Positions 1 through 64,000 of a stretch of DNA of 64,000 nt are shown here, piece after piece (positions within the stretch are counted from its first letter, which is position 1; each line of letters starts with the position of its first letter). Position numbers and translations under genes: made by a program. This DNA is from Tridacna crocea (Eukaryota; Mollusca; Bivalvia; Cardiida; Cardiidae): the NCBI GenBank assembly GCA_943736015.1, contig OX031071.1, positions 9,148,119 to 9,212,118 on the forward strand, written 5' to 3'. The notes beneath the pieces are model-generated. The model was not told the DNA's origin. It saw only the letters and a program-made list of their open reading frames with translations, and searched no databases.

Positions 1-780
1 ATGACCCATCTTCAAACTTGTTCAAGACATCGTCAATGCAAATATCCTGATCAAGTTTTAAAAGTAATGGACTGAAAATGTGGCCTCTAGAGGGTACACT
101 ATGTTTTCCGATGATTTGACCTAGTGACCCTATTTTTGACCAAACATGACATATTTTTAAACTAGTCCAATATATTATTAAGACAATCGTTTTGACCAAG
201 TTCCACCAGTATCAGACAGAAAACGTGGCCTATAGAGTGTAAGCAAGGTTTTTTAAGATTTGACCCAGTGACCTTGTTTTTGACCCAAAATGACCCATCT
301 TCATACTTGTTCGAGACATCATCAAGACAAACATCATGACCATGTTTAAGAGTATTGGACTTAAAATGTGGCCTTTAGAGGGTACACAATGTTTTCCTAT
401 GATATGACCAAACATGACCCATTTTTGGGCTAGTCCAAGATATCAAGACAAACATCCTGATCAAGTTTCATGAGTAGCAAACTCAAAATGTGACCTCTAG
501 AGTAAACACAAGGTCTTTCTAAGATTTGACCTTGTGACCTAGTTTTTGACGTGACTTGACCCATTTCTAAAGCTCTTCAAGATAACATCAAGACAAACAT
601 CCTGACCAAGTTTCTTGAGTATCAGACTGGCAATTTGGCCTCTAGTGAGTACACAAGGTAAAAGCTGATGACTGACAACAGACTTTTAACCATGGATGGT
701 GCACAACACATGACGATGGACACAGCATGGTCACACAAGCTCACATTGAGCACTTTGTATTTAGGTGAGCTAACAAAAAA
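1..780. repeat. Tandem ~130-150-bp repeat block
   Basis: About five degenerate units are seen, each with the phrases tgacccat..., aagacaaacatcctgaccaag, aatgtggcctctagag and agtttttgacc. The block ends in a gcactttgtatttaggtgagctaa-type tail, the same tail as near 2090-2112 and 10676-10695. No coding capacity is credible. Confidence 0.7.
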
Positions 781-1380
781 GCAGAGACAGGCTTTTTTTC
801 AGGGTAATTTGAGTCGGACACAATGTAAAGTCAAACTTTTTCACTCAAATATTTCAGTTAAGACTGCACAAAAAGGAACAGTAACCCTTCATAATTCCGT
901 TATTAAACTTGACAGAGTTACCCATGCAGTACTTAAAGTGAGATTACGGTCTCTTAAAAAATCACATTTTCAACCTGTCCATCTCAAATCAAAGTGTCAT
1001 ACTCACTATCAAATTCATCCAAATCAATTTCAAAAATGCCTTCACTACTTTTACCCTGCTTTTCACTGATTTAATTCCTAATAAGCCTATCAGGGGAGTA
1101 AAAACAGCAGAAGACTAGCACTTTATAGCCCAAAAGAGCATAATATAGTAGATAGCACAGCTGAAAATATACTTGACATTATGAGCACTTAAGTGTCTTC
1201 AGTAATGCAGAATACTAACTACACATCTAAAAGACCTTGAATATTGGGACACTCTGCATTTCTGAGCAGTCGGATCAAGTCTCATTGCAAGTGTAAAGTG
1301 GTGCGCAGCAGATTCCACCTTCAGTCTCATCTGATATGCATCTCTTTACACATGCTACTCAAAATGATCCAACCGCTCAG
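781..1380. other. No gene recognised
   Basis: Unique-looking AT-rich sequence. The open frame running in from 668 starts inside the repeat tail and has no recognisable domain. Confidence 0.5.
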
Positions 1381-2115
1381 AAATGCAGTGTTCTAATATT
1401 CCTATTGTATTCATAGAGGTCCATTTCCTAATGTTTCATGTCAAATACCAATGCAGGCCTCCTGGGTCAGGAGGAGATAATTCTTTCTTTTTCCTTGTTG
1501 CAATGACAACCACAGTTTATCATGGGTTTCCACTGTTTTGCAATTCTTTTAAAGATGAACACCTTAGGGACATTTCTGTCTAATTAGGTTACAATTGGCC
1601 CAATAGGTTAGGAAGAGGTATCTTAAAGCCTGACAAACCCCCCCCCTTCCACTTGGGCTCAGCCCCTGGGGACCCTAGGGTCATAATTTTAGCAATTCTA
1701 ATAGAGATCTATAACCTGATGATTCATGCTAAATACCAAAGCTCTAGGCTGTCTAAATCAAAAGGAGATAATTTCTTCTTTTTTTTTCTTTTTTAATTTT
1801 CTGCCATGGCAACAAAAGTTTTTCATGGATTTCAATTCTTTTAGCAATGTTTAAATTAAGGAACATAACAGTCAAATTTGGTTAAAATTGGCCAGATTGT
1901 TTTGGAGATGTCATTGAAAGAAAATGTTCTTTGTTTCTATGTAGCAATTTTTTATGAGGACCACCCAATCCCTTCCAAATTTGGTTCAAACTGGCCCAAT
2001 GGTTTACGAGATGTTGTTGAAAAAAAAAATGCTGATTGACGAAACACGACAGGTGCCTGACAGAGAGTGATCACAATAACTCAATTGAGCAGTTTGTGCT
2101 CAGGTGAGCTAAAAA
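1381..2115. repeat. Two-unit tandem ~300-bp repeat with ggtgagctaa tail
   Basis: Two units share taaataccaa...ggcct/gctctaggc, ggagataattctt, a pyrimidine run, catgg(c)aacaaaa/ccacag, ttcatgg, and aaattggcccaa. A partial third unit is at 1975-2030. The block ends gtttgtgctcaggtgagctaa. Confidence 0.65.
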
Positions 2116-2717
2116 TAAAGAAAAAAGGTGGAATTCTATTTTTCTTTTCAAGTTTGAAATTATTATATTTACTGTGAAATACCCACCTTGAATAAGATCA
2201 CACCTCTATATATTTATTGCACATGCACACTGGTTTTAATACACTGCATTTACATTTGTTTTTAAAAAGTGGCATAAAAATTGTGATTCAAATAAAAGAT
2301 TACCTGTAATGAGCACTTTCTCTTTTTCCTGCGATATCTTCTATCCTATTATGGAAGAATTATTGAAAACTTTGTTAAAAACCCAATTCCAAAAAGAACC
2401 AACAAAGTGACAGTCACACAAGAAAGTTTTGCCAGTATTGTTGCAAATAACAAAATGAAGTTAAACATGCAAATAATTTCTAAATTTGTAATCACACTCA
2501 CTCAGGTTTTACTTATTTGCATTTTATTTCATCACCAATAATAATGAAAACCCTGGCTACTTTACATCTATAAAAGACAAAAAAGTTGCTGCTTTCTTTC
2601 AGGAAATCTACACATTGTCTCTCATTGATATGCTTTCAAGTCCAACAAGATAACCATTATCGTAAGACTTGTATTTAAGCTTGTAATATGCAGCTAATAT
2701 GTAAGTCAGAATTTGTG
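2116..2717. other. No feature recognised
   Basis: AT-rich sequence with no credible exon or repeat by eye. Confidence 0.4.
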
Positions 2718-2893
2718 AATTAATGATAAGAATCATTATTTATTTATTTATTCCAATAAACATTGCTGTGGAAGATCACTACACATGGTTTCAGCCAAAA
2801 GGCTATGTCGCAGTCGCTCAAGCTGTTCTGGCATCAATGCACTGGAATTAGGAAACATATGACAATTAGATTTGTATTTTTTCATTCTGAAAT
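2718..2893. repeat. Dispersed duplicate, copy 1 (partner 5571-5742)
   Basis: About 175 bp near-identical to 5571-5742, sharing tattccaataaacattgc, ggaagatcactacacatgg and gcaagctgttctggcatcaa-like text. No coding frame is conserved between the two. Confidence 0.7.
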
Positions 2894-3019
2894 AGTAGAG
2901 TTTACACAAATTGAAAAGAAAAGGCAAAAAACTTACTACTTTCACTCCTCCTCTTTCACTGTCTTTAGCGAATATGCAGATGTAGAAAATTTACTCCGAC
3001 ACCATTTAGACTGAAACAA

Positions 3020-3445
3020 GCGCGATCAATGTCTGCCAAGCTCTTGTTCAACTCAAACATACAGGAAGTCAAGCATTTCATCAATCCTGACATATCTTAC
3101 CAGTTTGATTGATAAAATTATGGAGTTGTCCATCATATGGACCCTAACTTCAACTGCTATGGATGCCTATATCCGTCCATATTGAGTGATGACTACTTGT
3201 GTTGCAGTTTCATCGGACAAATTGGGACAGTCATGTAAGTCTTTACAAGCTCATTTGGACATATTTTCTGCTGTGACTGCCAAACTGGAGTCTCACACAA
3301 AAAACTGACGCAGAGGCAAACTTTTTTCACAAAATTTGAAGCAAAGGTACCCACTTGTCAACCAGGACGGATGTACACATGGACGGACACATGACAGACA
3401 CCAGGCCATCACATTAGTCCGGGGCCTTAGGCCAATTGCGCTAAT
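3020..3445. repeat. Mollusc-type interspersed repeat with gacggac tail
   Basis: Ends in acatggacggacacatgaca and gccatcacattagtccgggg, a tail style seen in bivalve interspersed repeats (memory). Only one copy is visible here. Confidence 0.35.
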
Positions 3446-4020
3446 AAACCACAGGAGTTCCACTTACTTTCAAAATAAAACCCCACTGCCCAGTTGATAA
3501 ATATGAAAAGATTCAGAATTTAATTACAATCTCAGGCATCAAACACAACAAAAAAAAAACCATGCTTTTTATTGTCATATTCTCTCCTTTTCAAATGACA
3601 AAGAAGAATGAAGATATTGTCAAGCACAAGCGTCACAGTTGTTTCGAGTGCTCTGAATATTACTCCACCCACTCCCAATACCATTTCCAAGGTAATACTG
3701 GTCATTTTTTGATTAACCTTCAACTTGAAAAGAGGCTTGATTTACATAGGTTTACTGGTAACATTTTATATAATTCTATCATTGTCAGTTTTTATTTAAA
3801 CAGTTAGTATTGGTAAACCCTCCAAGATTATCCTTTCAACTTGGCCAAAGAGTGGAGAATGACATTTGTTTACATCAAAAAGACCTTCATTTTTAAAATA
3901 TTGCAGGGTAAAGACATGGAACAGCCACTGGCAACTTACTTTATACAAAATGACTCTATACAGAATGACGTAGATTTACCAAGTTTTCGCAGCACTATGT
4001 TTATAGAGCCGAACTGACTT
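3446..4020. other. No feature recognised
   Basis: AT-rich sequence; open frames near 3562 have no domain. Confidence 0.35.
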
Positions 4021-4170
4021 TCAAATTATGTGTGGTTCAAATAATGGAATTTTCTTTTTGAAACAGAAAAAAAATGTTCTGGCAAAAGGAGAAACATTGG
4101 TTACCAGCATAATCTGCTTTTCACACTTTGTTTTCAGAGACTTATCACCCAAAGGTTGTTAAAATTCTGG
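4021..4170. repeat. Diverged hairpin MITE (family A) remnant
   Basis: Retains tctggcaaaaggagaaacat, tggttaccagcat and a tttgttttcagag arm of the family A hairpin. Confidence 0.45.
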
Positions 4171-4465
4171 AAAGTGTGGTTAAGAGTTAAGTTAAGAATT
4201 TGCCAGCAGACTATTTTTTGATTGATGCCACTGAAAAGCATTCATCCAATGACTAATTAAATGTAGCTCAAATGGTGGGTTCTTATATCGAAAGGGTAAA
4301 AGACATTGTGAGAAAAGGAGACAATCCTGACATCCTCAGTGAACTCATCAGGATTTTATCAGCTTGACATGCTGACCTAATAATAGAGGACTGACTAATA
4401 AATTGAAAAGCCCAGTAATAACCCAAAGTACCATAAACTATGTGGATATTAAACTGAATTCAAGT

Positions 4466-4694
4466 GTAACCCTTTACCAAACAGTCCCTGGTTTTCATGA
4501 CCCCAAGATGGAAGCCTTTTGAAAACATTGTTGAAAAAGGAGAAAATGCTGGTAACCAGCAATTTCTCCTTTTCCCACAATGTTTTCTGTCCTGCTGGAA
4601 ACAAATTTCAATCTTTGAGATACATTTATTTTGTCGTCTGCAAGAGCTTTCAAGTTGGACCACTCCAAAATTTCGTCGTTTGGTAAAGAGTTAA
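4466..4694. mobile_element. Hairpin MITE, family A
   Basis: Ends are ...taaccctttaccaaac and tttggtaaagagttaa. The core is a perfect-type palindrome (gaaaacattg... gctggtaaccagc ...caatgttttc). The right TTAA is shared with the next copy. Confidence 0.85.
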
Positions 4695-4919
4695 CCCATT
4701 ACCACACAATCCATACTTTTGACGCCCCTGAGAAAGAAGCCTTTTGAAAACACTATGGGAAAAGGAGAAAATGCTGGTAACCAGCATTTTCTCCTTTTCC
4801 CACAGTGTTTTCTACCCTTCCCAGAACAAATTTCAATTTTTTAGTCACATTTAATTTGTCGTCTGCAAATGCTTTCAAGTTGGACCAGTCCAAAATTTTG
4901 TCGATTGGTAAAGAGTTAA
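4691..4919. mobile_element. Hairpin MITE, family A, back-to-back with previous copy
   Basis: TTAA at both ends; core gaaaacactatggg...gctggtaaccagc...cacagtgttttc. It starts on the TTAA that ends the preceding copy. Confidence 0.88.
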
Positions 4920-5077
4920 ATCATACCTTTCAAAAGGATGGAAATTATTGTGAAGATGGCAAAATGTTATTGTACAGTTGCTCCAACTGTTAGTCACTGG
5001 TAGAAAAAAAGAAATTTAAAATCGAATAAGAGGTAAACAAAAGACAACAGTCCTCGCAATTTTTTACCAAGTTAAAT

Positions 5078-5316
5078 CTACTTGTTCATGGAACCTTTCA
5101 AAGTCTTTTTATTTCTTGAGACTCTTTTGTTTTTCCTCCAAATCTTTCTTATTGCTTGTCTTTCTTTACATGACATGTCCTTCACAGATTTTATCTTTCC
5201 CTCCGCTTTCTTTTTACGATATTTCTCTCTACTTTTTTCTAAATACTTTTGCCGCCTCTTTTCATCCGCATCTCGTCTTATACGATATCTGCGTTGCCTC
5301 TCAGCATTTGACTTCC
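5078..5316 (-). CDS. Exon 4 (basic C-terminal exon, stop) of the four-exon gene
   Basis: Acceptor tgttttacttacag|GGAAGTCAAA, then 78 codons and a TAG. The entering phase needs one upstream nucleotide, exactly what exon 3 supplies (A+GG = Arg). The product is a strongly basic, helix-prone segment (SNAERQRRYRIRRDADEKRR ... KIKSVKDMSCKERQAIRKIW), reminiscent of a basic DNA-binding region. No leucine zipper follows. It could alternatively be the last exon of a separate gene or a transposon-derived exon. The nearest AATAAA on this strand is about 450 bp downstream (complement of TTTATT near 4625), inside a MITE. Confidence 0.6.
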
Positions 5317-8300
5317 CTGTAAGTAAAACAACAGGCAATGGCTTCTCCTTGCAACTGTTGTTTATGCAGGCCAGCAGAAAATAAATAGAGGATATTTGTT
5401 TTTTACAGTGAAAGAAAGAAATTTATCTCATTGAGTCAACATCATTGGTAATATTTTCACTTGTGAAGAATTAGAATATAAAAATCAGAATTTTCACTGG
5501 TTGTAACCATGAGATATTGAATAATATTTCACTGATATTTTTCGATAACCTACTGGAAAGCTTGAAATCAATGACAAGAATCATTATTGTTTTATTTATT
5601 CATTCCAATAAACATTGCTGTGGAAGATCACTACACATGGTTATCAGCCAAAAGTCTATGTCGCAGTCACGCAAGCTGTTCTGGCATCAATGAATTGGAA
5701 TTAGGAAACATATGACAATTAAATTTGTATTTTTTCAAATACAAAGAAGTAGCCTGGAGAAAAGTGTAAGGAAGGACACAGCGTATCAGATACCTATTTT
5801 GTACCTTCACGTTTTTTTCATCTTCTTTACCTACATTTTGTGAAAGTATAATTTTCTTTTAACCTTTGCCAGGTGACCAAGTTTTAGACTGGTCTTTATC
5901 AAAAGCATTTCAGACTAAATCAAATGGGGCTAAAATGCGGAGTTTAAATTGAAAACAGAAGAAAATATTGTGGGAAAAGGTTGAAATGCTGGCCATCAGT
6001 ATGACTTGATTAAAGACCATAGCAAGCTCTTGTTCTTGTGATGTGACCACCTAAAATTACTCATTTTCATGTCAAAAGCAAGCAACACCTATCAACAGTT
6101 AAGAAGACACATGAAGTACAATGGTACCATTTTTTATCTTTTAAATCTTTATCAAATCACAAAATTTTAGACTTGTCCAAACTGAAAGCATTTGCAGACA
6201 CCAAAATAAATGTGACTCACAATTCAAAAATGACTTTAGAAGAGTAGAAAACATTGTGGAAAAAGGAGAAAATGCTGGTTACCAGCATTTTATCCTTTTT
6301 CAACAATGGTTTCAGAAGGCTTCTTCCTCTGGGTTGTAAAAACCAAGGATTGTTTGGTAATGGGTTAACTAATATATTATCCATGCAATAACACCAGTCC
6401 TATACTGTAGAGGCGATTTTTTTACATACCACAGATATTTATGCACAATTTTTGATATACCACGGATATTTATAGCACCAATTTTTGATATATCACAGAT
6501 ATTTAAAGAAGAATTTTTGATACACCATGGATATTAGGAGAATTTTTTGATATACCACAGATATTTATAGCACCAAATTTTTGATATACCAAAGATATTT
6601 ATAGAAGAATTTTCGATATACCATGGATATTAAAAGAACAGTTTTTGATATACCACGGATATTTACAGCACCAATTTTTGATATACCACAGATATTTATA
6701 GAAGAATTTTCAATATGCCACGGATATTAAAAGCACCGTTTTTGATATACAATGGATATTTATAGCACAGTTTTTGATACAGCACAGATATTTATAGCAC
6801 AATTCTTGACATACCACAGATATCTATAGCACAATTCTTGACATCCTACGGTCACTAATAGTACTATTCTTGATATACCACTGTTATTTAAAGCACAATT
6901 TTTGATATCTCATGGATATTTATAGCACAATTTTTGACATCTCATGGATATTAATAGCACAATTTTTGACATACCATGGTCATTTATACCACGGATATAA
7001 ATGGAATATTAATGAATTTTCTGCAGGTTAAAGTCCTTTTTTATGACATAGTCAACATCATTTGTGACATCATTATTACAGCTAACCCATATTGGTTGTG
7101 CCAAGTGAAAATTATCACGCCATGGCTCAATCTATTCTCCTAAACTCATTAGATATTTTTGATATACATCAACACTGTATATATATATTCTCTATATCCT
7201 TTATGCAAAGCCGATCATTTGATGAAGGTATGTAACAAGAGCTGCCCATCCCATCATTTATTTGTGATTGTATTTCAATTACCAAAGTCAAGTTAGTCCA
7301 GTGCAAAATAAAATTTGACTAATAAGTCAATGATGAAAGCAAAATCTGACAACACTTTGACCCTTTACCTCACAATGGGAACTTTTAACAACCCCTGGTA
7401 AGAAATCTTTTGAAAACATTTTTGGTAAAAAGGAAAATGCTGCTCACCAGCATTTCCTCCCATTCTCAAAATGTTTTCAACACTGTCAAATCATAAATAC
7501 TATCATTTGATCTTTGATTATTTTCTCGTCTGGAAATGCTTTCAAGAAGGACATGTCTAGAATTGTGTCATGTGGTACAGGATTGACCCTTTACCAAGCA
7601 ATCCCTGGTTTTTACAACCCTTAGATAGAAGCCTTTTGAAAACATTGTGGGAAAAGGAGAAAGGCATTTTCTCCTTTTCCCATAATGCCTTCTACCCTGC
7701 TGGAAACAAATTTCAAATTTTTAGTCACCTTTATTTTATCATCTGCAAATGCTTTCTATTTGGATAAGCCTTAAATATTGTCGTTTGGTAATGAGTTAAA
7801 CCAGAACAAGAGATGTTTGTAAAACATGTATGCCCCCCTAATGGCATCCAATGTGATTATAAACTCTTACGTTCAAAATGTAAAAACGAACAAAGGGTAA
7901 TTACTCAAAAATTATTAATGATAAATTAACAATTCTTGGGCACTGTACTTCCCATTTAAGTGAACTATCAACTTTTAAAGTTTCATGATTTTACCTCACA
8001 TACTTTTTGAGTTATGCTCCGGAAAAAAAATAAGTATGAAAATCAACAAAGGGCAGTAATTGCAAAAATATAATGGGCAGAGTTATGGTTCTTGTGCAGT
8101 GCACTTCTCCTGAATAAGATCTATCCACATATATGGTTTCAAGATGATACCTGAAAAACCTTTTGAGTTATGCTCTGGACAAAAATTAAGTATGAAAATC
8201 AACAAAGGGCAAAAGCTCCAAAAATATAATGGGCAGAGTTATGGTTCTTGTGCACTGCACTTCTCCTTAATAAGGTTAATCCACCTATAAGGTTTCAAGG

Positions 8301-11300
8301 TGATAACTGAAATACTTTTTGAGTTATGCTCCAGACAAAAATTAACTATGAAAATCAACAAAGGGCAATAACTCCAAAAATATGATGGGCAGAGTTATGG
8401 TACTTGTGCACTGCACTTCTCCTTAGTATAATCTATCCACCTTTGAGGTTTTAGGATAATACCTGAAACACTTTTAGAGTTATGCTCCGGACAAAAATTA
8501 AGTATGAAAATCAACAAAGGGCAATAACTCCATAAATATGATGGGCAGAGTTGTTGTTCTTGTGCACTGCACTTCTCCTTAATGAGATCTATCCACCTAT
8601 GTAGTTTCAAGATGATACCTGAAATACTTTTTGAGTTATGCTCTGGACAAAAATTAACTATGAAAATCAACAAAGAGCAATAACTCCAAAAATATGATAG
8701 GCAGAGTTATGGTTCTTGTGCACTGCACTTCTCCTTAATAAGATCTTTTCACATATAAGGTTTCAAGGTGATACCTGAAATACTTTTAGAGTTATGCTAC
8801 GGACAAAAATTAAATATGAAAATCAACAAAGGGCAATAACTCCAAAAATATGATGGGCAGAGTTGTTGTTCTTGTGCACTGCACTTCTCCTTAATGAGAT
8901 CTATCAACCTATGTAATTTCAAAATGATACCTGAAATAGTTTTTGAGTTATGCTCCGGACAAAAATTAAGTATGAAAATCAACAAAGGGCAATAACTCCA
9001 AAAATATGATGGGCAGAGTTGTTGTTATTGTGCACTGCACTTCTCCTTAATGAGATCTATCCACCTATGTAGTTTCAAGATGATACCTTAAATAGTTTTT
9101 GAGTTATGCTCCGGACAAAAATTAAGTATGAAAATCAACAAAGGGTAATAACTCCAAAAATATGATGGGCAGAGTTATGGTTCTTGTGCACTGCACTTCT
9201 CCTTAATGAGATCTATCCACCTATGATGTTTCAAGATGATACCTTAAATAGTTTTTGAGTTATGCTCCGGACAAACTTGGTCTACGGACCGACGGACGGA
9301 CCGACGGACCGACAAGTGCAAAGCAATATACCCCCATTTCTTCGAAAGGGGGGCATAATTATCTAACTTGGTTGTGAAGATTGAAGATAGTTGTCTTGCC
9401 AAGGCTTGACAATTATTATCAATTCTCCCAACATTGTTGGATATCTTGGATGTATGACGACACTATTTACATCCTCTATATACATGTATTTAAATCCTTC
9501 ATAAATAGAATACCGTTCAACAGATGTGACTATATCAGCCAGCAAAAAACAGAGCATTCACTAACAAACTGCTTTCTCTTACATGTGTAATTCTCATTGT
9601 TTTCAAATTCAAACTCTGATTGTGTGGAACAAAGCTAATCTGTCTTCAGAATAATACTCTGTGCCACACAATCCTGATTGTTTTATGAACCTGAAGTAGA
9701 CTTTTTTTTTTTAATTGCTTTTGAAAAATTTTGGTTACAAGCAATTATTCCTTTGCCTCACAATGTTTTCAAAAGTCATCAATTCAGGTTCATTTAAGGA
9801 TTACAACCCCTAACTCATTAGTAAATACCGTCTATCATCAACATTTTCATAATGGCTATTAAATTTTGGCCAATCTTGACATCTTCTGTCAGACTTATAG
9901 TATAAGAGTTTGGGGCTGTAGACTCACAAACTCATCGGTAAATATTGTGTAATATCAACATAATCGTAAAGGCTTTCTGGCCAATCTCGACAGCTTCAGT
10001 CTTTTAACACAAGAGTTTGGGGCCAAAGCCCTTAATTTGTTGACTGCAATTGCTTTTAAGTTGGTCTCCTGAAAAATTGTGTTATTTCGTAAGGAGTTTA
10101 AAATTCACACAAAATCTTGACAAATATCCCACCCAAACTGGTTACCTTGTCCCTGGTATCAAGAGAAAAATTCAAAGGGCTATAACTCCTGTACCAGTCT
10201 ATTGAAGCAGGATCGAGAGAGATAAGTATAAGTTGTAGGAACTTATTTCTCAATCGATCTGCAATAAATATGAGCCATGCTCTGTGAAAAGGGGGCTTTA
10301 GGCATCTGCAAAAAATACTGACCCATGTCAGACTGAGAAGTCTGCATAGAATGACATAGGCAGAAACTTTTTGCTATCTTTAACCCTTTACCACATGGCA
10401 GAATTTTAGACCTATCTAAATCAAAAACATTTGAAGACGATAATTTCAAAATGGCCCAAATGGTGCAATTTTTCTTTGTGGGAGTAGAAAACTTTGTGGT
10501 AAAAGGAAAAAATGCTGGTTACCAGCATTTCTCCTTTTACCATAAAGTTTTCAAAAGGCCTCTTTGTCAGGGTAATTAAACGTCATTGATTGGTAAAGGA
10601 ATAAAGATTCAGTCTGTTGTTACACAATATGGATTTTATGTGGTCCATAATAATGTGGTCCATAATAATGTCGTACTTTGTGCTCAGGTGAGCTAAATAG
10701 GGGCACAGCTGAGTATGAAATATTAAGATGCTTATTTGTCCTTGTTGTATGGGATCCCCTTTTGACAATTAACACCTAATCAAAGTTTGAAATAAATATC
10801 TTCTGTAATGACAGAGATATTAGAGAATGTCAAATTCAAAGTTGGAAAGGGGCATAACTGTGTCAAAAACACTTTGCTGGCTATTTGTTTGTTGTAAAAG
10901 TTTTCCTTACGACAGTTAATAACTAGTCAGAGTTCAAAGTACATATTTTAAATAATGACAGAGATAAAATGTCATAGTTTTTGATGGTTGACCATGACGG
11001 AGACAATGCCAGAACTATGAAAAACCTCAACATAAATAGCCAAGCTTATATGGCTCGTAACACACAAAAAGGGGCATTCAGACATTTGCATACAGTGTCG
11101 TCTCAGATAAGCCTGCGCAGGCTAATCCGAAACAGCACTTTACAACTATATTCGGTTTTGTGTTACAGTAGACTTGCACAAGACAGAAAATTACATAAAA
11201 ACGGAAAGTGCCGTCTTGAATTAGCATGGGCGTACTGTTAGGCTAATCCAAGATGGCACTTTATGCAAATGCTTGAATGCCCCCTTTTGCGTGCCATATT

Positions 11301-14300
11301 ATAAAACAGAAAAACTTACTGGAATGATCAACATCAGCCGACGTCCCTGCTTCATCCGTTATATTCAGGTTTGCTGATTCTTGTTTCCATTTTTCTGGGC
11401 TTCCAACTGAATCCCCGAGATCAAATCCAGAAATATTGAAATCTGTGTCTGGATCACTAAACTCTACTTTATATCCACTAGTTCCTGGCTCTGGACTTGT
11501 AGATTGAGTATTGAAGTCCTGATCAGTTCTAACATTAGTTTCATGTTGATTGTCTTCTCTATCATCCGTGGCCACTGTGCCTACATTATCCTCATAGAAT
11601 TCACCTTCAGCACTTGTAGACTGTATTTCACGATTGCTGTCAACATTCACACGATCAAACTCTGTATCGATGGGTTCAATCTTTATTGTGCCCAACTTGT
11701 CACTACCGCCAGTGTTAGATGGACTTCCAACAATTCGGTCTGGCCTCACACGACTATATGGCCCCTTTCTCTTTCCTGACCGAGACATCAAAGCTTTCTG
11801 CGTTGGTTTAACATTACGACCATATTGCTCTGACATCATCGCTGCACTGGATAGCGAACTGTTTCCTGTTGGTTTGGACAGGTCTGCCCTTGGACTCTCT
11901 CTTCGTTGCTCTTTTGCATGGTGTTCTAAAACAAAAACAAGTGTACCAGCCTTGAAGAAGTTTATTTAGTACTGGTGTACAAAGCCTACGGCTCATGATA
12001 CCATACAATACGACTGGATTTGTCCATAGAAGAATTAGAAAACAATGAGGAAAAAAGAGAAAATGATGGGTTTTTTTACAAGCATCTTTCTCCACAATGT
12101 TTTCTAAGACTTCTCCCTCAGTGTTGTTAAAATTAATTTTTCCAAAGAGTTGAGCCAAACATTTATTATGAAATCCTATAACAAAATTGTCTGAGGCGTG
12201 TGAGAACATCTCCATTACGCATTACACCAAGAAAGTCCTCATATAATTGTGGATCCATAATATACAATTAATTTAACCCTTTACCACACAATGCAGACTT
12301 TTGACGACCCTTAGGGAAAAGAAAACAATCTGGGAAAAGGAGAAAATGCTGGTAACCAGCATTTTATCCTTTTCCCGCAAAGTTTTTTACTCGGTAAAAG
12401 GAAAGTTTATCATTTGAGCAACACTGATATTGTTGTCTGCAAATGCTTTGAATTGGGATGAGTTTACCATGTGGTAAAGAGTTAAAAATCAGCTCAATCT
12501 AAAGGTAGACCAGTTCTTGGGCAATACCAGTCATCCTGTAAGATCTGTGCAGGCTGACCTGAATTATTTTCATGTAGATTCATTAACCCACCTTTTCACA
12601 GAACAATACTTAAGCACTTTCAGTGTGGTTGAAACTTAAACTTTATGGTTTCAAAGAGAGATGATAATTGGCAGGTGGAAATGACTTAACTCCCTACCAA
12701 ACAAGAACATTTTAGACTGTGCCATTTAACAGCACTTTCTCTTTTTTCCCTCAGTATTTTCAAAAGGTTTCTTATTCTGAACTTTTAGGGAAGGGGACTG
12801 TCAGTAAAGCAGTAAGTCAACATAGTCATGAATTTTCCAAGCTTACCTTTTAGACAGAATCCAAGAAACTGAGATTTGATTTCTTCATTGCCACTGATAA
12901 ATGACTTTCCAGAAACCGAACCCAAATGACTCAATGTCCCGTCAGAGATGCTTGCTGTAAGAATGATTGATTCTTCATCTGTTTCTGATGACAGCTGCTC
13001 AACCTGAAATCGATTATATTATGTTTCATGTGTCTATTTTTAGAAATGTTATGGGTAAAGAAATGCTGTAATTTACACTGTATGGAAACTCTGTACGGGA
13101 AATTTCTTCGGTGAATTCAAGATGGCGGACACGTGTTATTGACAAAGTAAGTGTCGTTTAATTTTGGTCCAAACTTGTTTCAAATTGCATCCCCTACAAC
13201 GAGTAAGGTACCAATCTAAAGAGCTTTGACTGCCAAATCAAGCGATATTAGCTTATGAGAAAACGGGAGTGCCTCTTGTCTGTAATCCCGCGCTAAACAT
13301 GATGTTTTGGTGAAGTTGAAAAACTAAGCGGTAGATCGGAAGAAAACTGGCTTTATTTCATCGAATAGAAAGCTAATGATAGAAGAATGTACCTCGATCG
13401 GTGGGGAAATGTCAAATTCTTACAACTGTACCAAAATACTTTGCTTATATTTACTGATTTAGCTGTTATAAAGTTTTGAAATTTTGCATGGTGTACTCTT
13501 CGGTGCAAACCGAAACTAAACTACTGTACGGTTGGGTGATCGGAATTTCTGTACGCTTCGGTAACAAATATATAGTCAAAAATCTGTACGCTTCGGTGAA
13601 AATGATTGAAGGAGAAACATGCTACAACAGTCTACTGCACAGCGAGAATTCCTTATACAAGTACATGAAAGCTAGTTGTGTCATTTACTCTATATCTTGT
13701 TTATTATGTTAAAACTGTATAATGCCTAAAAAATGAGTCACGCCAGGGTTTCCTGGCTTTGTAAGGATTTGATAGAGAATTCTTTGTTATTCCTATTTTC
13801 TAAAGGAAAGGTACGAGTCATTTTAAAATACTGTTTAAAATTAGTGTGAAAACTACAATGTATCAACGTATTCAGATGACCTCGATCAAGACCTTTTATT
13901 CGGGTATACTAAATACCGGAGTGTAACTAAGTAAAAATATGTTATTAACAGAGTGTAACAAACAATTTTTAAGTTCCATGTATATGATTCTATAGTAGAA
14001 CACTGAAAACAGAAGAAGAAAAAAATTACTAAAGTAGTTCCTCATCCATGTAACTGAAACATAAGAGTGGGAGTTTATAAATTAAAAGCTTTAAAATGAA
14101 AGCTACGGAATAAAGACAATGTCCCTTGGAAATGCTTACAAAATAAACAAGATATAAAGGGGACAAAACTCAGAAAATGATGTAACGAAGACAGAGTTGC
14201 CTGGGTGTGTTGTATATCATCCAGAGTTTCTAGTCAAAGGATTTGATACTTTGAAAATTAAGGTCGAAATTAATGGGTTGTTTTTCCCTAAATGAAAAGA

Positions 14301-16198
14301 GAGCCATGGTTCTTCTAGGCTGAATTTCTCATTTCTATCAATGTATGAAAATTGATGGTTTCAATTAATGAAAAAAACGCATAATTTATGCTAAAGCTAA
14401 ACTCTTAAATGTGAATTTAGCAACAGGCATACGATTATCCTTTTTAAAAGGTCTCTTAAGGTATAAAGAATAACAAATGATCACTAGGCGATATCAATGT
14501 AAATTAAAAAAGAGCTATAGCTACGAGGCAGTGCACAAAGGAGTTTTGTATTGCATTTTTCACTGCCGGTTCTTAGTGTTTGAAAAGTCAAGCCAAAGCT
14601 CAGAGATGTGTCATTGTTTGATTCGGGCTTTATATGACTTTCCAACTGGTTCTGGTCAGATCAACACAAAGTTTGCTCTGAAAGTGCTTCATGTGTTCAC
14701 CAGCACTGAGCTTGGGCTCTACAAATGCGTCGCCAACAGACATACAAACATAACCAGTGTTCTTTGTGGAATTCTAACCAACACAATCCATAAAAAGTTA
14801 CTAAAAATCTACATTACCTACAGCGCCACAGACGACCCCTGATCAATAAATGATGATAGAGGAGGTACGGTTCTATATTTCACTTTTCACATAATGCGTC
14901 TTTGCAGTTTATACTTTGGATGGCTTCTACATTTTTGGTGTCAGACCAAGACTAAAATCTTAAGTTTATTGTTTTTATTTTAAGGCCTATATATATATAT
15001 GTATACAAGATACTTCTGTTTATGTTGCTCAGCACTTCTCAATAACGAGCCATTTTAGTGTACGAAGTTGCAGATTTATACATCACGTTTCTTTGAGTTC
15101 AAAATAAAAACATCAAGTAAATGACCCATGTAGGTTGTTCGTACATTTCTTTTTTTCCTCCCTTAATTGTTTTCACTGAAGCGTACAGATTTTTGACTTC
15201 ATATTTGTTACCGAAGCGTACAGAAATTCCGATCACCCAACCGTACAGTAGTTTAGTTTCGGTTTGCACCGAAGAGTACACCATGCAAAATTTCAAAACT
15301 TTATAACAGCTAAATCAGTAAATATAAGCAAAGTATTTTGGTACAGTTGTAAGAATTTGACATTTCCCCACCGATCGCGTTACATTCTTTTACCATTAGC
15401 TTTCTATTCGATGAAATAAAGCCAGTTTTCTTCCCATCTCCCGCTTAGTTTTTCAACTTCATCAAAACATCATGTTCAGCGTGGGATTACGGACAAGAGG
15501 CACTCCTGTTTTCTCATAAGCTACTATCGCTTGATTTTTCAATCAAAGCTCTTTAGATTGGTACCTTACTCATTATAGGGGATGCAATTTGAAACAAGTT
15601 TGGACCAAAATTAAACGACACTTACTTTGTCAATAACACGTGTCCGCCATCTTGAATTCACCGAAGAAATTTCCCGTACAGAGTTTCCATACAGTGATTT
15701 AAGCTGGGTGGAACTATTTCCCCATCACAGTGAATATATTCCTCCTGCAGAAATTCTGGAACCATTTTTTGTTCTACTTGAGATCACCAGTTTTAAAAGT
15801 GGCATTCCTTGACAAAATAATCAGAGGAAAAATATAATTTATTTCCTCAGCTTGTGGTTAATATGGGGAAATATTTGCCAAAAAGGGAAAGGTATGTGAA
15901 AATGAGTGCTGTAAGGCAGGAATTATTTTCACAAACCTTTCCCTTTTGAAAGGTCTGTTACCAAAGGTCTGTTTTCTCTGTTTCCCTTTGAAAAGTCCAT
16001 TACCAAAGATCTGTTTTCTCCTTTTCCCACAACATTTTCAAAAGGCCTCTTTCTCAGGGTCATCAAAAGTTGTCATTGTGTAGTAAAGAGTTAAAAGAAA
16101 ACATAATTTACCAAGTGTTGTATCTGACTTTTCAGTACAGCCTTCAAGATAGCTTTGTAGCCTGGAATATCCCTGAAGGATTCCAGATCTGTATCCAT
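5078..16198 (-). CDS. Four-exon gene, 362-aa basic-tailed protein of unknown function (whole span)
   Basis: Joined CDS: 16198-16112, 13003-12847, 11925-11320, 5316-5078 (1089 nt, 362 codons plus stop). Introns are GT/AG, with phases 0, 1 and 1, and every junction keeps the frame. The ATG is the first in-frame Met after a TGA 36 nt upstream and has A at -3. Residues 1-81 form a compact module (begins MDTDLESFRDIPGYKAIL, ends near LGFCLKEHHAKEQ). Residues ~82-283 are low-complexity, acidic and Ser/Thr-rich, with basic patches and a sumoylation-like IKIEP. The last 79 residues are extremely K/R-rich (SNAERQRRYRIRRDADEKRR, then KIKSVKDMS). From memory, similar AERQRxYRxRRD segments recur in predicted invertebrate proteins; I assign no function. 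A nuclear, nucleic-acid-binding role is inference from composition. Exon 4 is tied to exon 3 only by phase and strand across a 6-kb intron, so an unseen exon or alternative 3' end is possible. Confidence 0.72.
5380..5560. repeat. Family E fragment
   Basis: Degenerate version of the family E phrases: aaataaatagaggatatttg, a gtgaaagaaagaaattta arm, a gtaatattttcac arm, and a ttttcactggttgtaaccat / gataacctactggaaagc end. Confidence 0.5.
5571..5742. repeat. Dispersed duplicate, copy 2 (partner 2718-2893)
   Basis: Near-identical to 2718-2893. It lies in intron 3 of the four-exon gene. Confidence 0.7.
5940..6015. repeat. Family A MITE half copy
   Basis: Only one hairpin arm remains (gaaaatattgtgggaaaagg, then gaaatgctgg). 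Confidence 0.4.
6152..6368. mobile_element. Hairpin MITE, family A
   Basis: Left part aaaattttagacttgtccaa, core gctggttaccagc, right end ggtaatgggttaa. Confidence 0.8.
6412..7000. repeat. Minisatellite, ~38-bp unit
   Basis: About 15 units of the form tttttgatataccacgg/cagatatttatagca. Variants alternate agcacaa and agaagaa ends. AT-rich and non-coding. Confidence 0.8.
7358..7587. mobile_element. Hairpin MITE, family A (diverged)
   Basis: Runs from gaccctttacctcacaat through a gctgctcaccagc core to tgtggtacaggattga, where it abuts the next copy. Confidence 0.65.
7584..7799. mobile_element. Hairpin MITE, family A
   Basis: Starts tgaccctttaccaagcaatc; the core loop is shortened (ggagaaaggcattttctcc); ends ttggtaatgagttaa. 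Confidence 0.75.
7806..9357. mobile_element. Element bounded by atgccccc / gggggcat with internal ~157-bp satellite
   Basis: The left boundary contains tatgcccccc and the right boundary ggggggcata. Inside are about eight tandem units (period 151-159 bp) starting near 8038 with the anchor aaaatcaacaaaggg(c), followed by a gacggacggaccgacggacc run. The reading frames across the units are products of the tandem array. The layout resembles the bivalve pearl/CvA elements with satellite cores (memory); the class is uncertain. Confidence 0.7.
9690..10095. repeat. Diverged MITE interrupted by a two-unit ~107-bp tandem repeat
   Basis: 9690-9805 and 10026-10092 resemble hairpin and right-hand MITE parts. 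Between them, 9810-9917 and 9918-10024 are two units, each with ctcattagtaaata / ctcatcggtaaata, a tggccaatct block and aagagtttggggc. Confidence 0.5.
10215..10380. repeat. Family N MITE, diverged
   Basis: Shares gctctgtgaaaagggggc and catctgcaaaaa with the better copies at 32.6 kb and 56 kb. Confidence 0.5.
10378..10606. mobile_element. Hairpin MITE, family A
   Basis: TTAACCCTTTACCACA start, core gctggttaccagc, right end tggtaaaggaataaa. Confidence 0.78.
10610..10990. repeat. Mollusc repeat fragments incl. gctcaggtgagctaa tail
   Basis: A short duplicated gtggtccataataat, the tail phrase ctttgtgctcaggtgagcta, and two weakly similar ~130-bp units (gacagagata...; caaagtttgaaataaatat / cagagttcaaagtacatat). 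Confidence 0.45.
11047..11300. mobile_element. CpG-type hairpin MITE, family C
   Basis: Ends tatggctcgtaacacac and gcgtgccatatta. Near-ends read aggggcattcagacatttgc and its complement, with internal gtgtcgtctcagat...cctgcgcaggctaatccga arms. Lies just inside intron 3. Confidence 0.75.
11320..11925 (-). CDS. Exon 3 (large acidic exon) of the four-exon gene
   Basis: 606 nt, open throughout, from acceptor ttgtttttgttttag|AACACC to donor TTCCA|gtaagt. It encodes 201 whole codons, HHAKEQRRESPRADLSK at the start and AGTSADVDHS at the end. It is rich in D, E, S and T, with one basic stretch (RSGKRKGPYSRVRPDR) and an IKIEP motif that fits a sumoylation consensus. Codon use is varied and the sequence shares nothing with the repeats around it, unlike the neighbouring introns. 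A CpG-rich MITE lies 20 bp beyond the donor. Confidence 0.78.
12012..12145. repeat. Diverged family A MITE
   Basis: Retains one gaaaatgatggg hairpin arm and a caatgttttctaagacttct right arm. Confidence 0.45.
12273..12485. mobile_element. Hairpin MITE, family A
   Basis: TTAA at both ends, core gctggtaaccagc. Confidence 0.85.
12688..12815. repeat. Truncated family A MITE
   Basis: ttaactccctaccaaacaag start and a right arm; the hairpin centre is missing. Confidence 0.5.
12847..13003 (-). CDS. Exon 2 of the four-exon gene
   Basis: 157 nt between the acceptor atcgatttcag|GTTGAG and the donor CTAAAAG|gtaagc. Open in phase 0 throughout and leaving phase 1. It encodes VEQLSSETDEESIILTAS... to ...IKSQFLGFCLK. 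The split codon G+AA restores Glu at the junction with exon 3. The reading frame, the strong donor and acceptor, and the exact phase fit with both neighbours make this a confident exon. Repeat P begins within about 20 bp of the acceptor. Confidence 0.75.
13013..13075. repeat. Repeat P, left part (split by the CACTG element)
   Basis: atttcatgtgtctattttta and gttatgggtaaagaaatg match the uninterrupted P copy at 34208. The rest of this P copy resumes at 15697. Confidence 0.8.
13076..15696. mobile_element. 2621-bp CACTG-ended DNA transposon with ~540-bp TIRs
   Basis: The ends are exact inverted repeats starting CACTGTATGGAAACTCTG. Inverted similarity continues to about 13612 / 15160 and includes a mirrored 66-codon frame. 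The insertion is flanked by attta (13071-13075 and 15697-15701), a 5-bp duplication. The TIRs carry repeated ctgtacgcttcggt-type motifs, plausible transposase-binding sites, and an AAGATGGCGGAC (YY1-like) site near each end. The middle contains no recognisable transposase; a 121-codon frame at 14477-14842 has no known domain. It is non-autonomous. CACTG ends fit EnSpm/Chapaev-type or Transib-type superfamilies; a 5-bp duplication favours the last, but this is unsettled. Confidence 0.85.
15697..15960. repeat. Repeat P, right part
   Basis: Continues the P copy after the insertion: agctgggtggaactatttcc, cctcctgcagaaattctgga, and ttgtggttaatatggggaaa followed by an inverted arm. Confidence 0.8.
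15957..16094. repeat. Family A MITE, right half
   Basis: Arms gttttctccttttcccacaa, gcctctttctcagggtcatc, and TTAA end at 16091-16094. Confidence 0.6.
16112..16198 (-). CDS. Exon 1 (start exon) of the four-exon gene
   Basis: 29 codons from ATG at 16198-16196 to the donor CACTTG|gtaaat (GT at 16111-16110), phase 0. The first residues are MDTDLESFRDIPGYKAILKA. Just upstream on this strand is untranslated-looking sequence. A possible 3' splice site (ttttgcttcag, near 16313) may start this exon, which would put the promoter further upstream; I could not find the first non-coding exon. A half copy of the hairpin MITE lies immediately inside intron 1, ending at its TTAA at 16091-16094. Confidence 0.75.
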
Positions 16199-16522
16199 TT
16201 TAGATAAGTCTAGTTGATGTCTACTGATCTGTCAAGAAATCTGCTGACTCACTCTCGGTTGCGCCTAAAATCCGTATCTGTCCTTGTTGTTCAAATGCTC
16301 TGTTCTGTCTCTGAAGCAAAATCAATATTCATTATATACCAGTAAATTTCCCCGATCAAATACATGCGGTGAATCGGGTAAAAATACACACATGGCAGAA
16401 TAAAAATCTGCACCTAAACTTGGTGAAATACAGTTCCAAATACCGTATGCTGACATGTCTCGCGCACGGACTAAGCATGCATTGATTTGCGATTGGGTTG
16501 GTCAAAATGTTAGGCTGTAATA

Positions 16523-16752
16523 TTAACCCATTACCAAACGACAATATTTTAGACTGGTCCAAAGTGAAAGCATTTGCAGACAACAAAATAAAAGTGACTG
16601 AAAATTTGAAATTTGTTTTGTGAAGGTAAGAAAACATTGTGGGTAAAAGGAGAAATTGCTGGTTACCAGCATTTTCTCCTTTTCCCACAATGTTTTCTAA
16701 AGGCTTCTTTCTCAGGGGCGTCAAAAATAGGGATTGTGTGGTAATGGGTTAA
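16523..16752. mobile_element. Hairpin MITE, family A
   Basis: TTAA at both ends, near-consensus; core gctggttaccagc. Confidence 0.9.
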
Positions 16753-17100
16753 TCCCCCATTCATGAAAATAGAGTTACTACCATGATGTACCATCCACAC
16801 TGTAATCTTTTTTTGTTTGCCATTTTCCAATAAAATGTCAACAATTGCAAAATGTTGTCATTAAAAGTTAAAGGTATATAATAAAAGAAATATTATCTTG
16901 TAGTAACTTTCATGGTGCTTGTAATTACTTCTCGCAGCGTCAGAAAATGTTGACACTGCGCTCACCCTTTGGTCTAACACAATATCAAATTTTCTTACGC
17001 TGCTCAAGGAAAATACAAGCACCAGGAAAGTTACTACAGTACAAAATATTATTCAGTATATATCCTTGCTATGAGAAACTATCGAAAAATATACATATCT

Positions 17101-17240
17101 TTAACCCTTTACTGAGCAATCCCGAGATTTGATAACGACCCAAAGACAGTTCTAAGCCTTTTGAAAACACTATGGGCAAAGGAGAAAATGCTAGGAGGCA
17201 GCATTTTCTCTTTTCCCCACAATGTTTTCTACCATTCTAT
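17101..17240. mobile_element. Hairpin MITE, family A, right part missing
   Basis: TTAACCCTTTACTGAGCAAT start and the palindromic core; sequence diverges after tgttttctacc. Confidence 0.65.
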
Positions 17241-17288
17241 TTAATGACAAAATTCCACCATTCACTCTACACATTCTCACTATGTCAT

Positions 17289-17477
17289 AGCTCCAGATAT
17301 AGGGGGTGATTTTGATTTTAAAATTCGAAATATTAATTATTCTGCACCAAACTGTATGTTATTGGTTCTCATTAGAATGGTCTCAACGAGATGATTAGAA
17401 CAAGTACCCACAACATATGGTTTGAAAGAGAAATAACGGATTTAGAATACCATCACTCCTCCTTATCTGGAGCTCTG
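17289..17477. mobile_element. Palindromic ~190-bp MITE (copy 1; copy 2 near 48073)
   Basis: Inverted agctccagata ends; centre ctcattagaatggtctc / gagatgattagaacaag; right half acccacaaca...ttagaataccatcactcct. The same element lies in the intron of peptide gene 2. Confidence 0.7.
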
Positions 17478-17945
17478 TATGTGAATGGGAAGCCTGAGGG
17501 ATTGAGGCTGGATCTGTCTTAGAGTCCACTATACTATGAAGAAAAAGACAGGTTGGATGCCCTATAAAGAATCTAGAACATGTCATGCACCCACAGAGAA
17601 GAAGGCCACTGTATCTTCAGCTGGGAATAAGTGTAGTGGCAATAATGAGACGCTACAGTGATTTTCTTTGTATTAGAACATTTATTGGGCACCGTACCAT
17701 CTCGAGTCCATAATAGATTTTCCAGTAGCAAAGATAAAGAGCTATACTGCCATTCTGAGTCGTCAGTTTAATCTGTATTGCAATTATATTTAAGTAACTA
17801 ACATGACCAAAGACAAATTATTAAACCTGTTATTACCAAAAAGCTTGTACCTGTAGAAGTCATTTAAAACTTGTAGATCTCGGAAAAAACAGTGATGAAA
17901 TTTATCGTACATGGCAGCCATTTTGAGTGTTTTCGGGAATGTATA

Positions 17946-18175
17946 TAACCCTTTACCACACAATTCGAAATTTAACATCCATGTAAAAGAAGCCTTTTGA
18001 AAACATTGTGGGAAAAGAAGAAAATGCTAGAAACTATCATTTTCTCCTTTTCGCACAATGTTTTCTTCCCTTCCTAAAACAAATTTTAATTCTTTAGTCA
18101 CATTCATTTTTTTTTTTTGTCTGAAAATGCTTTCAGTTTGGACCAGTCTATAATTTTGTCATTTGGTAAAAAATA
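17946..18175. mobile_element. Hairpin MITE, family A
   Basis: aaccctttaccacacaattc start, core with a ctagaaactatc-type loop, right end tttggtaaaaaa. Confidence 0.75.
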
Positions 18176-18357
18176 CAAAAATAACATGAGAGTAACCCTC
18201 CAAACTGAAGGATTGTGTAAACTGCTTTGTTTCTAATCCAAGGTTACTTTACTTGACAATTCTATCTAACTCATGCAGTAAAGTCACAATAGCATGGCCA
18301 AGTCGGGTTTTTTTTTGCAATTTGTTTGTCATAAATCTGTTTAACTTTTGGCCCAGT

Positions 18358-19351
18358 CAGTGTTCCCAATCATGCAAAATTGTGCGTGAAACACTTATAA
18401 ATGAAATAAAACACGTACAAAATTACAAACCTGCACGTGAAATCACGCACAAAAAATACAGAAAAAGATCGAACATAAAAATGAAAAAAAGTGCTTGCAT
18501 AGAACGGCTCACGTAAGAGCCATTTTCAGACGAAGTAAATCTAACATCAGAAAAATTTTGGATTTCCAGCTTTCTATTTTTAGAACATTTACATGGTTGG
18601 CGTACTCGGTCTTTATTATTGCGACCTATAATTTGCAGACTGGGAATCGTTTGTTTCCAAAAAGAATCCGTAATTCAGCTTTCCCCTGTTTAACACAGTC
18701 TATGAAAAAGCGTTTTATCGTTGACGTCAACGACTTTCGTCTGTACACATAAACCTACATTGGCAATAGCTCAAAAATGTACTTTCGGGTTTCGGAATTC
18801 GGGTCCCGTAAGCAATCAAGGCACACGAGTTGTAGAAATATTCAACATTGAGAAAACAGACTTCATATCAGTGTTCAAACTAACGCAAATTAGATCTTAT
18901 TCTACTGTTTCAATCACTTTACAGAATTGAAATTCTTTAACTGTCAGTTACATTTAAAAATGGACATTGACAGAGTAGATCTGCGTGGTTGTTCGGCATC
19001 TGAATGAGAATGAGACATTAACCCATTACCACATAATCCCTACATTTGACACCCCTGAGAAAGAAGCCTTTAGAAAACACTATGGGAAAAGGAGAAAATG
19101 CTGGTAACCAGCATTTTCTCCTTTTCCCACAGTGTTTTCTACCCTTCCCAGAACATATTCCTAATCTTTAGTCACCTTTATTTTGTCGTCTGCAAGTGCT
19201 TTCTAAAATTTTCTTGTGTGGTAAAGAGATCTAGAGTTGTGGGCATACAAGTTTTTTTCTGAATTTGTACCCCCATTTTCTTTCTTATACCCCCATTTTT
19301 CAATTGTAAGGGGTACAAAACTCCCAAATAAAATTTGCATTGGGAACACTG
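18358..19351. mobile_element. hAT-like element with CAGTGTTCCCAAT ends
   Basis: Left CAGTGTTCCCAATcatgcaaaa and right complement cagtgttcccaatgcaaa. CCAGT directly flanks both sides (18353-18357 and 19352-19356), a 5-bp duplication as in hAT5-type elements. A family A MITE is nested inside. Interior frames (e.g. 18253-18516) show no transposase signature. Confidence 0.6.
19018..19232. mobile_element. Hairpin MITE, family A (nested in the hAT-like element)
   Basis: TTAACCCATTACCACATAAT start, core gctggtaaccagc, end tgtggtaaagag. Confidence 0.85.
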
Positions 19352-19490
19352 CCAGTTTTACTGTATCATGATTATCTTGTAGCACCTGAGGACATGATTT
19401 CAAGATTTACATAAAAATTTGCAGAACAAAGATGCGAAAATTTGGTTTTACAAAGAAGATTGTCAACGCTCGGAATAAGCTGCCCAGAGA

Positions 19491-22400
19491 GGTTCCGGGA
19501 CGTTTCGCCCCAAAACCATTTCCTCCCCTAGTCGTTTCGCCCCGAAGACGTTTCCCCCCAGGTCGTTTCCCCCCTGGTCGTTTCGCCCCCACTGGTCATT
19601 TCGCCCCCCTGGTTGTTTTCCCCCTAGTCGTTTCGCCCCCTGTTCAAGAAAAGCTGAATTGCACCTTAGAACTTTTATAAATTTTAATAGCAAGACAATA
19701 TTAAGAAACACAATATGCATTTTTTGGTTTAGCATTTGCATAATTTGGACAATGAGACCCTTATCAAAAATTTAATTCTTATTCGTGTGGTAAAAGGGTA
19801 AAAATTGTTACATTAAAAAGAAAGCAAAAAGCTTCTATTAATTGAAGCATCATCACCCTAGCTTTACAACGGCCAATTTTTCGGTTACTGACAGAAAAAA
19901 AAGGAAGTATCAAGAGTTGCTCAAATTGTGATGTAATTTAATTTTTTTCCACATTGTTTCAAATTGCTTTCTTTCAAGTACCAGGCTATCAACGGTTATT
20001 GCATTTTACCAAAACACCTCCCCTTTTTGTGTTATTTGTACATGGAAATAACAAAGAGTAAAACAAGAGCCATAGTAGATGGATTGTGCTCCCCGAACAA
20101 GGTCTCTGTTTAGGAAAGTGAAAGCTGTCGGTAAATAGTTGGTCACAGGAGAGGAGGGTAGGGGTGAAACAGGCTACTTGTGTTCGGTCCCGTCTGCCAA
20201 ACAGCATTTGCCAATTTTCAATTTACTAAGGGCAATAAGGGCAACAACTTACCATACATTAAGCACCCTTTTCCAGTGGCCGCATGGTTTGACATAGATT
20301 AAAAAAAGGGGGGCACATGTTGAAACTTTTCATAAACAATATGAATGCGAAGATTCATGGAATTTTGACGAAAACTGACTGAGTTATTAGTAGAAATAGG
20401 AATTTTTTTTACAAGACACCCCCTTTTTCCATGACACAGCGTCAAATTGGAAAACCGAGAAAAATACATCGGCGCAAGATCCTTCATATATGAAGTTTCA
20501 TCTAATTTAGTCCAGGGGTTGTGGAGAAATGGCTTCGGACGAATGGAGAGACGAACAGAACGACGCAATCTGGATTGAAGTTCACAACTTTTCTGTATAA
20601 TATCAACCCTTTTTACGATGAACCTCGGAAATATAAATGATAAATCAAGACAGTGAAATCTCTTTACACATTTGTATTTCTACATAAAGATATATAAACG
20701 CATCTATACCTTTTGATAAAAATTGGTGCAGACAATATTGAAAGTAATGCACAATGTGACAAAGGATTACGTAATCAATTAAGCGACTTCACAGTAGCAA
20801 AGTCAAATTGACAAAGATTGCATAATACGTAATTAACGAGTTGATAATCAGTGGCCTAATAGGATTATGACGGCACGTGGTAGCCTTTTGACCAACAACA
20901 CGGTGGACTCTTTCAAGCAGAAAACAATTTTGGGTGTCATTAATCTTTTAAAAGATATATACCTAGAAGGTGAAAGAGAGGTAAAGGCCGAGATTAGGTC
21001 GGCGTCATGTGGTACATCATCTTTGTCTGCTATACGTAGGTGATCAGCATCGTGACAAAAGGAGATACAGTTCTAAATCATTCTTTTCCCTATTTTTTTT
21101 TTTTGTTCTGATTTTTAACCTTAATCTAGAATTGGCTTTTTTATATATACATATATATATAAACTATTGACGGACATTCACGTTTCCTTTGGAAATGATG
21201 ATTCTATTACATACATGTAACTCTTCAATGGCAGTTATATCAGTATATATATTCAGTCTAGTTTTTTCTCGTCATGATTTTTCATTTTACTTTTTGGGTA
21301 AAAAAAAATCTAGCAGATATAATTAAAGAAGTTTAATTTTGCATATAAAACATGCGTTTTCACACCCCAGCATCAGTCACATTCATTGCGCAAAAAACAT
21401 TGCGTGAGTAATAACTCAACCAAATAAACAAGGTGATCAACGGTATCAATGAAAAACCTTAATACTTCAGTTTATTGTATCAAAAGACTATCAAGGACAC
21501 TTACATCAGTAAACATGTAGAGCGGTATCGGGTATATTCGGACAGCTAAGGATTTCTTTTCATAACAATTTTAATTATGCGCGAAACGGGTTTAACTATG
21601 AAAATTCAGAAAACACTACTGTATCCCGTCCTTTATTTTGGGAACTCGGCATTAGCATAACTAAAATGGATGTAATATAAGCTAGCTAAAATGTGAACCT
21701 ACGGAGTTAGTTTTCGGACACGTCTGGAATTTTCGTACAGGATGGAGGGTATATTCGGACACCTTCTACTAGTATTTAAAAAAAAAATAACTCTTAAAGG
21801 GCCTAACCTCCAGATTTAAGGTCACATTTCAAAAAAAATCATGCCTAGTTCATTAATTATAGAGGTGAATGGAAGCATATTGGCATATTTCTGGCTATGT
21901 CTAATGTGGATACTGTCTGCAACAAAATACTTTCACTTACGGTTTTGCGTCGCCATTTTATTCCACTACGCAACGGGGTAGACTTTTCACTAACAGCTAC
22001 TTCTTTATTTCTGAGCCACTCTTGTGATCTTTTTTTACCTCAGAAATACGTCAATATCCATATGAATCGGTATTGGTTGGAAAAACGAAGGACAGTCACG
22101 ATTTTTGCATAATAAATATGCAACATGATTCCTGGTTCGAAAATACCCGACTCCACCAAAATTATGTCGGGTGTTTTCGCACCACTCAGAAAGCAGAATC
22201 GAGTGTAGCTAGAAGAATGCAGACGCTCTGTAAATGTTCTAGGCATGTTTGTTTCTGTAAATATGACTTAGGAATGGTAAAGGGCTGCTTTTTGTTGACT
22301 TATATTGTTAAGAGGTAATCATATTTTTTTAGCGATGTACTTAAAAAAAAAATACTGTACAGTATCTTCATATTATTTTGCAAAATTGTTGTTATTACAT

Positions 22401-22900
22401 GGGCGTGCAGATGACCCGTTAGACGCTTGAAAATAAGGATGATTCGTTTGTGTATTTCTGTTCATCACGTTAATCGAACAATGCTCATAAACGAAATTAT
22501 ACGATGTGTCCGAAAACTACCGATGGTTCGGGAATACCCGAAACCGCTCTATGTATATATATTTTCTTTCTTCTTCTTTTCACAAAATTATGATTCTGTA
22601 GAAGCTAATTAGCTTATGTACTATGTACATGTGGCCTCGATTACTTTATGATTTGAATTAGATCTAATGTAATAATTCTTAATATACGCTATTATTCAAG
22701 AATCTTTGAACCATTATTCTCTTAAGGTGTTCATTGTCTCTCTGCTTCTCTCTTTAAATTATTTTGGGGGCGTAACGACTAGGGGAGGAAATGGTTTGAG
22801 GGCGAAACGACTAGGGTCCGGGGGCAAAGCGACTAGAGGTGAAAAATTGAGGTGAAACGACCAGGGGGGAAACGTCTTGGGGGCGAAACGTCCTGTTACC
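19491..22900. mobile_element. Motif-array element 1 (unit GACGTTTCGCCCC), 3410 bp
   Basis: The left end 19498-19641 carries about eight units of the gtcgtttcgcccc type; the right end 22765-22893 carries the same units inverted. The outermost eight bases are GGTTCCGG on the left and GGTAACAG (complement) on the right, each followed by GACGTTTCGCCCC. Flanks cccagaga (19483-19490) and cccataga (22901-22908) match at 7 of 8 bases, an 8-bp target duplication. The interior has no gene I recognise. It contains a mollusc-type repeat with cggacgaatggagagacgaa (20290-20580) and the inner inverted element at 21517-22552. Superfamily unknown; 8-bp duplications occur in hAT, P, Merlin and Zisupton-type transposons. 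Confidence 0.82.
21517..22552. mobile_element. Inner inverted-repeat element (unit GTCCGAATATACCC)
   Basis: Inverted ends read tagagcggtatcgggtatat on the left and tagagcggtttcgggtattc (complement) on the right. Further units lie at about 21710-21762 (ggagggtatattcggacacc) and 22130-22180 (inverted). The unit has the GWC...CCC skeleton but points the other way from that of the surrounding element. No clean target duplication was found. Confidence 0.6.
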
Positions 22901-22908
22901 CCCATAGA

Positions 22909-23436
22909 TATTGTGAATAGTGTAAATGTAAATAGTTTTAAAAATTCATTGAATAATTTTTTGAAAAACCCAGTAAAGTTTTCACCTGAATGTTATGGGC
23001 CTGAAGCGGGTAATATAAGAAGAAAAGGACCATAGAGGCACATGCCTATGAAGGTCTCTACACAGATAGAAGATGACGTCCTAATTTAGCATTTGTCGTA
23101 AGACTAAGACAGACGGTTTGTGTGACACCGTACACGAAATCATATGAAGCATCTCTCCTATATCTACCAGATCAATCGAAATGAATAGCACAGTGGGCAT
23201 AAAATTTTGTGTTTAACTATAACAGGTGGTGTATGTCGAATTCTTTAACCTTTGTTTGTGGTAAGTCTTCAGATACTGAAATATTCCGTTGCTCGTGCCC
23301 CGAACATTCGGCAAACGCGTCCTCATTATGTGAAGAGCTGATACAGGGAGATAACTTCCTTTGTTTCGGTTTGGTGAAACACCGGAAAGTAATAAATTGT
23401 AACGTTATATCTCTAAACACCGAAATGTAAAGGAAT
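22909..23436. other. Unassigned sequence
   Basis: Frames 23209-23430 (+) and 23217-23420 (-) overlap each other. The plus frame is cysteine-bearing and follows an ataacag that could be an acceptor. No homology or paralogue is seen, so it is not called a gene. Confidence 0.3.
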
Positions 23437-23572
23437 GTTTACTCTTTACCATACAACAAAATTTTGGGCTGTTCCAAATTGGAAACATTTGCAGATTACA
23501 AAACTATTGTGAATCAAATACTGAAGTTTATTTTCGAAGTACAGAAAACATTGTGGGAAAAGGAGAAAATGC
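23437..23572. mobile_element. Hairpin MITE, family A, left half (split)
   Basis: tttactctttaccatacaac through gaaaacattgtgggaaaagg to gaaaatgc, where motif-array element 2 interrupts it. The other half is 27107-27205. Confidence 0.9.
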
Positions 23573-24089
23573 GGGATGCGGTCAAAACGTACCCAAACCA
23601 AAACGTACCCAAAAAATAAGTCAAAACGTACCCAAAATTTAAGTCAAAACGTACCCAAAGTAAAATTTTCATTGAAATAATTTCATTGTTACTTATAGGT
23701 TAAAAACTTCATGTATCTTACCTTTTAAGGATGTTTTAACTCCTGATTCACTTTATATCCTTTTAATTCTTTTAAAATAACGCATGGTTTAAATCCTACG
23801 TTACATTCAGTTCGGGGTGATGTGTTTATATCAGGACTAATCAGGTGTAACAAACTAAGTTGTCATTAACAGTTTTATTTTCGTAAAGGATGATTTACAA
23901 ACATTTGTACACCATGCTACATAGTATTAATTATATTCACCACCCAGCCCCTTTTCAAAGTTAACAAAAAATAAGTTAGATCTAGTCAATTTAAGTTTAA
24001 AATGAAATGTTCAATGATATTTAGCTGAACATGTTTTTTTTTTTTTTCTTTTTTTTTTTCCACCCACAAAAAAATCTCTGGCTACCTTT

Positions 24090-24258
24090 AATTACACAAT
24101 CTGTAGTATTTACAGTCCTTCTGAAAAATAGCTTTTTTACATCATTGTAACAACTGTCTTCCCGTTTCTCACAATGTTTTTTACCCTTCGAAGCCTTATA
24201 TTATAACGGTTGTTTGCAAATGTTTTCAATCTGGAAGATTTTTATTGTAAAAGAGTTA
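24090..24258. repeat. Diverged family A MITE inside element 2
   Basis: ttacacaatctgtagtattt, tctcacaatgttttttaccc and gtaaaagagttaa survive. Confidence 0.5.
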
Positions 24259-25796
24259 AGTTTCCAATATTTTCAGTGCAGAATATGTCTTATAATATTC
24301 ACCCTCTAAATGTTAATATTTTAATTAACTGAAAAATTGTGTAATATGTATACTTGTAATGATAAGAAGATGTAATCGAGTCACCACTCATAGACAACAA
24401 AACTTTCAACAGGAAGAAAAGGAAAATATAAGAAAAATTTCCACCAGAGCATTTAATGAATTAAAAAAAATAAAATCAACCCTTCAGTTTTTCATCTAAA
24501 GCAACCTGTCTCTCAAATCATCAATATTTACAAAGCAATCAAATATATAATCAGGCAATATACAGCAGCTTTAATACCACTGTGAATAATTAATTTATTC
24601 GCCACATAATTATAGTTTATTACCCTCTTTTTGGGTGTGAAAATTGCGCCTTTTGTTATCCAAACAATGTAATTAACGTATCTCATATTTATAAAGGTGC
24701 TAATTCTTATGAAGATTTTTTTTTTCCGATTTTTTTTGTGGATAAAATATATTTAAAATGATGGATAACGATATCAAGATATGTGATGCTTTTCCCCTTA
24801 TGTTTATTGTATTTGCCTAAAAAGAGAGATACACACATTGTAATTTTATCATAAAGCGTTTGATAGACTTAGCTACATGTTCTGTGATATGCTTCATTAT
24901 TTGTTTTAATCATGTAAGGCAAGTTTGAAATAAAGCAGAATTATACCCCGGTCACATATTCACGGAAGGCCGCCACGGAAGAGCTACGGATTCGTTCCGG
25001 CATCGTCCGTGACAACTCGTACTAGTCTGTACCTTTCCGTATTGTAACCGTAGTCATTCGTAGTAGTCCGTGTATATCCGTAGCGGTCCTTGACAATTTT
25101 TGAACATGCACAAAAATTCGCTACGGATCAAACGACCGTAGCGTATCCTTACTAGTCCGTATTAGACCGTACTGATACGTTCTGGTCCGTATTAAAACCG
25201 TATCAGTCCGTACTTATCCGTAGACCCAAACTTTTTCCAGGATTTGATACGGAGAACTACGTGTTAGCACGGTTACGCCACGCTTTAGTTACGGCTATGA
25301 TACGGATTTGTCACGGAAAGTCACGATCTTAATACGTTGTACTACGGATAAGCAGGGATTCGCACGGTCTTTTACGGTTTACTACGTTTCAACACGACAC
25401 AGTACGGAATTGTAAGGCCCACTGTTGTTTGGTAGGATAAATTCAGAATCATTTACTTCAACAAGGGTATTTTTACTCTGTCATTGTAGAATACAACGCA
25501 ATTGCGTTTTGCTGAGTTCACAATCATGAACCATCAACAAATGATGTTTGCTGCAATTGGATATTGATATTGCACAAAATGTCAAGTCACTGGTCCAGCA
25601 GCTTTATGACATACATAGATGTAATAATTGTATTCTTATCGTACTACTAGTAATACCTTTAATTTAAGGTTACATATTTTACAAAACATTGTACGAAAAT
25701 TAATAAACATCAGCATTATAATGTGACATTCTATCCAAACAACGGTGCTTAACATGCAAGTAAAACGATCAAATAGTATGAGAACATAAAACTGTC

Positions 25797-26050
25797 ACCG
25801 TTTCTGGTGGCTCAGGCAACCGCCAAAGAAACGGGAGGTCAAAGGTTCGAGCCCCGCCAGGAGCTTGTTCTGATGTGGCTGGTTGGTGAACCGCCAGCTA
25901 GTTAAATGTATGGTTACTGGTTGCCTGCCTGGTGCCAGGTATTAAGGATAGGAATCGGGAGTAAAGACGCTCAGAGAATGAGGTGTCTCATAAACCCTGG
26001 AGGCTGGCCCTTTCGAAATGGGTGATACTAACTATAATAGATAAGCACTG
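25797..26050 (+). mobile_element. tRNA-derived SINE
   Basis: Pol III box A-like tggtggctcaggcaac and box B ggttcgagccccgcc, followed by a body (ggttggtgaaccgccagcta, tggttactggttgcctgcct). Inserted between the arms of the CCGT-array element. Confidence 0.65.
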
Positions 26051-26139
26051 TACTTTTAAAACATAAACATTCACGATTATCAGTGTAATTGTGAAATAAA
26101 CAGCAGATTTTATGAACATAATAGAAATGTTATTGATCA

Positions 26140-26395
26140 ATATTTTCATTGAACACTTTGCCATTCAATCCCATCTTTTTATGGGTTTGCAACAGACAAG
26201 TCAAGAAAACAATCTGATTCTAGGAAATCGAAAAAAAAATGCTCAAAATGGGCAATTTCTCCATTTCCCACAATGCTTTCTACCTTGTTGTAGAACTGAA
26301 GCTCATTTGTACCAAATTTACAGTTGTAGTCTGCAGATGCTTTCAATTTCCTGGAGGCCAAATTTTGTCAAATTGTCATGGGTTATTGATTATCA
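26140..26395. repeat. Diverged hairpin MITE
   Basis: gccattcaatccc, a short tgctcaaaatgggcaatttc core, tttcccacaatgctttctac and gtagtctgcagatgctttca parts. Confidence 0.5.
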
Positions 26396-27106
26396 GGTAA
26401 TAAAAGACAGAGAATATGTGGACTAGAGATTGGCTTTTACAAAGACCCCTCCATGGCCAGTATGAGGCTCTCATGGCCGAACTTGTTCCATTTCTAAAGT
26501 GAGCAGGCTAGAGGATTTGGACGGAATGCTAAATCGTGGTAGGTCCGTATCGATCCGTGGCGATTCGTAATACTACGTATCGGATCGTTCTTATTCGTAC
26601 TAACCCGTACTTGTACCGTAGCAAATCGTAGTGTATCCGTACTACAATCGTTCTGATTCGTGCCGCTCCGTATTAAACCGTATCCAACCGTAACAGTCCG
26701 TATCTCTCCTGGAACTCTGACCTATATTTTGGCTGTAGATCCGTAGAGCTCCGTACTCAGACCGTTGTGTATCCGTATTGAAACCGTAGTGGACTACGGA
26801 ATTTGACATTTCCGTAGTCATCCGTGAGCGATTAGACCGTAGCTCTTCCGTGACGGTCTTCCGTGAATATGTGACCGGGGCTTAAAAATTATCATCATAA
26901 AGATGGTGAAAACAATATTTCTATTAATTTGTGGAAAGATGTAAGATAAAAACACTATAAAAATCATGGGTACATTTTGACTTCACATTGGGTACGTTTT
27001 GACTCTACTTGGGTAAGTTTCGACTTCGGTTGGGTACGTTTTGACTCCACTTGGGTACGTTTTGACTTGGGTACGTTTTGGTTTGGGTACTTTTTGACTG
27101 TAAACC

Positions 27107-27205
27107 GAAAATGCTGGTTACCAGCATTTTCTCCTTTTCCCATAATGTTTTCAAAAGCTCTCTCTCGGGGTCGTTTGAAGTCGGGATTGTTTGGTAAAGA
27201 GTTAA
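27107..27205. mobile_element. Hairpin MITE, family A, right half (split)
   Basis: gaaaatgctggttaccagca through ataatgttttcaaaagctct to tttggtaaagagttaa. It is the continuation of 23437-23572. Confidence 0.9.
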
Positions 27206-27570
27206 GAAATAGGTAAGGATGCTTAATCACCGGAATAATTCAAAATGTGGATAGTTCAACAATGAAATGTTATGAAGTGTAATTTAACAAGCCTGAATAC
27301 CAGAATATAGCTATCTGAAGTATAAAATCATAACACAGTAGCGAGATTCACTTTCTGATCACCGCATCAGTTGATAACATCGTGACACCGCCTTCTCTCT
27401 AATTGTTTTACTTAAATTGTGCACTTTTTCTTTGCAGTTTTTTCTTTAGTTAGACTAAGCCAAGCAAGGTTCAAATAGTTAACAGTTATCATATTTATCA
27501 TATTCCTAATTTACCCTTTTTTATTGTAATAATTATCAAGAATGTTATAATATGAGTAATATAGGAAAAG
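27206..27570. other. No feature recognised
   Basis: AT-rich sequence without an exon or repeat identified. Confidence 0.4.
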
Positions 27571-27572
27571 GT

Positions 27573-27757
27573 AGTTCAGGTGTAATGCAAAGAAATGAGC
27601 CTCCCCTACAAAATGACCCGGGTCATTATTCTACGTAGAGAAATGACACCAGAAGTCATTTCACTACGTAGAGAAATTACCTGAGTCATGTCTCTACGTA
27701 GAGAAATGACCCATGGATTATTTTGTAGGGGAGTGTCATTTCTCTGCATTACATCGG
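27573..27757. mobile_element. Family F MITE: inverted arrays of acgtagagaaatgaccc
   Basis: Ends gtgtaatgcaaagaaatga and, inverted, tcatttctctgcattacat; inside are repeated ctacgtagagaaatgac units in both orientations. Confidence 0.8.
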
Positions 27758-27834
27758 CAAATATTCTTAAACTACATGTATATCATCACTAATGATGACA
27801 CCATATCAATCAATCGAATGGGTTTTTAATGTGG

Positions 27835-28035
27835 TTAAAGAAATCTCGTCCGTCAGGCGACTCATTTTTTTTTTTTTAACCGCATTACATCCCATTCAAG
27901 TGACAGATTTTTAATATTGCACACAAGAAGTTGATTCTCCTCTATTTGATATATGCGTAACTCAGCTGAGCCTGTACTCTCACAGTAGTATAAACGTAAT
28001 TTGATAAAATCCGGAAATCTACATTTCTCGCGCTT
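27835..28035. repeat. Repeat M, copy 1
   Basis: A T-run followed by aaccg.attac.tcccattc and acagatttttaatat, shared with 34840-35000. Confidence 0.5.
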
Positions 28036-28039
28036 TACG

Positions 28040-28410
28040 CGTTGTCTATAGGCATAATTATGTCATATTCTTCGATGAGTCGACCTGACTTAAATGACGC
28101 ATCACTAGCCCCGATATCGGGCAGACTGTAGTAATTCGCGCTATAAAGTAACAATGGAGAAAATGGCTTTAATCAATACGTTTGAGGAAAAATCAGGCTT
28201 GTTTTAGCCCCAGATTTCTCTAAACTGCTGATCATAGCTGAGTGAATCGCACAAGGTAGCGTTTTATTGAGTAAACGTTTATTTTAGTTTAAAATTCAAA
28301 GTAACGGTTGTCGCGTAGGAAAGTGGTTAATTGGTTCTGTACCCAGGATGCCCAAATCAGATATATGAGTATTTATAGAATGCCATCTAGCGGGAGATAA
28401 TGGCGCTTTA
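28040..28410. repeat. Repeat L, copy 1
   Basis: Shares gtcatattcttcgatgag, gagtaaacgtttattttagt, taacggttgtcgc and gaatgccatctagcgggag with the inverted copy at 35645-36010 and the interrupted copy at 51410-52530. Confidence 0.75.
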
Positions 28411-28504
28411 CGTAATAGTGTAGTGCGTTGTTGCGGAGGAGGCACACCGCAGGGAATTACCAAAAAGAATTGCATCATAGGTGAAAATTACCGATGATCT
28501 TCAC

Positions 28505-29240
28505 GAGATGAAATAAATAGAGGATAGATCTATTTGTTTTTTATGGTGAAAGATCGAAAATTGTTTCATCGAGTGAACATCATCGGTAACATTTTCACGA
28601 GTGGGGATGGTGTTTAAGAGATGAAATAAATTTCGATCTTTCACCGAAAAAAAAAAAATCTATCTATTTCATGCTTTTGACCCTTTCTGGGATGAACTCC
28701 ATCAAAATCCAGTACAGTTCTTTTCAGTTATCACCCTCCGCATAACAACGCACTACACTATAATTGGCCTGCAGTACGCGAAAAGGGGCATTCGGACATT
28801 TGCGTAAAAGTGTCGTCTCGGATCAGCCTGCGCAGTCCGCGCAGGCTAATCCGAAACGGCACTTTCCGTTCTTGTGTGATTTTCTGTTTCATGCAAGTGT
28901 ACTGTAGTACAAAATCAAATGTAGCCGTAAAGTGTCGTCTCGGATTAGCCTGCGCGGATTGCGCAGGCTGATTCGAGACGACACTTTACGCAAATGTCCG
29001 AATGCCCCTTTTCCCGTGTTGCAAGCCATATTACGTCAAGCGCGAGAATTGTAAGATTAATGACGTCATATTTACATCTGGTTGTGAGTCACGCGCATTT
29101 TACCTAGGTAAGTAGAACATAAAAATCTGCATTTTCGCTGGTCGTACCCGTGGAATATCGAAAAATATTTTCACCGCTATTTCTCAATATGCTACCGGAA
29201 ACCATGACATAAATTTTCATCTTTCAGCGAAAAAAAAATC
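28505..29240. mobile_element. Family E element, interrupted by a family C MITE
   Basis: It has an inverted left module (ggtgaaagatcgaaa... / ...tcgatctttcacc), acattttcacgagtgg, ccagtacagttctttt, attacgtcaagcgcgag and an end gctggtcgtacccgtggaat. The CpG MITE sits just before attacgtcaag; copies at 30.3 and 42.4 kb lack it there. Confidence 0.75.
28769..29027. mobile_element. CpG-type hairpin MITE, family C (nested in E)
   Basis: Inverted ends ggc(c/t)tgca.acgcgaaaagg; arms aggggcattcggacatttgc and aaagtgtcgtctcggat; inner stems agcctgcgcag...gcgcaggct. Confidence 0.88.
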
Positions 29241-29318
29241 TGTTTACATGTCCCTTTATAAGCCCAGTAGACATCGCAAGTAAATAATATGGTTGTTAGA
29301 ATTTCATGCATTCAAGTT

Positions 29319-29534
29319 TAACTCCTAGGCTTCTGAGCGCGACTCGCTGACCTTTAGCGGACAGTGTAGATCAAGATCAGACTGCGCAGAACGTGCAGTC
29401 TGATCTTGGATCTACACTGTCCGATAAAGAGATATTATTCCCCAAAGCATAACTTTGAAGTAGCAACATTTGGGTTTTTTCACTGTCGAATTGAAAATTT
29501 CTTTTTAGTTTTCTAGCAAGATAATGGTTAAAGG
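29319..29534. mobile_element. TTAA-flanked hairpin MITE, family D
   Basis: Palindrome cagtgtagatcaagatcaga ... tctgatcttggatctacact at 29360-29423. Outer parts ttaactcctaggcttctgag and ctagcaagataatggttaa, with TTAA on both sides. Confidence 0.75.
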
Positions 29535-30073
29535 TGGGTATTTAGAATTTTTACATCTCACCAAATTAAAAAATATATATATCACTGAAATTCATATGAA
29601 AAAATAATACAAATCATCAATAATTCAGATTCATAAAATTACAAAAAAAAAAAATTATGGTATTCCCTTAAAAGGCTACGTAGCCTCTTAAGCTATTTTT
29701 AGATTTCGCGCCAAAAATCAATAAAGCATTGTGGGAATGTAAAGTGACTGGCACGTGACTCATAACGCTTAAATTCCCTATCATAACAAACATGTAATAA
29801 TTATTTTCCACATTAATGTCTTCTTCGGACGCTATGTTTGAAGCGTCTTCTGTGTATTCCTGTAAGTAAATGAGCGAATTGATCATCTAAAAATAGAATG
29901 TGTCTCCCGTTGGTGTCAACCTGGGCCGTAGTAAATCTCTAATTTCTCGTGTTGTCGGATGGTTGTCGACTACTGGGGTTTTATGAATGAAAATTAAAAG
30001 GCTTTGGGAGTATAAGGATGATTTTTTTGCACTTTTATAAAATTTTCGTCCCAAAATCTGAGGGGCCACCTTT
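29530..30073. mobile_element. Family G element, copy 1
   Basis: Inverted AAAGGTGG ends; a perfect palindromic stretch around aggctacgtagcct near 29673-29692. Contains a frame (cctcagattttgggacgaaa side) also open in copy 39366-39913. Confidence 0.75.
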
Positions 30074-30107
30074 AAGTCATACTATTTAAAAGTATGGAAC
30101 AGTGTGT

Positions 30108-30500
30108 GAAATAGAGGATATTTGTTTTTATCGGTGAAAGATCGAAATTTATTTCATCGAGTGAACACCATCCGTAATATTTTCACGAGTGGCGATCTTT
30201 CACCGAAAAAAACAAATATTCTATTAAAATTTTATTTCGTGCTTTTACCCTTTTCTGGGAGGAGCTTTATCAAAACCCAGTACAGTTCTTTTACGTTATT
30301 CCCCGTGGCGTACCCCTTCCGCATAGCAATATTACGTCAAGCGCGAGAAATGTAAGGTAAATGGTTGTCAGGCACGCACAGTTTACCTAGGCGACAATAA
30401 CATGAAAATCGGTATTTTCACTGGTCGTACCCGTGTAATATCGAAAAATATTTTCACTGCTATTTCTCGATATCCTACCGGAAAGCATGAAATAAAACGC
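30108..30500. mobile_element. Family E element
   Basis: Uninterrupted copy: gtgaaagatcgaaatttatt, aatattttcacgagtggcga, ccagtacagttcttttacgt, attacgtcaagcgcgagaaa, and end ctcgatatcctaccggaaag. Confidence 0.8.
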
Positions 30501-30540
30501 GATTCTTTATATCGCACGGTCAGTCCAAGCTTTAGTTACC

Positions 30541-30775
30541 GGTGTAATGCAGAGAAATTACCCTCCCCTACAAAATGACCCATGGGTCATTTCACCACGT
30601 AGAGGAATGATCCGGGTCATTATTCTACGTAGAGAAATGACCCAAGACTGTAGAGAAAGGACAGTATGGGGTCATTTCTCTACGTAGAATAATAACCCGG
30701 GTCATTCCTCTACGTAGTGAAATTACCCCTGGGTCATTTTGTAGGGAGGGTCATTTCTCTGCAAAAATTTATTTT
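30541..30775. mobile_element. Family F MITE, copy 2
   Basis: ggtgtaatgcagagaaatta start; many ctacgtagagaaatgaccc units in both directions; ends gtcatttctctgca. Confidence 0.85.
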
Positions 30776-30851
30776 GAAACAAGGCAAAAAGCGAAAAAAA
30801 AAAAGGAGCGACTTGGCATTCTGGAGGTTACAGAAAAGGTTACAGCAATTT

Positions 30852-30975
30852 TTTAACCCTTAGCCTGCTATGCACGATTCACTGACCTTTTGCGCACAGT
30901 GTAGATTAAGATCAGACTGCACATAACGTGCAGTCTGATCTTCGATCTACACTGTCCGTTAAGGAGATACTCACT
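30852..30975. mobile_element. Family D MITE (left and core)
   Basis: ttaacccttagcctgctatg start and the acagtgtagattaagatcag hairpin. The right end is not clear. Confidence 0.65.
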
Positions 30976-30999
30976 TTCGTCATCTCACACCCAGTTTTT

Positions 31000-31735
31000 G
31001 ATATCAGTTTGGTAATTTAGAACTTAGTTTTAATACTATTTTCTTGGGTTGTTTCTCGAATGACAACTGCTTATGTACATAGCTCCAACTGAAATAATGG
31101 TAAATTTCGCCGAAGAATAGCTTTGATTGTGTGTTACCATTATTGGTTCCTTTTTTCTTATTAAGTTGCATTCTAAGAATTGTTTAGGACTTCTCAGTTT
31201 ATTTCTTACCTAGTTATGCATAAATTTACTTTGATCAATTTGAAATGCTGTAATTACGTCTAGTTTAGTTTAAACATATTTATTTTACATTGATTGAGAA
31301 ACAAGTTTTTACAACTTATACTATTCTCTCTCGATTCTGTAATTACGTCTGGTGGAATCCTTTGTTAAAATTTTTGTCGTCTGCCGGGAAAAGTTGTCGT
31401 CTCAGACGACAGTATTGACGTTTCCAAGAACTGTGCCCTTATTTCAGAAACAACTGATTTGCGGCGCCATTGATGTTATGCATCAACATTTTCTTGCAGT
31501 ATATTCAATTTAATCCCACACTCTAAGGTTAAGGCATAAGCATTCCTATATAAAAAACATATGCAGAGAAGATGGAGACAATATCTTTATCCAGATGCAT
31601 AATTTTGTCAAATGAATTTTGATATTAGTATACAAAATAAAGTCCATTTTAGGTCACTGTGAGATTTAAATCTTGCAAAAACAATAGCACATTACACACA
31701 GCCACTTTAATAGACGTATATCCTACTTAAAACCA
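31000..31735. other. No gene recognised
   Basis: AT-rich sequence; includes ggaaaagttgtcgtctcaga, possibly the distal end of the preceding family D element. No exon is credible. Confidence 0.4.
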
Positions 31736-31737
31736 AT

Positions 31738-31880
31738 GCTGTTACCAGCATTTTCTCCATTTCCCAAAATGTGTTCTGCCTTTTCAGAGACAAATTACAT
31801 TATTTCAGCCACATTTGGTTTGCAAGAAGCACTTCTTTACTTGTGAAATGCCTTTTCAATCAATGCTTTCAAAATTGGTT
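31738..31880. repeat. Family A MITE right-hand fragment
   Basis: gctgttaccagcattttctc, then tttcagccacatttggtttg. Confidence 0.5.
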
Positions 31881-32079
31881 GCCTTCGAAGGTGGGTAGGG
31901 GAATGGGGTGGGGAAGGACAAGAACATCTCTTTTGTTTATCCATGTACTTCAATCCAAACGACCAGAAAAATTATGTTTTTGCTGTTAGTAAAGCTAACA
32001 TTTTTGATATAGTAAAAGAAAGGTATAGTCGTAAAGAATGAACTGTGAATTAGAAACTATTTCGGGAATAATAATTTAA

Positions 32080-32550
32080 CTCATTTCATGCTTTCCGATA
32101 TCGAGAAATAGCAGTGAAAATATTTTTAGATATTACACGAGTACGACCAGTGAAAATACCGATTTTCATATTCTAGTTACCTAGATAAATTGTGCGTGCC
32201 TCACAACCAGATGGGAATATGACGTCATTTACTTTACATTTCTCGCGCTTGATGTAATATTGTAATGCGTTGCTATGCGGGAGGGGTACGCCACGGGGAA
32301 TAATGTAAAAGAACTGTACTGGATCAAGTTTGATAACGCTTCTCCCAGAAAGGGTTAAAAGCATGAAATGAATAGAATATTTGTGGTTTTCGGTGAAAGA
32401 TCGAAATTTTATTTCATCAAGTGAACACCATCGGAAATATTTTCACGAGTGGCTGCACCATTCGCGAAAATATTACCGATGGTGTTCAATCGATGAAATA
32501 AACTTCGAACCTTCACCTTAAAAACACAAATATCCTCTATATAATTATCA
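32080..32550. mobile_element. Family E element (inverted orientation)
   Basis: ttccgatatcgagaaatagc start, acgccacggggaataatgta, then ggtgaaagatcgaaatttta and its inverted arm. Confidence 0.75.
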
Positions 32551-32619
32551 TTAAGCAATACTCTATCCAATCGTTCAGTGCTGTCACCCAATAGAATTTA
32601 ACAAAACTAAACGGCTAGA

Positions 32620-32775
32620 GCTATGCCCTTTGAAAAAGGGGGCCTTGATTAATGCATCTGCAAAAAGTTTCGACCCAGGTCAGCCTGCGCAATTCGCGCA
32701 GGCTGACCTGAGTCGAAACTTTTTTGTTATGGGTCAATTGTCTGCATGTCAAAGGACCAGTCTAGCTCGTGATTC
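32620..32775. mobile_element. Family N hairpin MITE
   Basis: gctatgccctttgaaaaagg; hairpin aaagtttcgacccaggtcag ... ctgacctgagtcgaaacttt; attgtctgcatgtcaaagga. It carries an unoccupied gattaatgcatctgc. Confidence 0.8.
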
Positions 32776-32855
32776 AGTGTGTTGCTAAACAAAGTAAGTT
32801 TTATGGATCTATACATATGTGATGACTTGCTTGGTACCATGCATCACAGAGATGC

Positions 32856-33083
32856 ATTAGCCCTTTACCAAACGACAAAATTTTAGACTGGTCTCAATTA
32901 GAAGCGCTTGAAGAGGACAAAACAAATGTAACTCTAAGATTGAAATTTATTTCCAGCTGGGTAGAAGACAGTGGGAAAAGGAGAAAATGCTGGTTACCAG
33001 CATTTCCTCCTTTTCGCACAATATTTCCTTAAGTCTTCCACATCAGGGTCGTAAAAACCATGGATGGTTTGGTAAAGGGTTAA
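32856..33083. mobile_element. Hairpin MITE, family A
   Basis: ccctttaccaaacgacaaaa start, core gctggttaccagc, TTAA end. Confidence 0.85.
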
Positions 33084-33760
33084 TTCCCTGAGATGGATCA
33101 TTTTTATTAAAGGCCCACTAGCACCTAAAAGTAAACATTTCCTGAGTCATATCGCTGGTATATTTACACAATACCATTGAAAAGTAAGTATATAATAATG
33201 ACTCTGACAATTTGTTTCAATACAATCTGTCAGAGTTACAGCCACTCTCAGAAAAATAAAGTGGACCTTACAACCAGAAATACAGTTCGTTTTTAACTTT
33301 ACAAGATTGCAGTACATGTATGTTAAAATTTGAATAATTTACATTTGTAGCTTTACTGGTAAATTTTGAAAAGATTCGAAATGAACAGAGTCAGTTAAAC
33401 ACAAAAACACGACTCGAAATCCTCCTACTAACAACTTAAAAATCATTCAGGGGAAAAAGAGAATTTATAAGGTTTTAGACGAAGATATTCAAAACTGTAT
33501 TTAATCATAGGTACCGTGAAATAATAGTTGAGGGCACGAAAGCAAAAAGAAGTCATGGTAACAGTTAGAATTATCGCGATATTTTTATCGTGAACACTTT
33601 TATTATGTAGATAGTATTTCCAGGAAACTTTGTTTTATCATGAAAGTTCTGTTAAATTATCGCCAAAGCTATCTCGTATCTCGCGGCAGAAAAATGCCAT
33701 CATGGCATGTAGTCATGAAATTTGCACACACTTAAAATTAAAAAAAAAAAGTCAAATCGT
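33084..33760. other. No feature recognised
   Basis: AT-rich region downstream of peptide gene 1. A TTTATT near 33599 could serve as AATAAA on the minus strand. Confidence 0.35.
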
Positions 33761-33761
33761 T

Positions 33762-33845
33762 CATTGTAGCCACATTTAATTTGTTGTATGCAAGCACTCT
33801 CAAGATGGAGGATGGTAAAATCTTGTAGTCGGTAACTGAGTTTTA
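33762..33845. repeat. Family A MITE fragment
   Basis: gccacatttaatttgttgta and gtcggtaactgagttt only. Confidence 0.4.
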
Positions 33846-33927
33846 AATAAACCGGAACTGTTTATAGTCCATTGTATAACAAGTTGTCTCTTTTCTATTT
33901 CCCAGTGGATTGTCGCCGAGTTGGGGC

Positions 33928-34188
33928 CTAACTGTCATCGTTTAAATCTGCATTACCCTCAGCAAACATTATCCCTGTCCGGATACGACGACATCGGCAG
34001 CTGTGGCCTCGTGCCTGACACATGTAACCAGGTCTAAGGGTAGAACAAGTCAGACGACGTCCCATTATACCATATACGTCCCTTTCTCGGCAGTCTTGAG
34101 GGCCCCCATCGCATAACTTCAGACGTCCCTCACACAGATATAATGACAATAAAATGATCAATACGCTCAAGAGGAAAATACTCTTCAT
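33928..34188 (-). CDS. Secreted six-cysteine cationic peptide, member 1
   Basis: 86 codons plus stop. The ATG at 34188 lies 7 nt behind a clear 3' splice site (ttatttcattttcag|gataacc), so the open frame upstream of it is intronic and the first exon is probably 5' UTR. Residues 1-21 are a signal peptide (MKSIFLLSVLIILLSLYLCEG). Mature cysteines are at 26, 33, 48, 57, 64 and 66, pattern C-x6-C-x14-C-x8-C-x6-C-x-C, ending in a basic CRCRRIR stretch. The protein is predicted extracellular. The pattern does not match the CS-alpha-beta defensin pattern (no CxxxC), big defensins or macins as I know them. The likely class is a host-defence or signalling peptide (inference). The paralogue at 47.8-48.0 kb aligns without gaps from residue 25 to 57. 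Confidence 0.7.
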   Translation of the reverse strand: MKSIFLLSVLIILLSLYLCEGRLKLCDGGPQDCRERDVYGIMGRRLTCSTLRPGYMCQARGHSCRCRRIRTGIMFAEGNADLNDDS

Positions 34189-34207
34189 GGTTATCCTGAA
34201 AATGAAA

Positions 34208-34570
34208 TAAGAATGTATATTATATTTCATGTGTCTATTTTTAAAAATGTTATGGGTAAAGAAATGTCGTAATTTGAGCTGGGGGGAATTATCTCCCCGT
34301 CACAGTGAATATTTTCCTCCTGCAGAAAATTTGGAACTACTTTTTTTCCGGTTAATTGACTTGAGATCACTAGTTTAGGCATTCGTTGACAAAATAGTTA
34401 TAGGAAATATATAATGTATTTCATTAGCTTGTGGTTAATATGGGGAAATATTTGCCTCAAAAGGGAAAGGTCCTCACGGCACTCCTTATTTTCGCATACC
34501 TTTCCCTTTTTCGGCAAATATTTCCCCATATTAACTACAAGCTGATGAAATAAACTCTATAAAAAATTCA
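34208..34570. repeat. Repeat P, uninterrupted copy
   Basis: atttcatgtgtctattttta, gtcgtaatttgagctggg (the unoccupied site of the 13-kb transposon), cctcctgcagaaaatttgga, then a hairpin: ttaatatggggaaatatttg ... caaatatttccccatattaa. It begins about 12 bp upstream of the 3' splice site of peptide gene 1. Confidence 0.82.
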
Positions 34571-34839
34571 CTTGTCTATGTCTTATCAGTGAACTTCTGG
34601 AATTTAACAGTCAATAACACCACTAGTGATGATACATGTAAATATGTTATCAGGTAACGAGATTTAGAGTGTTTACCAGAACTACTTTGCTTTCCATATA
34701 TTTCTCATATTTTTACCATTTTTGATGATAAATGCTATAAAATATGGTAGGAATATAATAAATATGACAATCAACTAGTTATATGTGATATTTTTGTGTG
34801 TGATATCAAAAATCTGTGACTCGATTCGGCTTAAAAACC

Positions 34840-35000
34840 GTACTTCGTTTTTTTTTGTTTTTTTTTCCTAACCGTATCACTCCCCATTCTACTAACAGAT
34901 TTTTAATATCACATGTATGCAACCATTTGATTATTCTCCTTAAAATCAATGAGGATAGAAGCAGTGTACAAGTCTCTCAGGGAACAGACGTACTACTTAT
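34840..35000. repeat. Repeat M, copy 2
   Basis: T-rich run, aaccgtatcactccccattc, acagatttttaatatcacat; matches 27840-28000. Confidence 0.5.
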
Positions 35001-35640
35001 GCTCTTAAAGGTTCCGTCGCGACCGAAGTTACAAATATGAGTGTCTTATGTGAGTTTGAATTCTGATATCTTTGCTGTAAGTCAAATGTGTTCGGTTAAA
35101 CACTGATAAATACTTCAAAATAGCAACATTTCTTTGCAGGCGTAAAGAATCTTGGTAGTAGGCCCTAACTTTAAGTAAACCGGAACAATTTTGGTGCTGA
35201 AATATCGGGACAGTCGCGAATTGGTTACATTAGAAGTGACGTCATCGTGCTTCTAAAGGCCTATTTGAATACGATACTACATATCCGACGCCACTCGTCA
35301 CAACTAGGTCGATTCCGTACCTACATTTAACCTCATCCGTATAATAGTGGTTTCCGTTTTGAACTGCTATTCACGTGATCTTAAACATGGCGTCGACCTT
35401 GTAAACCTATTAGCAAAGACATACACAACTACGATGAAGTTATTCACATCTATTTATCTGTCCACGAAAAGTCAATCTGAATTAAATAACAACTTTAGAA
35501 AAAAAAAGAATGTGCAACCTGTTTGTCAACGGAAATAAATTTAGAAAGGTCAATATGGAAAACTGTGATTAAAATTTTCCTCTTTAAAGAGAGCCTTACA
35601 ATTTTAAGAGTGGTTTAACGTCGTATTTCCAGCAAAGAAA
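35000..35640. other. No feature recognised
   Basis: No exon or repeat family identified. Confidence 0.35.
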
Positions 35641-35644
35641 TATG

Positions 35645-36010
35645 GCGTTTAGGCATTATCTCTCGCTATATGGCATTCTACAAATACACATCTATCTAAT
35701 TTGGGCAATCTGGGTACAGAACTGCACTACTTTTCTATGCGACAACCGTCACTTTGAATTTTAAACTAAAATAAACGTTTACTCAATAAAACGCTACCTT
35801 GTACGACTCATTCACCTATAATCATCTATAGTATTAATGTTAAAAGAAATCTGGAGCTAAAACAGACCTGATTTCTCCTCAAACTCATTTCTCCTCATAG
35901 TAGCCATTTTCTCCATTTCTACTTAAAAGCCTACTTACTAGCGCGTATTGCTACAATGCCCCCAATCTTTTCTTTGCGTCATAGAAGACATGTCGAATCT
36001 TCGAAGACGA
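35645..36010. repeat. Repeat L, inverted copy
   Basis: atggcattctacaaatacac, acaaccgtcactttgaattt, aaataaacgtttactcaata, and cttcgaagacgagaa end. Confidence 0.75.
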
Positions 36011-37230
36011 GAAACTTGATCAACTGGTCCTCCGAGGTATTCCAGTGCTAGCAACCTACGTCATAGCAAACGTCATCGGAGACATTTTAAATCCGCGCCA
36101 TTTTCGTTTTAAAAGGTAAGTTTTTCAGCTTGTACATTATTATTATTGAAGATCTGTCCAAACAAAGCAGTGCATTTGGTACCTGACAACTTTCTTCGTT
36201 AGTATGCATTATATTTTGTTCATTAGTTTCGTTGATTTTACAATTACTTCCGCACAATTTTCGAAGCAGGTGACACATGTACGATTTAACAATAGATGTC
36301 GTATACAATGCCATTAAGAATAATTGTGTTGAAGTGTTTAGAGCTACAACGTTGTTTTATGGCATTTTGATTTCACGAATAGGACAAATATATTTACCGT
36401 CACCAGATGAAGTAGGTATTCTAAGTAAATTTTAGATGCATATATCTTTTTAAAGTAATTAATTTGCACTTTGCGCACAAAATGGCAGCTATCCCGACAC
36501 CTCTGCCATGATGTTTGCAATCTCCGAGCAGAGTTGTTGTTCGTTACTTTCACCATCCATTTCTTCGATGGGCTAAATGACAAAAATCTTGTCAAACCGA
36601 GGAAAAGATGTTTTGTTACTGTTTAACAGTTTCATGTATAAAATTATAAGGTAGACAAAGGAAATATGATTCTGGATACATTATAGGTGTGTTCAAGCTG
36701 ATGAATTTTCCTGTATACAATGGAACTATTTTTTTCGAGCCTCTTTACTGATCAAAATCTTACGCCAATTTTAACAAAAATGGCTGCGCCCATGAATGAT
36801 GACAACTGTTTTGATACCGCAATAAATCTTAGGTTATAAGATTAAAAAATCAAATTATGACCCTTTAAAAGACATTTAATCTTTTCAGAAAATCCGTCTT
36901 TTTTACATTTCCTACCACTTAGTCTGACTGGCCGTATGCTGTTTGAACAGCACACAAAGTAATCGATATTTGTCTTTTTTTCATCGGCGTTTGTGTCGCC
37001 ATTTTGAGTTCTGGTCATGTGACGACAGTATCGCGTAATGATGGACTACTTTCTGAGCCCACTACAGAGATGAATGTGAATGATCCGGAGTGCAAGAGAG
37101 TGTGACGTTTGTTGTCACCCTTGGTATGCTGTTCAATGAATTGATGCGAGTCGTTTTCTCATGTGACATTCTCATAGGCCCCTTACTGCAAAATAGGTAA
37201 ATTTGGAATACTGTAACTATTAAGCTGCTT
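36011..37230. other. Unassigned 1.2 kb
   Basis: No gene. Frames at 36087-36314 and 36344-36595 on the minus strand lack recognisable domains or paralogues. Confidence 0.35.
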
Positions 37231-37231
37231 A

Positions 37232-37290
37232 CTGCGACTTACGTGCAGTCTGATCTTGGATCTACACTGTCCGATAAAAAGGTATAGCCC
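37232..37290. repeat. Family D fragment
   Basis: acgtgcagtctgatcttgga tctacactgtccgataa only. Confidence 0.55.
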
Positions 37291-37446
37291 CCCCTCCCCT
37301 AAAATGATAATAAGATAAAAATGAAAATAGAATAATAACAATGACAACAATAATAATGATAATAGTAATAATAAATTTGAAGTAAGTCTAGCAAATTTTG
37401 GGGTTTTAGTGTCGGCTCAAAAGTTTAATTCCACTTATTCAGCAAG

Positions 37447-37675
37447 TTAACCCTTTACTCCATAGATACTCATTTGAACACATTGCTTGTAGGAGCCTTT
37501 GGAAAACATTGTGGCAAAAGGTGAAATTGCTCGTCACAAACAATTTCACCTTTTGCCACAATGTTTTCTGCACTATCAAAGAGTGTCATATACACATAAG
37601 AAACGGCATAATCATTGCTGTTATTTAGGATCAATTAGAGATACCATAAAAATGCCTTATGGAGTAATGGGTTAA
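37447..37675. mobile_element. Hairpin MITE, family B
   Basis: TTAA at both ends; core gaaaacattgtggcaaaagg ... aattgctcgtcac ... ccttttgccacaatgttttc; right part taccataaaaatgcc. Confidence 0.85.
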
Positions 37676-37917
37676 AAGGAAAGGAGCTAGGGGTCTGTGA
37701 AGGAAATATCATCAAGAAGATATTTTTCTTATATTTTTAGTGCTATTCGTTGATATAATTATAGTCTTTTTGGTACCTTACAAAATTCAGGGACGAAACA
37801 TTTAACTCTACACCTATCAAGAAAATTCAAGACTCATCTGAACTGATTGCATCTATAGAAGACTGATTCACAAAATTGGTACAATAGCCAATAATTTCCT
37901 TAACATAGCTTAAAACA

Positions 37918-38033
37918 TCGTAGGAAAGGGAGAAAATGCTGGTCACCAGCATTTTCTTAGTTTCACACGTTTTTCTCAAAAGGTGTCTTTCTCAAGGTTC
38001 TTGCAAGTCGGAGCTGTGTGGTTAAAGGGTTAA
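37918..38033. mobile_element. Hairpin MITE, family A, left part missing
   Basis: Core gctggtcaccagc; right end gtgtggttaaagggttaa. Confidence 0.65.
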
Positions 38034-38130
38034 AGACTCACTTATTGCCAAAAATAACAATTTCTCCTCCCACTGTGTTTTCAAATAGCCTCTCTTTCAA
38101 GGTCATTAAAAATCTGGGTGTGCTGTAAGA
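38034..38130. repeat. Family A MITE right-hand fragment
   Basis: Hairpin arm and aaatagcctctctttcaagg only. Confidence 0.45.
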
Positions 38131-38220
38131 TTTTAAAGTGTTTGCTTGATGATAAAAATCTACATTTATTCCAAGCACAACCCTGGTAAATTCAAAATTA
38201 ATTATCCCATCACTTCTCGA

Positions 38221-38530
38221 CTTTCGATTAAGAAAAGAAGAAGAAGAAGAAGAAAAAGAAAAAGAGGAAGAAGAGAAAAAGAAGAAAAAGAAAAGGATCT
38301 GAAAAAGAATAAGAATAATGATAAGAAGAAATAGGGGTATAAGAAAAGAAGAAGAAGACGGAGACGACGACGACGAAGAAGAAGAAGAAGGAGAAGAAGA
38401 TAAGATGATGAAGAAGAAGGAAAAGAAGAACAAGAAAAAGATGATGATAATGATGACGATGATGATGATACCGATGATGATGAAAGAGAAGAGAGAGAGG
38501 GGGAGGGAGAAAGAGAGAGAGAGAGATTCT
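38221..38530. repeat. Purine-rich GAA/GATGAT/GAGAGG tract
   Basis: About 300 bp almost pure A/G on the plus strand, with GAA, then GAC/GAT, then GAGA phases, followed by a cagacagaca run. All frames here (including a 192-codon one on the minus strand) are artefacts of the tract. Confidence 0.9.
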
Positions 38531-38819
38531 TCATCTCTGACTTGAGAAAACAGAAGGAGACAGACAGACAGTCTACCAGACAGACAAACAAACAGACAGA
38601 CAAACAGACCGACCAAATAACCGCTATCTCACCACTCAATATATTCCTCTTAAAGTCAGAAAACACGTCCGTTTCTCCTTAGTTATCCAATTGCTGTTGA
38701 CCGCCTGGTAGTTCTTGTGCGTTATTTAAGTAGGCTTTCCCTTCGTTCCACCTCTTTATAAGACAAAAATAAACCTACACTCGCTCATAGGTTGTGGAAA
38801 CATTCGCATACGACCAATT

Positions 38820-38945
38820 TGATGTGGTTCAAATAATGGAATTTGTCTTTGACAAGATGGAAAGTGTTGGGGAAAAAGAAAATGCAGCATTTCTCCTTTT
38901 TCCACAATGTTTTTATGTTTTTGAAATCAGTATTCCCTAGGGTCT
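38820..38945. repeat. Family A MITE, degenerate
   Basis: ggttcaaataatggaatttg, ggaaaaagaaaatgcagcat, ctcctttttccacaatgttt. Confidence 0.5.
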
Positions 38946-39174
38946 TTAACTCATTACCAACCGAGAATATTTTAGGTTTGTCCAAATCAAAAGCATTTGC
39001 AGACAACGAAATAAAAGTGGCTGAAATTTTTAACTTTGTTTCGTGAAGAGAAGAAAACATTGTGGGAAAAGGAGAAAATGCTGGTTACCAGCGTTTTCTC
39101 CTTTTCCCACAATGTTTTCTAAAGGCTTCTTTCTCAGGGTCGTCATAAGTAGGGAGTGTGTGGTAATGGGTTAA
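38946..39174. mobile_element. Hairpin MITE, family A
   Basis: TTAA at both ends; core gctggttaccagc. Confidence 0.9.
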
Positions 39175-39230
39175 ATAAAGAGAATCTTGGGTAAAGGAAC
39201 TCAAAAGTCTTTACACTAATTTAGTGTTCC

Positions 39231-39233
39231 CCC

Positions 39234-39266
<33 letters not shown>
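39231..39266. repeat. CT dinucleotide microsatellite
   Basis: About 14 CT units after a ccccctcctct lead. Confidence 0.9.
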
Positions 39267-39268
<2 letters not shown>

Positions 39269-39365
39269 CGGAAACGGCATAAGAGTACATTTTGGGAATA
39301 TGCAGTAACTCTTTCACGAACAAAAGATTCTACTGGCAATCAAAAGATTCTTTTTGTCAATTTTT

Positions 39366-39913
39366 AAAGGTGGCCCTTCAGATTCTGGGACGAACATTTT
39401 ACAAAGGTACAAAACAATCATCCTTATACTCCCAAAGCCTTATAATTTTCTTTCATAAAACCCCAGTGGTCGAAAACCATCTGACAACAAGAGAAATTAG
39501 AGATTCACTACAGCCCAGGTCGACACTGACGGGAAACACGATCAATTTTTGCATGAGCAACTCGCTCATTTATATACCTGAAATACATATACGAAGCTTC
39601 AAACATATCGTCCGAAGAAGACATTATAGAAAATAATTACATGTTTGTTATGTTATGGAATTTAAGCGTCATTAGTCACGTGCCGGTCACTTAACATTCC
39701 CTAAATGCTTTCTTTTAAATTTTTGGCGCGAAATCTAGAATAACTTAAGAGGCTACGTAGTCTTTTAAGGGAATACCACCAAAAAAAATTTTTTTTTGTA
39801 AATTTATGTCTCTTAATTATTGATGATTTGTATCGTTTTTTCATATAAATTTCAGTGATATATATATTTTTTTTAATATGGTGTTATGTGAAAATTCTAA
39901 ATACCTACCTTTA
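39366..39913. mobile_element. Family G element, copy 2 (opposite orientation)
   Basis: AAAGGTGG inverted ends; palindromic aggctacgtag region at 39750-39775; the same long frame as copy 1 is recognisable (QSSLYSQSL, HKTPVVENH, TTREIRD). Confidence 0.75.
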
Positions 39914-39917
39914 ATCC

Positions 39918-40146
39918 TTAACCCATTACCACACAATCCCTACTTTTGACGCCCCTAAGAAAGAAGCCTTTTGAAAACACTATGGGAAAAGGAGAAAATG
40001 CTGGTAACCAGCATTTTCTCCTTTTCCCACAGTGTTTTCTACCCTCCCCAGAACAAATTTCTATTTTTCAGTCACTGTTATTTTGTCGTCTACAAATGCT
40101 TTCAATTTGGACTAGTCTAAAATTTTCTCTTGTGGTAAAGAGTTAA
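39918..40146. mobile_element. Hairpin MITE, family A
   Basis: TTAA at both ends; core gctggtaaccagc. The right TTAA is also the left edge of a family D copy. Confidence 0.9.
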
Positions 40147-40262
40147 GCTACTAGGCGCGTCTCAAAGACCTTTTGCGGACTTCTGTGCAGTCTGATCTTT
40201 GATGTACACTGTCCGATAAGAAGATACTTTACATCCAAAACTTACCTTTGAAATTGCTTTTT
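40143..40262. mobile_element. Family D MITE
   Basis: ttaagctactaggcgcgtct start; tgcagtctgatctttgatgt and tgtccgataagaagatact. Confidence 0.6.
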
Positions 40263-40273
40263 TTTTTTTTATT

Positions 40274-40502
40274 TTAACCCTTTACCCCATAAGGCATTTC
40301 TATTGTATCTCTAATTGACCCTAAATAACAGCAAGGATGAAGCCATTTATTATATGTATATGACACCTTTTGATAGCATAGAAAACATTGTGACAAAAGG
40401 TGAAATTGCTCGTGACGAGCAATTTCACCTTTTGCCACAATGTTTTCCAAAGGCTCCTACAAGCAATGTGTAGAAACGAGTATCTGTGGAGTAAAGGGTT
40501 AA
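40274..40502. mobile_element. Hairpin MITE, family B
   Basis: TTAA at both ends; core aattgctcgtgacgagcaatt. Confidence 0.9.
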
Positions 40503-40547
40503 CTATAGGCTTGAAGCTTTAGTTCCACTTATTGAGCAGGGTAAAGC

Positions 40548-40695
40548 TTAACTCATTACCAAACGACAAAATTTTAGACCGGTCCAAATTCAAAGCATTT
40601 GCAGACGACAAAATAAAAGTCACTGAAAATTCGAAATTTCATTTGGAAATGTTTTCTCGGGGTCGTTAAACAGGGACTGTGTGGTAATGTGTTAA
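40548..40695. mobile_element. Family A MITE lacking the hairpin core
   Basis: TTAA both ends, outer parts near-consensus; the palindromic centre is absent. Confidence 0.8.
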
Positions 40696-40759
40696 GCATG
40701 TTTAAAACAATCAAGATGTACCATATCGTTGACGTTTTTTATAATGTGCTGCAATCGGA

Positions 40760-40950
40760 ACCGGCTTAAGTTGTTTTTCTAGACAGTGTAGATCAAGATC
40801 AGACTCCACAGAACGTGCAGTCTGATCTTGAATTTACTGTGTCTGCTACTTCATTATATATTCTGGCCAAGACAACCTTGAAATGGCAATATTTCGTATA
40901 TACTTTCAAAGTTGAAAAGATTCCTTTCGTTAATTCAACACACTAAGGTT
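40760..40950. mobile_element. Family D MITE
   Basis: agacagtgtagatcaagatc ... gtgcagtctgatcttgaatt hairpin and downstream aaatggcaatattt. Confidence 0.6.
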
Positions 40951-41114
40951 TAAGATTATATCGAAGAGTTACTGATATGCAGTTACTCTGCAGAAAGTTT
41001 TTTTGTAAGAAAAGCACAAAAGGAGTTATTGCTGTGTCAAAAACAAAATCTTTTTCGCAACAGTGTTTTCACTTACGTATATTCGTGCCTAAAACCCAAA
41101 CGATTAATGCTCGC

Positions 41115-41344
41115 TTAACTCTTTACCCCATATGGCATTTCTATGGTATCTTTAATTGACCCTAAATAACAGCAAGGATGAAGCCGTTTCTTATGTGTAT
41201 ATGACACCTTTTGATAGCATAGAAAACATTGTGGCAAAAGGTGAAATTGCTCGTCACGAGCAATTTCACCTTTTGCCACAATGTTTTCAAAAGCCTCCTG
41301 CAAGCAATGCGTAGAAATGAGTATCTATGGAGTAAAGGGTTTAA
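41115..41344. mobile_element. Hairpin MITE, family B
   Basis: TTAA both ends; core aattgctcgtcacgagcaat. Confidence 0.9.
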
Positions 41345-41455
41345 AGTGCGTTAATGCATCAGCAAGAAGAATCGAACCTGCCATTTATAGAAACGTTTCG
41401 GTATGGGTTTGCTATTAGTTAGTTTACTGCATGTCCAAGAACTAGTCTACCCCAT
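41345..41455. repeat. Family N fragment
   Basis: gcgttaatgcatcagcaaga and actgcatgtccaagaactag. Confidence 0.45.
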
Positions 41456-41542
41456 TATCAGATCGAAAGTAAGACATAGAGAATATTTGTTTTCTTGGTG
41501 AAAGATCGAATTTATTTCATCGAGTGAACATCATCGGTAATA

Positions 41543-41754
41543 TACTACTCAACATTTGCTAGGAATCACTTAGGAATTTACATATGTTTATATTTTGCAA
41601 CTATGCAGTCTTGTATTAAAATACCCACTACCAAAGGCAGTATATTTTATCGTTGTAGCAACGTATCATATTGAAAAAACTATACCTGATACAGGTCACA
41701 AACATTTTGGCGGTTGAATTTTATATGGTGATCCCTAGCAAATGTTGAGTAGTA
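41543..41754. mobile_element. 212-bp TA-flanked MITE (Tc1/mariner type)
   Basis: Inverted ends TACTACTCAACATTTGCTAG; TA on each side (41541-41542, 41755-41756). Uninterrupted family E copies read cggtaatattttcac at this point, so the TA duplication is demonstrated. Confidence 0.88.
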
Positions 41755-41915
41755 TATTTTCACTCGTGGCAGAGCCACGAGTAAAATAAATTCGATCTTT
41801 CAAAGAAAAAAGAAAACAAATATTCTATTTATTTCATGCTTTTAACTCTTTGTGGGAGGAGCTTTATCAAAATCCAGTACAGTTCTTTTCCATTATTCCA
41901 TTATTTCCATTATTA

Positions 41916-42361
41916 TACCTCACAGGAAGTGATATCGGACCTGGGCATTTTCATAACTTATGTCCGCCATATTGAAAAGTAAGTACGATACGAAGATATA
42001 ATGAGGCTAGCTTGGGTGGATACAAACGGACTACAAAGACTCTCATGTATTTATCAAAGACAATAGATGAATACATTTAATATTCTGATGTTTTACACAG
42101 GAAGCAGATGTCTATATGCACAAACACTTTGACCAAATATCAAAATGTGATTGGGTTTTAATAGTTGGTCGAAATCTATTCCATTATTATAAGTGGTTAA
42201 CAAAAGCTATGACAAAAAACAAAGTCCCTAGGCATTGTACGCTTTGGAGGTCTAAAGACTTTTTTAGATCATTTAAAGGAACGATTACAAAAAAAAAACA
42301 ACAGTCTTACCAAACACTCACACTGACTTTATAACAAGGGTCCGATATCACTACCTGTGAC
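41916..42361. mobile_element. ~445-bp element with TCACAGG...GTGATATCGGACC ends
   Basis: Left tcacaggaagtgatatcgga, right complement tcacaggtagtgatatcgga. Frame 42116-42334 has no known domain. Confidence 0.7.
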
Positions 42362-42806
42362 GTCACACTGACGTACGTTGTGAGGGGTGACCTACCACTC
42401 CCGCATAGTAACGCATTACAATATTACGTCAAGCGCGAGAAATGTAAGGTAAATGACGTCATATTTCCATCCGGTTGTGAGTCACGTGCAATTTACCTAG
42501 GTAACTGACATATAAAAATAGGTATTTTCACTGGTCATACCGTGGAATATCGAAAAATATTTTCACCGCCATTTCTCGATATCCTACCGGAAAGCATGAA
42601 ATATTTGCTTTTTTATATATTTTTATTTTCATTAAAGTAAATCTGGCTTGTTCTGTAAAGGGTTACATTGCAGCTAAAGATCTCATCACAGTTGAGTTTT
42701 GTACAAAATCACGTCAATCTTCATATGTAATCTTTCATTGAATTCGATCCCTATCATTGTTTTATTATGGAAAGCAACTTCCTACTCGGAATGCAAGCCA
42801 AATGCT

Positions 42807-43042
42807 TTAACCCTTTAAGGGCGGAAGGGCATTTTTTGTTGTTGTTATATTTTCCTAAATCGGACGCTAAATACTAAAGGGGACACACTGGATTCTGTGA
42901 GCCATTTTTTTTTTCTCCTCAGGATAGAGAAATATTGTGCGAAAAGGAGAAAATGCTGGTACCCAGCATTTTCTCTTTTCCCACAATTTTTTCAGACGCA
43001 TTTCCCGTCAGGGTTGCAGTCGGACCATCTGGTAAAGGGTTC
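42807..43042. mobile_element. Hairpin MITE, family A-like
   Basis: TTAACCCTTTAAGGGC start; core gctggtacccagc; end ctggtaaagggtt. Confidence 0.7.
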
Positions 43043-43261
43043 AAGGGATTTACTGGTAAATCTAATACAGAAAATAGTCTCAGCATATCTTACGTCATTT
43101 TGAATTAACTATAGCACTAATGGCTGTCCCAGAATATGATGTAAGGTTTTGAAAGGTCGCATTCTGGGTACAGAGACAATCGTCCCAAAAAAATGAACAA
43201 AATTAGTAAATATTTCTGCACAGAATTCGTGCATACTTTTACATTGTCATATTTTCTTCAA

Positions 43262-43458
43262 GACTTTACCAAACAATCCCGGGTTTCCACCACTCCCTGA
43301 GGAAAGTAGGCATTCGAAAACAGCATTTTCTCCTTTTCCCATAATCTTTTCTACCCCAATCAGATATCCTAAGCTCATTTGTACCAATTTTGAATTTGTT
43401 GTCTGCAGGTATTTTGAATACAAAGGAGTCTAAAATTTGTCGTGTGGGAAAGGGTTAA
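43262..43458. mobile_element. Hairpin MITE, family A-like, left arm deleted
   Basis: gactttaccaaacaatcccg start, one hairpin arm, tgtgggaaagggttaa end. Confidence 0.65.
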
Positions 43459-43958
43459 ATGAAGACAAAACCAGAGTTTGAATATACATATTGCTTGAGA
43501 GCTCAGTTATCTTTCGTTTCTTAATCAAATATTTTCAATTTTCAACATAAGCGCTGAACACAAGAAAAAATAATCTAATTAATCTTTTATTCGAGATGTT
43601 CACATTTCTTAAAAGAGAAAAGACACCGAGATTTATCTGTTACAAAAGTTTAAATAGGTAGTGGAAATGTTAAGGTAGTGGAAATTTTATTATTTGTTTT
43701 CTGTTCATTGGAAAATTCACAAATGACTGAAGAAGGCAGGCTATTATGTACAATAATCGCCCGGGTATGAAAGAAAGTATCTTAGTTTAATTAAGCATCA
43801 TTATTGAGACTAGGATTAGGTACAGCACTGACAGTTTATCGCTAGTTTGGTTGTTTTGGGGTGACTTTCACTATGCTTTGAAAGTAGTTTTGTCCCAATT
43901 AGGGTTTGAACTCACAATACGAAGATCACCGATAAGATTGAAATGATAGTGAAAACAG
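43459..43958. other. No feature recognised
   Basis: No exon or repeat family identified. Confidence 0.35.
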
Positions 43959-43963
43959 CGTAT

Positions 43964-44492
43964 TGTTACCGGAGACCACTCCTTCCTGCATGGCATTCTC
44001 CCGATTTAGATACAATACCTGGCTACTGCGTCAGAGAGATATCTCTTTGGCTCAGTGGTTAGGGTACTGGCTTTGCGTCCGGGAGTTCGGGGTTCGAATC
44101 CCGCTCGGTACCTTATTTCTGCCATGCATTTATTCATTTGTTTCTTTGTTACGGACTTCGTTCGTAAGATGGGGGGCTCGTCCGGGATTGGCCATTGAGC
44201 CATTAATCCCATTTGTTGTCCAAAATCGGACTTCCTGCCTAATAAGGCTTTGAGTCATCAATAAATGATGACTTTAAGAGGGGGTGTGTTACGGGAGACC
44301 ACTCCTTCCTGCATGGCATTCTCCCGATTTAGATACAATACCTGGCTACTGCGTCAGAGAGATATCTCTTTGGCTCAGTGGTCAGGGTACTGGCTTTGCG
44401 TCCGGGAGTTCGGGGTTCGAATCCCGCTCGGTACCTTATTTCTGCCATGCATTTATTCATTTGTTTCTTTGTTACGGACTTCGTTCGTAAGA
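43964..44492 (+). mobile_element. TRIM-type short LTR element, copy A
   Basis: Two 206-bp LTRs (43964-44169, 44287-44492) begin TGTTAC. The internal part is only 117 bp. It opens with a primer-binding site of tRNA-Pro type (gggctcgtccgggat, the same as in murine leukaemia viruses) and closes with a polypurine tract. A 4-bp duplication gtat flanks it. The element is non-coding and looks structurally whole. The LTRs are about 99% alike, so the insertion is young. Each LTR contains Pol III boxes. Confidence 0.88.
44047..44112 (+). promoter_or_regulatory. tRNA-like Pol III promoter within the 5' LTR of TRIM A
   Basis: Box A tggctcagtggttaggg (fits TRGYNNANNNG) and box B ggttcgaatccc at normal tRNA spacing. 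It does not fold as a functional tRNA by eye. The same pair occurs in the other three LTRs (near 44370, 59870 and 60193). Confidence 0.75.
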
Positions 44493-44765
44493 GTATAAAT
44501 ACCATCCGCTCAACTACCACAAAATAATCATTATGGTCAGTATGGGGATCACATAGATGCTGTTTTATTGTATAGTCACAGGATTATTTTGTGTCACTGT
44601 AAGAACAAAATCATTGTCGTGTGCAGTTGTTCCTGAGAGAACAAATTCCAGGGTGCCTCTGTTGGTTGGGATTCATCAAAAAGCGTACACTGTCAACATG
44701 TTTTTTTTTTTTTATTTTATTGAAAGACTGAATGAACTTTGTAGAGCGAAAGCCAAGGTTTGCCA

Positions 44766-44994
44766 TTAACCCATTACCAAACGACAAAATTTTGGGTTTT
44801 TCCAAATCGAAAGCATTTGCAGACGACAAAATAAAAGTGACTGAAAATTTGAAATTTGTTTTGTGAAGGGTAGAAAACATTGTGGGAAAAGGAGAAAATG
44901 CTGGTTACCAGCATTTTCTCCTTTTCCCACAATGTTTTCTGAAGGCTTCTTTCTCAGGGGGGTCAAAAGTAGGGATTGTGTGGTAATGGGTTAA
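44766..44994. mobile_element. Hairpin MITE, family A
   Basis: TTAA both ends, near-consensus. Confidence 0.92.
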
Positions 44995-45299
44995 GCGATC
45001 GATGAAAGTGTAAATATGGTAGATTTCACTCCATTTTGGAAACTGCTTGCGCAGCACCTTACTGTCCATACAATACTACTCTGTACCGCACTGTCGTATG
45101 TCGTGCAAGATAAGTTCAAGACTCCCAGGCTCATGAATAAATAACTTGATTAGATTATTATATCATAAACTCATCTCTAATGCATAATGGCGGTTCATCC
45201 CCAACCATACATATTTATAACTTCATTAAGACCGACCTTTTCCTGATTCCGCTCTTCTTGGTATATCAAAGAAAGTTCAGTCACAAGACGGGTTTAATA

Positions 45300-45420
45300 A
45301 TTAAGTCCGATAAGGAGATATTATTGCCCACTTTATGGTTCTGAAATGGCAACTTTTGGGGTTTTACTATCGAATTGAAAATTAAATTTTAGTCGTCTGG
45401 CAGGATAAGGTTTAACCAAT
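45300..45420. repeat. Family D MITE right-hand part
   Basis: aagtccgataaggagatatt and tcgtctggcaggataaggtttaacc. Confidence 0.55.
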
Positions 45421-45880
45421 ATGTACATATATAAATGCTATTTGTAAAGTGTCAAGGGACACCTATATGTGTTGTACATCTATGTATTTTAGGCCAGAGG
45501 CCTAATATATAGAATAGAATGTTGGTCGAGTTTTATCAGCAATTGATCTATCGATCGATCATTTGATTGATTGATTGGTCGACTGGTTGATTGATAATTG
45601 GTCTTTAGCCTTTTTTAAACAGTATATTACTTATATGACAGCGGTCAGTGCGCCTATCTATGCTTTACTGTAGTCTACAATAACTAGTACGAAATAGAAA
45701 TTTCGGATTGGTAATAAATGTGGTCATGGTTATTCCGAGGGCCCTGCAGGCCTGTATGCGGGATGAATTGAAAGCAATTAACGAGGCTAAAACATAATTA
45801 TAAGCTTTGCTATTGAAATAAGGGGATTTACCTCATTCCTGTCATGCAATTCATCGTATAATTATGGGTCCATAAAATTC
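45421..45880. other. No gene recognised; short GATT-rich run
   Basis: A gatt/gatc-rich stretch at 45540-45600; otherwise nothing. Confidence 0.4.
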
Positions 45881-45883
45881 ATG

Positions 45884-46093
45884 TACTATCAAAACGCGAT
45901 AACTGTGGCCTTTGTTTACAAACACTGGATCAGTTCAAAACATTCAAATAGGGAATACCAGGGACGAACCAGTTACTTATTGGTAACTTTCAACAAAGAC
46001 GTGCAAGTAATGCTGTGGTGCAGTGGTCAAAGGGACTTTGCTACCGCCCAAGCGGATCGAGTTCGAGTCGCAGACGGAATTTTTTTTTTCAGT
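45884..46093 (+). mobile_element. tRNA-like SINE, left of the peptide pseudogene
   Basis: Head aacgcgataactgtggcctt / tgtttacaa, then Pol III boxes tggtgcagtggtcaaaggg and gagttcgagtcgc, ending in a T-run. Confidence 0.6.
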
Positions 46094-46311
46094 AAAGCAG
46101 CTGTTTTTTCTTTTTAAGCTAAGTCAATGGTTACATTATTTTTTATGACATCATAGTGAATATTTTTACTTTTATTTTGTAGTTTCATTCATATTTAATT
46201 GAAATGAGACGAGATTGCACATTGATCCTTCGAAAGTTGGGAAAAATGAACCAAGACATTTCTTGTACAGGAATTGATGTTAGAAATAGCCTCGTGATTT
46301 AGACTTCTAAG

Positions 46312-46531
46312 ATGACTAAAGCCACAAATTTCTGGCTACTAGTTTTCTTCCTGTTTCATGGCTTTGACAGAAGAGACATGTCTATAGACTCACTACAGTT
46401 GGGAACTTACGCATCTCGGAAGCTTGACTGCTCAAGGATTTAAATTGAAACACCAGTGGAACGGAACCACTTGTGAACTAAAGCAACCTGTGTGGAAAAG
46501 TTACTGTAGATGTGCGGTCTTAGCAGAGTAA
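46312..46531 (+). pseudogene. Broken third member of the six-cysteine peptide family
   Basis: It has the same layout as the two intact genes: a 3' splice-like gtgatttag 9 nt before an ATG, a hydrophobic leader (MTKATNFWLLVFFLFHGF), a conserved Leu-x-Cys-Ser block and a tail ending in a Cys-Arg-Cys motif. It is broken (at least one break), and the first two family cysteines are not evident, so it is treated as a relic. It lies on the opposite strand to its relatives, about 1.2 kb from member 2, between two inverted tRNA-like SINEs. Confidence 0.5.
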
Positions 46532-46967
46532 ATTTTTTTTTTAAAAAAGCAGACATTGCAGTTCAAGAAACCTGTGAGCAGTTCAGTGACGAGGAAGCAA
46601 CAAATACTGAATGTTAAGAGGGTTAGGGTACCGATAAGGCCGGTGAAAATGAAGCAAGTTCCTATACTGCCAGAGCACGGGATGAGAGTTGCACACTTAT
46701 CATTTTGTTGTTGAGTCAGTCATATAGATGCTTTAAAAAAAGAAGAATAAAATTAATAAGAATAAAATGTAACAAAAGATTATCAATGAAAAAAAAAAAA
46801 AAAAAGATGTACACGTCTAAAAAAGGAAGAAGAAAGGATATAGAAAAGAAACATAAAAGACATTCAAACAAGGAAAAGAAAAGTATGGAGAGGAAAAAAA
46901 GAAAAGTAAAGCGAAAACCGAAAAAAGAAATGCAACATGCTTCCTTAAAAAAAAAAAAAAGGTAGGT

Positions 46968-47190
46968 CTGACGGCTCGAACGAGGATCGCCGGCTTAAGA
47001 GGCAGTGATGTTATCCATTACACCACTGCTCGCTTAGTACAATAGAGAACTTGTTAAAGTTTTAAGCCTTTTCAATTTACATTTTAACTAAAATTATCGG
47101 ATAATTTACCCGTCCTTCCCGTATACGAAAATAGAATGGTCTGAATTATTGTAAACAAGGGCCACGGTTATCGCATTCCATTAATACAGA
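46968..47190 (-). mobile_element. tRNA-like SINE, right of the peptide pseudogene (inverted)
   Basis: On this strand: head atgcgataaccgtggccctt / gtttacaa, boxes tggtgtaatggataaca and cgttcgagccg, ending in a T-run; same family as 45884-46093. Confidence 0.6.
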
Positions 47191-47246
47191 TACTTTTTGC
47201 AAATACAAACACAAAGCACAGTCACCTTTTTTTCAGGTACCGTCGT

Positions 47247-47476
47247 TTAACTCATTACCAAACGACAAAATTTTAGACTTGTCGAAATCGAAAGCATTTG
47301 CAGACGGCAAAATAAAAGTGATTGAGAATTTGAAATTTGTTTTGTGAAGGGTAGAAAACATTGTGGGAAAAGGAGAAAATGCTGGTTACCAGCATTTTCT
47401 CCTTTTTCCACAACGTTTTCTACAGGCTTCTTCCTCAGGGTCGTCATGAGAAGGGATAATGTGGTAATGGGATAAA
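47247..47476. mobile_element. Hairpin MITE, family A
   Basis: TTAA start; core gctggttaccagc; end tggtaatgggataa. Confidence 0.87.
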
Positions 47477-47694
47477 CTTATCACACCATCTTGACTTTTA
47501 GTTATCTCGAGGGAGAATGCTTTTAAAAACATTTTCGTGGGAAAAGGAGCAATCAAAAAAAATGTTGGTTACTTCGGGACTCCAGCGTGTACAACAAAAT
47601 CTGTCAGGGCGAGGACGATCACTCGAAAAGTAAGTCATTGTCCCAATTGTTTACCATAAAGTTGTAATATCTATGCAAGAAAATAAAAAGACAG

Positions 47695-47700
47695 TTTATT
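47695..47700 (-). promoter_or_regulatory. Candidate polyadenylation signal of peptide gene 2
   Basis: TTTATT on the plus strand reads AATAAA on the gene strand, about 75 bp downstream of the stop, a usual distance for a short 3' UTR. Confidence 0.4.
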
Positions 47701-47772
47701 ATCTCTATTTGTTTTGACACATTTCAAGACGAAGAAGTGGAAAAAAGCGAGTTTTCTGGTTCTGGTTTTCGT

Positions 47773-48042
47773 TTACGACACATTTGTAAGATGGTGTCCC
47801 CCATAGCACTCTTGCAAAGACTTCAAAGTCCTCCTACATCGGCACCTGGGTCTTCTTCTACCAGTTATCTTGCACGAGTGACCAGGCCTAACCTCTGAAC
47901 ATGCTAGATGGTGTCCTCTTGACCCCACAGCAACATTGTCTGTACAATTACGTCCAACCATTTTGCACAGCCTGTAGAAACAGATACCATCTTGGAGGAC
48001 AGCCAGGAAAGCAACCAATAGCAGCATGTACTTCCGGTGCAT
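47773..48042 (-). CDS. Secreted six-cysteine cationic peptide, member 2
   Basis: 89 codons plus stop. The ATG at 48042 sits 8 nt behind the 3' splice site ggttttacag|tacccata, the same arrangement as member 1. Residues 1-19 are a signal peptide (MHRKYMLLLVAFLAVLQDG). Cysteines at 26, 33, 48, 57, 67 and 69 match member 1 at the first four positions, and there is one extra Cys at 21. Shared residues include GR/GS..H-L-x-C-S-x-x-R-P-G and CRCRR. A run of Arg (GRRRPRCRCRR) makes the tail strongly cationic. AATAAA on this strand (complement of 47695-47700) lies about 75 bp after the stop. The upstream exon was not found; a palindromic MITE occupies the adjoining intron. Confidence 0.72.
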   Translation of the reverse strand: MHRKYMLLLVAFLAVLQDGICFYRLCKMVGRNCTDNVAVGSRGHHLACSEVRPGHSCKITGRRRPRCRCRRTLKSLQECYGGHHLTNVS

Positions 48043-48072
48043 TATGGGTACTGTAAAACCTGAAATCGAAAT

Positions 48073-48252
48073 TGAAGCTCCAGATTTTGATTTCAAAATT
48101 GAAAATATGAAATATTCTCCACTAAACCCTATGATGTGGGTACTCATTAGAATCGTCTCATAGAGACGATTCTAATGAGTACCCACAACAGGGTTTCAAA
48201 CAGAAATAATGCATTTAGAATACCATCACTTCTTCTTATCTGAAGCTCCGGT
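48073..48252. mobile_element. Palindromic ~180-bp MITE (copy 2)
   Basis: gaagctccagattttgattt start; centre is a perfect palindrome gattctaatgagtacccac and its inverse; right arm ttagaataccatcacttctt. It sits in the intron immediately upstream of peptide gene 2's coding exon; copy 1 is at 17289. Confidence 0.75.
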
Positions 48253-48362
48253 TACCTCTATAATGTATTCTCTCTTCTTTGGACATGGGCCCATTGCAAT
48301 AAGCCCTACAGCGTTGAATAAACTAAATGTATGTGTTTAGTCAAGACCCCAATAATTTGACC

Positions 48363-48625
48363 AGCTCGCATAGCTCAGTTGGTAGAGTGAAGGACTCGTG
48401 AACGTGATGTTTCGAATCACATGGGGTTGTGGGTTCAATTCCCACAGCTGGCCCTATAAAATTAGTAATAGTCTTTCGGATGAGAAGGTAAATGGAGGGG
48501 CAGTGCTATACATAGAGCATGTTAAAGAACCAGGGATAGCTTAGGATGGACTTCGCCCTGTAACTGCGAATCCTGAGTAACAATCATTACAGTCTTCAGT
48601 AGGCGTCGCCCATATGGGCAACCGG
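48363..48625 (+). mobile_element. tRNA-derived SINE with conserved invertebrate core
   Basis: tRNA-like head tagctcagttggtagagtg and gggttcaattccc, body gtctttcggatgagaaggt and gcatgttaaagaacc (phrases I recall from broadly distributed invertebrate SINE cores). Confidence 0.7.
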
Positions 48626-48713
48626 TGGTGACGATAGATTCAAGCGCAAATTCAATCAAAACCAAATAATTGTAATTTCATCGTAGATTTTGTCAAGAAT
48701 GTCACTTTGCAAA

Positions 48714-48785
48714 ACGGACAGTGTATATCAAAGATCAGACTACACGTTCTGTGCAGTGTGATCTTGATCTGGACCGACCGCAAAG
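48714..48785. repeat. Family D hairpin fragment
   Basis: acagtgtatatcaaagatca and gtgcagtgtgatcttgatct. Confidence 0.5.
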
Positions 48786-49109
48786 GTAACTGTGGTTATG
48801 AAACACAATCCAGGGGCAATATTATTAGTATCATTTCGATTGGGTTCAAGAGTACTTTGGCGACACGAACTTGAAGAAAACTAGCTATATTATTCTGACA
48901 TTTTTGTTTTAAGTACTTACGGAAGTTAAAGAAGTGTTTGTCAAAGTTCAGCTAAAAATTGTACGACACGGGTCAAGTGCTTTGTTTTTCATCTTTTTTC
49001 TTTGGGATCCGTATCTTTTTGACCCTTGTGAAGCTGGGCGCCACAACGCATGTCAATCAACACATGCAACATGCAAAATGGGTCCCTATTTACCTATCAT
49101 GGCATTCTA

Positions 49110-49445
49110 AACTACAGCCGAACCTCACTAGCTCAGTCGGTAGCGTGCAGGACTCGAGAACACCGGGTACTGGGTTCGATCGCTGGCCATGACCCCTGGT
49201 ACGGCAAGTTTCTTTCCAAGAATAGATGATAGGATCCATTCTCCCCCCCCCCCTCCCCAGCTGACCATTGTTTGGAAGACGATTATGCGGGAAAGCAGCC
49301 ACTGCTTGTTAAGAAATTGTGCAAAGTACTAGTAAAAGGGACTCCAGAAACGCTAATTGGATAGGCGTACAGACTGGCCGCCGCGATATAACTGAAATGA
49401 TGTTGAAAATGGTGTTGGTGTTAAACACCATACAATCAACCAATC
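49110..49445 (+). mobile_element. tRNA-derived SINE
   Basis: tagctcagtcggtagcgtg and gggttcgatcgc boxes; 3' end ttggtgttaaacaccataca and caatcaaccaatcac. Confidence 0.65.
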
Positions 49446-49718
49446 ACTAAACTGCAGTCTCAGGGACTTTCTAAATTTCAAAATATTACAACTTCTGATT
49501 GCATAAAAGAAGTGTTTTACTTTCTTAGTTGCCTAACATGGTCTCTGGTCTTGGATCTACAATGTTTCATTTATACTGTGATGTTTTCTGGTATAATGAA
49601 CTGTGACATCTGAGGGACGATAGGCCTACATACATATAAAGCTTGATTTCATTCTCAACTGAGTTTGGCTGTTTCCAACTTTGAATTTCGTTAACGCTCT
49701 AGACTAAAATGATATAAT

Positions 49719-49981
49719 GGCTTGCAGCAAGTGAAAAGGGTTATTCGGACGTATACGTAAAGTGTCGTCTCGGACCAGCCTGCGCAATCTGCGCAGGCTA
49801 ATCCGAGACGGCACTTTACGACTGCATTAGATATTGTGCTACAGAAAACTTGCGCAAAACAGAAAATTACATAAAAACGGAAAGTGTCGTTTCGGATTAG
49901 CCTGTTCAGACTGTGCAGGCTGATCTGAAACTTCACTTTACGCAAATGTCCGAATACCACCTTTTCGCGTGTTGCAAGCCA
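49719..49981. mobile_element. CpG-type hairpin MITE, family C
   Basis: Ends ataatggcttgcagcaag and gcgtgttgcaagcc; internal agtgtcgtctcggaccagcc arms. Confidence 0.85.
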
Positions 49982-49986
49982 AATTA

Positions 49987-50255
49987 TGGCCTGCAACACG
50001 CGAAAGGAGGCATTCGAACATTAACCTAGGTAATGTGTCGTCTCGGATCAGCTTACGCATTTCGCCCAGGCTAAACCGACACGACACTTTCCGTTTATAT
50101 TTATTTTTTTGTTTTGCACAAGTCCACTGTAGCACAAAATCTAATCTAGTCGTAAAGTGCTGTCTCGGATTAGCCTGCGTGGACTGTGGAGGTTGATCCG
50201 AGACGACACTTTACGCAAATGTCCGAATGCCCCTTTTCGCTTGCTGCAAGCCATA
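49987..50255. mobile_element. CpG-type hairpin MITE, family C, adjacent copy
   Basis: Starts ggcctgcaacacgcgaaagg, ends cgcttgctgcaagcc; separated from the previous copy by only aaattat. Confidence 0.85.
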
Positions 50256-50384
50256 TATAAACCACAGAAATTCGTCTAAGGAGAAGACGGAAGGAATTGC
50301 TCTAGTGTTAAGATTTAATTGGAAAGATTGACGCAAATATTGACGCTAGCTTATGAATCTAGAGTGTCCTAATTAAGGAATGAA

Positions 50385-50500
50385 GAGAATTTTTATGTAT
50401 TTATCGAAGTATGAAAAAAAATCCTAATGACACTGTATGAAACCCCCTCTCGGTTTCAAACAAAATGTGATTAGGTTTTTTTTTTCATACCTCCATGAAA
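50385..50500. repeat. Inverted repeat
   Basis: gtatgaaaaaaaatcctaat and attaggttttttttttcatac arms around a ccccctctcgg centre. Confidence 0.6.
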
Positions 50501-51410
50501 AAATAAGAATTATCATTATTCTTTATAATTCAATATTACAGACAACATACCACCACAAAACATAATTCAGACCTCATTCACATTCTTTACTTTAAAATCT
50601 AACGTTGGAGTTTCTAAAACCCCTTCCACTCATACTTGTATGGCTCAAGAATACAATAGGTAAGCAGTTTTCAGATCCCCAATACTAAAAATTAACCAAG
50701 AAAACTAAAAGTAAATGAACATGGCAGTGTGTAAGACACGCACCGAGTAACCTTCAGCAAAAGTAGTTCCAGCAAACGATTTTTTTGTCATGGAGCAATG
50801 AAAAAAAAAATGAGCCGATCAGAAGTCGCCAATATTCAGGGAAACAGCTGATATCAAATTATAAGAACTTAATTAAAAACAGGCGAAGCCAATATGATTA
50901 AGTTTCCATTTAGAATCAAAGGACTACCTTACGCACCTAAGCATGCGACTGTTCAATTATTACACTAACGGGAATTGCAAGATTCTCACAGCTATTTACC
51001 TGTTTAGAGCAATGTTTCATCTAGCTTTTGACTCAAGATGATCAAAAAACATTCCCCGAAAAAACACAAACATTCAAGAGGTAAACACTCACCGCAAGGT
51101 TTTTGTAAGGTACAGAAAATGTCCGGTGATCTTGCTCACTTGTATTAAATAACGTCACCGCAAAGGATTTGTTCAGTATTTGTGGCCCATGTACAAGGGG
51201 CAATTGTAGAAAATAAGTAGTTAGGCTCGATTTGGATTTTTGATTCAGACCTTCGATAGAATAGCGGCAAATAGGAAATAAATTTGTTGTCTGAAAAGGG
51301 TTGCATAAAAATAAAGCAAATAATGTAAATACTGCTTCTTAACATCTTATAAAGCTACATTCGTGACAGTTTCCATCTTCACGCGTCTAGTAACTATCAC
51401 GATCACCTTA
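50500..51410. other. No feature recognised
   Basis: AT-rich sequence; no exon or repeat family identified. Confidence 0.4.
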
Positions 51411-51452
51411 CATTATCTCCCGCTAGATGGCATTCTACAAATACGCATCTAT

Positions 51453-52197
51453 CTGAACTGGCCACCGTTGTATACCGTGTATTACAAGCATAAATAATTG
51501 CTTAGGCACAAGTAAACTGTTTACTTCGAATTGGCCAGGGTCAAAAATAGAAATAAGTGAGTAAGGCAGGTTTTTAATGCAATTTTGATAAGAAGAGTAG
51601 TTATTACACCCATGAATTGTGTTAGATTAAGGAAAAGAAGCATTTGTTTTGTGTGTGAAACAGGGGGTCATGACCTTTCCTTCTTTGTTTTATAGTTTTG
51701 ACCCCAAATGCGAAAGTGAGGGGTCATGGAGCAAGCGGCTGTTTTTAGCGGAGAAAACAAGGGTAGGGTCAGGGCACGAAAGATTGCGAAAAAACGGCAT
51801 AGTAATGTGCTATTTTGGATTTTATCCCCAGATTATATGTTGTTTGGAGTTTCAATTCAGCTTGGCATTTTCAGGGTAGCTTCCTGGGTTTGGATTTTGT
51901 GAATTTTGGAATATAGGCTAAAATGGCAATTTTTTTCAGTTTTTTTCCGACCATGTCACTTTCTTATATTTATCATTGATATCACTATTTCACAAGTTGA
52001 ACATGATTTATTGATAAGATCTAAAGAATTGGGATTGTGCTGTTGCATTTAAGTGCTCCTTATAATTTTAGGCTGACTATATAGACCTTTGTTTGAGGAA
52101 GTTCAGTTCGGCGTGTGGCGGACCGAGACGAGTTTAGCCGACAACCGTGTACTGCTACCTTATACACGTAGTAGTATCAGGGGCGGTAACCAGTCTA
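51453..52197. mobile_element. 745-bp TIR element with TGAACTGGCCACCG ends
   Basis: Left ctgaactggccaccgttgta, right complement tagactggttaccgcccctg. 8-bp flanks gcatctat and gcatctag (7 of 8). Inserted in repeat L. The interior contains a 76-codon frame (51649-51879) of no known domain. Confidence 0.82.
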
Positions 52198-52425
52198 GCA
52201 TCTAGCTAATATGGGCATTCTGGTTACCTAAGCGGACTAACTTTTCAAATCGACAACCGTTACTTTGAGTTTCAATACAAAATACACGTTTATGATCAGC
52301 TAGCAGATAACCTATGCACCGGCCATTTATTAAAACAGTCCCTACAAGCTTGGGTTTAGCTTCGGTATAAGCCCTACTTTTCCCAAGTAACGGGGAATGG
52401 GTTATGCGTCATAGCTGACAGGTTG

Positions 52426-52495
52426 ATGAACTGGCCACCGTTGTATACCGTGTATTACTATACACGTAGTAGTATCAGGGGCGGTAGCCAGTCTA
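52426..52495. mobile_element. 70-bp end-to-end derivative of the 745-bp element
   Basis: Left ~33 bp equals the left end of 51453-52197 and right ~35 bp equals its right end, joined directly. Flanks acaggttg and ataggttg (7 of 8). Confidence 0.85.
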
Positions 52496-52831
52496 ATAGG
52501 TTGAATCTTCGAAGAATATGACATGCACAGACAACGGCTCAGCTTAAACTCGAAAAACGGTGAGACCCTAACACAATTGATCCTGCCACACTTCACACTG
52601 TCTGCAGAATGGATAAACCAAGAACTCAAATGAGTCGTTTCATGTCAGTAAAATAAGGAAAAAAAGCATTTTAATCAAGCCAAATGATTATATGCGAGAC
52701 AAGAATCCAAAATCCTACTTTCGAAAGATCGCACAGAAAGTCAAAGTGAATCACCTAACAACAGAGTTTGGACATAGATGCTACAACTAACGCTCTATCT
52801 GGCAGACGTATCGTCGAGATGAAACATTCTT

Positions 52832-53062
52832 TTAACCCTTTATCTCGTATGCCAATTTTAGGCTCTTCCGATTCAGCAGGAAATAAACATATGATGTCAA
52901 AAACATGGACAAATGTGGAAACAATTATCTGATTGAGTGACTAAACATTGTGGACAAAGGAGAAATTGCTCGTTACGAGCAATTTCTCCTTTTCCCACAA
53001 TGTTTTCAAAAGTTGTCTGTTGTTGATGTGTCAAAATGAGTATCTATGGAGTAAAGTTTTAA
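52832..53062. mobile_element. Hairpin MITE, family B-like
   Basis: TTAA both ends; core aattgctcgttacgagcaat; right end gtatctatggagtaaagttttaa. Confidence 0.82.
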
Positions 53063-53144
53063 ATGCAGATGCTTTCAGTTTGGTCTAGTAAAGAATTATG
53101 TCACTTGGTACAGACTTGCAGGAAACGAGGGTCGGCACATAACT

Positions 53145-53362
53145 CATTCTTCTTTACCAAGTTGCCCTTGCTTGATGAGTCTGCAGCAGACAACATTAGA
53201 AACAAAAGGAGAAACTGCTCCTAGTAATTGATTCCTCATTTTCTCACAATGATTTCTGACCTATCAAAGAACTGTGATTCGTGTAAACCAGGTTTTAGTT
53301 TAGTGTCTGCAAACACGTGAAATTTAGAAGTGCTTAAAATTAGTCGTTTGGAAATTGGTTAA
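53145..53362. mobile_element. Hairpin MITE, diverged
   Basis: ctttaccaagttgcccttgc start, gaaactgctcctagtaattg core, tcgtttggaaattggttaa end. Confidence 0.55.
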
Positions 53363-53590
53363 CTCTTTACCAAACGACAATAATTTAGACTGGTCCAATT
53401 CGAAAGCATTTGCAAATGACATAATTAAAGTAATTGAAAATTTAAAATTTGTTTTGTGAAGGGTAAAAAAACATTGTGGGAAAACATCAAAATGCTGGTT
53501 ACCAGCATTTTCTCCTTTTCCCACAATGTTTTCTAAAAGGCTTCTTTCTCAGAGTCGTCAAAAGTAGGGATTGTGTGGTAAAGAGTAAAT
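53359..53590. mobile_element. Hairpin MITE, family A, sharing TTAA with previous copy
   Basis: TTAACTCTTTACCAAACGAC start, core gctggttaccagc, end tgtggtaaagagtaa. Confidence 0.85.
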
Positions 53591-53934
53591 GCTAACACCA
53601 GTATTACATCTATAGATTTGCTATGAATTATGGTTTATTATGACCCACAAACTTGATTCTTATAAATATCGTTGTATTATTGAAAAAAATTGAGATAATT
53701 TACTTCATGTAATGTCTTTGTCTTTAACAAACCCTACATTTACTCATTAGTAAGTACCTCACCCACAAACTTAAAAATGCATTTTCTTAAGCCTTGAAAT
53801 AAGGCTGGTGACCTATCTGTTTTAAGCCCGATTCTTTTAGTGCAGTTGTTGGATTTACAAAAGATGTTTTTAAAGGTTGTAAAAATATTTCTCATAGTGC
53901 TTTTATTAAAAAAGTTTTTTATAGAGGAATTAAT

Positions 53935-54070
53935 ACTTAAGCTACTATGCGCTACTCACTGGCCTTTAATGGACAGAGTAGATCAAGATCAGACTGCACT
54001 AACATGTAGTCTGATCTTATACCTATCTAGTCCAAAAAGGAGATATTGTTTATCCAAAAATTAACTTTGA
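53935..54070. mobile_element. Family D MITE
   Basis: cttaagctactatgcgctac start; acagagtagatcaagatcag ... tgtagtctgatcttatacct hairpin. Confidence 0.6.
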
Positions 54071-54304
54071 AATAGCAGAGTTCACAGTGATTTATTTTTA
54101 CAAATTTGTGGCAACCCCACCCTCATTGACCCACTTTCAATATTCATTCTGTAATAGATGCATGGGGAGTTACCTGATGCATCAAACCTGGGTTCGGAGA
54201 ATGTTGCATCCGTGGGAAAAAAAACTTTATGAGTCCTAAACAGTTTATATCAATTATCTACATGTTAAGTTCTAAAACTCTAAATTGCTTTTACCGTTTT
54301 TCCC

Positions 54305-54515
54305 ATATTTACACCCTTTATAGCATGAGAAAAAGGTTGACAAGTTCAAATTGAAATTATCTGCAGAGGAACACATCTTTTACTGAAATACAAAATACTA
54401 GTAAATAATAGAATTTGTCTTTGAAAAGGTCAAAACATTGTGGGAAAAGAAGGAAATGGTGGTTACCAACACTTACTTTCTTTTTCTAACAATGTTTACA
54501 AAAGGTTTTATTCTT
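54305..54515. mobile_element. Hairpin MITE, diverged
   Basis: aaaacattgtgggaaaagaa ... ggtggttaccaaca ... aacaatgtttacaaaagg. Confidence 0.6.
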
Positions 54516-54734
54516 AAACTCTTTCCATGGTTTTTAGGTGTCTGCAGTACAAGTCTTTAGAAAACACTGTGGGAAAAGGAGAAATTGCTCGACAAGCAAT
54601 TTCTCCTTTTCCCACAGTGTTTTCAAGCCTATCTGGCAGAAAACTTTCTGCCATTCTCATCAAATTCAAAATGTGATCTGCAAATACTTTTGAGTTTGGG
54701 ACAGTCTGAAATTTGTCATTTGGAAAAGGGTTAA
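54516..54734. mobile_element. Hairpin MITE, family A/B-like
   Basis: Core aattgctcgacaagcaatt between gaaaacactgtgggaaaagg arms; TTAA right end. Confidence 0.75.
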
Positions 54735-54821
54735 GTACCTATAGACACTAAGAAAACATGCAGTTGAGAACATTTAGGAAAATGGGCAAAATGCTGTTAT
54801 CAAATTCCTTGATATAATTCC

Positions 54822-55051
54822 ATTATCTCATTACCAAATGACAATATTTTAGGCTTGCCCAAATCGAAAGCATTTACAGACGACAAAATAAAAGTGACAG
54901 AAAATTTGAAATTTGTTTTGTGAAGGGTAGAAAACATTGTGGGAAAAGGAGAAAATGCTGGTTACCAGCATTTTCTCCTTTTCCCACAATGTTTTCTAAA
55001 GGCTTCTTTCTCAGGGGCGTCAAAAGTGGGGATTGTGTGGTAATGGGTTAT
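54822..55051. mobile_element. Hairpin MITE, family A
   Basis: Near-consensus; ends tctcattaccaaatgac and tgtggtaatgggtta. Confidence 0.88.
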
Positions 55052-55309
55052 GCTATTTTCAGAGTTATACCACACGCAACAAGGCATTCCTACTATGCAC
55101 ATGAAAACTGTATAGTATATATGTATTTCTGACTATACACTTGACAAATGGGCAAATAAATGAACCCAAATTCTTCCTGACATTTGTCTTTTAATAACTC
55201 AAATTTTGTTGGATTTCTAAATTGAAAAGAAAGAAAATTAAATATTGGACTTACTATTTGTCCATATGCATAGTGCACACAAGTACAGAGTTCATTCTAC
55301 AAAAAGTAT

Positions 55310-55885
55310 GATTGATTGATTGATTTTATGGTGTTTAATGCCATTTTCAACATTGTTTAAGTTATATAGCGACAGCCAGTGCACTTATCCATGCTTTCCT
55401 GGAGTTTCTTTCACCAGTACTTCACACAATTTTCTTTCCAAGCTACTGGGTGCTTTCCCATATTATCATTGTCGAAACAATGGTCAGAGGTGTGAGAGGA
55501 ATGAATCCTGTCGCAGTGACTATCATCAATCCTCAAAAAAATATCGGCCAAGTCAGGGATCGTAGCCAGAGATCAAACCCTCTACCCCATGTCAGGCCCG
55601 TCGGAAGAAAATTTCATTTGGTCCGGCCAGTTAGGCGAGCGAGGAAGTTGCAAAGCCATGCTAGGGGGATCCGGGGTATGCTTCCCCGGAAAAATTATGA
55701 AAATAAGACGCTCTCTGGTGCATTCTGGTGCATTTTTGGGGCTTTATATTGCACTTTTTTTTTTTCGAAAATTGGTCCGGCCATTTTTCATTTTTGGCCG
55801 AAAATTTGGTCCGGCCATGGCCGGAACCGCCGGACCGCTTCCGACGGCCTTGCATGTTCTCAAGCCCTGCACGCTACCGACCTAG
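55310..55885 (-). mobile_element. tRNA-derived SINE interrupted by a 260-bp element
   Basis: On this strand: tRNA-like head near 55880-55853 and 55587-55560, body cagtgactatcatcaatcct (complement), tail tcaatcaatcaatc at 55316. Matches the SINEs near 49.1 and 61.8 kb. Confidence 0.7.
55593..55852. mobile_element. 260-bp non-autonomous element, CAGGCCCGTCGGAAG ends
   Basis: Right end (complement) caaggccgtcggaagcgg. Flanked by catgt on both sides (55588-55592, 55853-55857). Internal repeats of ttggtccggccat. hAT5-like by end style and 5-bp duplication; tentative. Confidence 0.78.
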
Positions 55886-55936
55886 CTACCAGGGCTCGGC
55901 TTCAAAAAAGCAAACAGAATACTAAGAACAGAAATA

Positions 55937-56320
55937 TGTCTGCTCTGTGAAAAGGGGACTTAACTCTTTCCCAAATGACAATACTTTAGACTGGTCCAAA
56001 CTGAAAGCATTTTCAGATAACAATAAATGTAACTCAGAAATTGAAATTTGTTTCAAGCAGGTAGAAAACATTGTGGGAAAAGGAGAAAATGCTGGTTCCC
56101 AGCATTTTCTCCTTTTCCCACAATATTTTCAAAAGCTTCTATCTCAGGGACACAAAAACCAGGGATTATTTGGTAAAGGGTTAATGTATCTGCAAAAAGT
56201 TATCCAACAAGGTAAGGCTTGGCATTCCGCCCAGGATGACCTAGCCAAAACATTTTGTTATTGGTCAATTTTCTGAATGTCCAAGGACTCAGAAATGATT
56301 CAGTTGGTTGGTGGACAAAA
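55937..56320. mobile_element. Family N MITE hosting a family A MITE
   Basis: N sequence: gctctgtgaaaaggggact then, after the insert, tgtatctgcaaaaagttatc ... attttctgaatgtccaagga. Confidence 0.75.
55960..56184. mobile_element. Hairpin MITE, family A, nested in N
   Basis: TTAA at 55960-55963 and 56181-56184. The uninterrupted N copy at 32.65 kb has a single gaTTAAtgcatctgc here. Confidence 0.92.
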
Positions 56321-56344
56321 AGGAATTTATTGATCTGTGATCAC

Positions 56345-56572
56345 TTAACCCTTCACCATACGACAAATTTTGGACACTTCCAAACCCCAAGAGTTTGCAG
56401 ACGACAATTTTAGATTAGGAAAAAATGGTAGAAAGTTCTCAAAAAGGGTAGAAAACACTGTGGGAAAAGGAGAAATTGCTCATTACGAGCAATTTCTCCT
56501 TTTCCAACAGTGTTTTCTAAAGACTTTTACTGCAGACACGTAAAAACCAGGGCTTGTTCGGGAGAGGGTTAA
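56345..56572. mobile_element. Hairpin MITE, family B-like
   Basis: TTAA both ends; core aattgctcattacgagcaat. Confidence 0.82.
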
Positions 56573-56606
56573 TGACTTGTTTCGTAAAATGTATCAGTGA
56601 GAGGTA

Positions 56607-56835
56607 TTAACTCATTACCAAACAACAATATTTTAGGCTTGCCCAAATCGAAAGCATTTGCAGACGACAAAATAAAAGTGACTGAAAATTTGAAATTTGT
56701 TTTGTGAAGGGTAGAAAACATTGTAGGAAAAGGAGAAAATGCTGGTAACAAGCATTTTCTCCTTTTCCCACAATGTTTTCTAAAGGCTTCTTTCTCAGGG
56801 GCATCAAAAGTAGGGATTGTGTGGTAATGGGTTAA
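56607..56835. mobile_element. Hairpin MITE, family A
   Basis: TTAA both ends; near-consensus. Confidence 0.9.
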
Positions 56836-57175
56836 GCCCCCTTTTGCCACTGTATGGCTCAGTTGTACATAGACCTGTGCCAATGGTCAGCTGCAGGTTC
56901 TTTTCAGAGAAAATTTAAATTCATAAAAGGGTAAAAAGTGTGTCAAAGATGTAATGAGTTACCTGAACTTCTGGCAAAAGGTCCCTACATCAACTCCCAA
57001 AAAGTACTTAGCAACCTCAGAACCCCAGGATTATGAGCCCTGCAAAAATGGAATTTCGATCTGATCAGGTTGAGTTGTGTGTGCAAAAAAACGCCTACTG
57101 GTTCAGACCCCATGTCGAATCCAGTGTGAACCTTTTTACACACAAAGAGAGACCTGTTTTAGATAACATTTGTGT
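56836..57175. other. No feature recognised
   Basis: No exon or repeat family identified. Confidence 0.4.
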
Positions 57176-57405
57176 TTAACCCATTCCCAAACAATCCTTG
57201 ATTTTTACGGGTCTGGAACAGTAGCCTTCTGAAAACATTGTGGGAAAAGGAGAAAATGCTGGTAACCAGCATTTTCTCCTTTTTGCCACAATGTTTTCTA
57301 CCCTATCATAGACAGAAATCATCTTTTCAGCAAGAGTTGAATTGTTGTCTGCAAATGCTTTCAATTTGGTCTAGTCCAAAAGTTTGTAGTTTGGGAAAGG
57401 GTTAA
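57176..57405. mobile_element. Hairpin MITE, family A
   Basis: TTAA both ends; core gctggtaaccagc; end tttgggaaagggttaa. Confidence 0.88.
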
Positions 57406-57459
57406 GTTAGGTCACTTATAGGTACCATGTACATAATAAATTACAAACTGAGTTTACCA

Positions 57460-57952
57460 GGTCAGATTTAGGGACGAAAAAAAAAATCAACCTTATTCGC
57501 AAAGCCTTTTTATTTTCATTCATAAAACCAAGTAGTCGAAAACCATCCGACAACAAGAGAAATTTGAGATTTACCACGGCCCTGGTCAACACCTACGGGA
57601 AACACTGTCTGTTCTTAGATGAGCAACTCGCTCATTTACAGATGGAAAATACACATAAGAAGCTTCCTGTTTGTTATATTATGGATTTTAAGTGTCATTA
57701 GTCACATGCCAGTCATTCCACATTCCCACAATTCACACATTCCCACTTTTTTATTTTTGGCGAGAAATCTAAAAATACCTTAAGAGGCTATGTAGCCTTT
57801 TAAGGGAACACCATAAAAAAAAAAAATCTTTGTAATTTTGTGATTCTTAAGTTATTGATGATTTGTATTGTTTTTTCATATAAATTTCAGTGATATATAT
57901 ATATATATCTTTTAATTTGGAGAGATGTGAAAAATTTAAATACCCACCTTTA
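57460..57952. mobile_element. Family G element, copy 3
   Basis: Shares cataaaacc..gtagtcgaaaac, ccgacaacaagagaaatt, gaggctatgtagccttttaa and the cccaccttt end with copies 1 and 2. Confidence 0.7.
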
Positions 57953-58211
57953 AGATCTGCTAAGAAAAGATTCTTTACATTTTCAAGTTGCAGCTTATCC
58001 AAGTTGTTTTTAAACTGAAGACTTCATCAAAATGCAAATGCCCTGTCTTTACCCAGCATAACCTGCTTCATTGACTGGAACAGCCTAACACAAACATCTT
58101 CTCCAAAGTTTTTTAAGAAGCAATGGTCGAAACTGTAAAACAAACAATATCAACAATAAATGATATGAAACAAGAGGGCCATGATGGCCCTGTGTTGCTC
58201 CACTGGCCTAT
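57953..58211. other. No feature; repeat head near the end
   Basis: acaagagggccatgatggcc (58170-58190) is a phrase I associate with bivalve interspersed repeats; no exon. Confidence 0.35.
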
Positions 58212-58300
58212 TTAACCCCTCACCACACAAATTGAAGTGTTAATGACCCTGAAAGCGCAGGCGTTTAAAAACACTGAACATTGTCAGGCATTACAAGCAG
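58212..58300. repeat. Truncated family A MITE
   Basis: ttaacccctcaccacacaaa start and aaaaacactgaacattgt only. Confidence 0.5.
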
Positions 58301-58728
58301 GTTTATTCGGTGGCATGAAAGGTCCTTGGAAAAGAAACCTGCATGAACCTGAATGATAGAAACCATACTTTGAATTTAATATTCCACTCATGTGAACATA
58401 AATATAAGGATCAAAATGAATTACTCTCCCTGAAAACAGAATATTTTCTGTCAAAAGACTTAATACCTAGTACCAATCATGTATCACTGCAGTTTGATAA
58501 GCAGTGGAGGTAAATAGAAATAAATATTATCCTTTATAACAGGAGTTACTTCCCTTGATAAATGTTTAATCAATTTGCTGGTAGCCATTCTCATTTTCCC
58601 ACTATTTTTTCTGGAATTTCAAATATAAATTAAAAATTCTTGAGTCACAGTTGTCAATGGTAAGATCTTAAATTTGGAAGTGTCTTATATTTTGTTGTTT
58701 GGTAAAGAGCTCAACAACATCTTGCCAT
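58301..58728. other. Mostly unassigned; one MITE right-hand fragment
   Basis: 58590-58700 has a right-arm fragment ending gtttggtaaagagc; nothing else. Confidence 0.4.
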
Positions 58729-58959
58729 TTAACCCTTTACCACACGAGAAGATTTTAGACTGGTCCAAATTGAAAGCAATTGCAGACGACAAAATAAAGG
58801 TGACTGAAAAACTGAAATTTGCTCTGGGGGAAGGGTAGAAAACACTGTGGGAAAAGGAGAAAATGCTGGTTACCAGCATTTTCTCCTTTTCCCACAGTGT
58901 TTTCAACAGGGTTCTTTCTCAGGGGCGTCAAGAGTAAGGATTGTATGGTAATGGGTTAA
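58729..58959. mobile_element. Hairpin MITE, family A
   Basis: TTAA both ends; core gctggttaccagc. Confidence 0.9.
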
Positions 58960-58980
58960 ATAAGACAACACATAGATCTA

Positions 58981-59190
58981 TTAACTCTTTACCACATGTC
59001 AAAATTGAAAGCATTTACAGATGATAATTTAGATTTGGCTTCAATCATGAAGTTTGTCTTTGATAGGTCTGAAAAAATGGTGGGGATAGGAGAAAATGCT
59101 GGTTACCAGCATTTCTTCTTTTCCCACAGGGATTTCTAAAAGCTTCTTCAGCAAGTCATCAAAACTCGGTATTGTGTGGTAAATGGTTAA
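58981..59190. mobile_element. Hairpin MITE, family A (diverged)
   Basis: TTAA both ends; core gctggttaccagc. Confidence 0.82.
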
Positions 59191-59274
59191 ATACTTCTTT
59201 GTCAAGCCTTCCACAATTGGTCTCCCTAATCAGGATCTGAAAATGTCAGGAAGCATTGTAAGTCTAAATATTCC

Positions 59275-59725
59275 ATTGTAAGTCCCCTAACGGCAAAGCC
59301 TAAGCCCAAGCCTAAGGGGACTTAAGGTTTGCACTCTGTCTATCTGTCTGACAGTCTGTCCGTGTGTCAATCTGTCCATCTTTCTGTTAGGCCGGCAAAT
59401 CATTCTTTAAGACTTCTTTTTTAAAAGCTGGCAAATATTTAGCTGATTTTTGGTGTGTAAGTCAACCACCATGAGTTACAGATCAAGTTCCAGTTTTGTT
59501 CTGGTCCACTGATTTCTGACAAAATTATGGTTTTTTTTTTTCAAGGAAAAAACAGTTTTCCGAACTTTTTTTTTTACATACATGCTGGTAGATATTAAGC
59601 TCGGTTTTGGTGTGCAAGTCAACACCTATGAGGTATAGATTAAGAGTGAGAACTTTTTGTTCTGGTCAACTGATTTTTTACAAAATTACTGGCCTTTGAC
59701 TTAGAAAATTTCAATCAAGAAAATG
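59275..59725. repeat. Mollusc-type repeat with two ~165-bp units
   Basis: agtcccctaacggcaaagcc and tctgtctgacagtctgtccg lead, then two units sharing ggtgtgtaagtcaac / ggtgtgcaagtcaac and tgttctggtc.actgatttt. Confidence 0.6.
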
Positions 59726-59786
59726 TACAATGTGCAATTAGAATGACATTGGCCATGAGTTTTATTACATCTTAAAAAACCCTTAT

Positions 59787-60314
59787 TGTTACGGGAGACC
59801 ACTCCTTCCTGCATGGCATACTTCCGATTTAAATACAATACCTGGCTACTGCGTCAGGAAGATATCTCTTTGGCTCAGTGGTTAGGGTATTGGCTTTGCG
59901 TCCAGGAGTTCGGAGTTCGAATCCCGCTCCGACCCTTATTTCTGCCATGCATTTATTCATTTGTTTCTTTGTTACAGACTTCGTTCGTAAGATGGGGGCT
60001 CGTCCGGGATTGGCCATTGAGCCATTAGTCCCATTTGTTGTCCAAAATCGGACTTCCTGCCTAATAAGGCTTTGAGTCATCAATAAATGATGACTTTAAG
60101 AGGGGGTGTGTTACGGGAGACCACTCCTTCCTGCATGGCATACTTCCGATTTAAATACAATACCTGGCTACTGCGTCAGGGAGATATCTCTTTGGCTCAG
60201 TGGTAAGGGTATTGGCTTTGCGTCTGGGAGTTCGGAGTTCGAATCCCGCTCCGACCCTTATTTCTGCCATGCATTTATTCATTTGTTTCTTTGTTACAGA
60301 CTTCGTTCGTAAGA
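59787..60314 (+). mobile_element. TRIM-type short LTR element, copy B
   Basis: Two 206-bp LTRs (59787-59992, 60109-60314) and a 116-bp interior with a tRNA-Pro type primer-binding site (tgggggctcgtccgggat) and a polypurine tract. It is flanked by ttat on both sides. Same family as copy A at 44 kb; structurally whole, non-coding and young, as its LTRs are almost the same. Confidence 0.9.
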
Positions 60315-61516
60315 TTATGTCCACAATCAATTAATAAAAACCTAATGTTACATGTACTACAGAAATCCAAATACCATTGATTATCAGAAGCTAATGACAA
60401 CACTATCCCCTAAACATTCATAAAATTGTCTTAGTTTGCATACGTCATTTATACAGCTGTTTAGTTGAGATTAAGAAATGACAGACAACCCACCCCAAAA
60501 ACAACTCGCCCCTTGACAACTCGCCATACATTTAGAACACAAGTCACCCCAATTTTATGAAAACATGGAATAGTTATACACTTAAGAAAACTCGAAAATT
60601 CTTGCCCAACTTAACAAACTTTACAAAATATAGCAGAATTTACATCCCATACATGAAAACAATTATAACTTCATGAAAATAACAACCTACATGTAACCAC
60701 AGGAATTTGACAAAAAAATATGAAAAAAAAAATTTTCCCCTATATAATATAAACAGGTGTTTATATTATATGGCAGTGGCTAGAGATACGGTACCGTACC
60801 TCTAGCCTATATCAAAGAAATGGCTAGAGATACGGTACCGTAGCTCTAGCCCCGAAGTCTAAAGATACGGTACCGTATCTTTAGTCATTCTTATGATATA
60901 GGCTAGAGGTACGGTATTTGTAGATACATGTAAGAAATTATAAATTTACTTCAGTTTTGATTATTGTCGTTATTAGTATGGCTTAGTATCAATCTCGACA
61001 TCAAAGGACAGAAACTCATTGCAGTGTGCGAGTTTGCATCGATGCGCGAAAATAATAATTGCGTTAATTAGTTAGGTGAATTTAATTGTTTAAGATGTAT
61101 GCGGATCTAACATTATTTTAACTTTTGTTGTTCTTTAATTGATTATGGAAAACGACATAATTAATCAATTACTCAATCACGGAAATTGATAATTAATCTA
61201 TTACTCAATCACGGAAAAATTTCTGAAAGCACTTTCAAGCCAATTTTGTATCATACGGTCAAAATGTCTCATAGTATTCACGTCGGGAAGAAATTTGAAG
61301 ATTTTCAAACATTTAAAAGAGCAATTTAGAGTGCTATCAAAGTGCAGAAAGTATGCAGTTTTACTAGAGGGATTCTATGACTATACAAAAAGCCCAGCCG
61401 CGCGTACAAACAAAACTAAAAAAAAGGATAAAGTATTACGGGATATCGCTTTAAATACTGTATTCATGGTGGCAAGAATTTCAAAGCCAGAGGGACAGGA
61501 GTGACAGAACAAAGGT

Positions 61517-61543
61517 TATCTGTCTGTCTGTCTGTCTGTCTAC
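61517..61543. repeat. TGTC microsatellite
   Basis: About six ctgt/tgtc units. Confidence 0.8.
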
Positions 61544-61764
61544 CATCAATGTATTTATACTTATTAAGTTATTTTATCTATTCATTTATTTATCTACTCT
61601 TGGGTTGGGAGCGGTGGATAGAGTTGCGTGTTTAGCACAATTCGAACTGAAATTTGGTGTGGGCTATTGCTTATGTATGGTAGAAGCAGAATTTTACGGC
61701 ATGAATTATATATAAATATTTATTGCAAACATTAAGGCCAAAAAATAATGTGAACAATGATTTC

Positions 61765-61985
61765 TTTTAACCAGTTCTCCGCACAATATTCTTTCCAAGC
61801 TACTGGCTGCTTTCCCACATAACTATCGTCGAAACATTGGACAGCAGTGAGAGAGAAATGAATCCTGTCGCAATGACTGTCATCAATCCTTGGAAAGTTT
61901 ATTAGCCGAGCCGTGGATCGAACGGCGATCTCCTGTTCTCAGTTTCGGTACGCTATACCGACTGAGCACTGGGCTAGGCCTGCAC
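61765..61985 (-). mobile_element. tRNA-derived SINE, truncated
   Basis: On this strand tRNA-like cagtcggtatagcgtaccg and gttcgatccacgg, then the body shared with 55.3 kb. A second tail fragment lies at 62010-62158. Confidence 0.65.
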
Positions 61986-62154
61986 ATGGTTGTAAATAAC
62001 TTTAGGAATTTGACTGAATGAATGGTGTTTAACGCCGTTTTCAACAGTATTTCAGTACTTTTGCATCGGCCAGTGCACCTATTCATGCTTTCCTCTAGTT
62101 TTTATAACCAGTACTCGGCACAATATTCTTTCTAAGCCACTGACTGCTTTCCTA

Positions 62155-62326
62155 CATGCAGTACAAGTCCTTTGAAAACACTGTAGGAAAAAGAGAAAAT
62201 GCTAATTTCTCATTTTCCAACACTGTTTTCTACCCTTTTGGATGACCATTTTCCATCATTTTTCATCAAAATTTAAATTGTTTACAAATTCTTTGAGTGT
62301 AAAATTTGTCTTTTGAGAAAGGGTTA
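62155..62326. mobile_element. Hairpin MITE, left part missing
   Basis: gaaaacactgtaggaaaaag arm, short loop, inverse arm and TTAA right end. Confidence 0.65.
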
Positions 62327-63077
62327 AGCAGGGATAATACATATGTTATGTAGAATCCCTGGGTTAAGTAATCAAGTTCACCTAATAATCAACGCAATTA
62401 TTATTTTCGCGCATTGATCAGTGCACAATCGCACACTGCAACTTGATGAGTTTCTGTCCTTTGATGCCGATCAATATTACTACAAATACATACTAATAAC
62501 GATAATAATCAAAACTGAAGTAAATTTATAATTTCTTACATGTATCTACAAAATACCGTACCTCTAGCCTATATCATAAGAATGACTAAAGATACGGTAC
62601 CGTATCTTTAGACTCCGGGGCTAGAGGTACGGTACCGTATCTGTAGCCATTTCTTTAGTATAGGCTAGAGGTACGGTACCGTATCTCTAGCCACTGCCAT
62701 ATTATATAGGGGAGAATTTTTTTTCTTCATATTTTATCATTTGTTTTGGTTATAAAATGTCAAATTCCTGTGATGTAACGGACACTAATCTGTTTCAAAA
62801 TGGACAATTTTAATATACACAAAAATAATTAATTTGATATATAGAATTTAAAACCACACATTTGAAAATAAAAACTGAATAAAAGACATGTATAACAGTT
62901 GTAGCTAGACATCTATCTGATATACCAACAGTAATAAAAGTGGGCCGAGTTGTCTAAGAATTTAGGGCCAGTTGTCTTCTGACTTTGCGGCCAGTTGTCT
63001 TGGGGCGAGCTTTTTGCGGAGCGAGTTCTCCTGGGGCGAGTGATCTTTGGGGCGAGTTGTCCTGCCCCCAGATTAAG

Positions 63078-63850
63078 TCCAGACTTCATGATCTACATGT
63101 ATTTTGTAGTTTCGTAGGTGCTACGGGACACTAAACACTTTCAGTTCCTAAATGACACAGCCATCATGATAACTTAAAGTTTAGGATAAAAGACCTGAAA
63201 TCACATGACATATTTAAAATACACGCACTTCTCATTTGCTCCCTTTTCAATTAAGGAAAAAAAAGTCATTCTTCCAAATTAGCATCCCTCTATCAACCCG
63301 ATCGCCTTACGTCATGGCATGCCTCTATTCGGGGAGTAATCGTTTCAAAGCCGCTAATAAGCATATCTATCCGTTGCAGAACTTCTTACGCGATGTTTTA
63401 AAGTTAGGCGAATTACCTGAATTTCATGAGGTCAAGGCCGATTCCATTCTTATATTGTCAAATTACAACGATATTTATAGTTAGGCGATATAGTTTAAGG
63501 TTGTGACTGGTGCTATTTTTAGAATACGGGTGGTCGCCCTTGCTTCTGAACTACACTTTTTTCCCATTTTTTTCCCCCTTTGTATCAAAGATTTTACTTA
63601 AATTCAACAAAAACCTACCCGACTGTGGCTGAAAAAAGGAATCAACGAAATCTTGCCTTTTATTTCATAATTATTAGATCTACTTCATAAAAGATATTTT
63701 AAAGTTAGGCAATATAACCATAACACCATCCTCGTTGACTCAGTTTCGATTTATTCTGTTATGCATGGAGAGTAGTCAGAGTACTTTAACGTTAAACCTT
63801 GGTTTCGAGGATGCCATAATACATCAGTCTAGGGTCGACTCGACAAGAAG
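63078..63850. other. No gene recognised
   Basis: Includes an 82-codon frame at 63236-63484 without a recognisable domain. Confidence 0.35.
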
Positions 63851-63857
63851 TACTACG

Positions 63858-64000
63858 TGTTCACAGTTCGGCAATATAGTAAAAGTGATAAACATACTTT
63901 TAACTGGTGTTATTTGACTCGACAAGAACACAGTTCGGCAATATAGTAAATTTGATAAACAAACTTGTAACTGGTGTTATTTGAGACAAGAACAGTACAG
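63858..64000. repeat. Two-unit ~69-bp tandem repeat
   Basis: cagttcggcaatatagtaaa ... taactggtgttatttga occurs twice, the second running to the window edge. Confidence 0.75.

Follow-up and report, generated by a model that had tools for sequence, protein, structure and literature searches.

Three large insertions, designated E1, E2 and E3, lie in the window (the whole 64,000-nucleotide stretch of Tridacna crocea DNA analysed here), and their ends consist of inverted arrays of a short repeated unit. The locus thus raises the question of what class these insertions belong to and which enzyme moves them. We conclude that E1, E2 and E3 are very probably non-autonomous members of three Phantom/Muta-type Mutator-like (foldback MULE) families, mobilised by a FLYWCH/MULE transposase encoded elsewhere in the genome. 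This assignment would explain the strange ends of E1-E3.

Architecture and borders of the three elements

The original prediction had placed the three elements in one class with inverted terminal arrays of 13-14-bp units. Such arrays were found in all three, at 6/6 ends, and the borders had been placed correctly (Table 1). As predicted, each element used one motif, repeated in four to eight units per end at a tolerance of at most 3 mismatches; scattered single matches at this tolerance were seen elsewhere in the window too. With at most 2 mismatches allowed, five versions of the window generated by an order-1 Markov model yielded 0-2 matches per motif. At all six window ends, the tip was 8 bp long, the first unit started from base 9, and the 8-bp duplication lay outside. 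The tips had been expected to begin often with GG, which was the case at five of the six ends, the exception being the left tip of E3 (aaatgaca). The agreement among the E1, E2 and E3 consensus units was equalled in 1 of 20000 letter shuffles; for the common skeleton, the form GWC...CCC given before is better replaced by GWCnnnnCGnnCC.

Table 1. Positions of the three elements and their parts within the window
Feature	Position	Strand	Basis
E1 left target duplication, cccagaga	19483..19490	.	sequence inspection and further copies
E1 with its nested element, 3410 bp; non-autonomous foldback element	19491..22900	.	
E1 left array, 8 units of GWCGTTTCGCCCC, <=3 mismatches	19499..19639	+	motif scan
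~1.03-kb dispersed element nested in E1	21518..22551	.	comparison with copies
E1 right array, 6 units, <=3 mismatches	22767..22892	-	motif scan
E1 right target duplication, cccataga	22901..22908	.	sequence inspection and further copies
Left part of ~230-bp palindromic repeat split by E2	23438..23572	.	duplication gaaaatgc at 23565-23572
E2 with its nested element, 3534 bp; non-autonomous foldback element	23573..27106	.	
E2 left array, 4 units of GTCAAAACGTACCC, <=3 mismatches	23581..23656	+	motif scan
1.94-kb element nested in E2	24944..26881	.	by eye and homology breaks with L055, L056
E2 right array, 7 units, <=3 mismatches	26968..27098	-	motif scan
Right part of palindromic repeat split by E2; first bases are duplication gaaaatgc	27107..27206	.	
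E3 left target duplication, agattaag	60468..60475	.	
E3, non-autonomous foldback element, 2594 bp	60476..63069	.	
E3 left array, 4 units of GACAACTCGCCCC, <=3 mismatches	60484..60550	+	motif scan
E3 right array, 7 units, <=3 mismatches	62942..63061	-	motif scan
E3 right target duplication, agattaag	63070..63077	.	

The target duplications of E2 and E3 in the window were perfect, and those of E1 were alike in 7 of 8 bases. The recurrence of the boundaries had been set beforehand as a test, and they recurred in 13/13 further copies with perfect 8- or 9-bp duplications (E1 7/7, E2 3/3, E3 3/3), the perfect duplication being 9 bp long in three of these copies. The predicted length of 8 bp accordingly stands for the window and has to be widened to 8 or 9 bp across copies. 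The borders of E2 are moreover proved by its position, since it interrupts a palindromic repeat with many uninterrupted relatives.

E1 and E2 each carry a nested element, and their basic sizes without it are ~2.4 kb and ~1.6 kb, respectively. The element nested in E1 was absent from 7/7 further E1 copies examined (2401-2698 bp), and among the matches listed it stood alone at 9 places with 92-99% identity. By eye, the element nested in E2 had TTA at its flanks, ends CCCCGGTCACATATTCACGG, and CCGTA arrays of its own. The middles of the E3 copies were mixed.

The paired-unit patterns of E1, E2 and E3 gave 266, 748 and 191 matches, respectively, in the 1.05-Gb genome, and the reversed-pattern control gave 0 for all three. 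Among the matches listed, neighbouring arrays at most 8 kb apart formed 67 inward-facing pairs, with 0 outward and 0 same-strand pairs. Paired units in virus contigs (1 match for E1, 9 for E2, 0 for E3) formed short, iteron-like clusters by eye and were set aside as unrelated.

Mixed-motif arrays, named in the original prediction as evidence against a single class, were not encountered, the mixed E1/E2 patterns being no commoner than the control. CGCCCC followed at most 10 bases on by an E2 unit had 0 matches in the 1.05-Gb genome, and likewise 0 in the control; the reverse order had 1 match, which sits in an E1 copy, versus 4 in the reversed-pattern control. Units of the F9 type, a MULE-linked family described below, occurred in 4/40 stretches; there they formed arrays of their own, next to or within other elements, and did not make up mixed arrays. 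The motif had been thought to be switched and homogenised element by element; the unit of this change is rather the family.

The same end architecture around MULE genes of this genome

The check for a transposase within the E1-E3 families drew on 100 each of the 266, 748 and 191 array matches (E1, E2 and E3), and the long copies examined were of E2 and E3. In three long copies of each (L055-L057 and L061-L063), no MULE match was found between the arrays except a MITE match. Reverse-transcriptase-like frames were noticed by eye in one of this set (L057). When MULE proteins were compared with the window, the matches were either weak or fell on MITE sequence within a single frame (L048).

Searches of the same genome returned 61 PF10551 and 47 FLYWCH matches, which were adjacent in several families, and most of the MULE transposase genes carried a FLYWCH finger. 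The unit motifs and the family labels F1-F9 were assigned by the analyst. For F3, F4, F5 and F6, both ends were measured around the MULE gene, and each family had G-initial 8-bp tips, a perfect duplication of 8-9 bp, and arrays in inverted orientation whose units follow a GAC...CCC skeleton. F5 (L051) has a 502-aa ORF and F4 (L052) an open frame of 535 aa, both FLYWCH-MULE by Pfam; F3 (L050) has FLYWCH and MULE matches, and F6 (L053) has a MULE match and is without a FLYWCH match among the matches listed. FLYWCH and MULE were also both present in P0001 and P0002. F1 and F9 are MULE-linked families with arrays observed at one end. When the units of E1-E3 were compared with the six MULE-linked ones, with F1 and F9 aligned on their GAC and not by distance to the border, the identity was 0.58, a value equalled in 0 of 20000 letter shuffles.

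Arrays do not accompany all MULE families of this genome: none were seen around the MULE genes in L054 (8 kb) and in L059 and L060 (about 5 kb), or within 1.5 kb at 12/30 MULE loci. In L049, an array of the E3 type is found next to a MULE fragment, with the gene outside that element. The F5 ORF was found in 12 other loci with 99.1-99.7% identity; therefore, such machinery has recently been active.

Alternative origins and a proposed mechanism

An 8-bp target duplication is a feature of hAT, P/Galileo, Zisupton and Merlin elements, and E1-E3 in the window show it too, so that E1-E3 could come from one of these superfamilies with arrays converged in look. hAT ends are of the CAGGG kind, and no CA-initial tip was present among the tips of the window elements, the further copies and the MULE families. 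Galileo (P superfamily) and Tetris have foldback ends with internal repeats supposed to be extra binding sites, and the long ends of Galileo are likewise internally repeated with extra transposase sites; however, according to the available part of that account (PMC4079207), it is a THAP domain that binds the Galileo repeats, and the Tetris repeats measure ~220 bp, compared with 13-14 bp for the units of E1-E3. An origin from such a superfamily is very unlikely, since copies of E1 and E3 have perfect 9-bp duplications, as MULE-bearing elements of the same genome do, and the unit skeleton and the 8-bp tip match those elements as well.

In sea-urchin TU elements, the inverted outer domains carry tandem repeats of ~15 bp, the duplications are 8 bp long, and the middles are unlike. 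These traits, together with the mixed middles also seen in the E3 copies, would suit a separate foldback lineage moved by another enzyme than FLYWCH-MULEs. We consider such a lineage highly improbable, since the genome contains MULEs whose ends are the same, which makes a further enzyme superfluous; the TU elements themselves may be MULEs. That the arrays represent minisatellites of a selfish kind, or repeats of the replication type, in unrelated insertions, with a skeleton shared by chance, finds some likeness in the iteron-like (by eye) E2-like paired units of 9 virus-like contigs, but is scarcely credible in view of the inward-only array pairs, the fixed distance of the first unit from the border in the window ends, the empty reversed-pattern control and the shuffle result for the common skeleton.

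In the favoured reading of E1-E3 as Phantom/Muta-type members, the arrays are plausibly transposase-binding sites. A FLYWCH-finger/MULE transposase supplied from elsewhere in the genome would use its FLYWCH domain to bind the GWC...CC units and would pair the two inverted arrays. It may then cut at the usually G-initial tip, 8 bp out from the first unit, and insertion would proceed through an 8-9-bp staggered cut, each family probably having its own transposase.

The unit motif was compared with the catalytic core (rho 0.12, exact p 0.28; 6 families only) and with the FLYWCH finger (rho 0.08, p 0.38; 5 families only, two with a stop as X). It is a tentative and rather doubtful idea that the FLYWCH-MULE families of one genome keep the frame constant (a tip of 8 bp, GAC...CCC edges and a cut of 8-9 bp) and have the unit core replaced in step with FLYWCH, the families being mutually deaf. 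If true, this co-replacement would have produced a series of naturally re-coded pairs of zinc finger and site.

The notable feature is that many versions of the end-array unit exist side by side: one genome holds six MULE-linked and three non-autonomous unit motifs, nearly all on one frame. Together with the many nearly identical open genes of F5, these motifs therefore make this genome a good place to learn what the FLYWCH zinc finger reads, which is not reported in the available parts of the Muta (PMC5225508) and Tm1 (PMC3169594) accounts.

Comparison with known systems

A literature search with the unit letters returned by title no paper on such elements, and by title nothing on these bivalve-like elements was found in the literature on TU elements, foldback elements or FLYWCH MULEs. 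The original prediction knew of no named group, a view that has to be given up, since Muta and Tm1 are built in this way and the same genome has MULE genes whose ends are of this kind. As an element class, the E1-E3 type is not new; it very probably belongs to the Phantom/Muta type of Mutator foldback elements.

Muta1-14 of Aedes aegypti are Mutator-like elements of the Phantom group. In the available part of their description (PMC5225508), 8-9-bp duplications are given for 14/14 families, tandem repeats of 9-15 bp in a subterminal position for 10/12 long-ended families, and a FLYWCH finger for 13/14 families. Muta1 has a 10-bp terminal motif followed by 9 units of 12 bp, and Muta5 has an 8-bp terminal motif followed by 9 units of 15 bp; the interiors of non-autonomous Muta copies are mixed, and Muta1 is classed as a type-2 foldback (PMC5225508). 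E1-E3 resemble Muta, as described there, in their 8-9-bp duplications and in a short tip followed by inverted arrays of units of the 9-15-bp class. They differ in the host, in their shorter arrays (4-8 units), and in the many motif versions on one skeleton. The likeness to Muta lies in the build.

Tm1 of root-knot nematodes is a Mutator/Foldback element of the Phantom subclass, which encodes a 496-aa FLYWCH-MULE protein (PMC3169594). In the available part of that account, its duplications are mostly 9 bp (8-10), its 7-bp end motifs differ between the ends, and the number of its 13-15-bp units is variable; its authors doubt DNA binding by Tm1's own finger (PMC3169594). Unlike E1-E3, Tm1 has one motif family, a printed unit that is not GWC...CC in that register, and a duplication of usually 9 bp. 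E1-E3 and Tm1 have in common duplications of 8 or 9 bp and units of the 13-14-bp size in arrays.

Ends and borders of the window elements

The three array-ended elements of the window, which we read as non-autonomous, were found at the positions given in the original prediction (see the table below). As seen in the window sequence, each end of E1, E2 and E3 begins with a duplication of 8 bp, followed inward by a tip of the same length and then by the tandem units, and the first unit started at base 9 in all six ends. E1 and E2 each contain a nested insertion, which is why they are unusually long. Judged by eye, the insertion in E2 is a second kind of array-bearing element, with a 3-bp duplication.

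E2 sits inside and splits a ~230-bp palindromic repeat, whose core has 34 copies in the window (a 73-nt stretch counted at at least 60% identity within the 64 kb). When the E2 flanks were joined minus one copy of the duplication, bases 1-226 of the 251 aligned with other repeat copies at about 80%. The best alignment blocks spanning the junction were gapless, 68-69 bp long and up to 97% identical, and they lay on the opposite strand because the repeat core is palindromic; same-strand agreement in letters was given by the repeat copy at 44855.

As predicted, the borders were recurrent, with the same ends and perfect duplications in 7/7 (E1), 3/3 (E2) and 3/3 (E3) further copies. For E1 (the best 7 of 40 copies scored), the borders were identical, the duplications were perfect over 8 bp in six copies and over 9 bp in one, and no tip differed from its window counterpart in more than one base; in the window E1 itself the duplication matches at 7/8. 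For E2 and E3, three long copies each were chosen by hand. All E2 duplications were 8 bp, and one copy had a C-initial tip. The E3 duplications were 8 bp in one copy and 9 bp in two, the tips were GGGTGCAG and GAATGACA, of which the window E3 tips are variants, and two of these copies (L061 and L062) had little in common with the window E3 beyond the ends.

Features of the window and ends of the MULE-linked families (F1-F9, labels and motifs set by us)
Feature	Position	Units or motif	Duplication	Tips	Remarks
E1	19491-22900	GWCGTTTCGCCCC			8 + 6 units (up to 3 mismatches)
E2	23573-27106	GTCAAAACGTACCC			4 + 7 units (up to 3 mismatches)
E3	60476-63069	GACAACTCGCCCC			4 + 7 units (up to 3 mismatches)
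Insertion in E1	21518-22551				
Insertion in E2	24944-26881	~10-bp CCGTA-type unit, dense arrays, both orientations (by eye)	TTA-flanked		1.94 kb; ends CCCCGGTCACATATTCACGG (by eye)
~230-bp repeat	e.g. 44763-44999, 39035-39107, 54912-54984	core palindrome GGAGAAAATGCTGGTTACCAGCATTTTCTCC			starts TTAACCC
MITE, two copies	27579-27760, 30541-30765	CTACGTAG/ATGACCC			self-complementary (by eye)
Cysteine-rich ORFs, minus strand	33928-34299, 47773-48171				small, similar, signal-like starts; no Pfam match for either; homologue search of the second, none found
Tandem array	7980-9275	156-bp unit			8.3 copies
ZSWIM3_N relative in E3	61165-61632				broken; between inner inverted repeats
F5		GACGTTTTGGCCA	GCTTACACT	GAATGTAG, GGAGGACG	
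F4		GACAGTTCCCCGA	ACAAAAAT	GGGAACAA, GGTTTCAA	
F6		GACAATTGCCCCT	GTTAACTAG	GGTGTACG, GAGTGTAG	
F3		CCCATTTCGCCCA	AACCGAAAC	GGTGTCTT, GGTTTATT	
F1		GACATCTGCCCCC			one end seen
F9		GACAAAACCCCCC			one end seen

Arrays across the genome

The 1.05-Gb assembly (31 contigs), presumably that of a mollusc judging by its repeats, has the window at C16:9148119-9212118. It was scanned for adjacent exact unit pairs, and 266 (E1, pattern shortened to CGTTTCGCCCC), 748 (E2) and 191 (E3) were found, the reversed-pattern controls giving no match in the whole genome for any of the three. Orientation was counted on the first 100 matches per motif, which formed 98, 63 and 53 arrays, respectively. Among these matches, the neighbouring arrays within 8 kb faced inward in 32 (E1), 21 (E2) and 14 (E3) pairs, with median spacings of 2.2, 1.5 and 2.2 kb, and no outward-facing or same-strand pair was seen.

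Each element had been proposed to carry a single motif, and as far as tested the array motifs are unmixed. CGCCCC followed by the E2 unit had no genome match, nor had its control, and an E2-type end followed by an E1- or E3-type unit had one match (inside an E1 copy) versus four in the reversed control. Separately, the virus-like contigs L002-L010 carry direct pairs of CAAAACGTACCC, 22-23 bp apart like plasmid iterons; their closeness to the E2 unit is probably a coincidence.

MULE transposases with array ends

Searches of the genome gave 61 matches to the Mutator-like (MULE) transposase domain and 47 to the FLYWCH zinc finger. We inspected 30 MULE places with 1.5 kb on either side and nine longer, hand-chosen stretches. 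Arrays were present in 18 of the 30 places, one of them (L034) being part of a neighbouring E3-type element; no array was seen within 1.5 kb in the other 12, nor in the stretches L054 (8 kb) and L059 and L060 (each about 5 kb). Both ends were recovered from the longer stretches for F5, F4, F6 and F3. Perfect repeats of 7-10 bp were sought at every border position as far as 40 bp beyond the arrays, a search in which the odds of a 9-bp hit by chance are about 0.007 (43 x 43 / 4^9, our arithmetic). The direct repeat was 9 bp in all four families, so more than one cut is possible; the cut was placed to give 8-bp tips at both ends, and this was feasible in each family. At about 2990-3040 of L044, an F5 element abuts an array of F9 type, which looks like the insertion of one foldback MULE into an end of another.

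The F5 and F4 proteins (P0001 and P0002) carry a FLYWCH and a MULE domain, all above the Pfam cut-offs. FLYWCH was also found in F1, and FLYWCH matches adjoin the MULE matches in F3 and F9; for F6, none was among the matches listed beside its MULE match. The F5 ORF of L051 was 99.1-99.7% identical in 12 other loci (the L048 match is in two pieces and the L037 match is gapped), and the full 515-aa frame was present in 9 of the 13 F5 loci (L036-L048). The named organisms among the 120 P0001 relatives listed were crustaceans, a gastropod, an insect, a springtail and a nematode.

The motif is constant within a family: among the 40 stretches classified (39 places, L036 and L051 being the same), 37 carried the units of the expected family, four of these also having separate F9-type arrays nearby or nested, and three carried none. 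Between families, two small tests of co-variation gave rho 0.12 (exact p 0.28) for motif and catalytic core in six families and rho 0.08 (p 0.38) for motif and FLYWCH in five, two of which have a stop. F6 and F9 are 63% identical in the catalytic core with related but different units (0.69), and F5 and F9 are 49% identical with the most divergent units (0.38), suggesting that the core of the array unit can change fast.

E1-E3 agree with the MULE families in cut distance and orientation, in the length of the duplication and in tips that mostly begin with G. Furthermore, the E1-E3 units were 0.58 identical to the six MULE-linked units, a value that none of 20000 shuffles of the letters of the E units attained, when one consensus of our choice per family was compared and F1 and F9 were registered by their GAC. 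Across the nine motifs, position 3 is C in 9/9, position 1 is G in 8/9, and positions 11 and 12 are C in 8/9. Between the exact arrays of the long E2 and E3 copies (three of each), no MULE gene was found. The E3-type copy L063 has a ZSWIM3_N exon at 4066-4473 (46 bits), to which the piece in the window E3 is related; Pfam gave no match for the two window pieces tried.

Proposed mechanism and known relatives

In the most likely mechanism, the FLYWCH finger would bind each array unit, several transposase molecules would load onto each array, and the two arrays would then synapse; the catalytic domain would cut 8 bp outside the first unit, and insertion would leave 8-9 bp. Unit number and spacing differ among copies within one family, which fits putative additive binding sites rather than a single fixed site. 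In P0001, we read D210, D270 and E411 as the motifs of a putative DDE triad, which resembles the residues named for Muta1 in the part of the Muta literature available to us.

The original prediction knew of no named group with this description, and this was wrong. In the accessible parts of the sources, Muta families have 8-9-bp duplications, subterminal tandem repeats of 9-15 bp in 10 of 12 long-ended families, and a terminal motif of 8 bp in Muta5 and 10 bp in Muta1; 13 of the 14 families have a FLYWCH transposase, and there are non-autonomous copies whose interiors are mixed (PMC5225508). A MULE survey, in the part available, assigns Muta to Phantom. Similarly, the two ends of Tm1 carry different 7-bp motifs, its units measure 13-15 bp and it encodes a FLYWCH-MULE protein (PMC3169594, in part). 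A bivalve transposon survey places MULEs in all molluscs examined, and the word foldback is absent from its available portion. The element class is thus known, not new.
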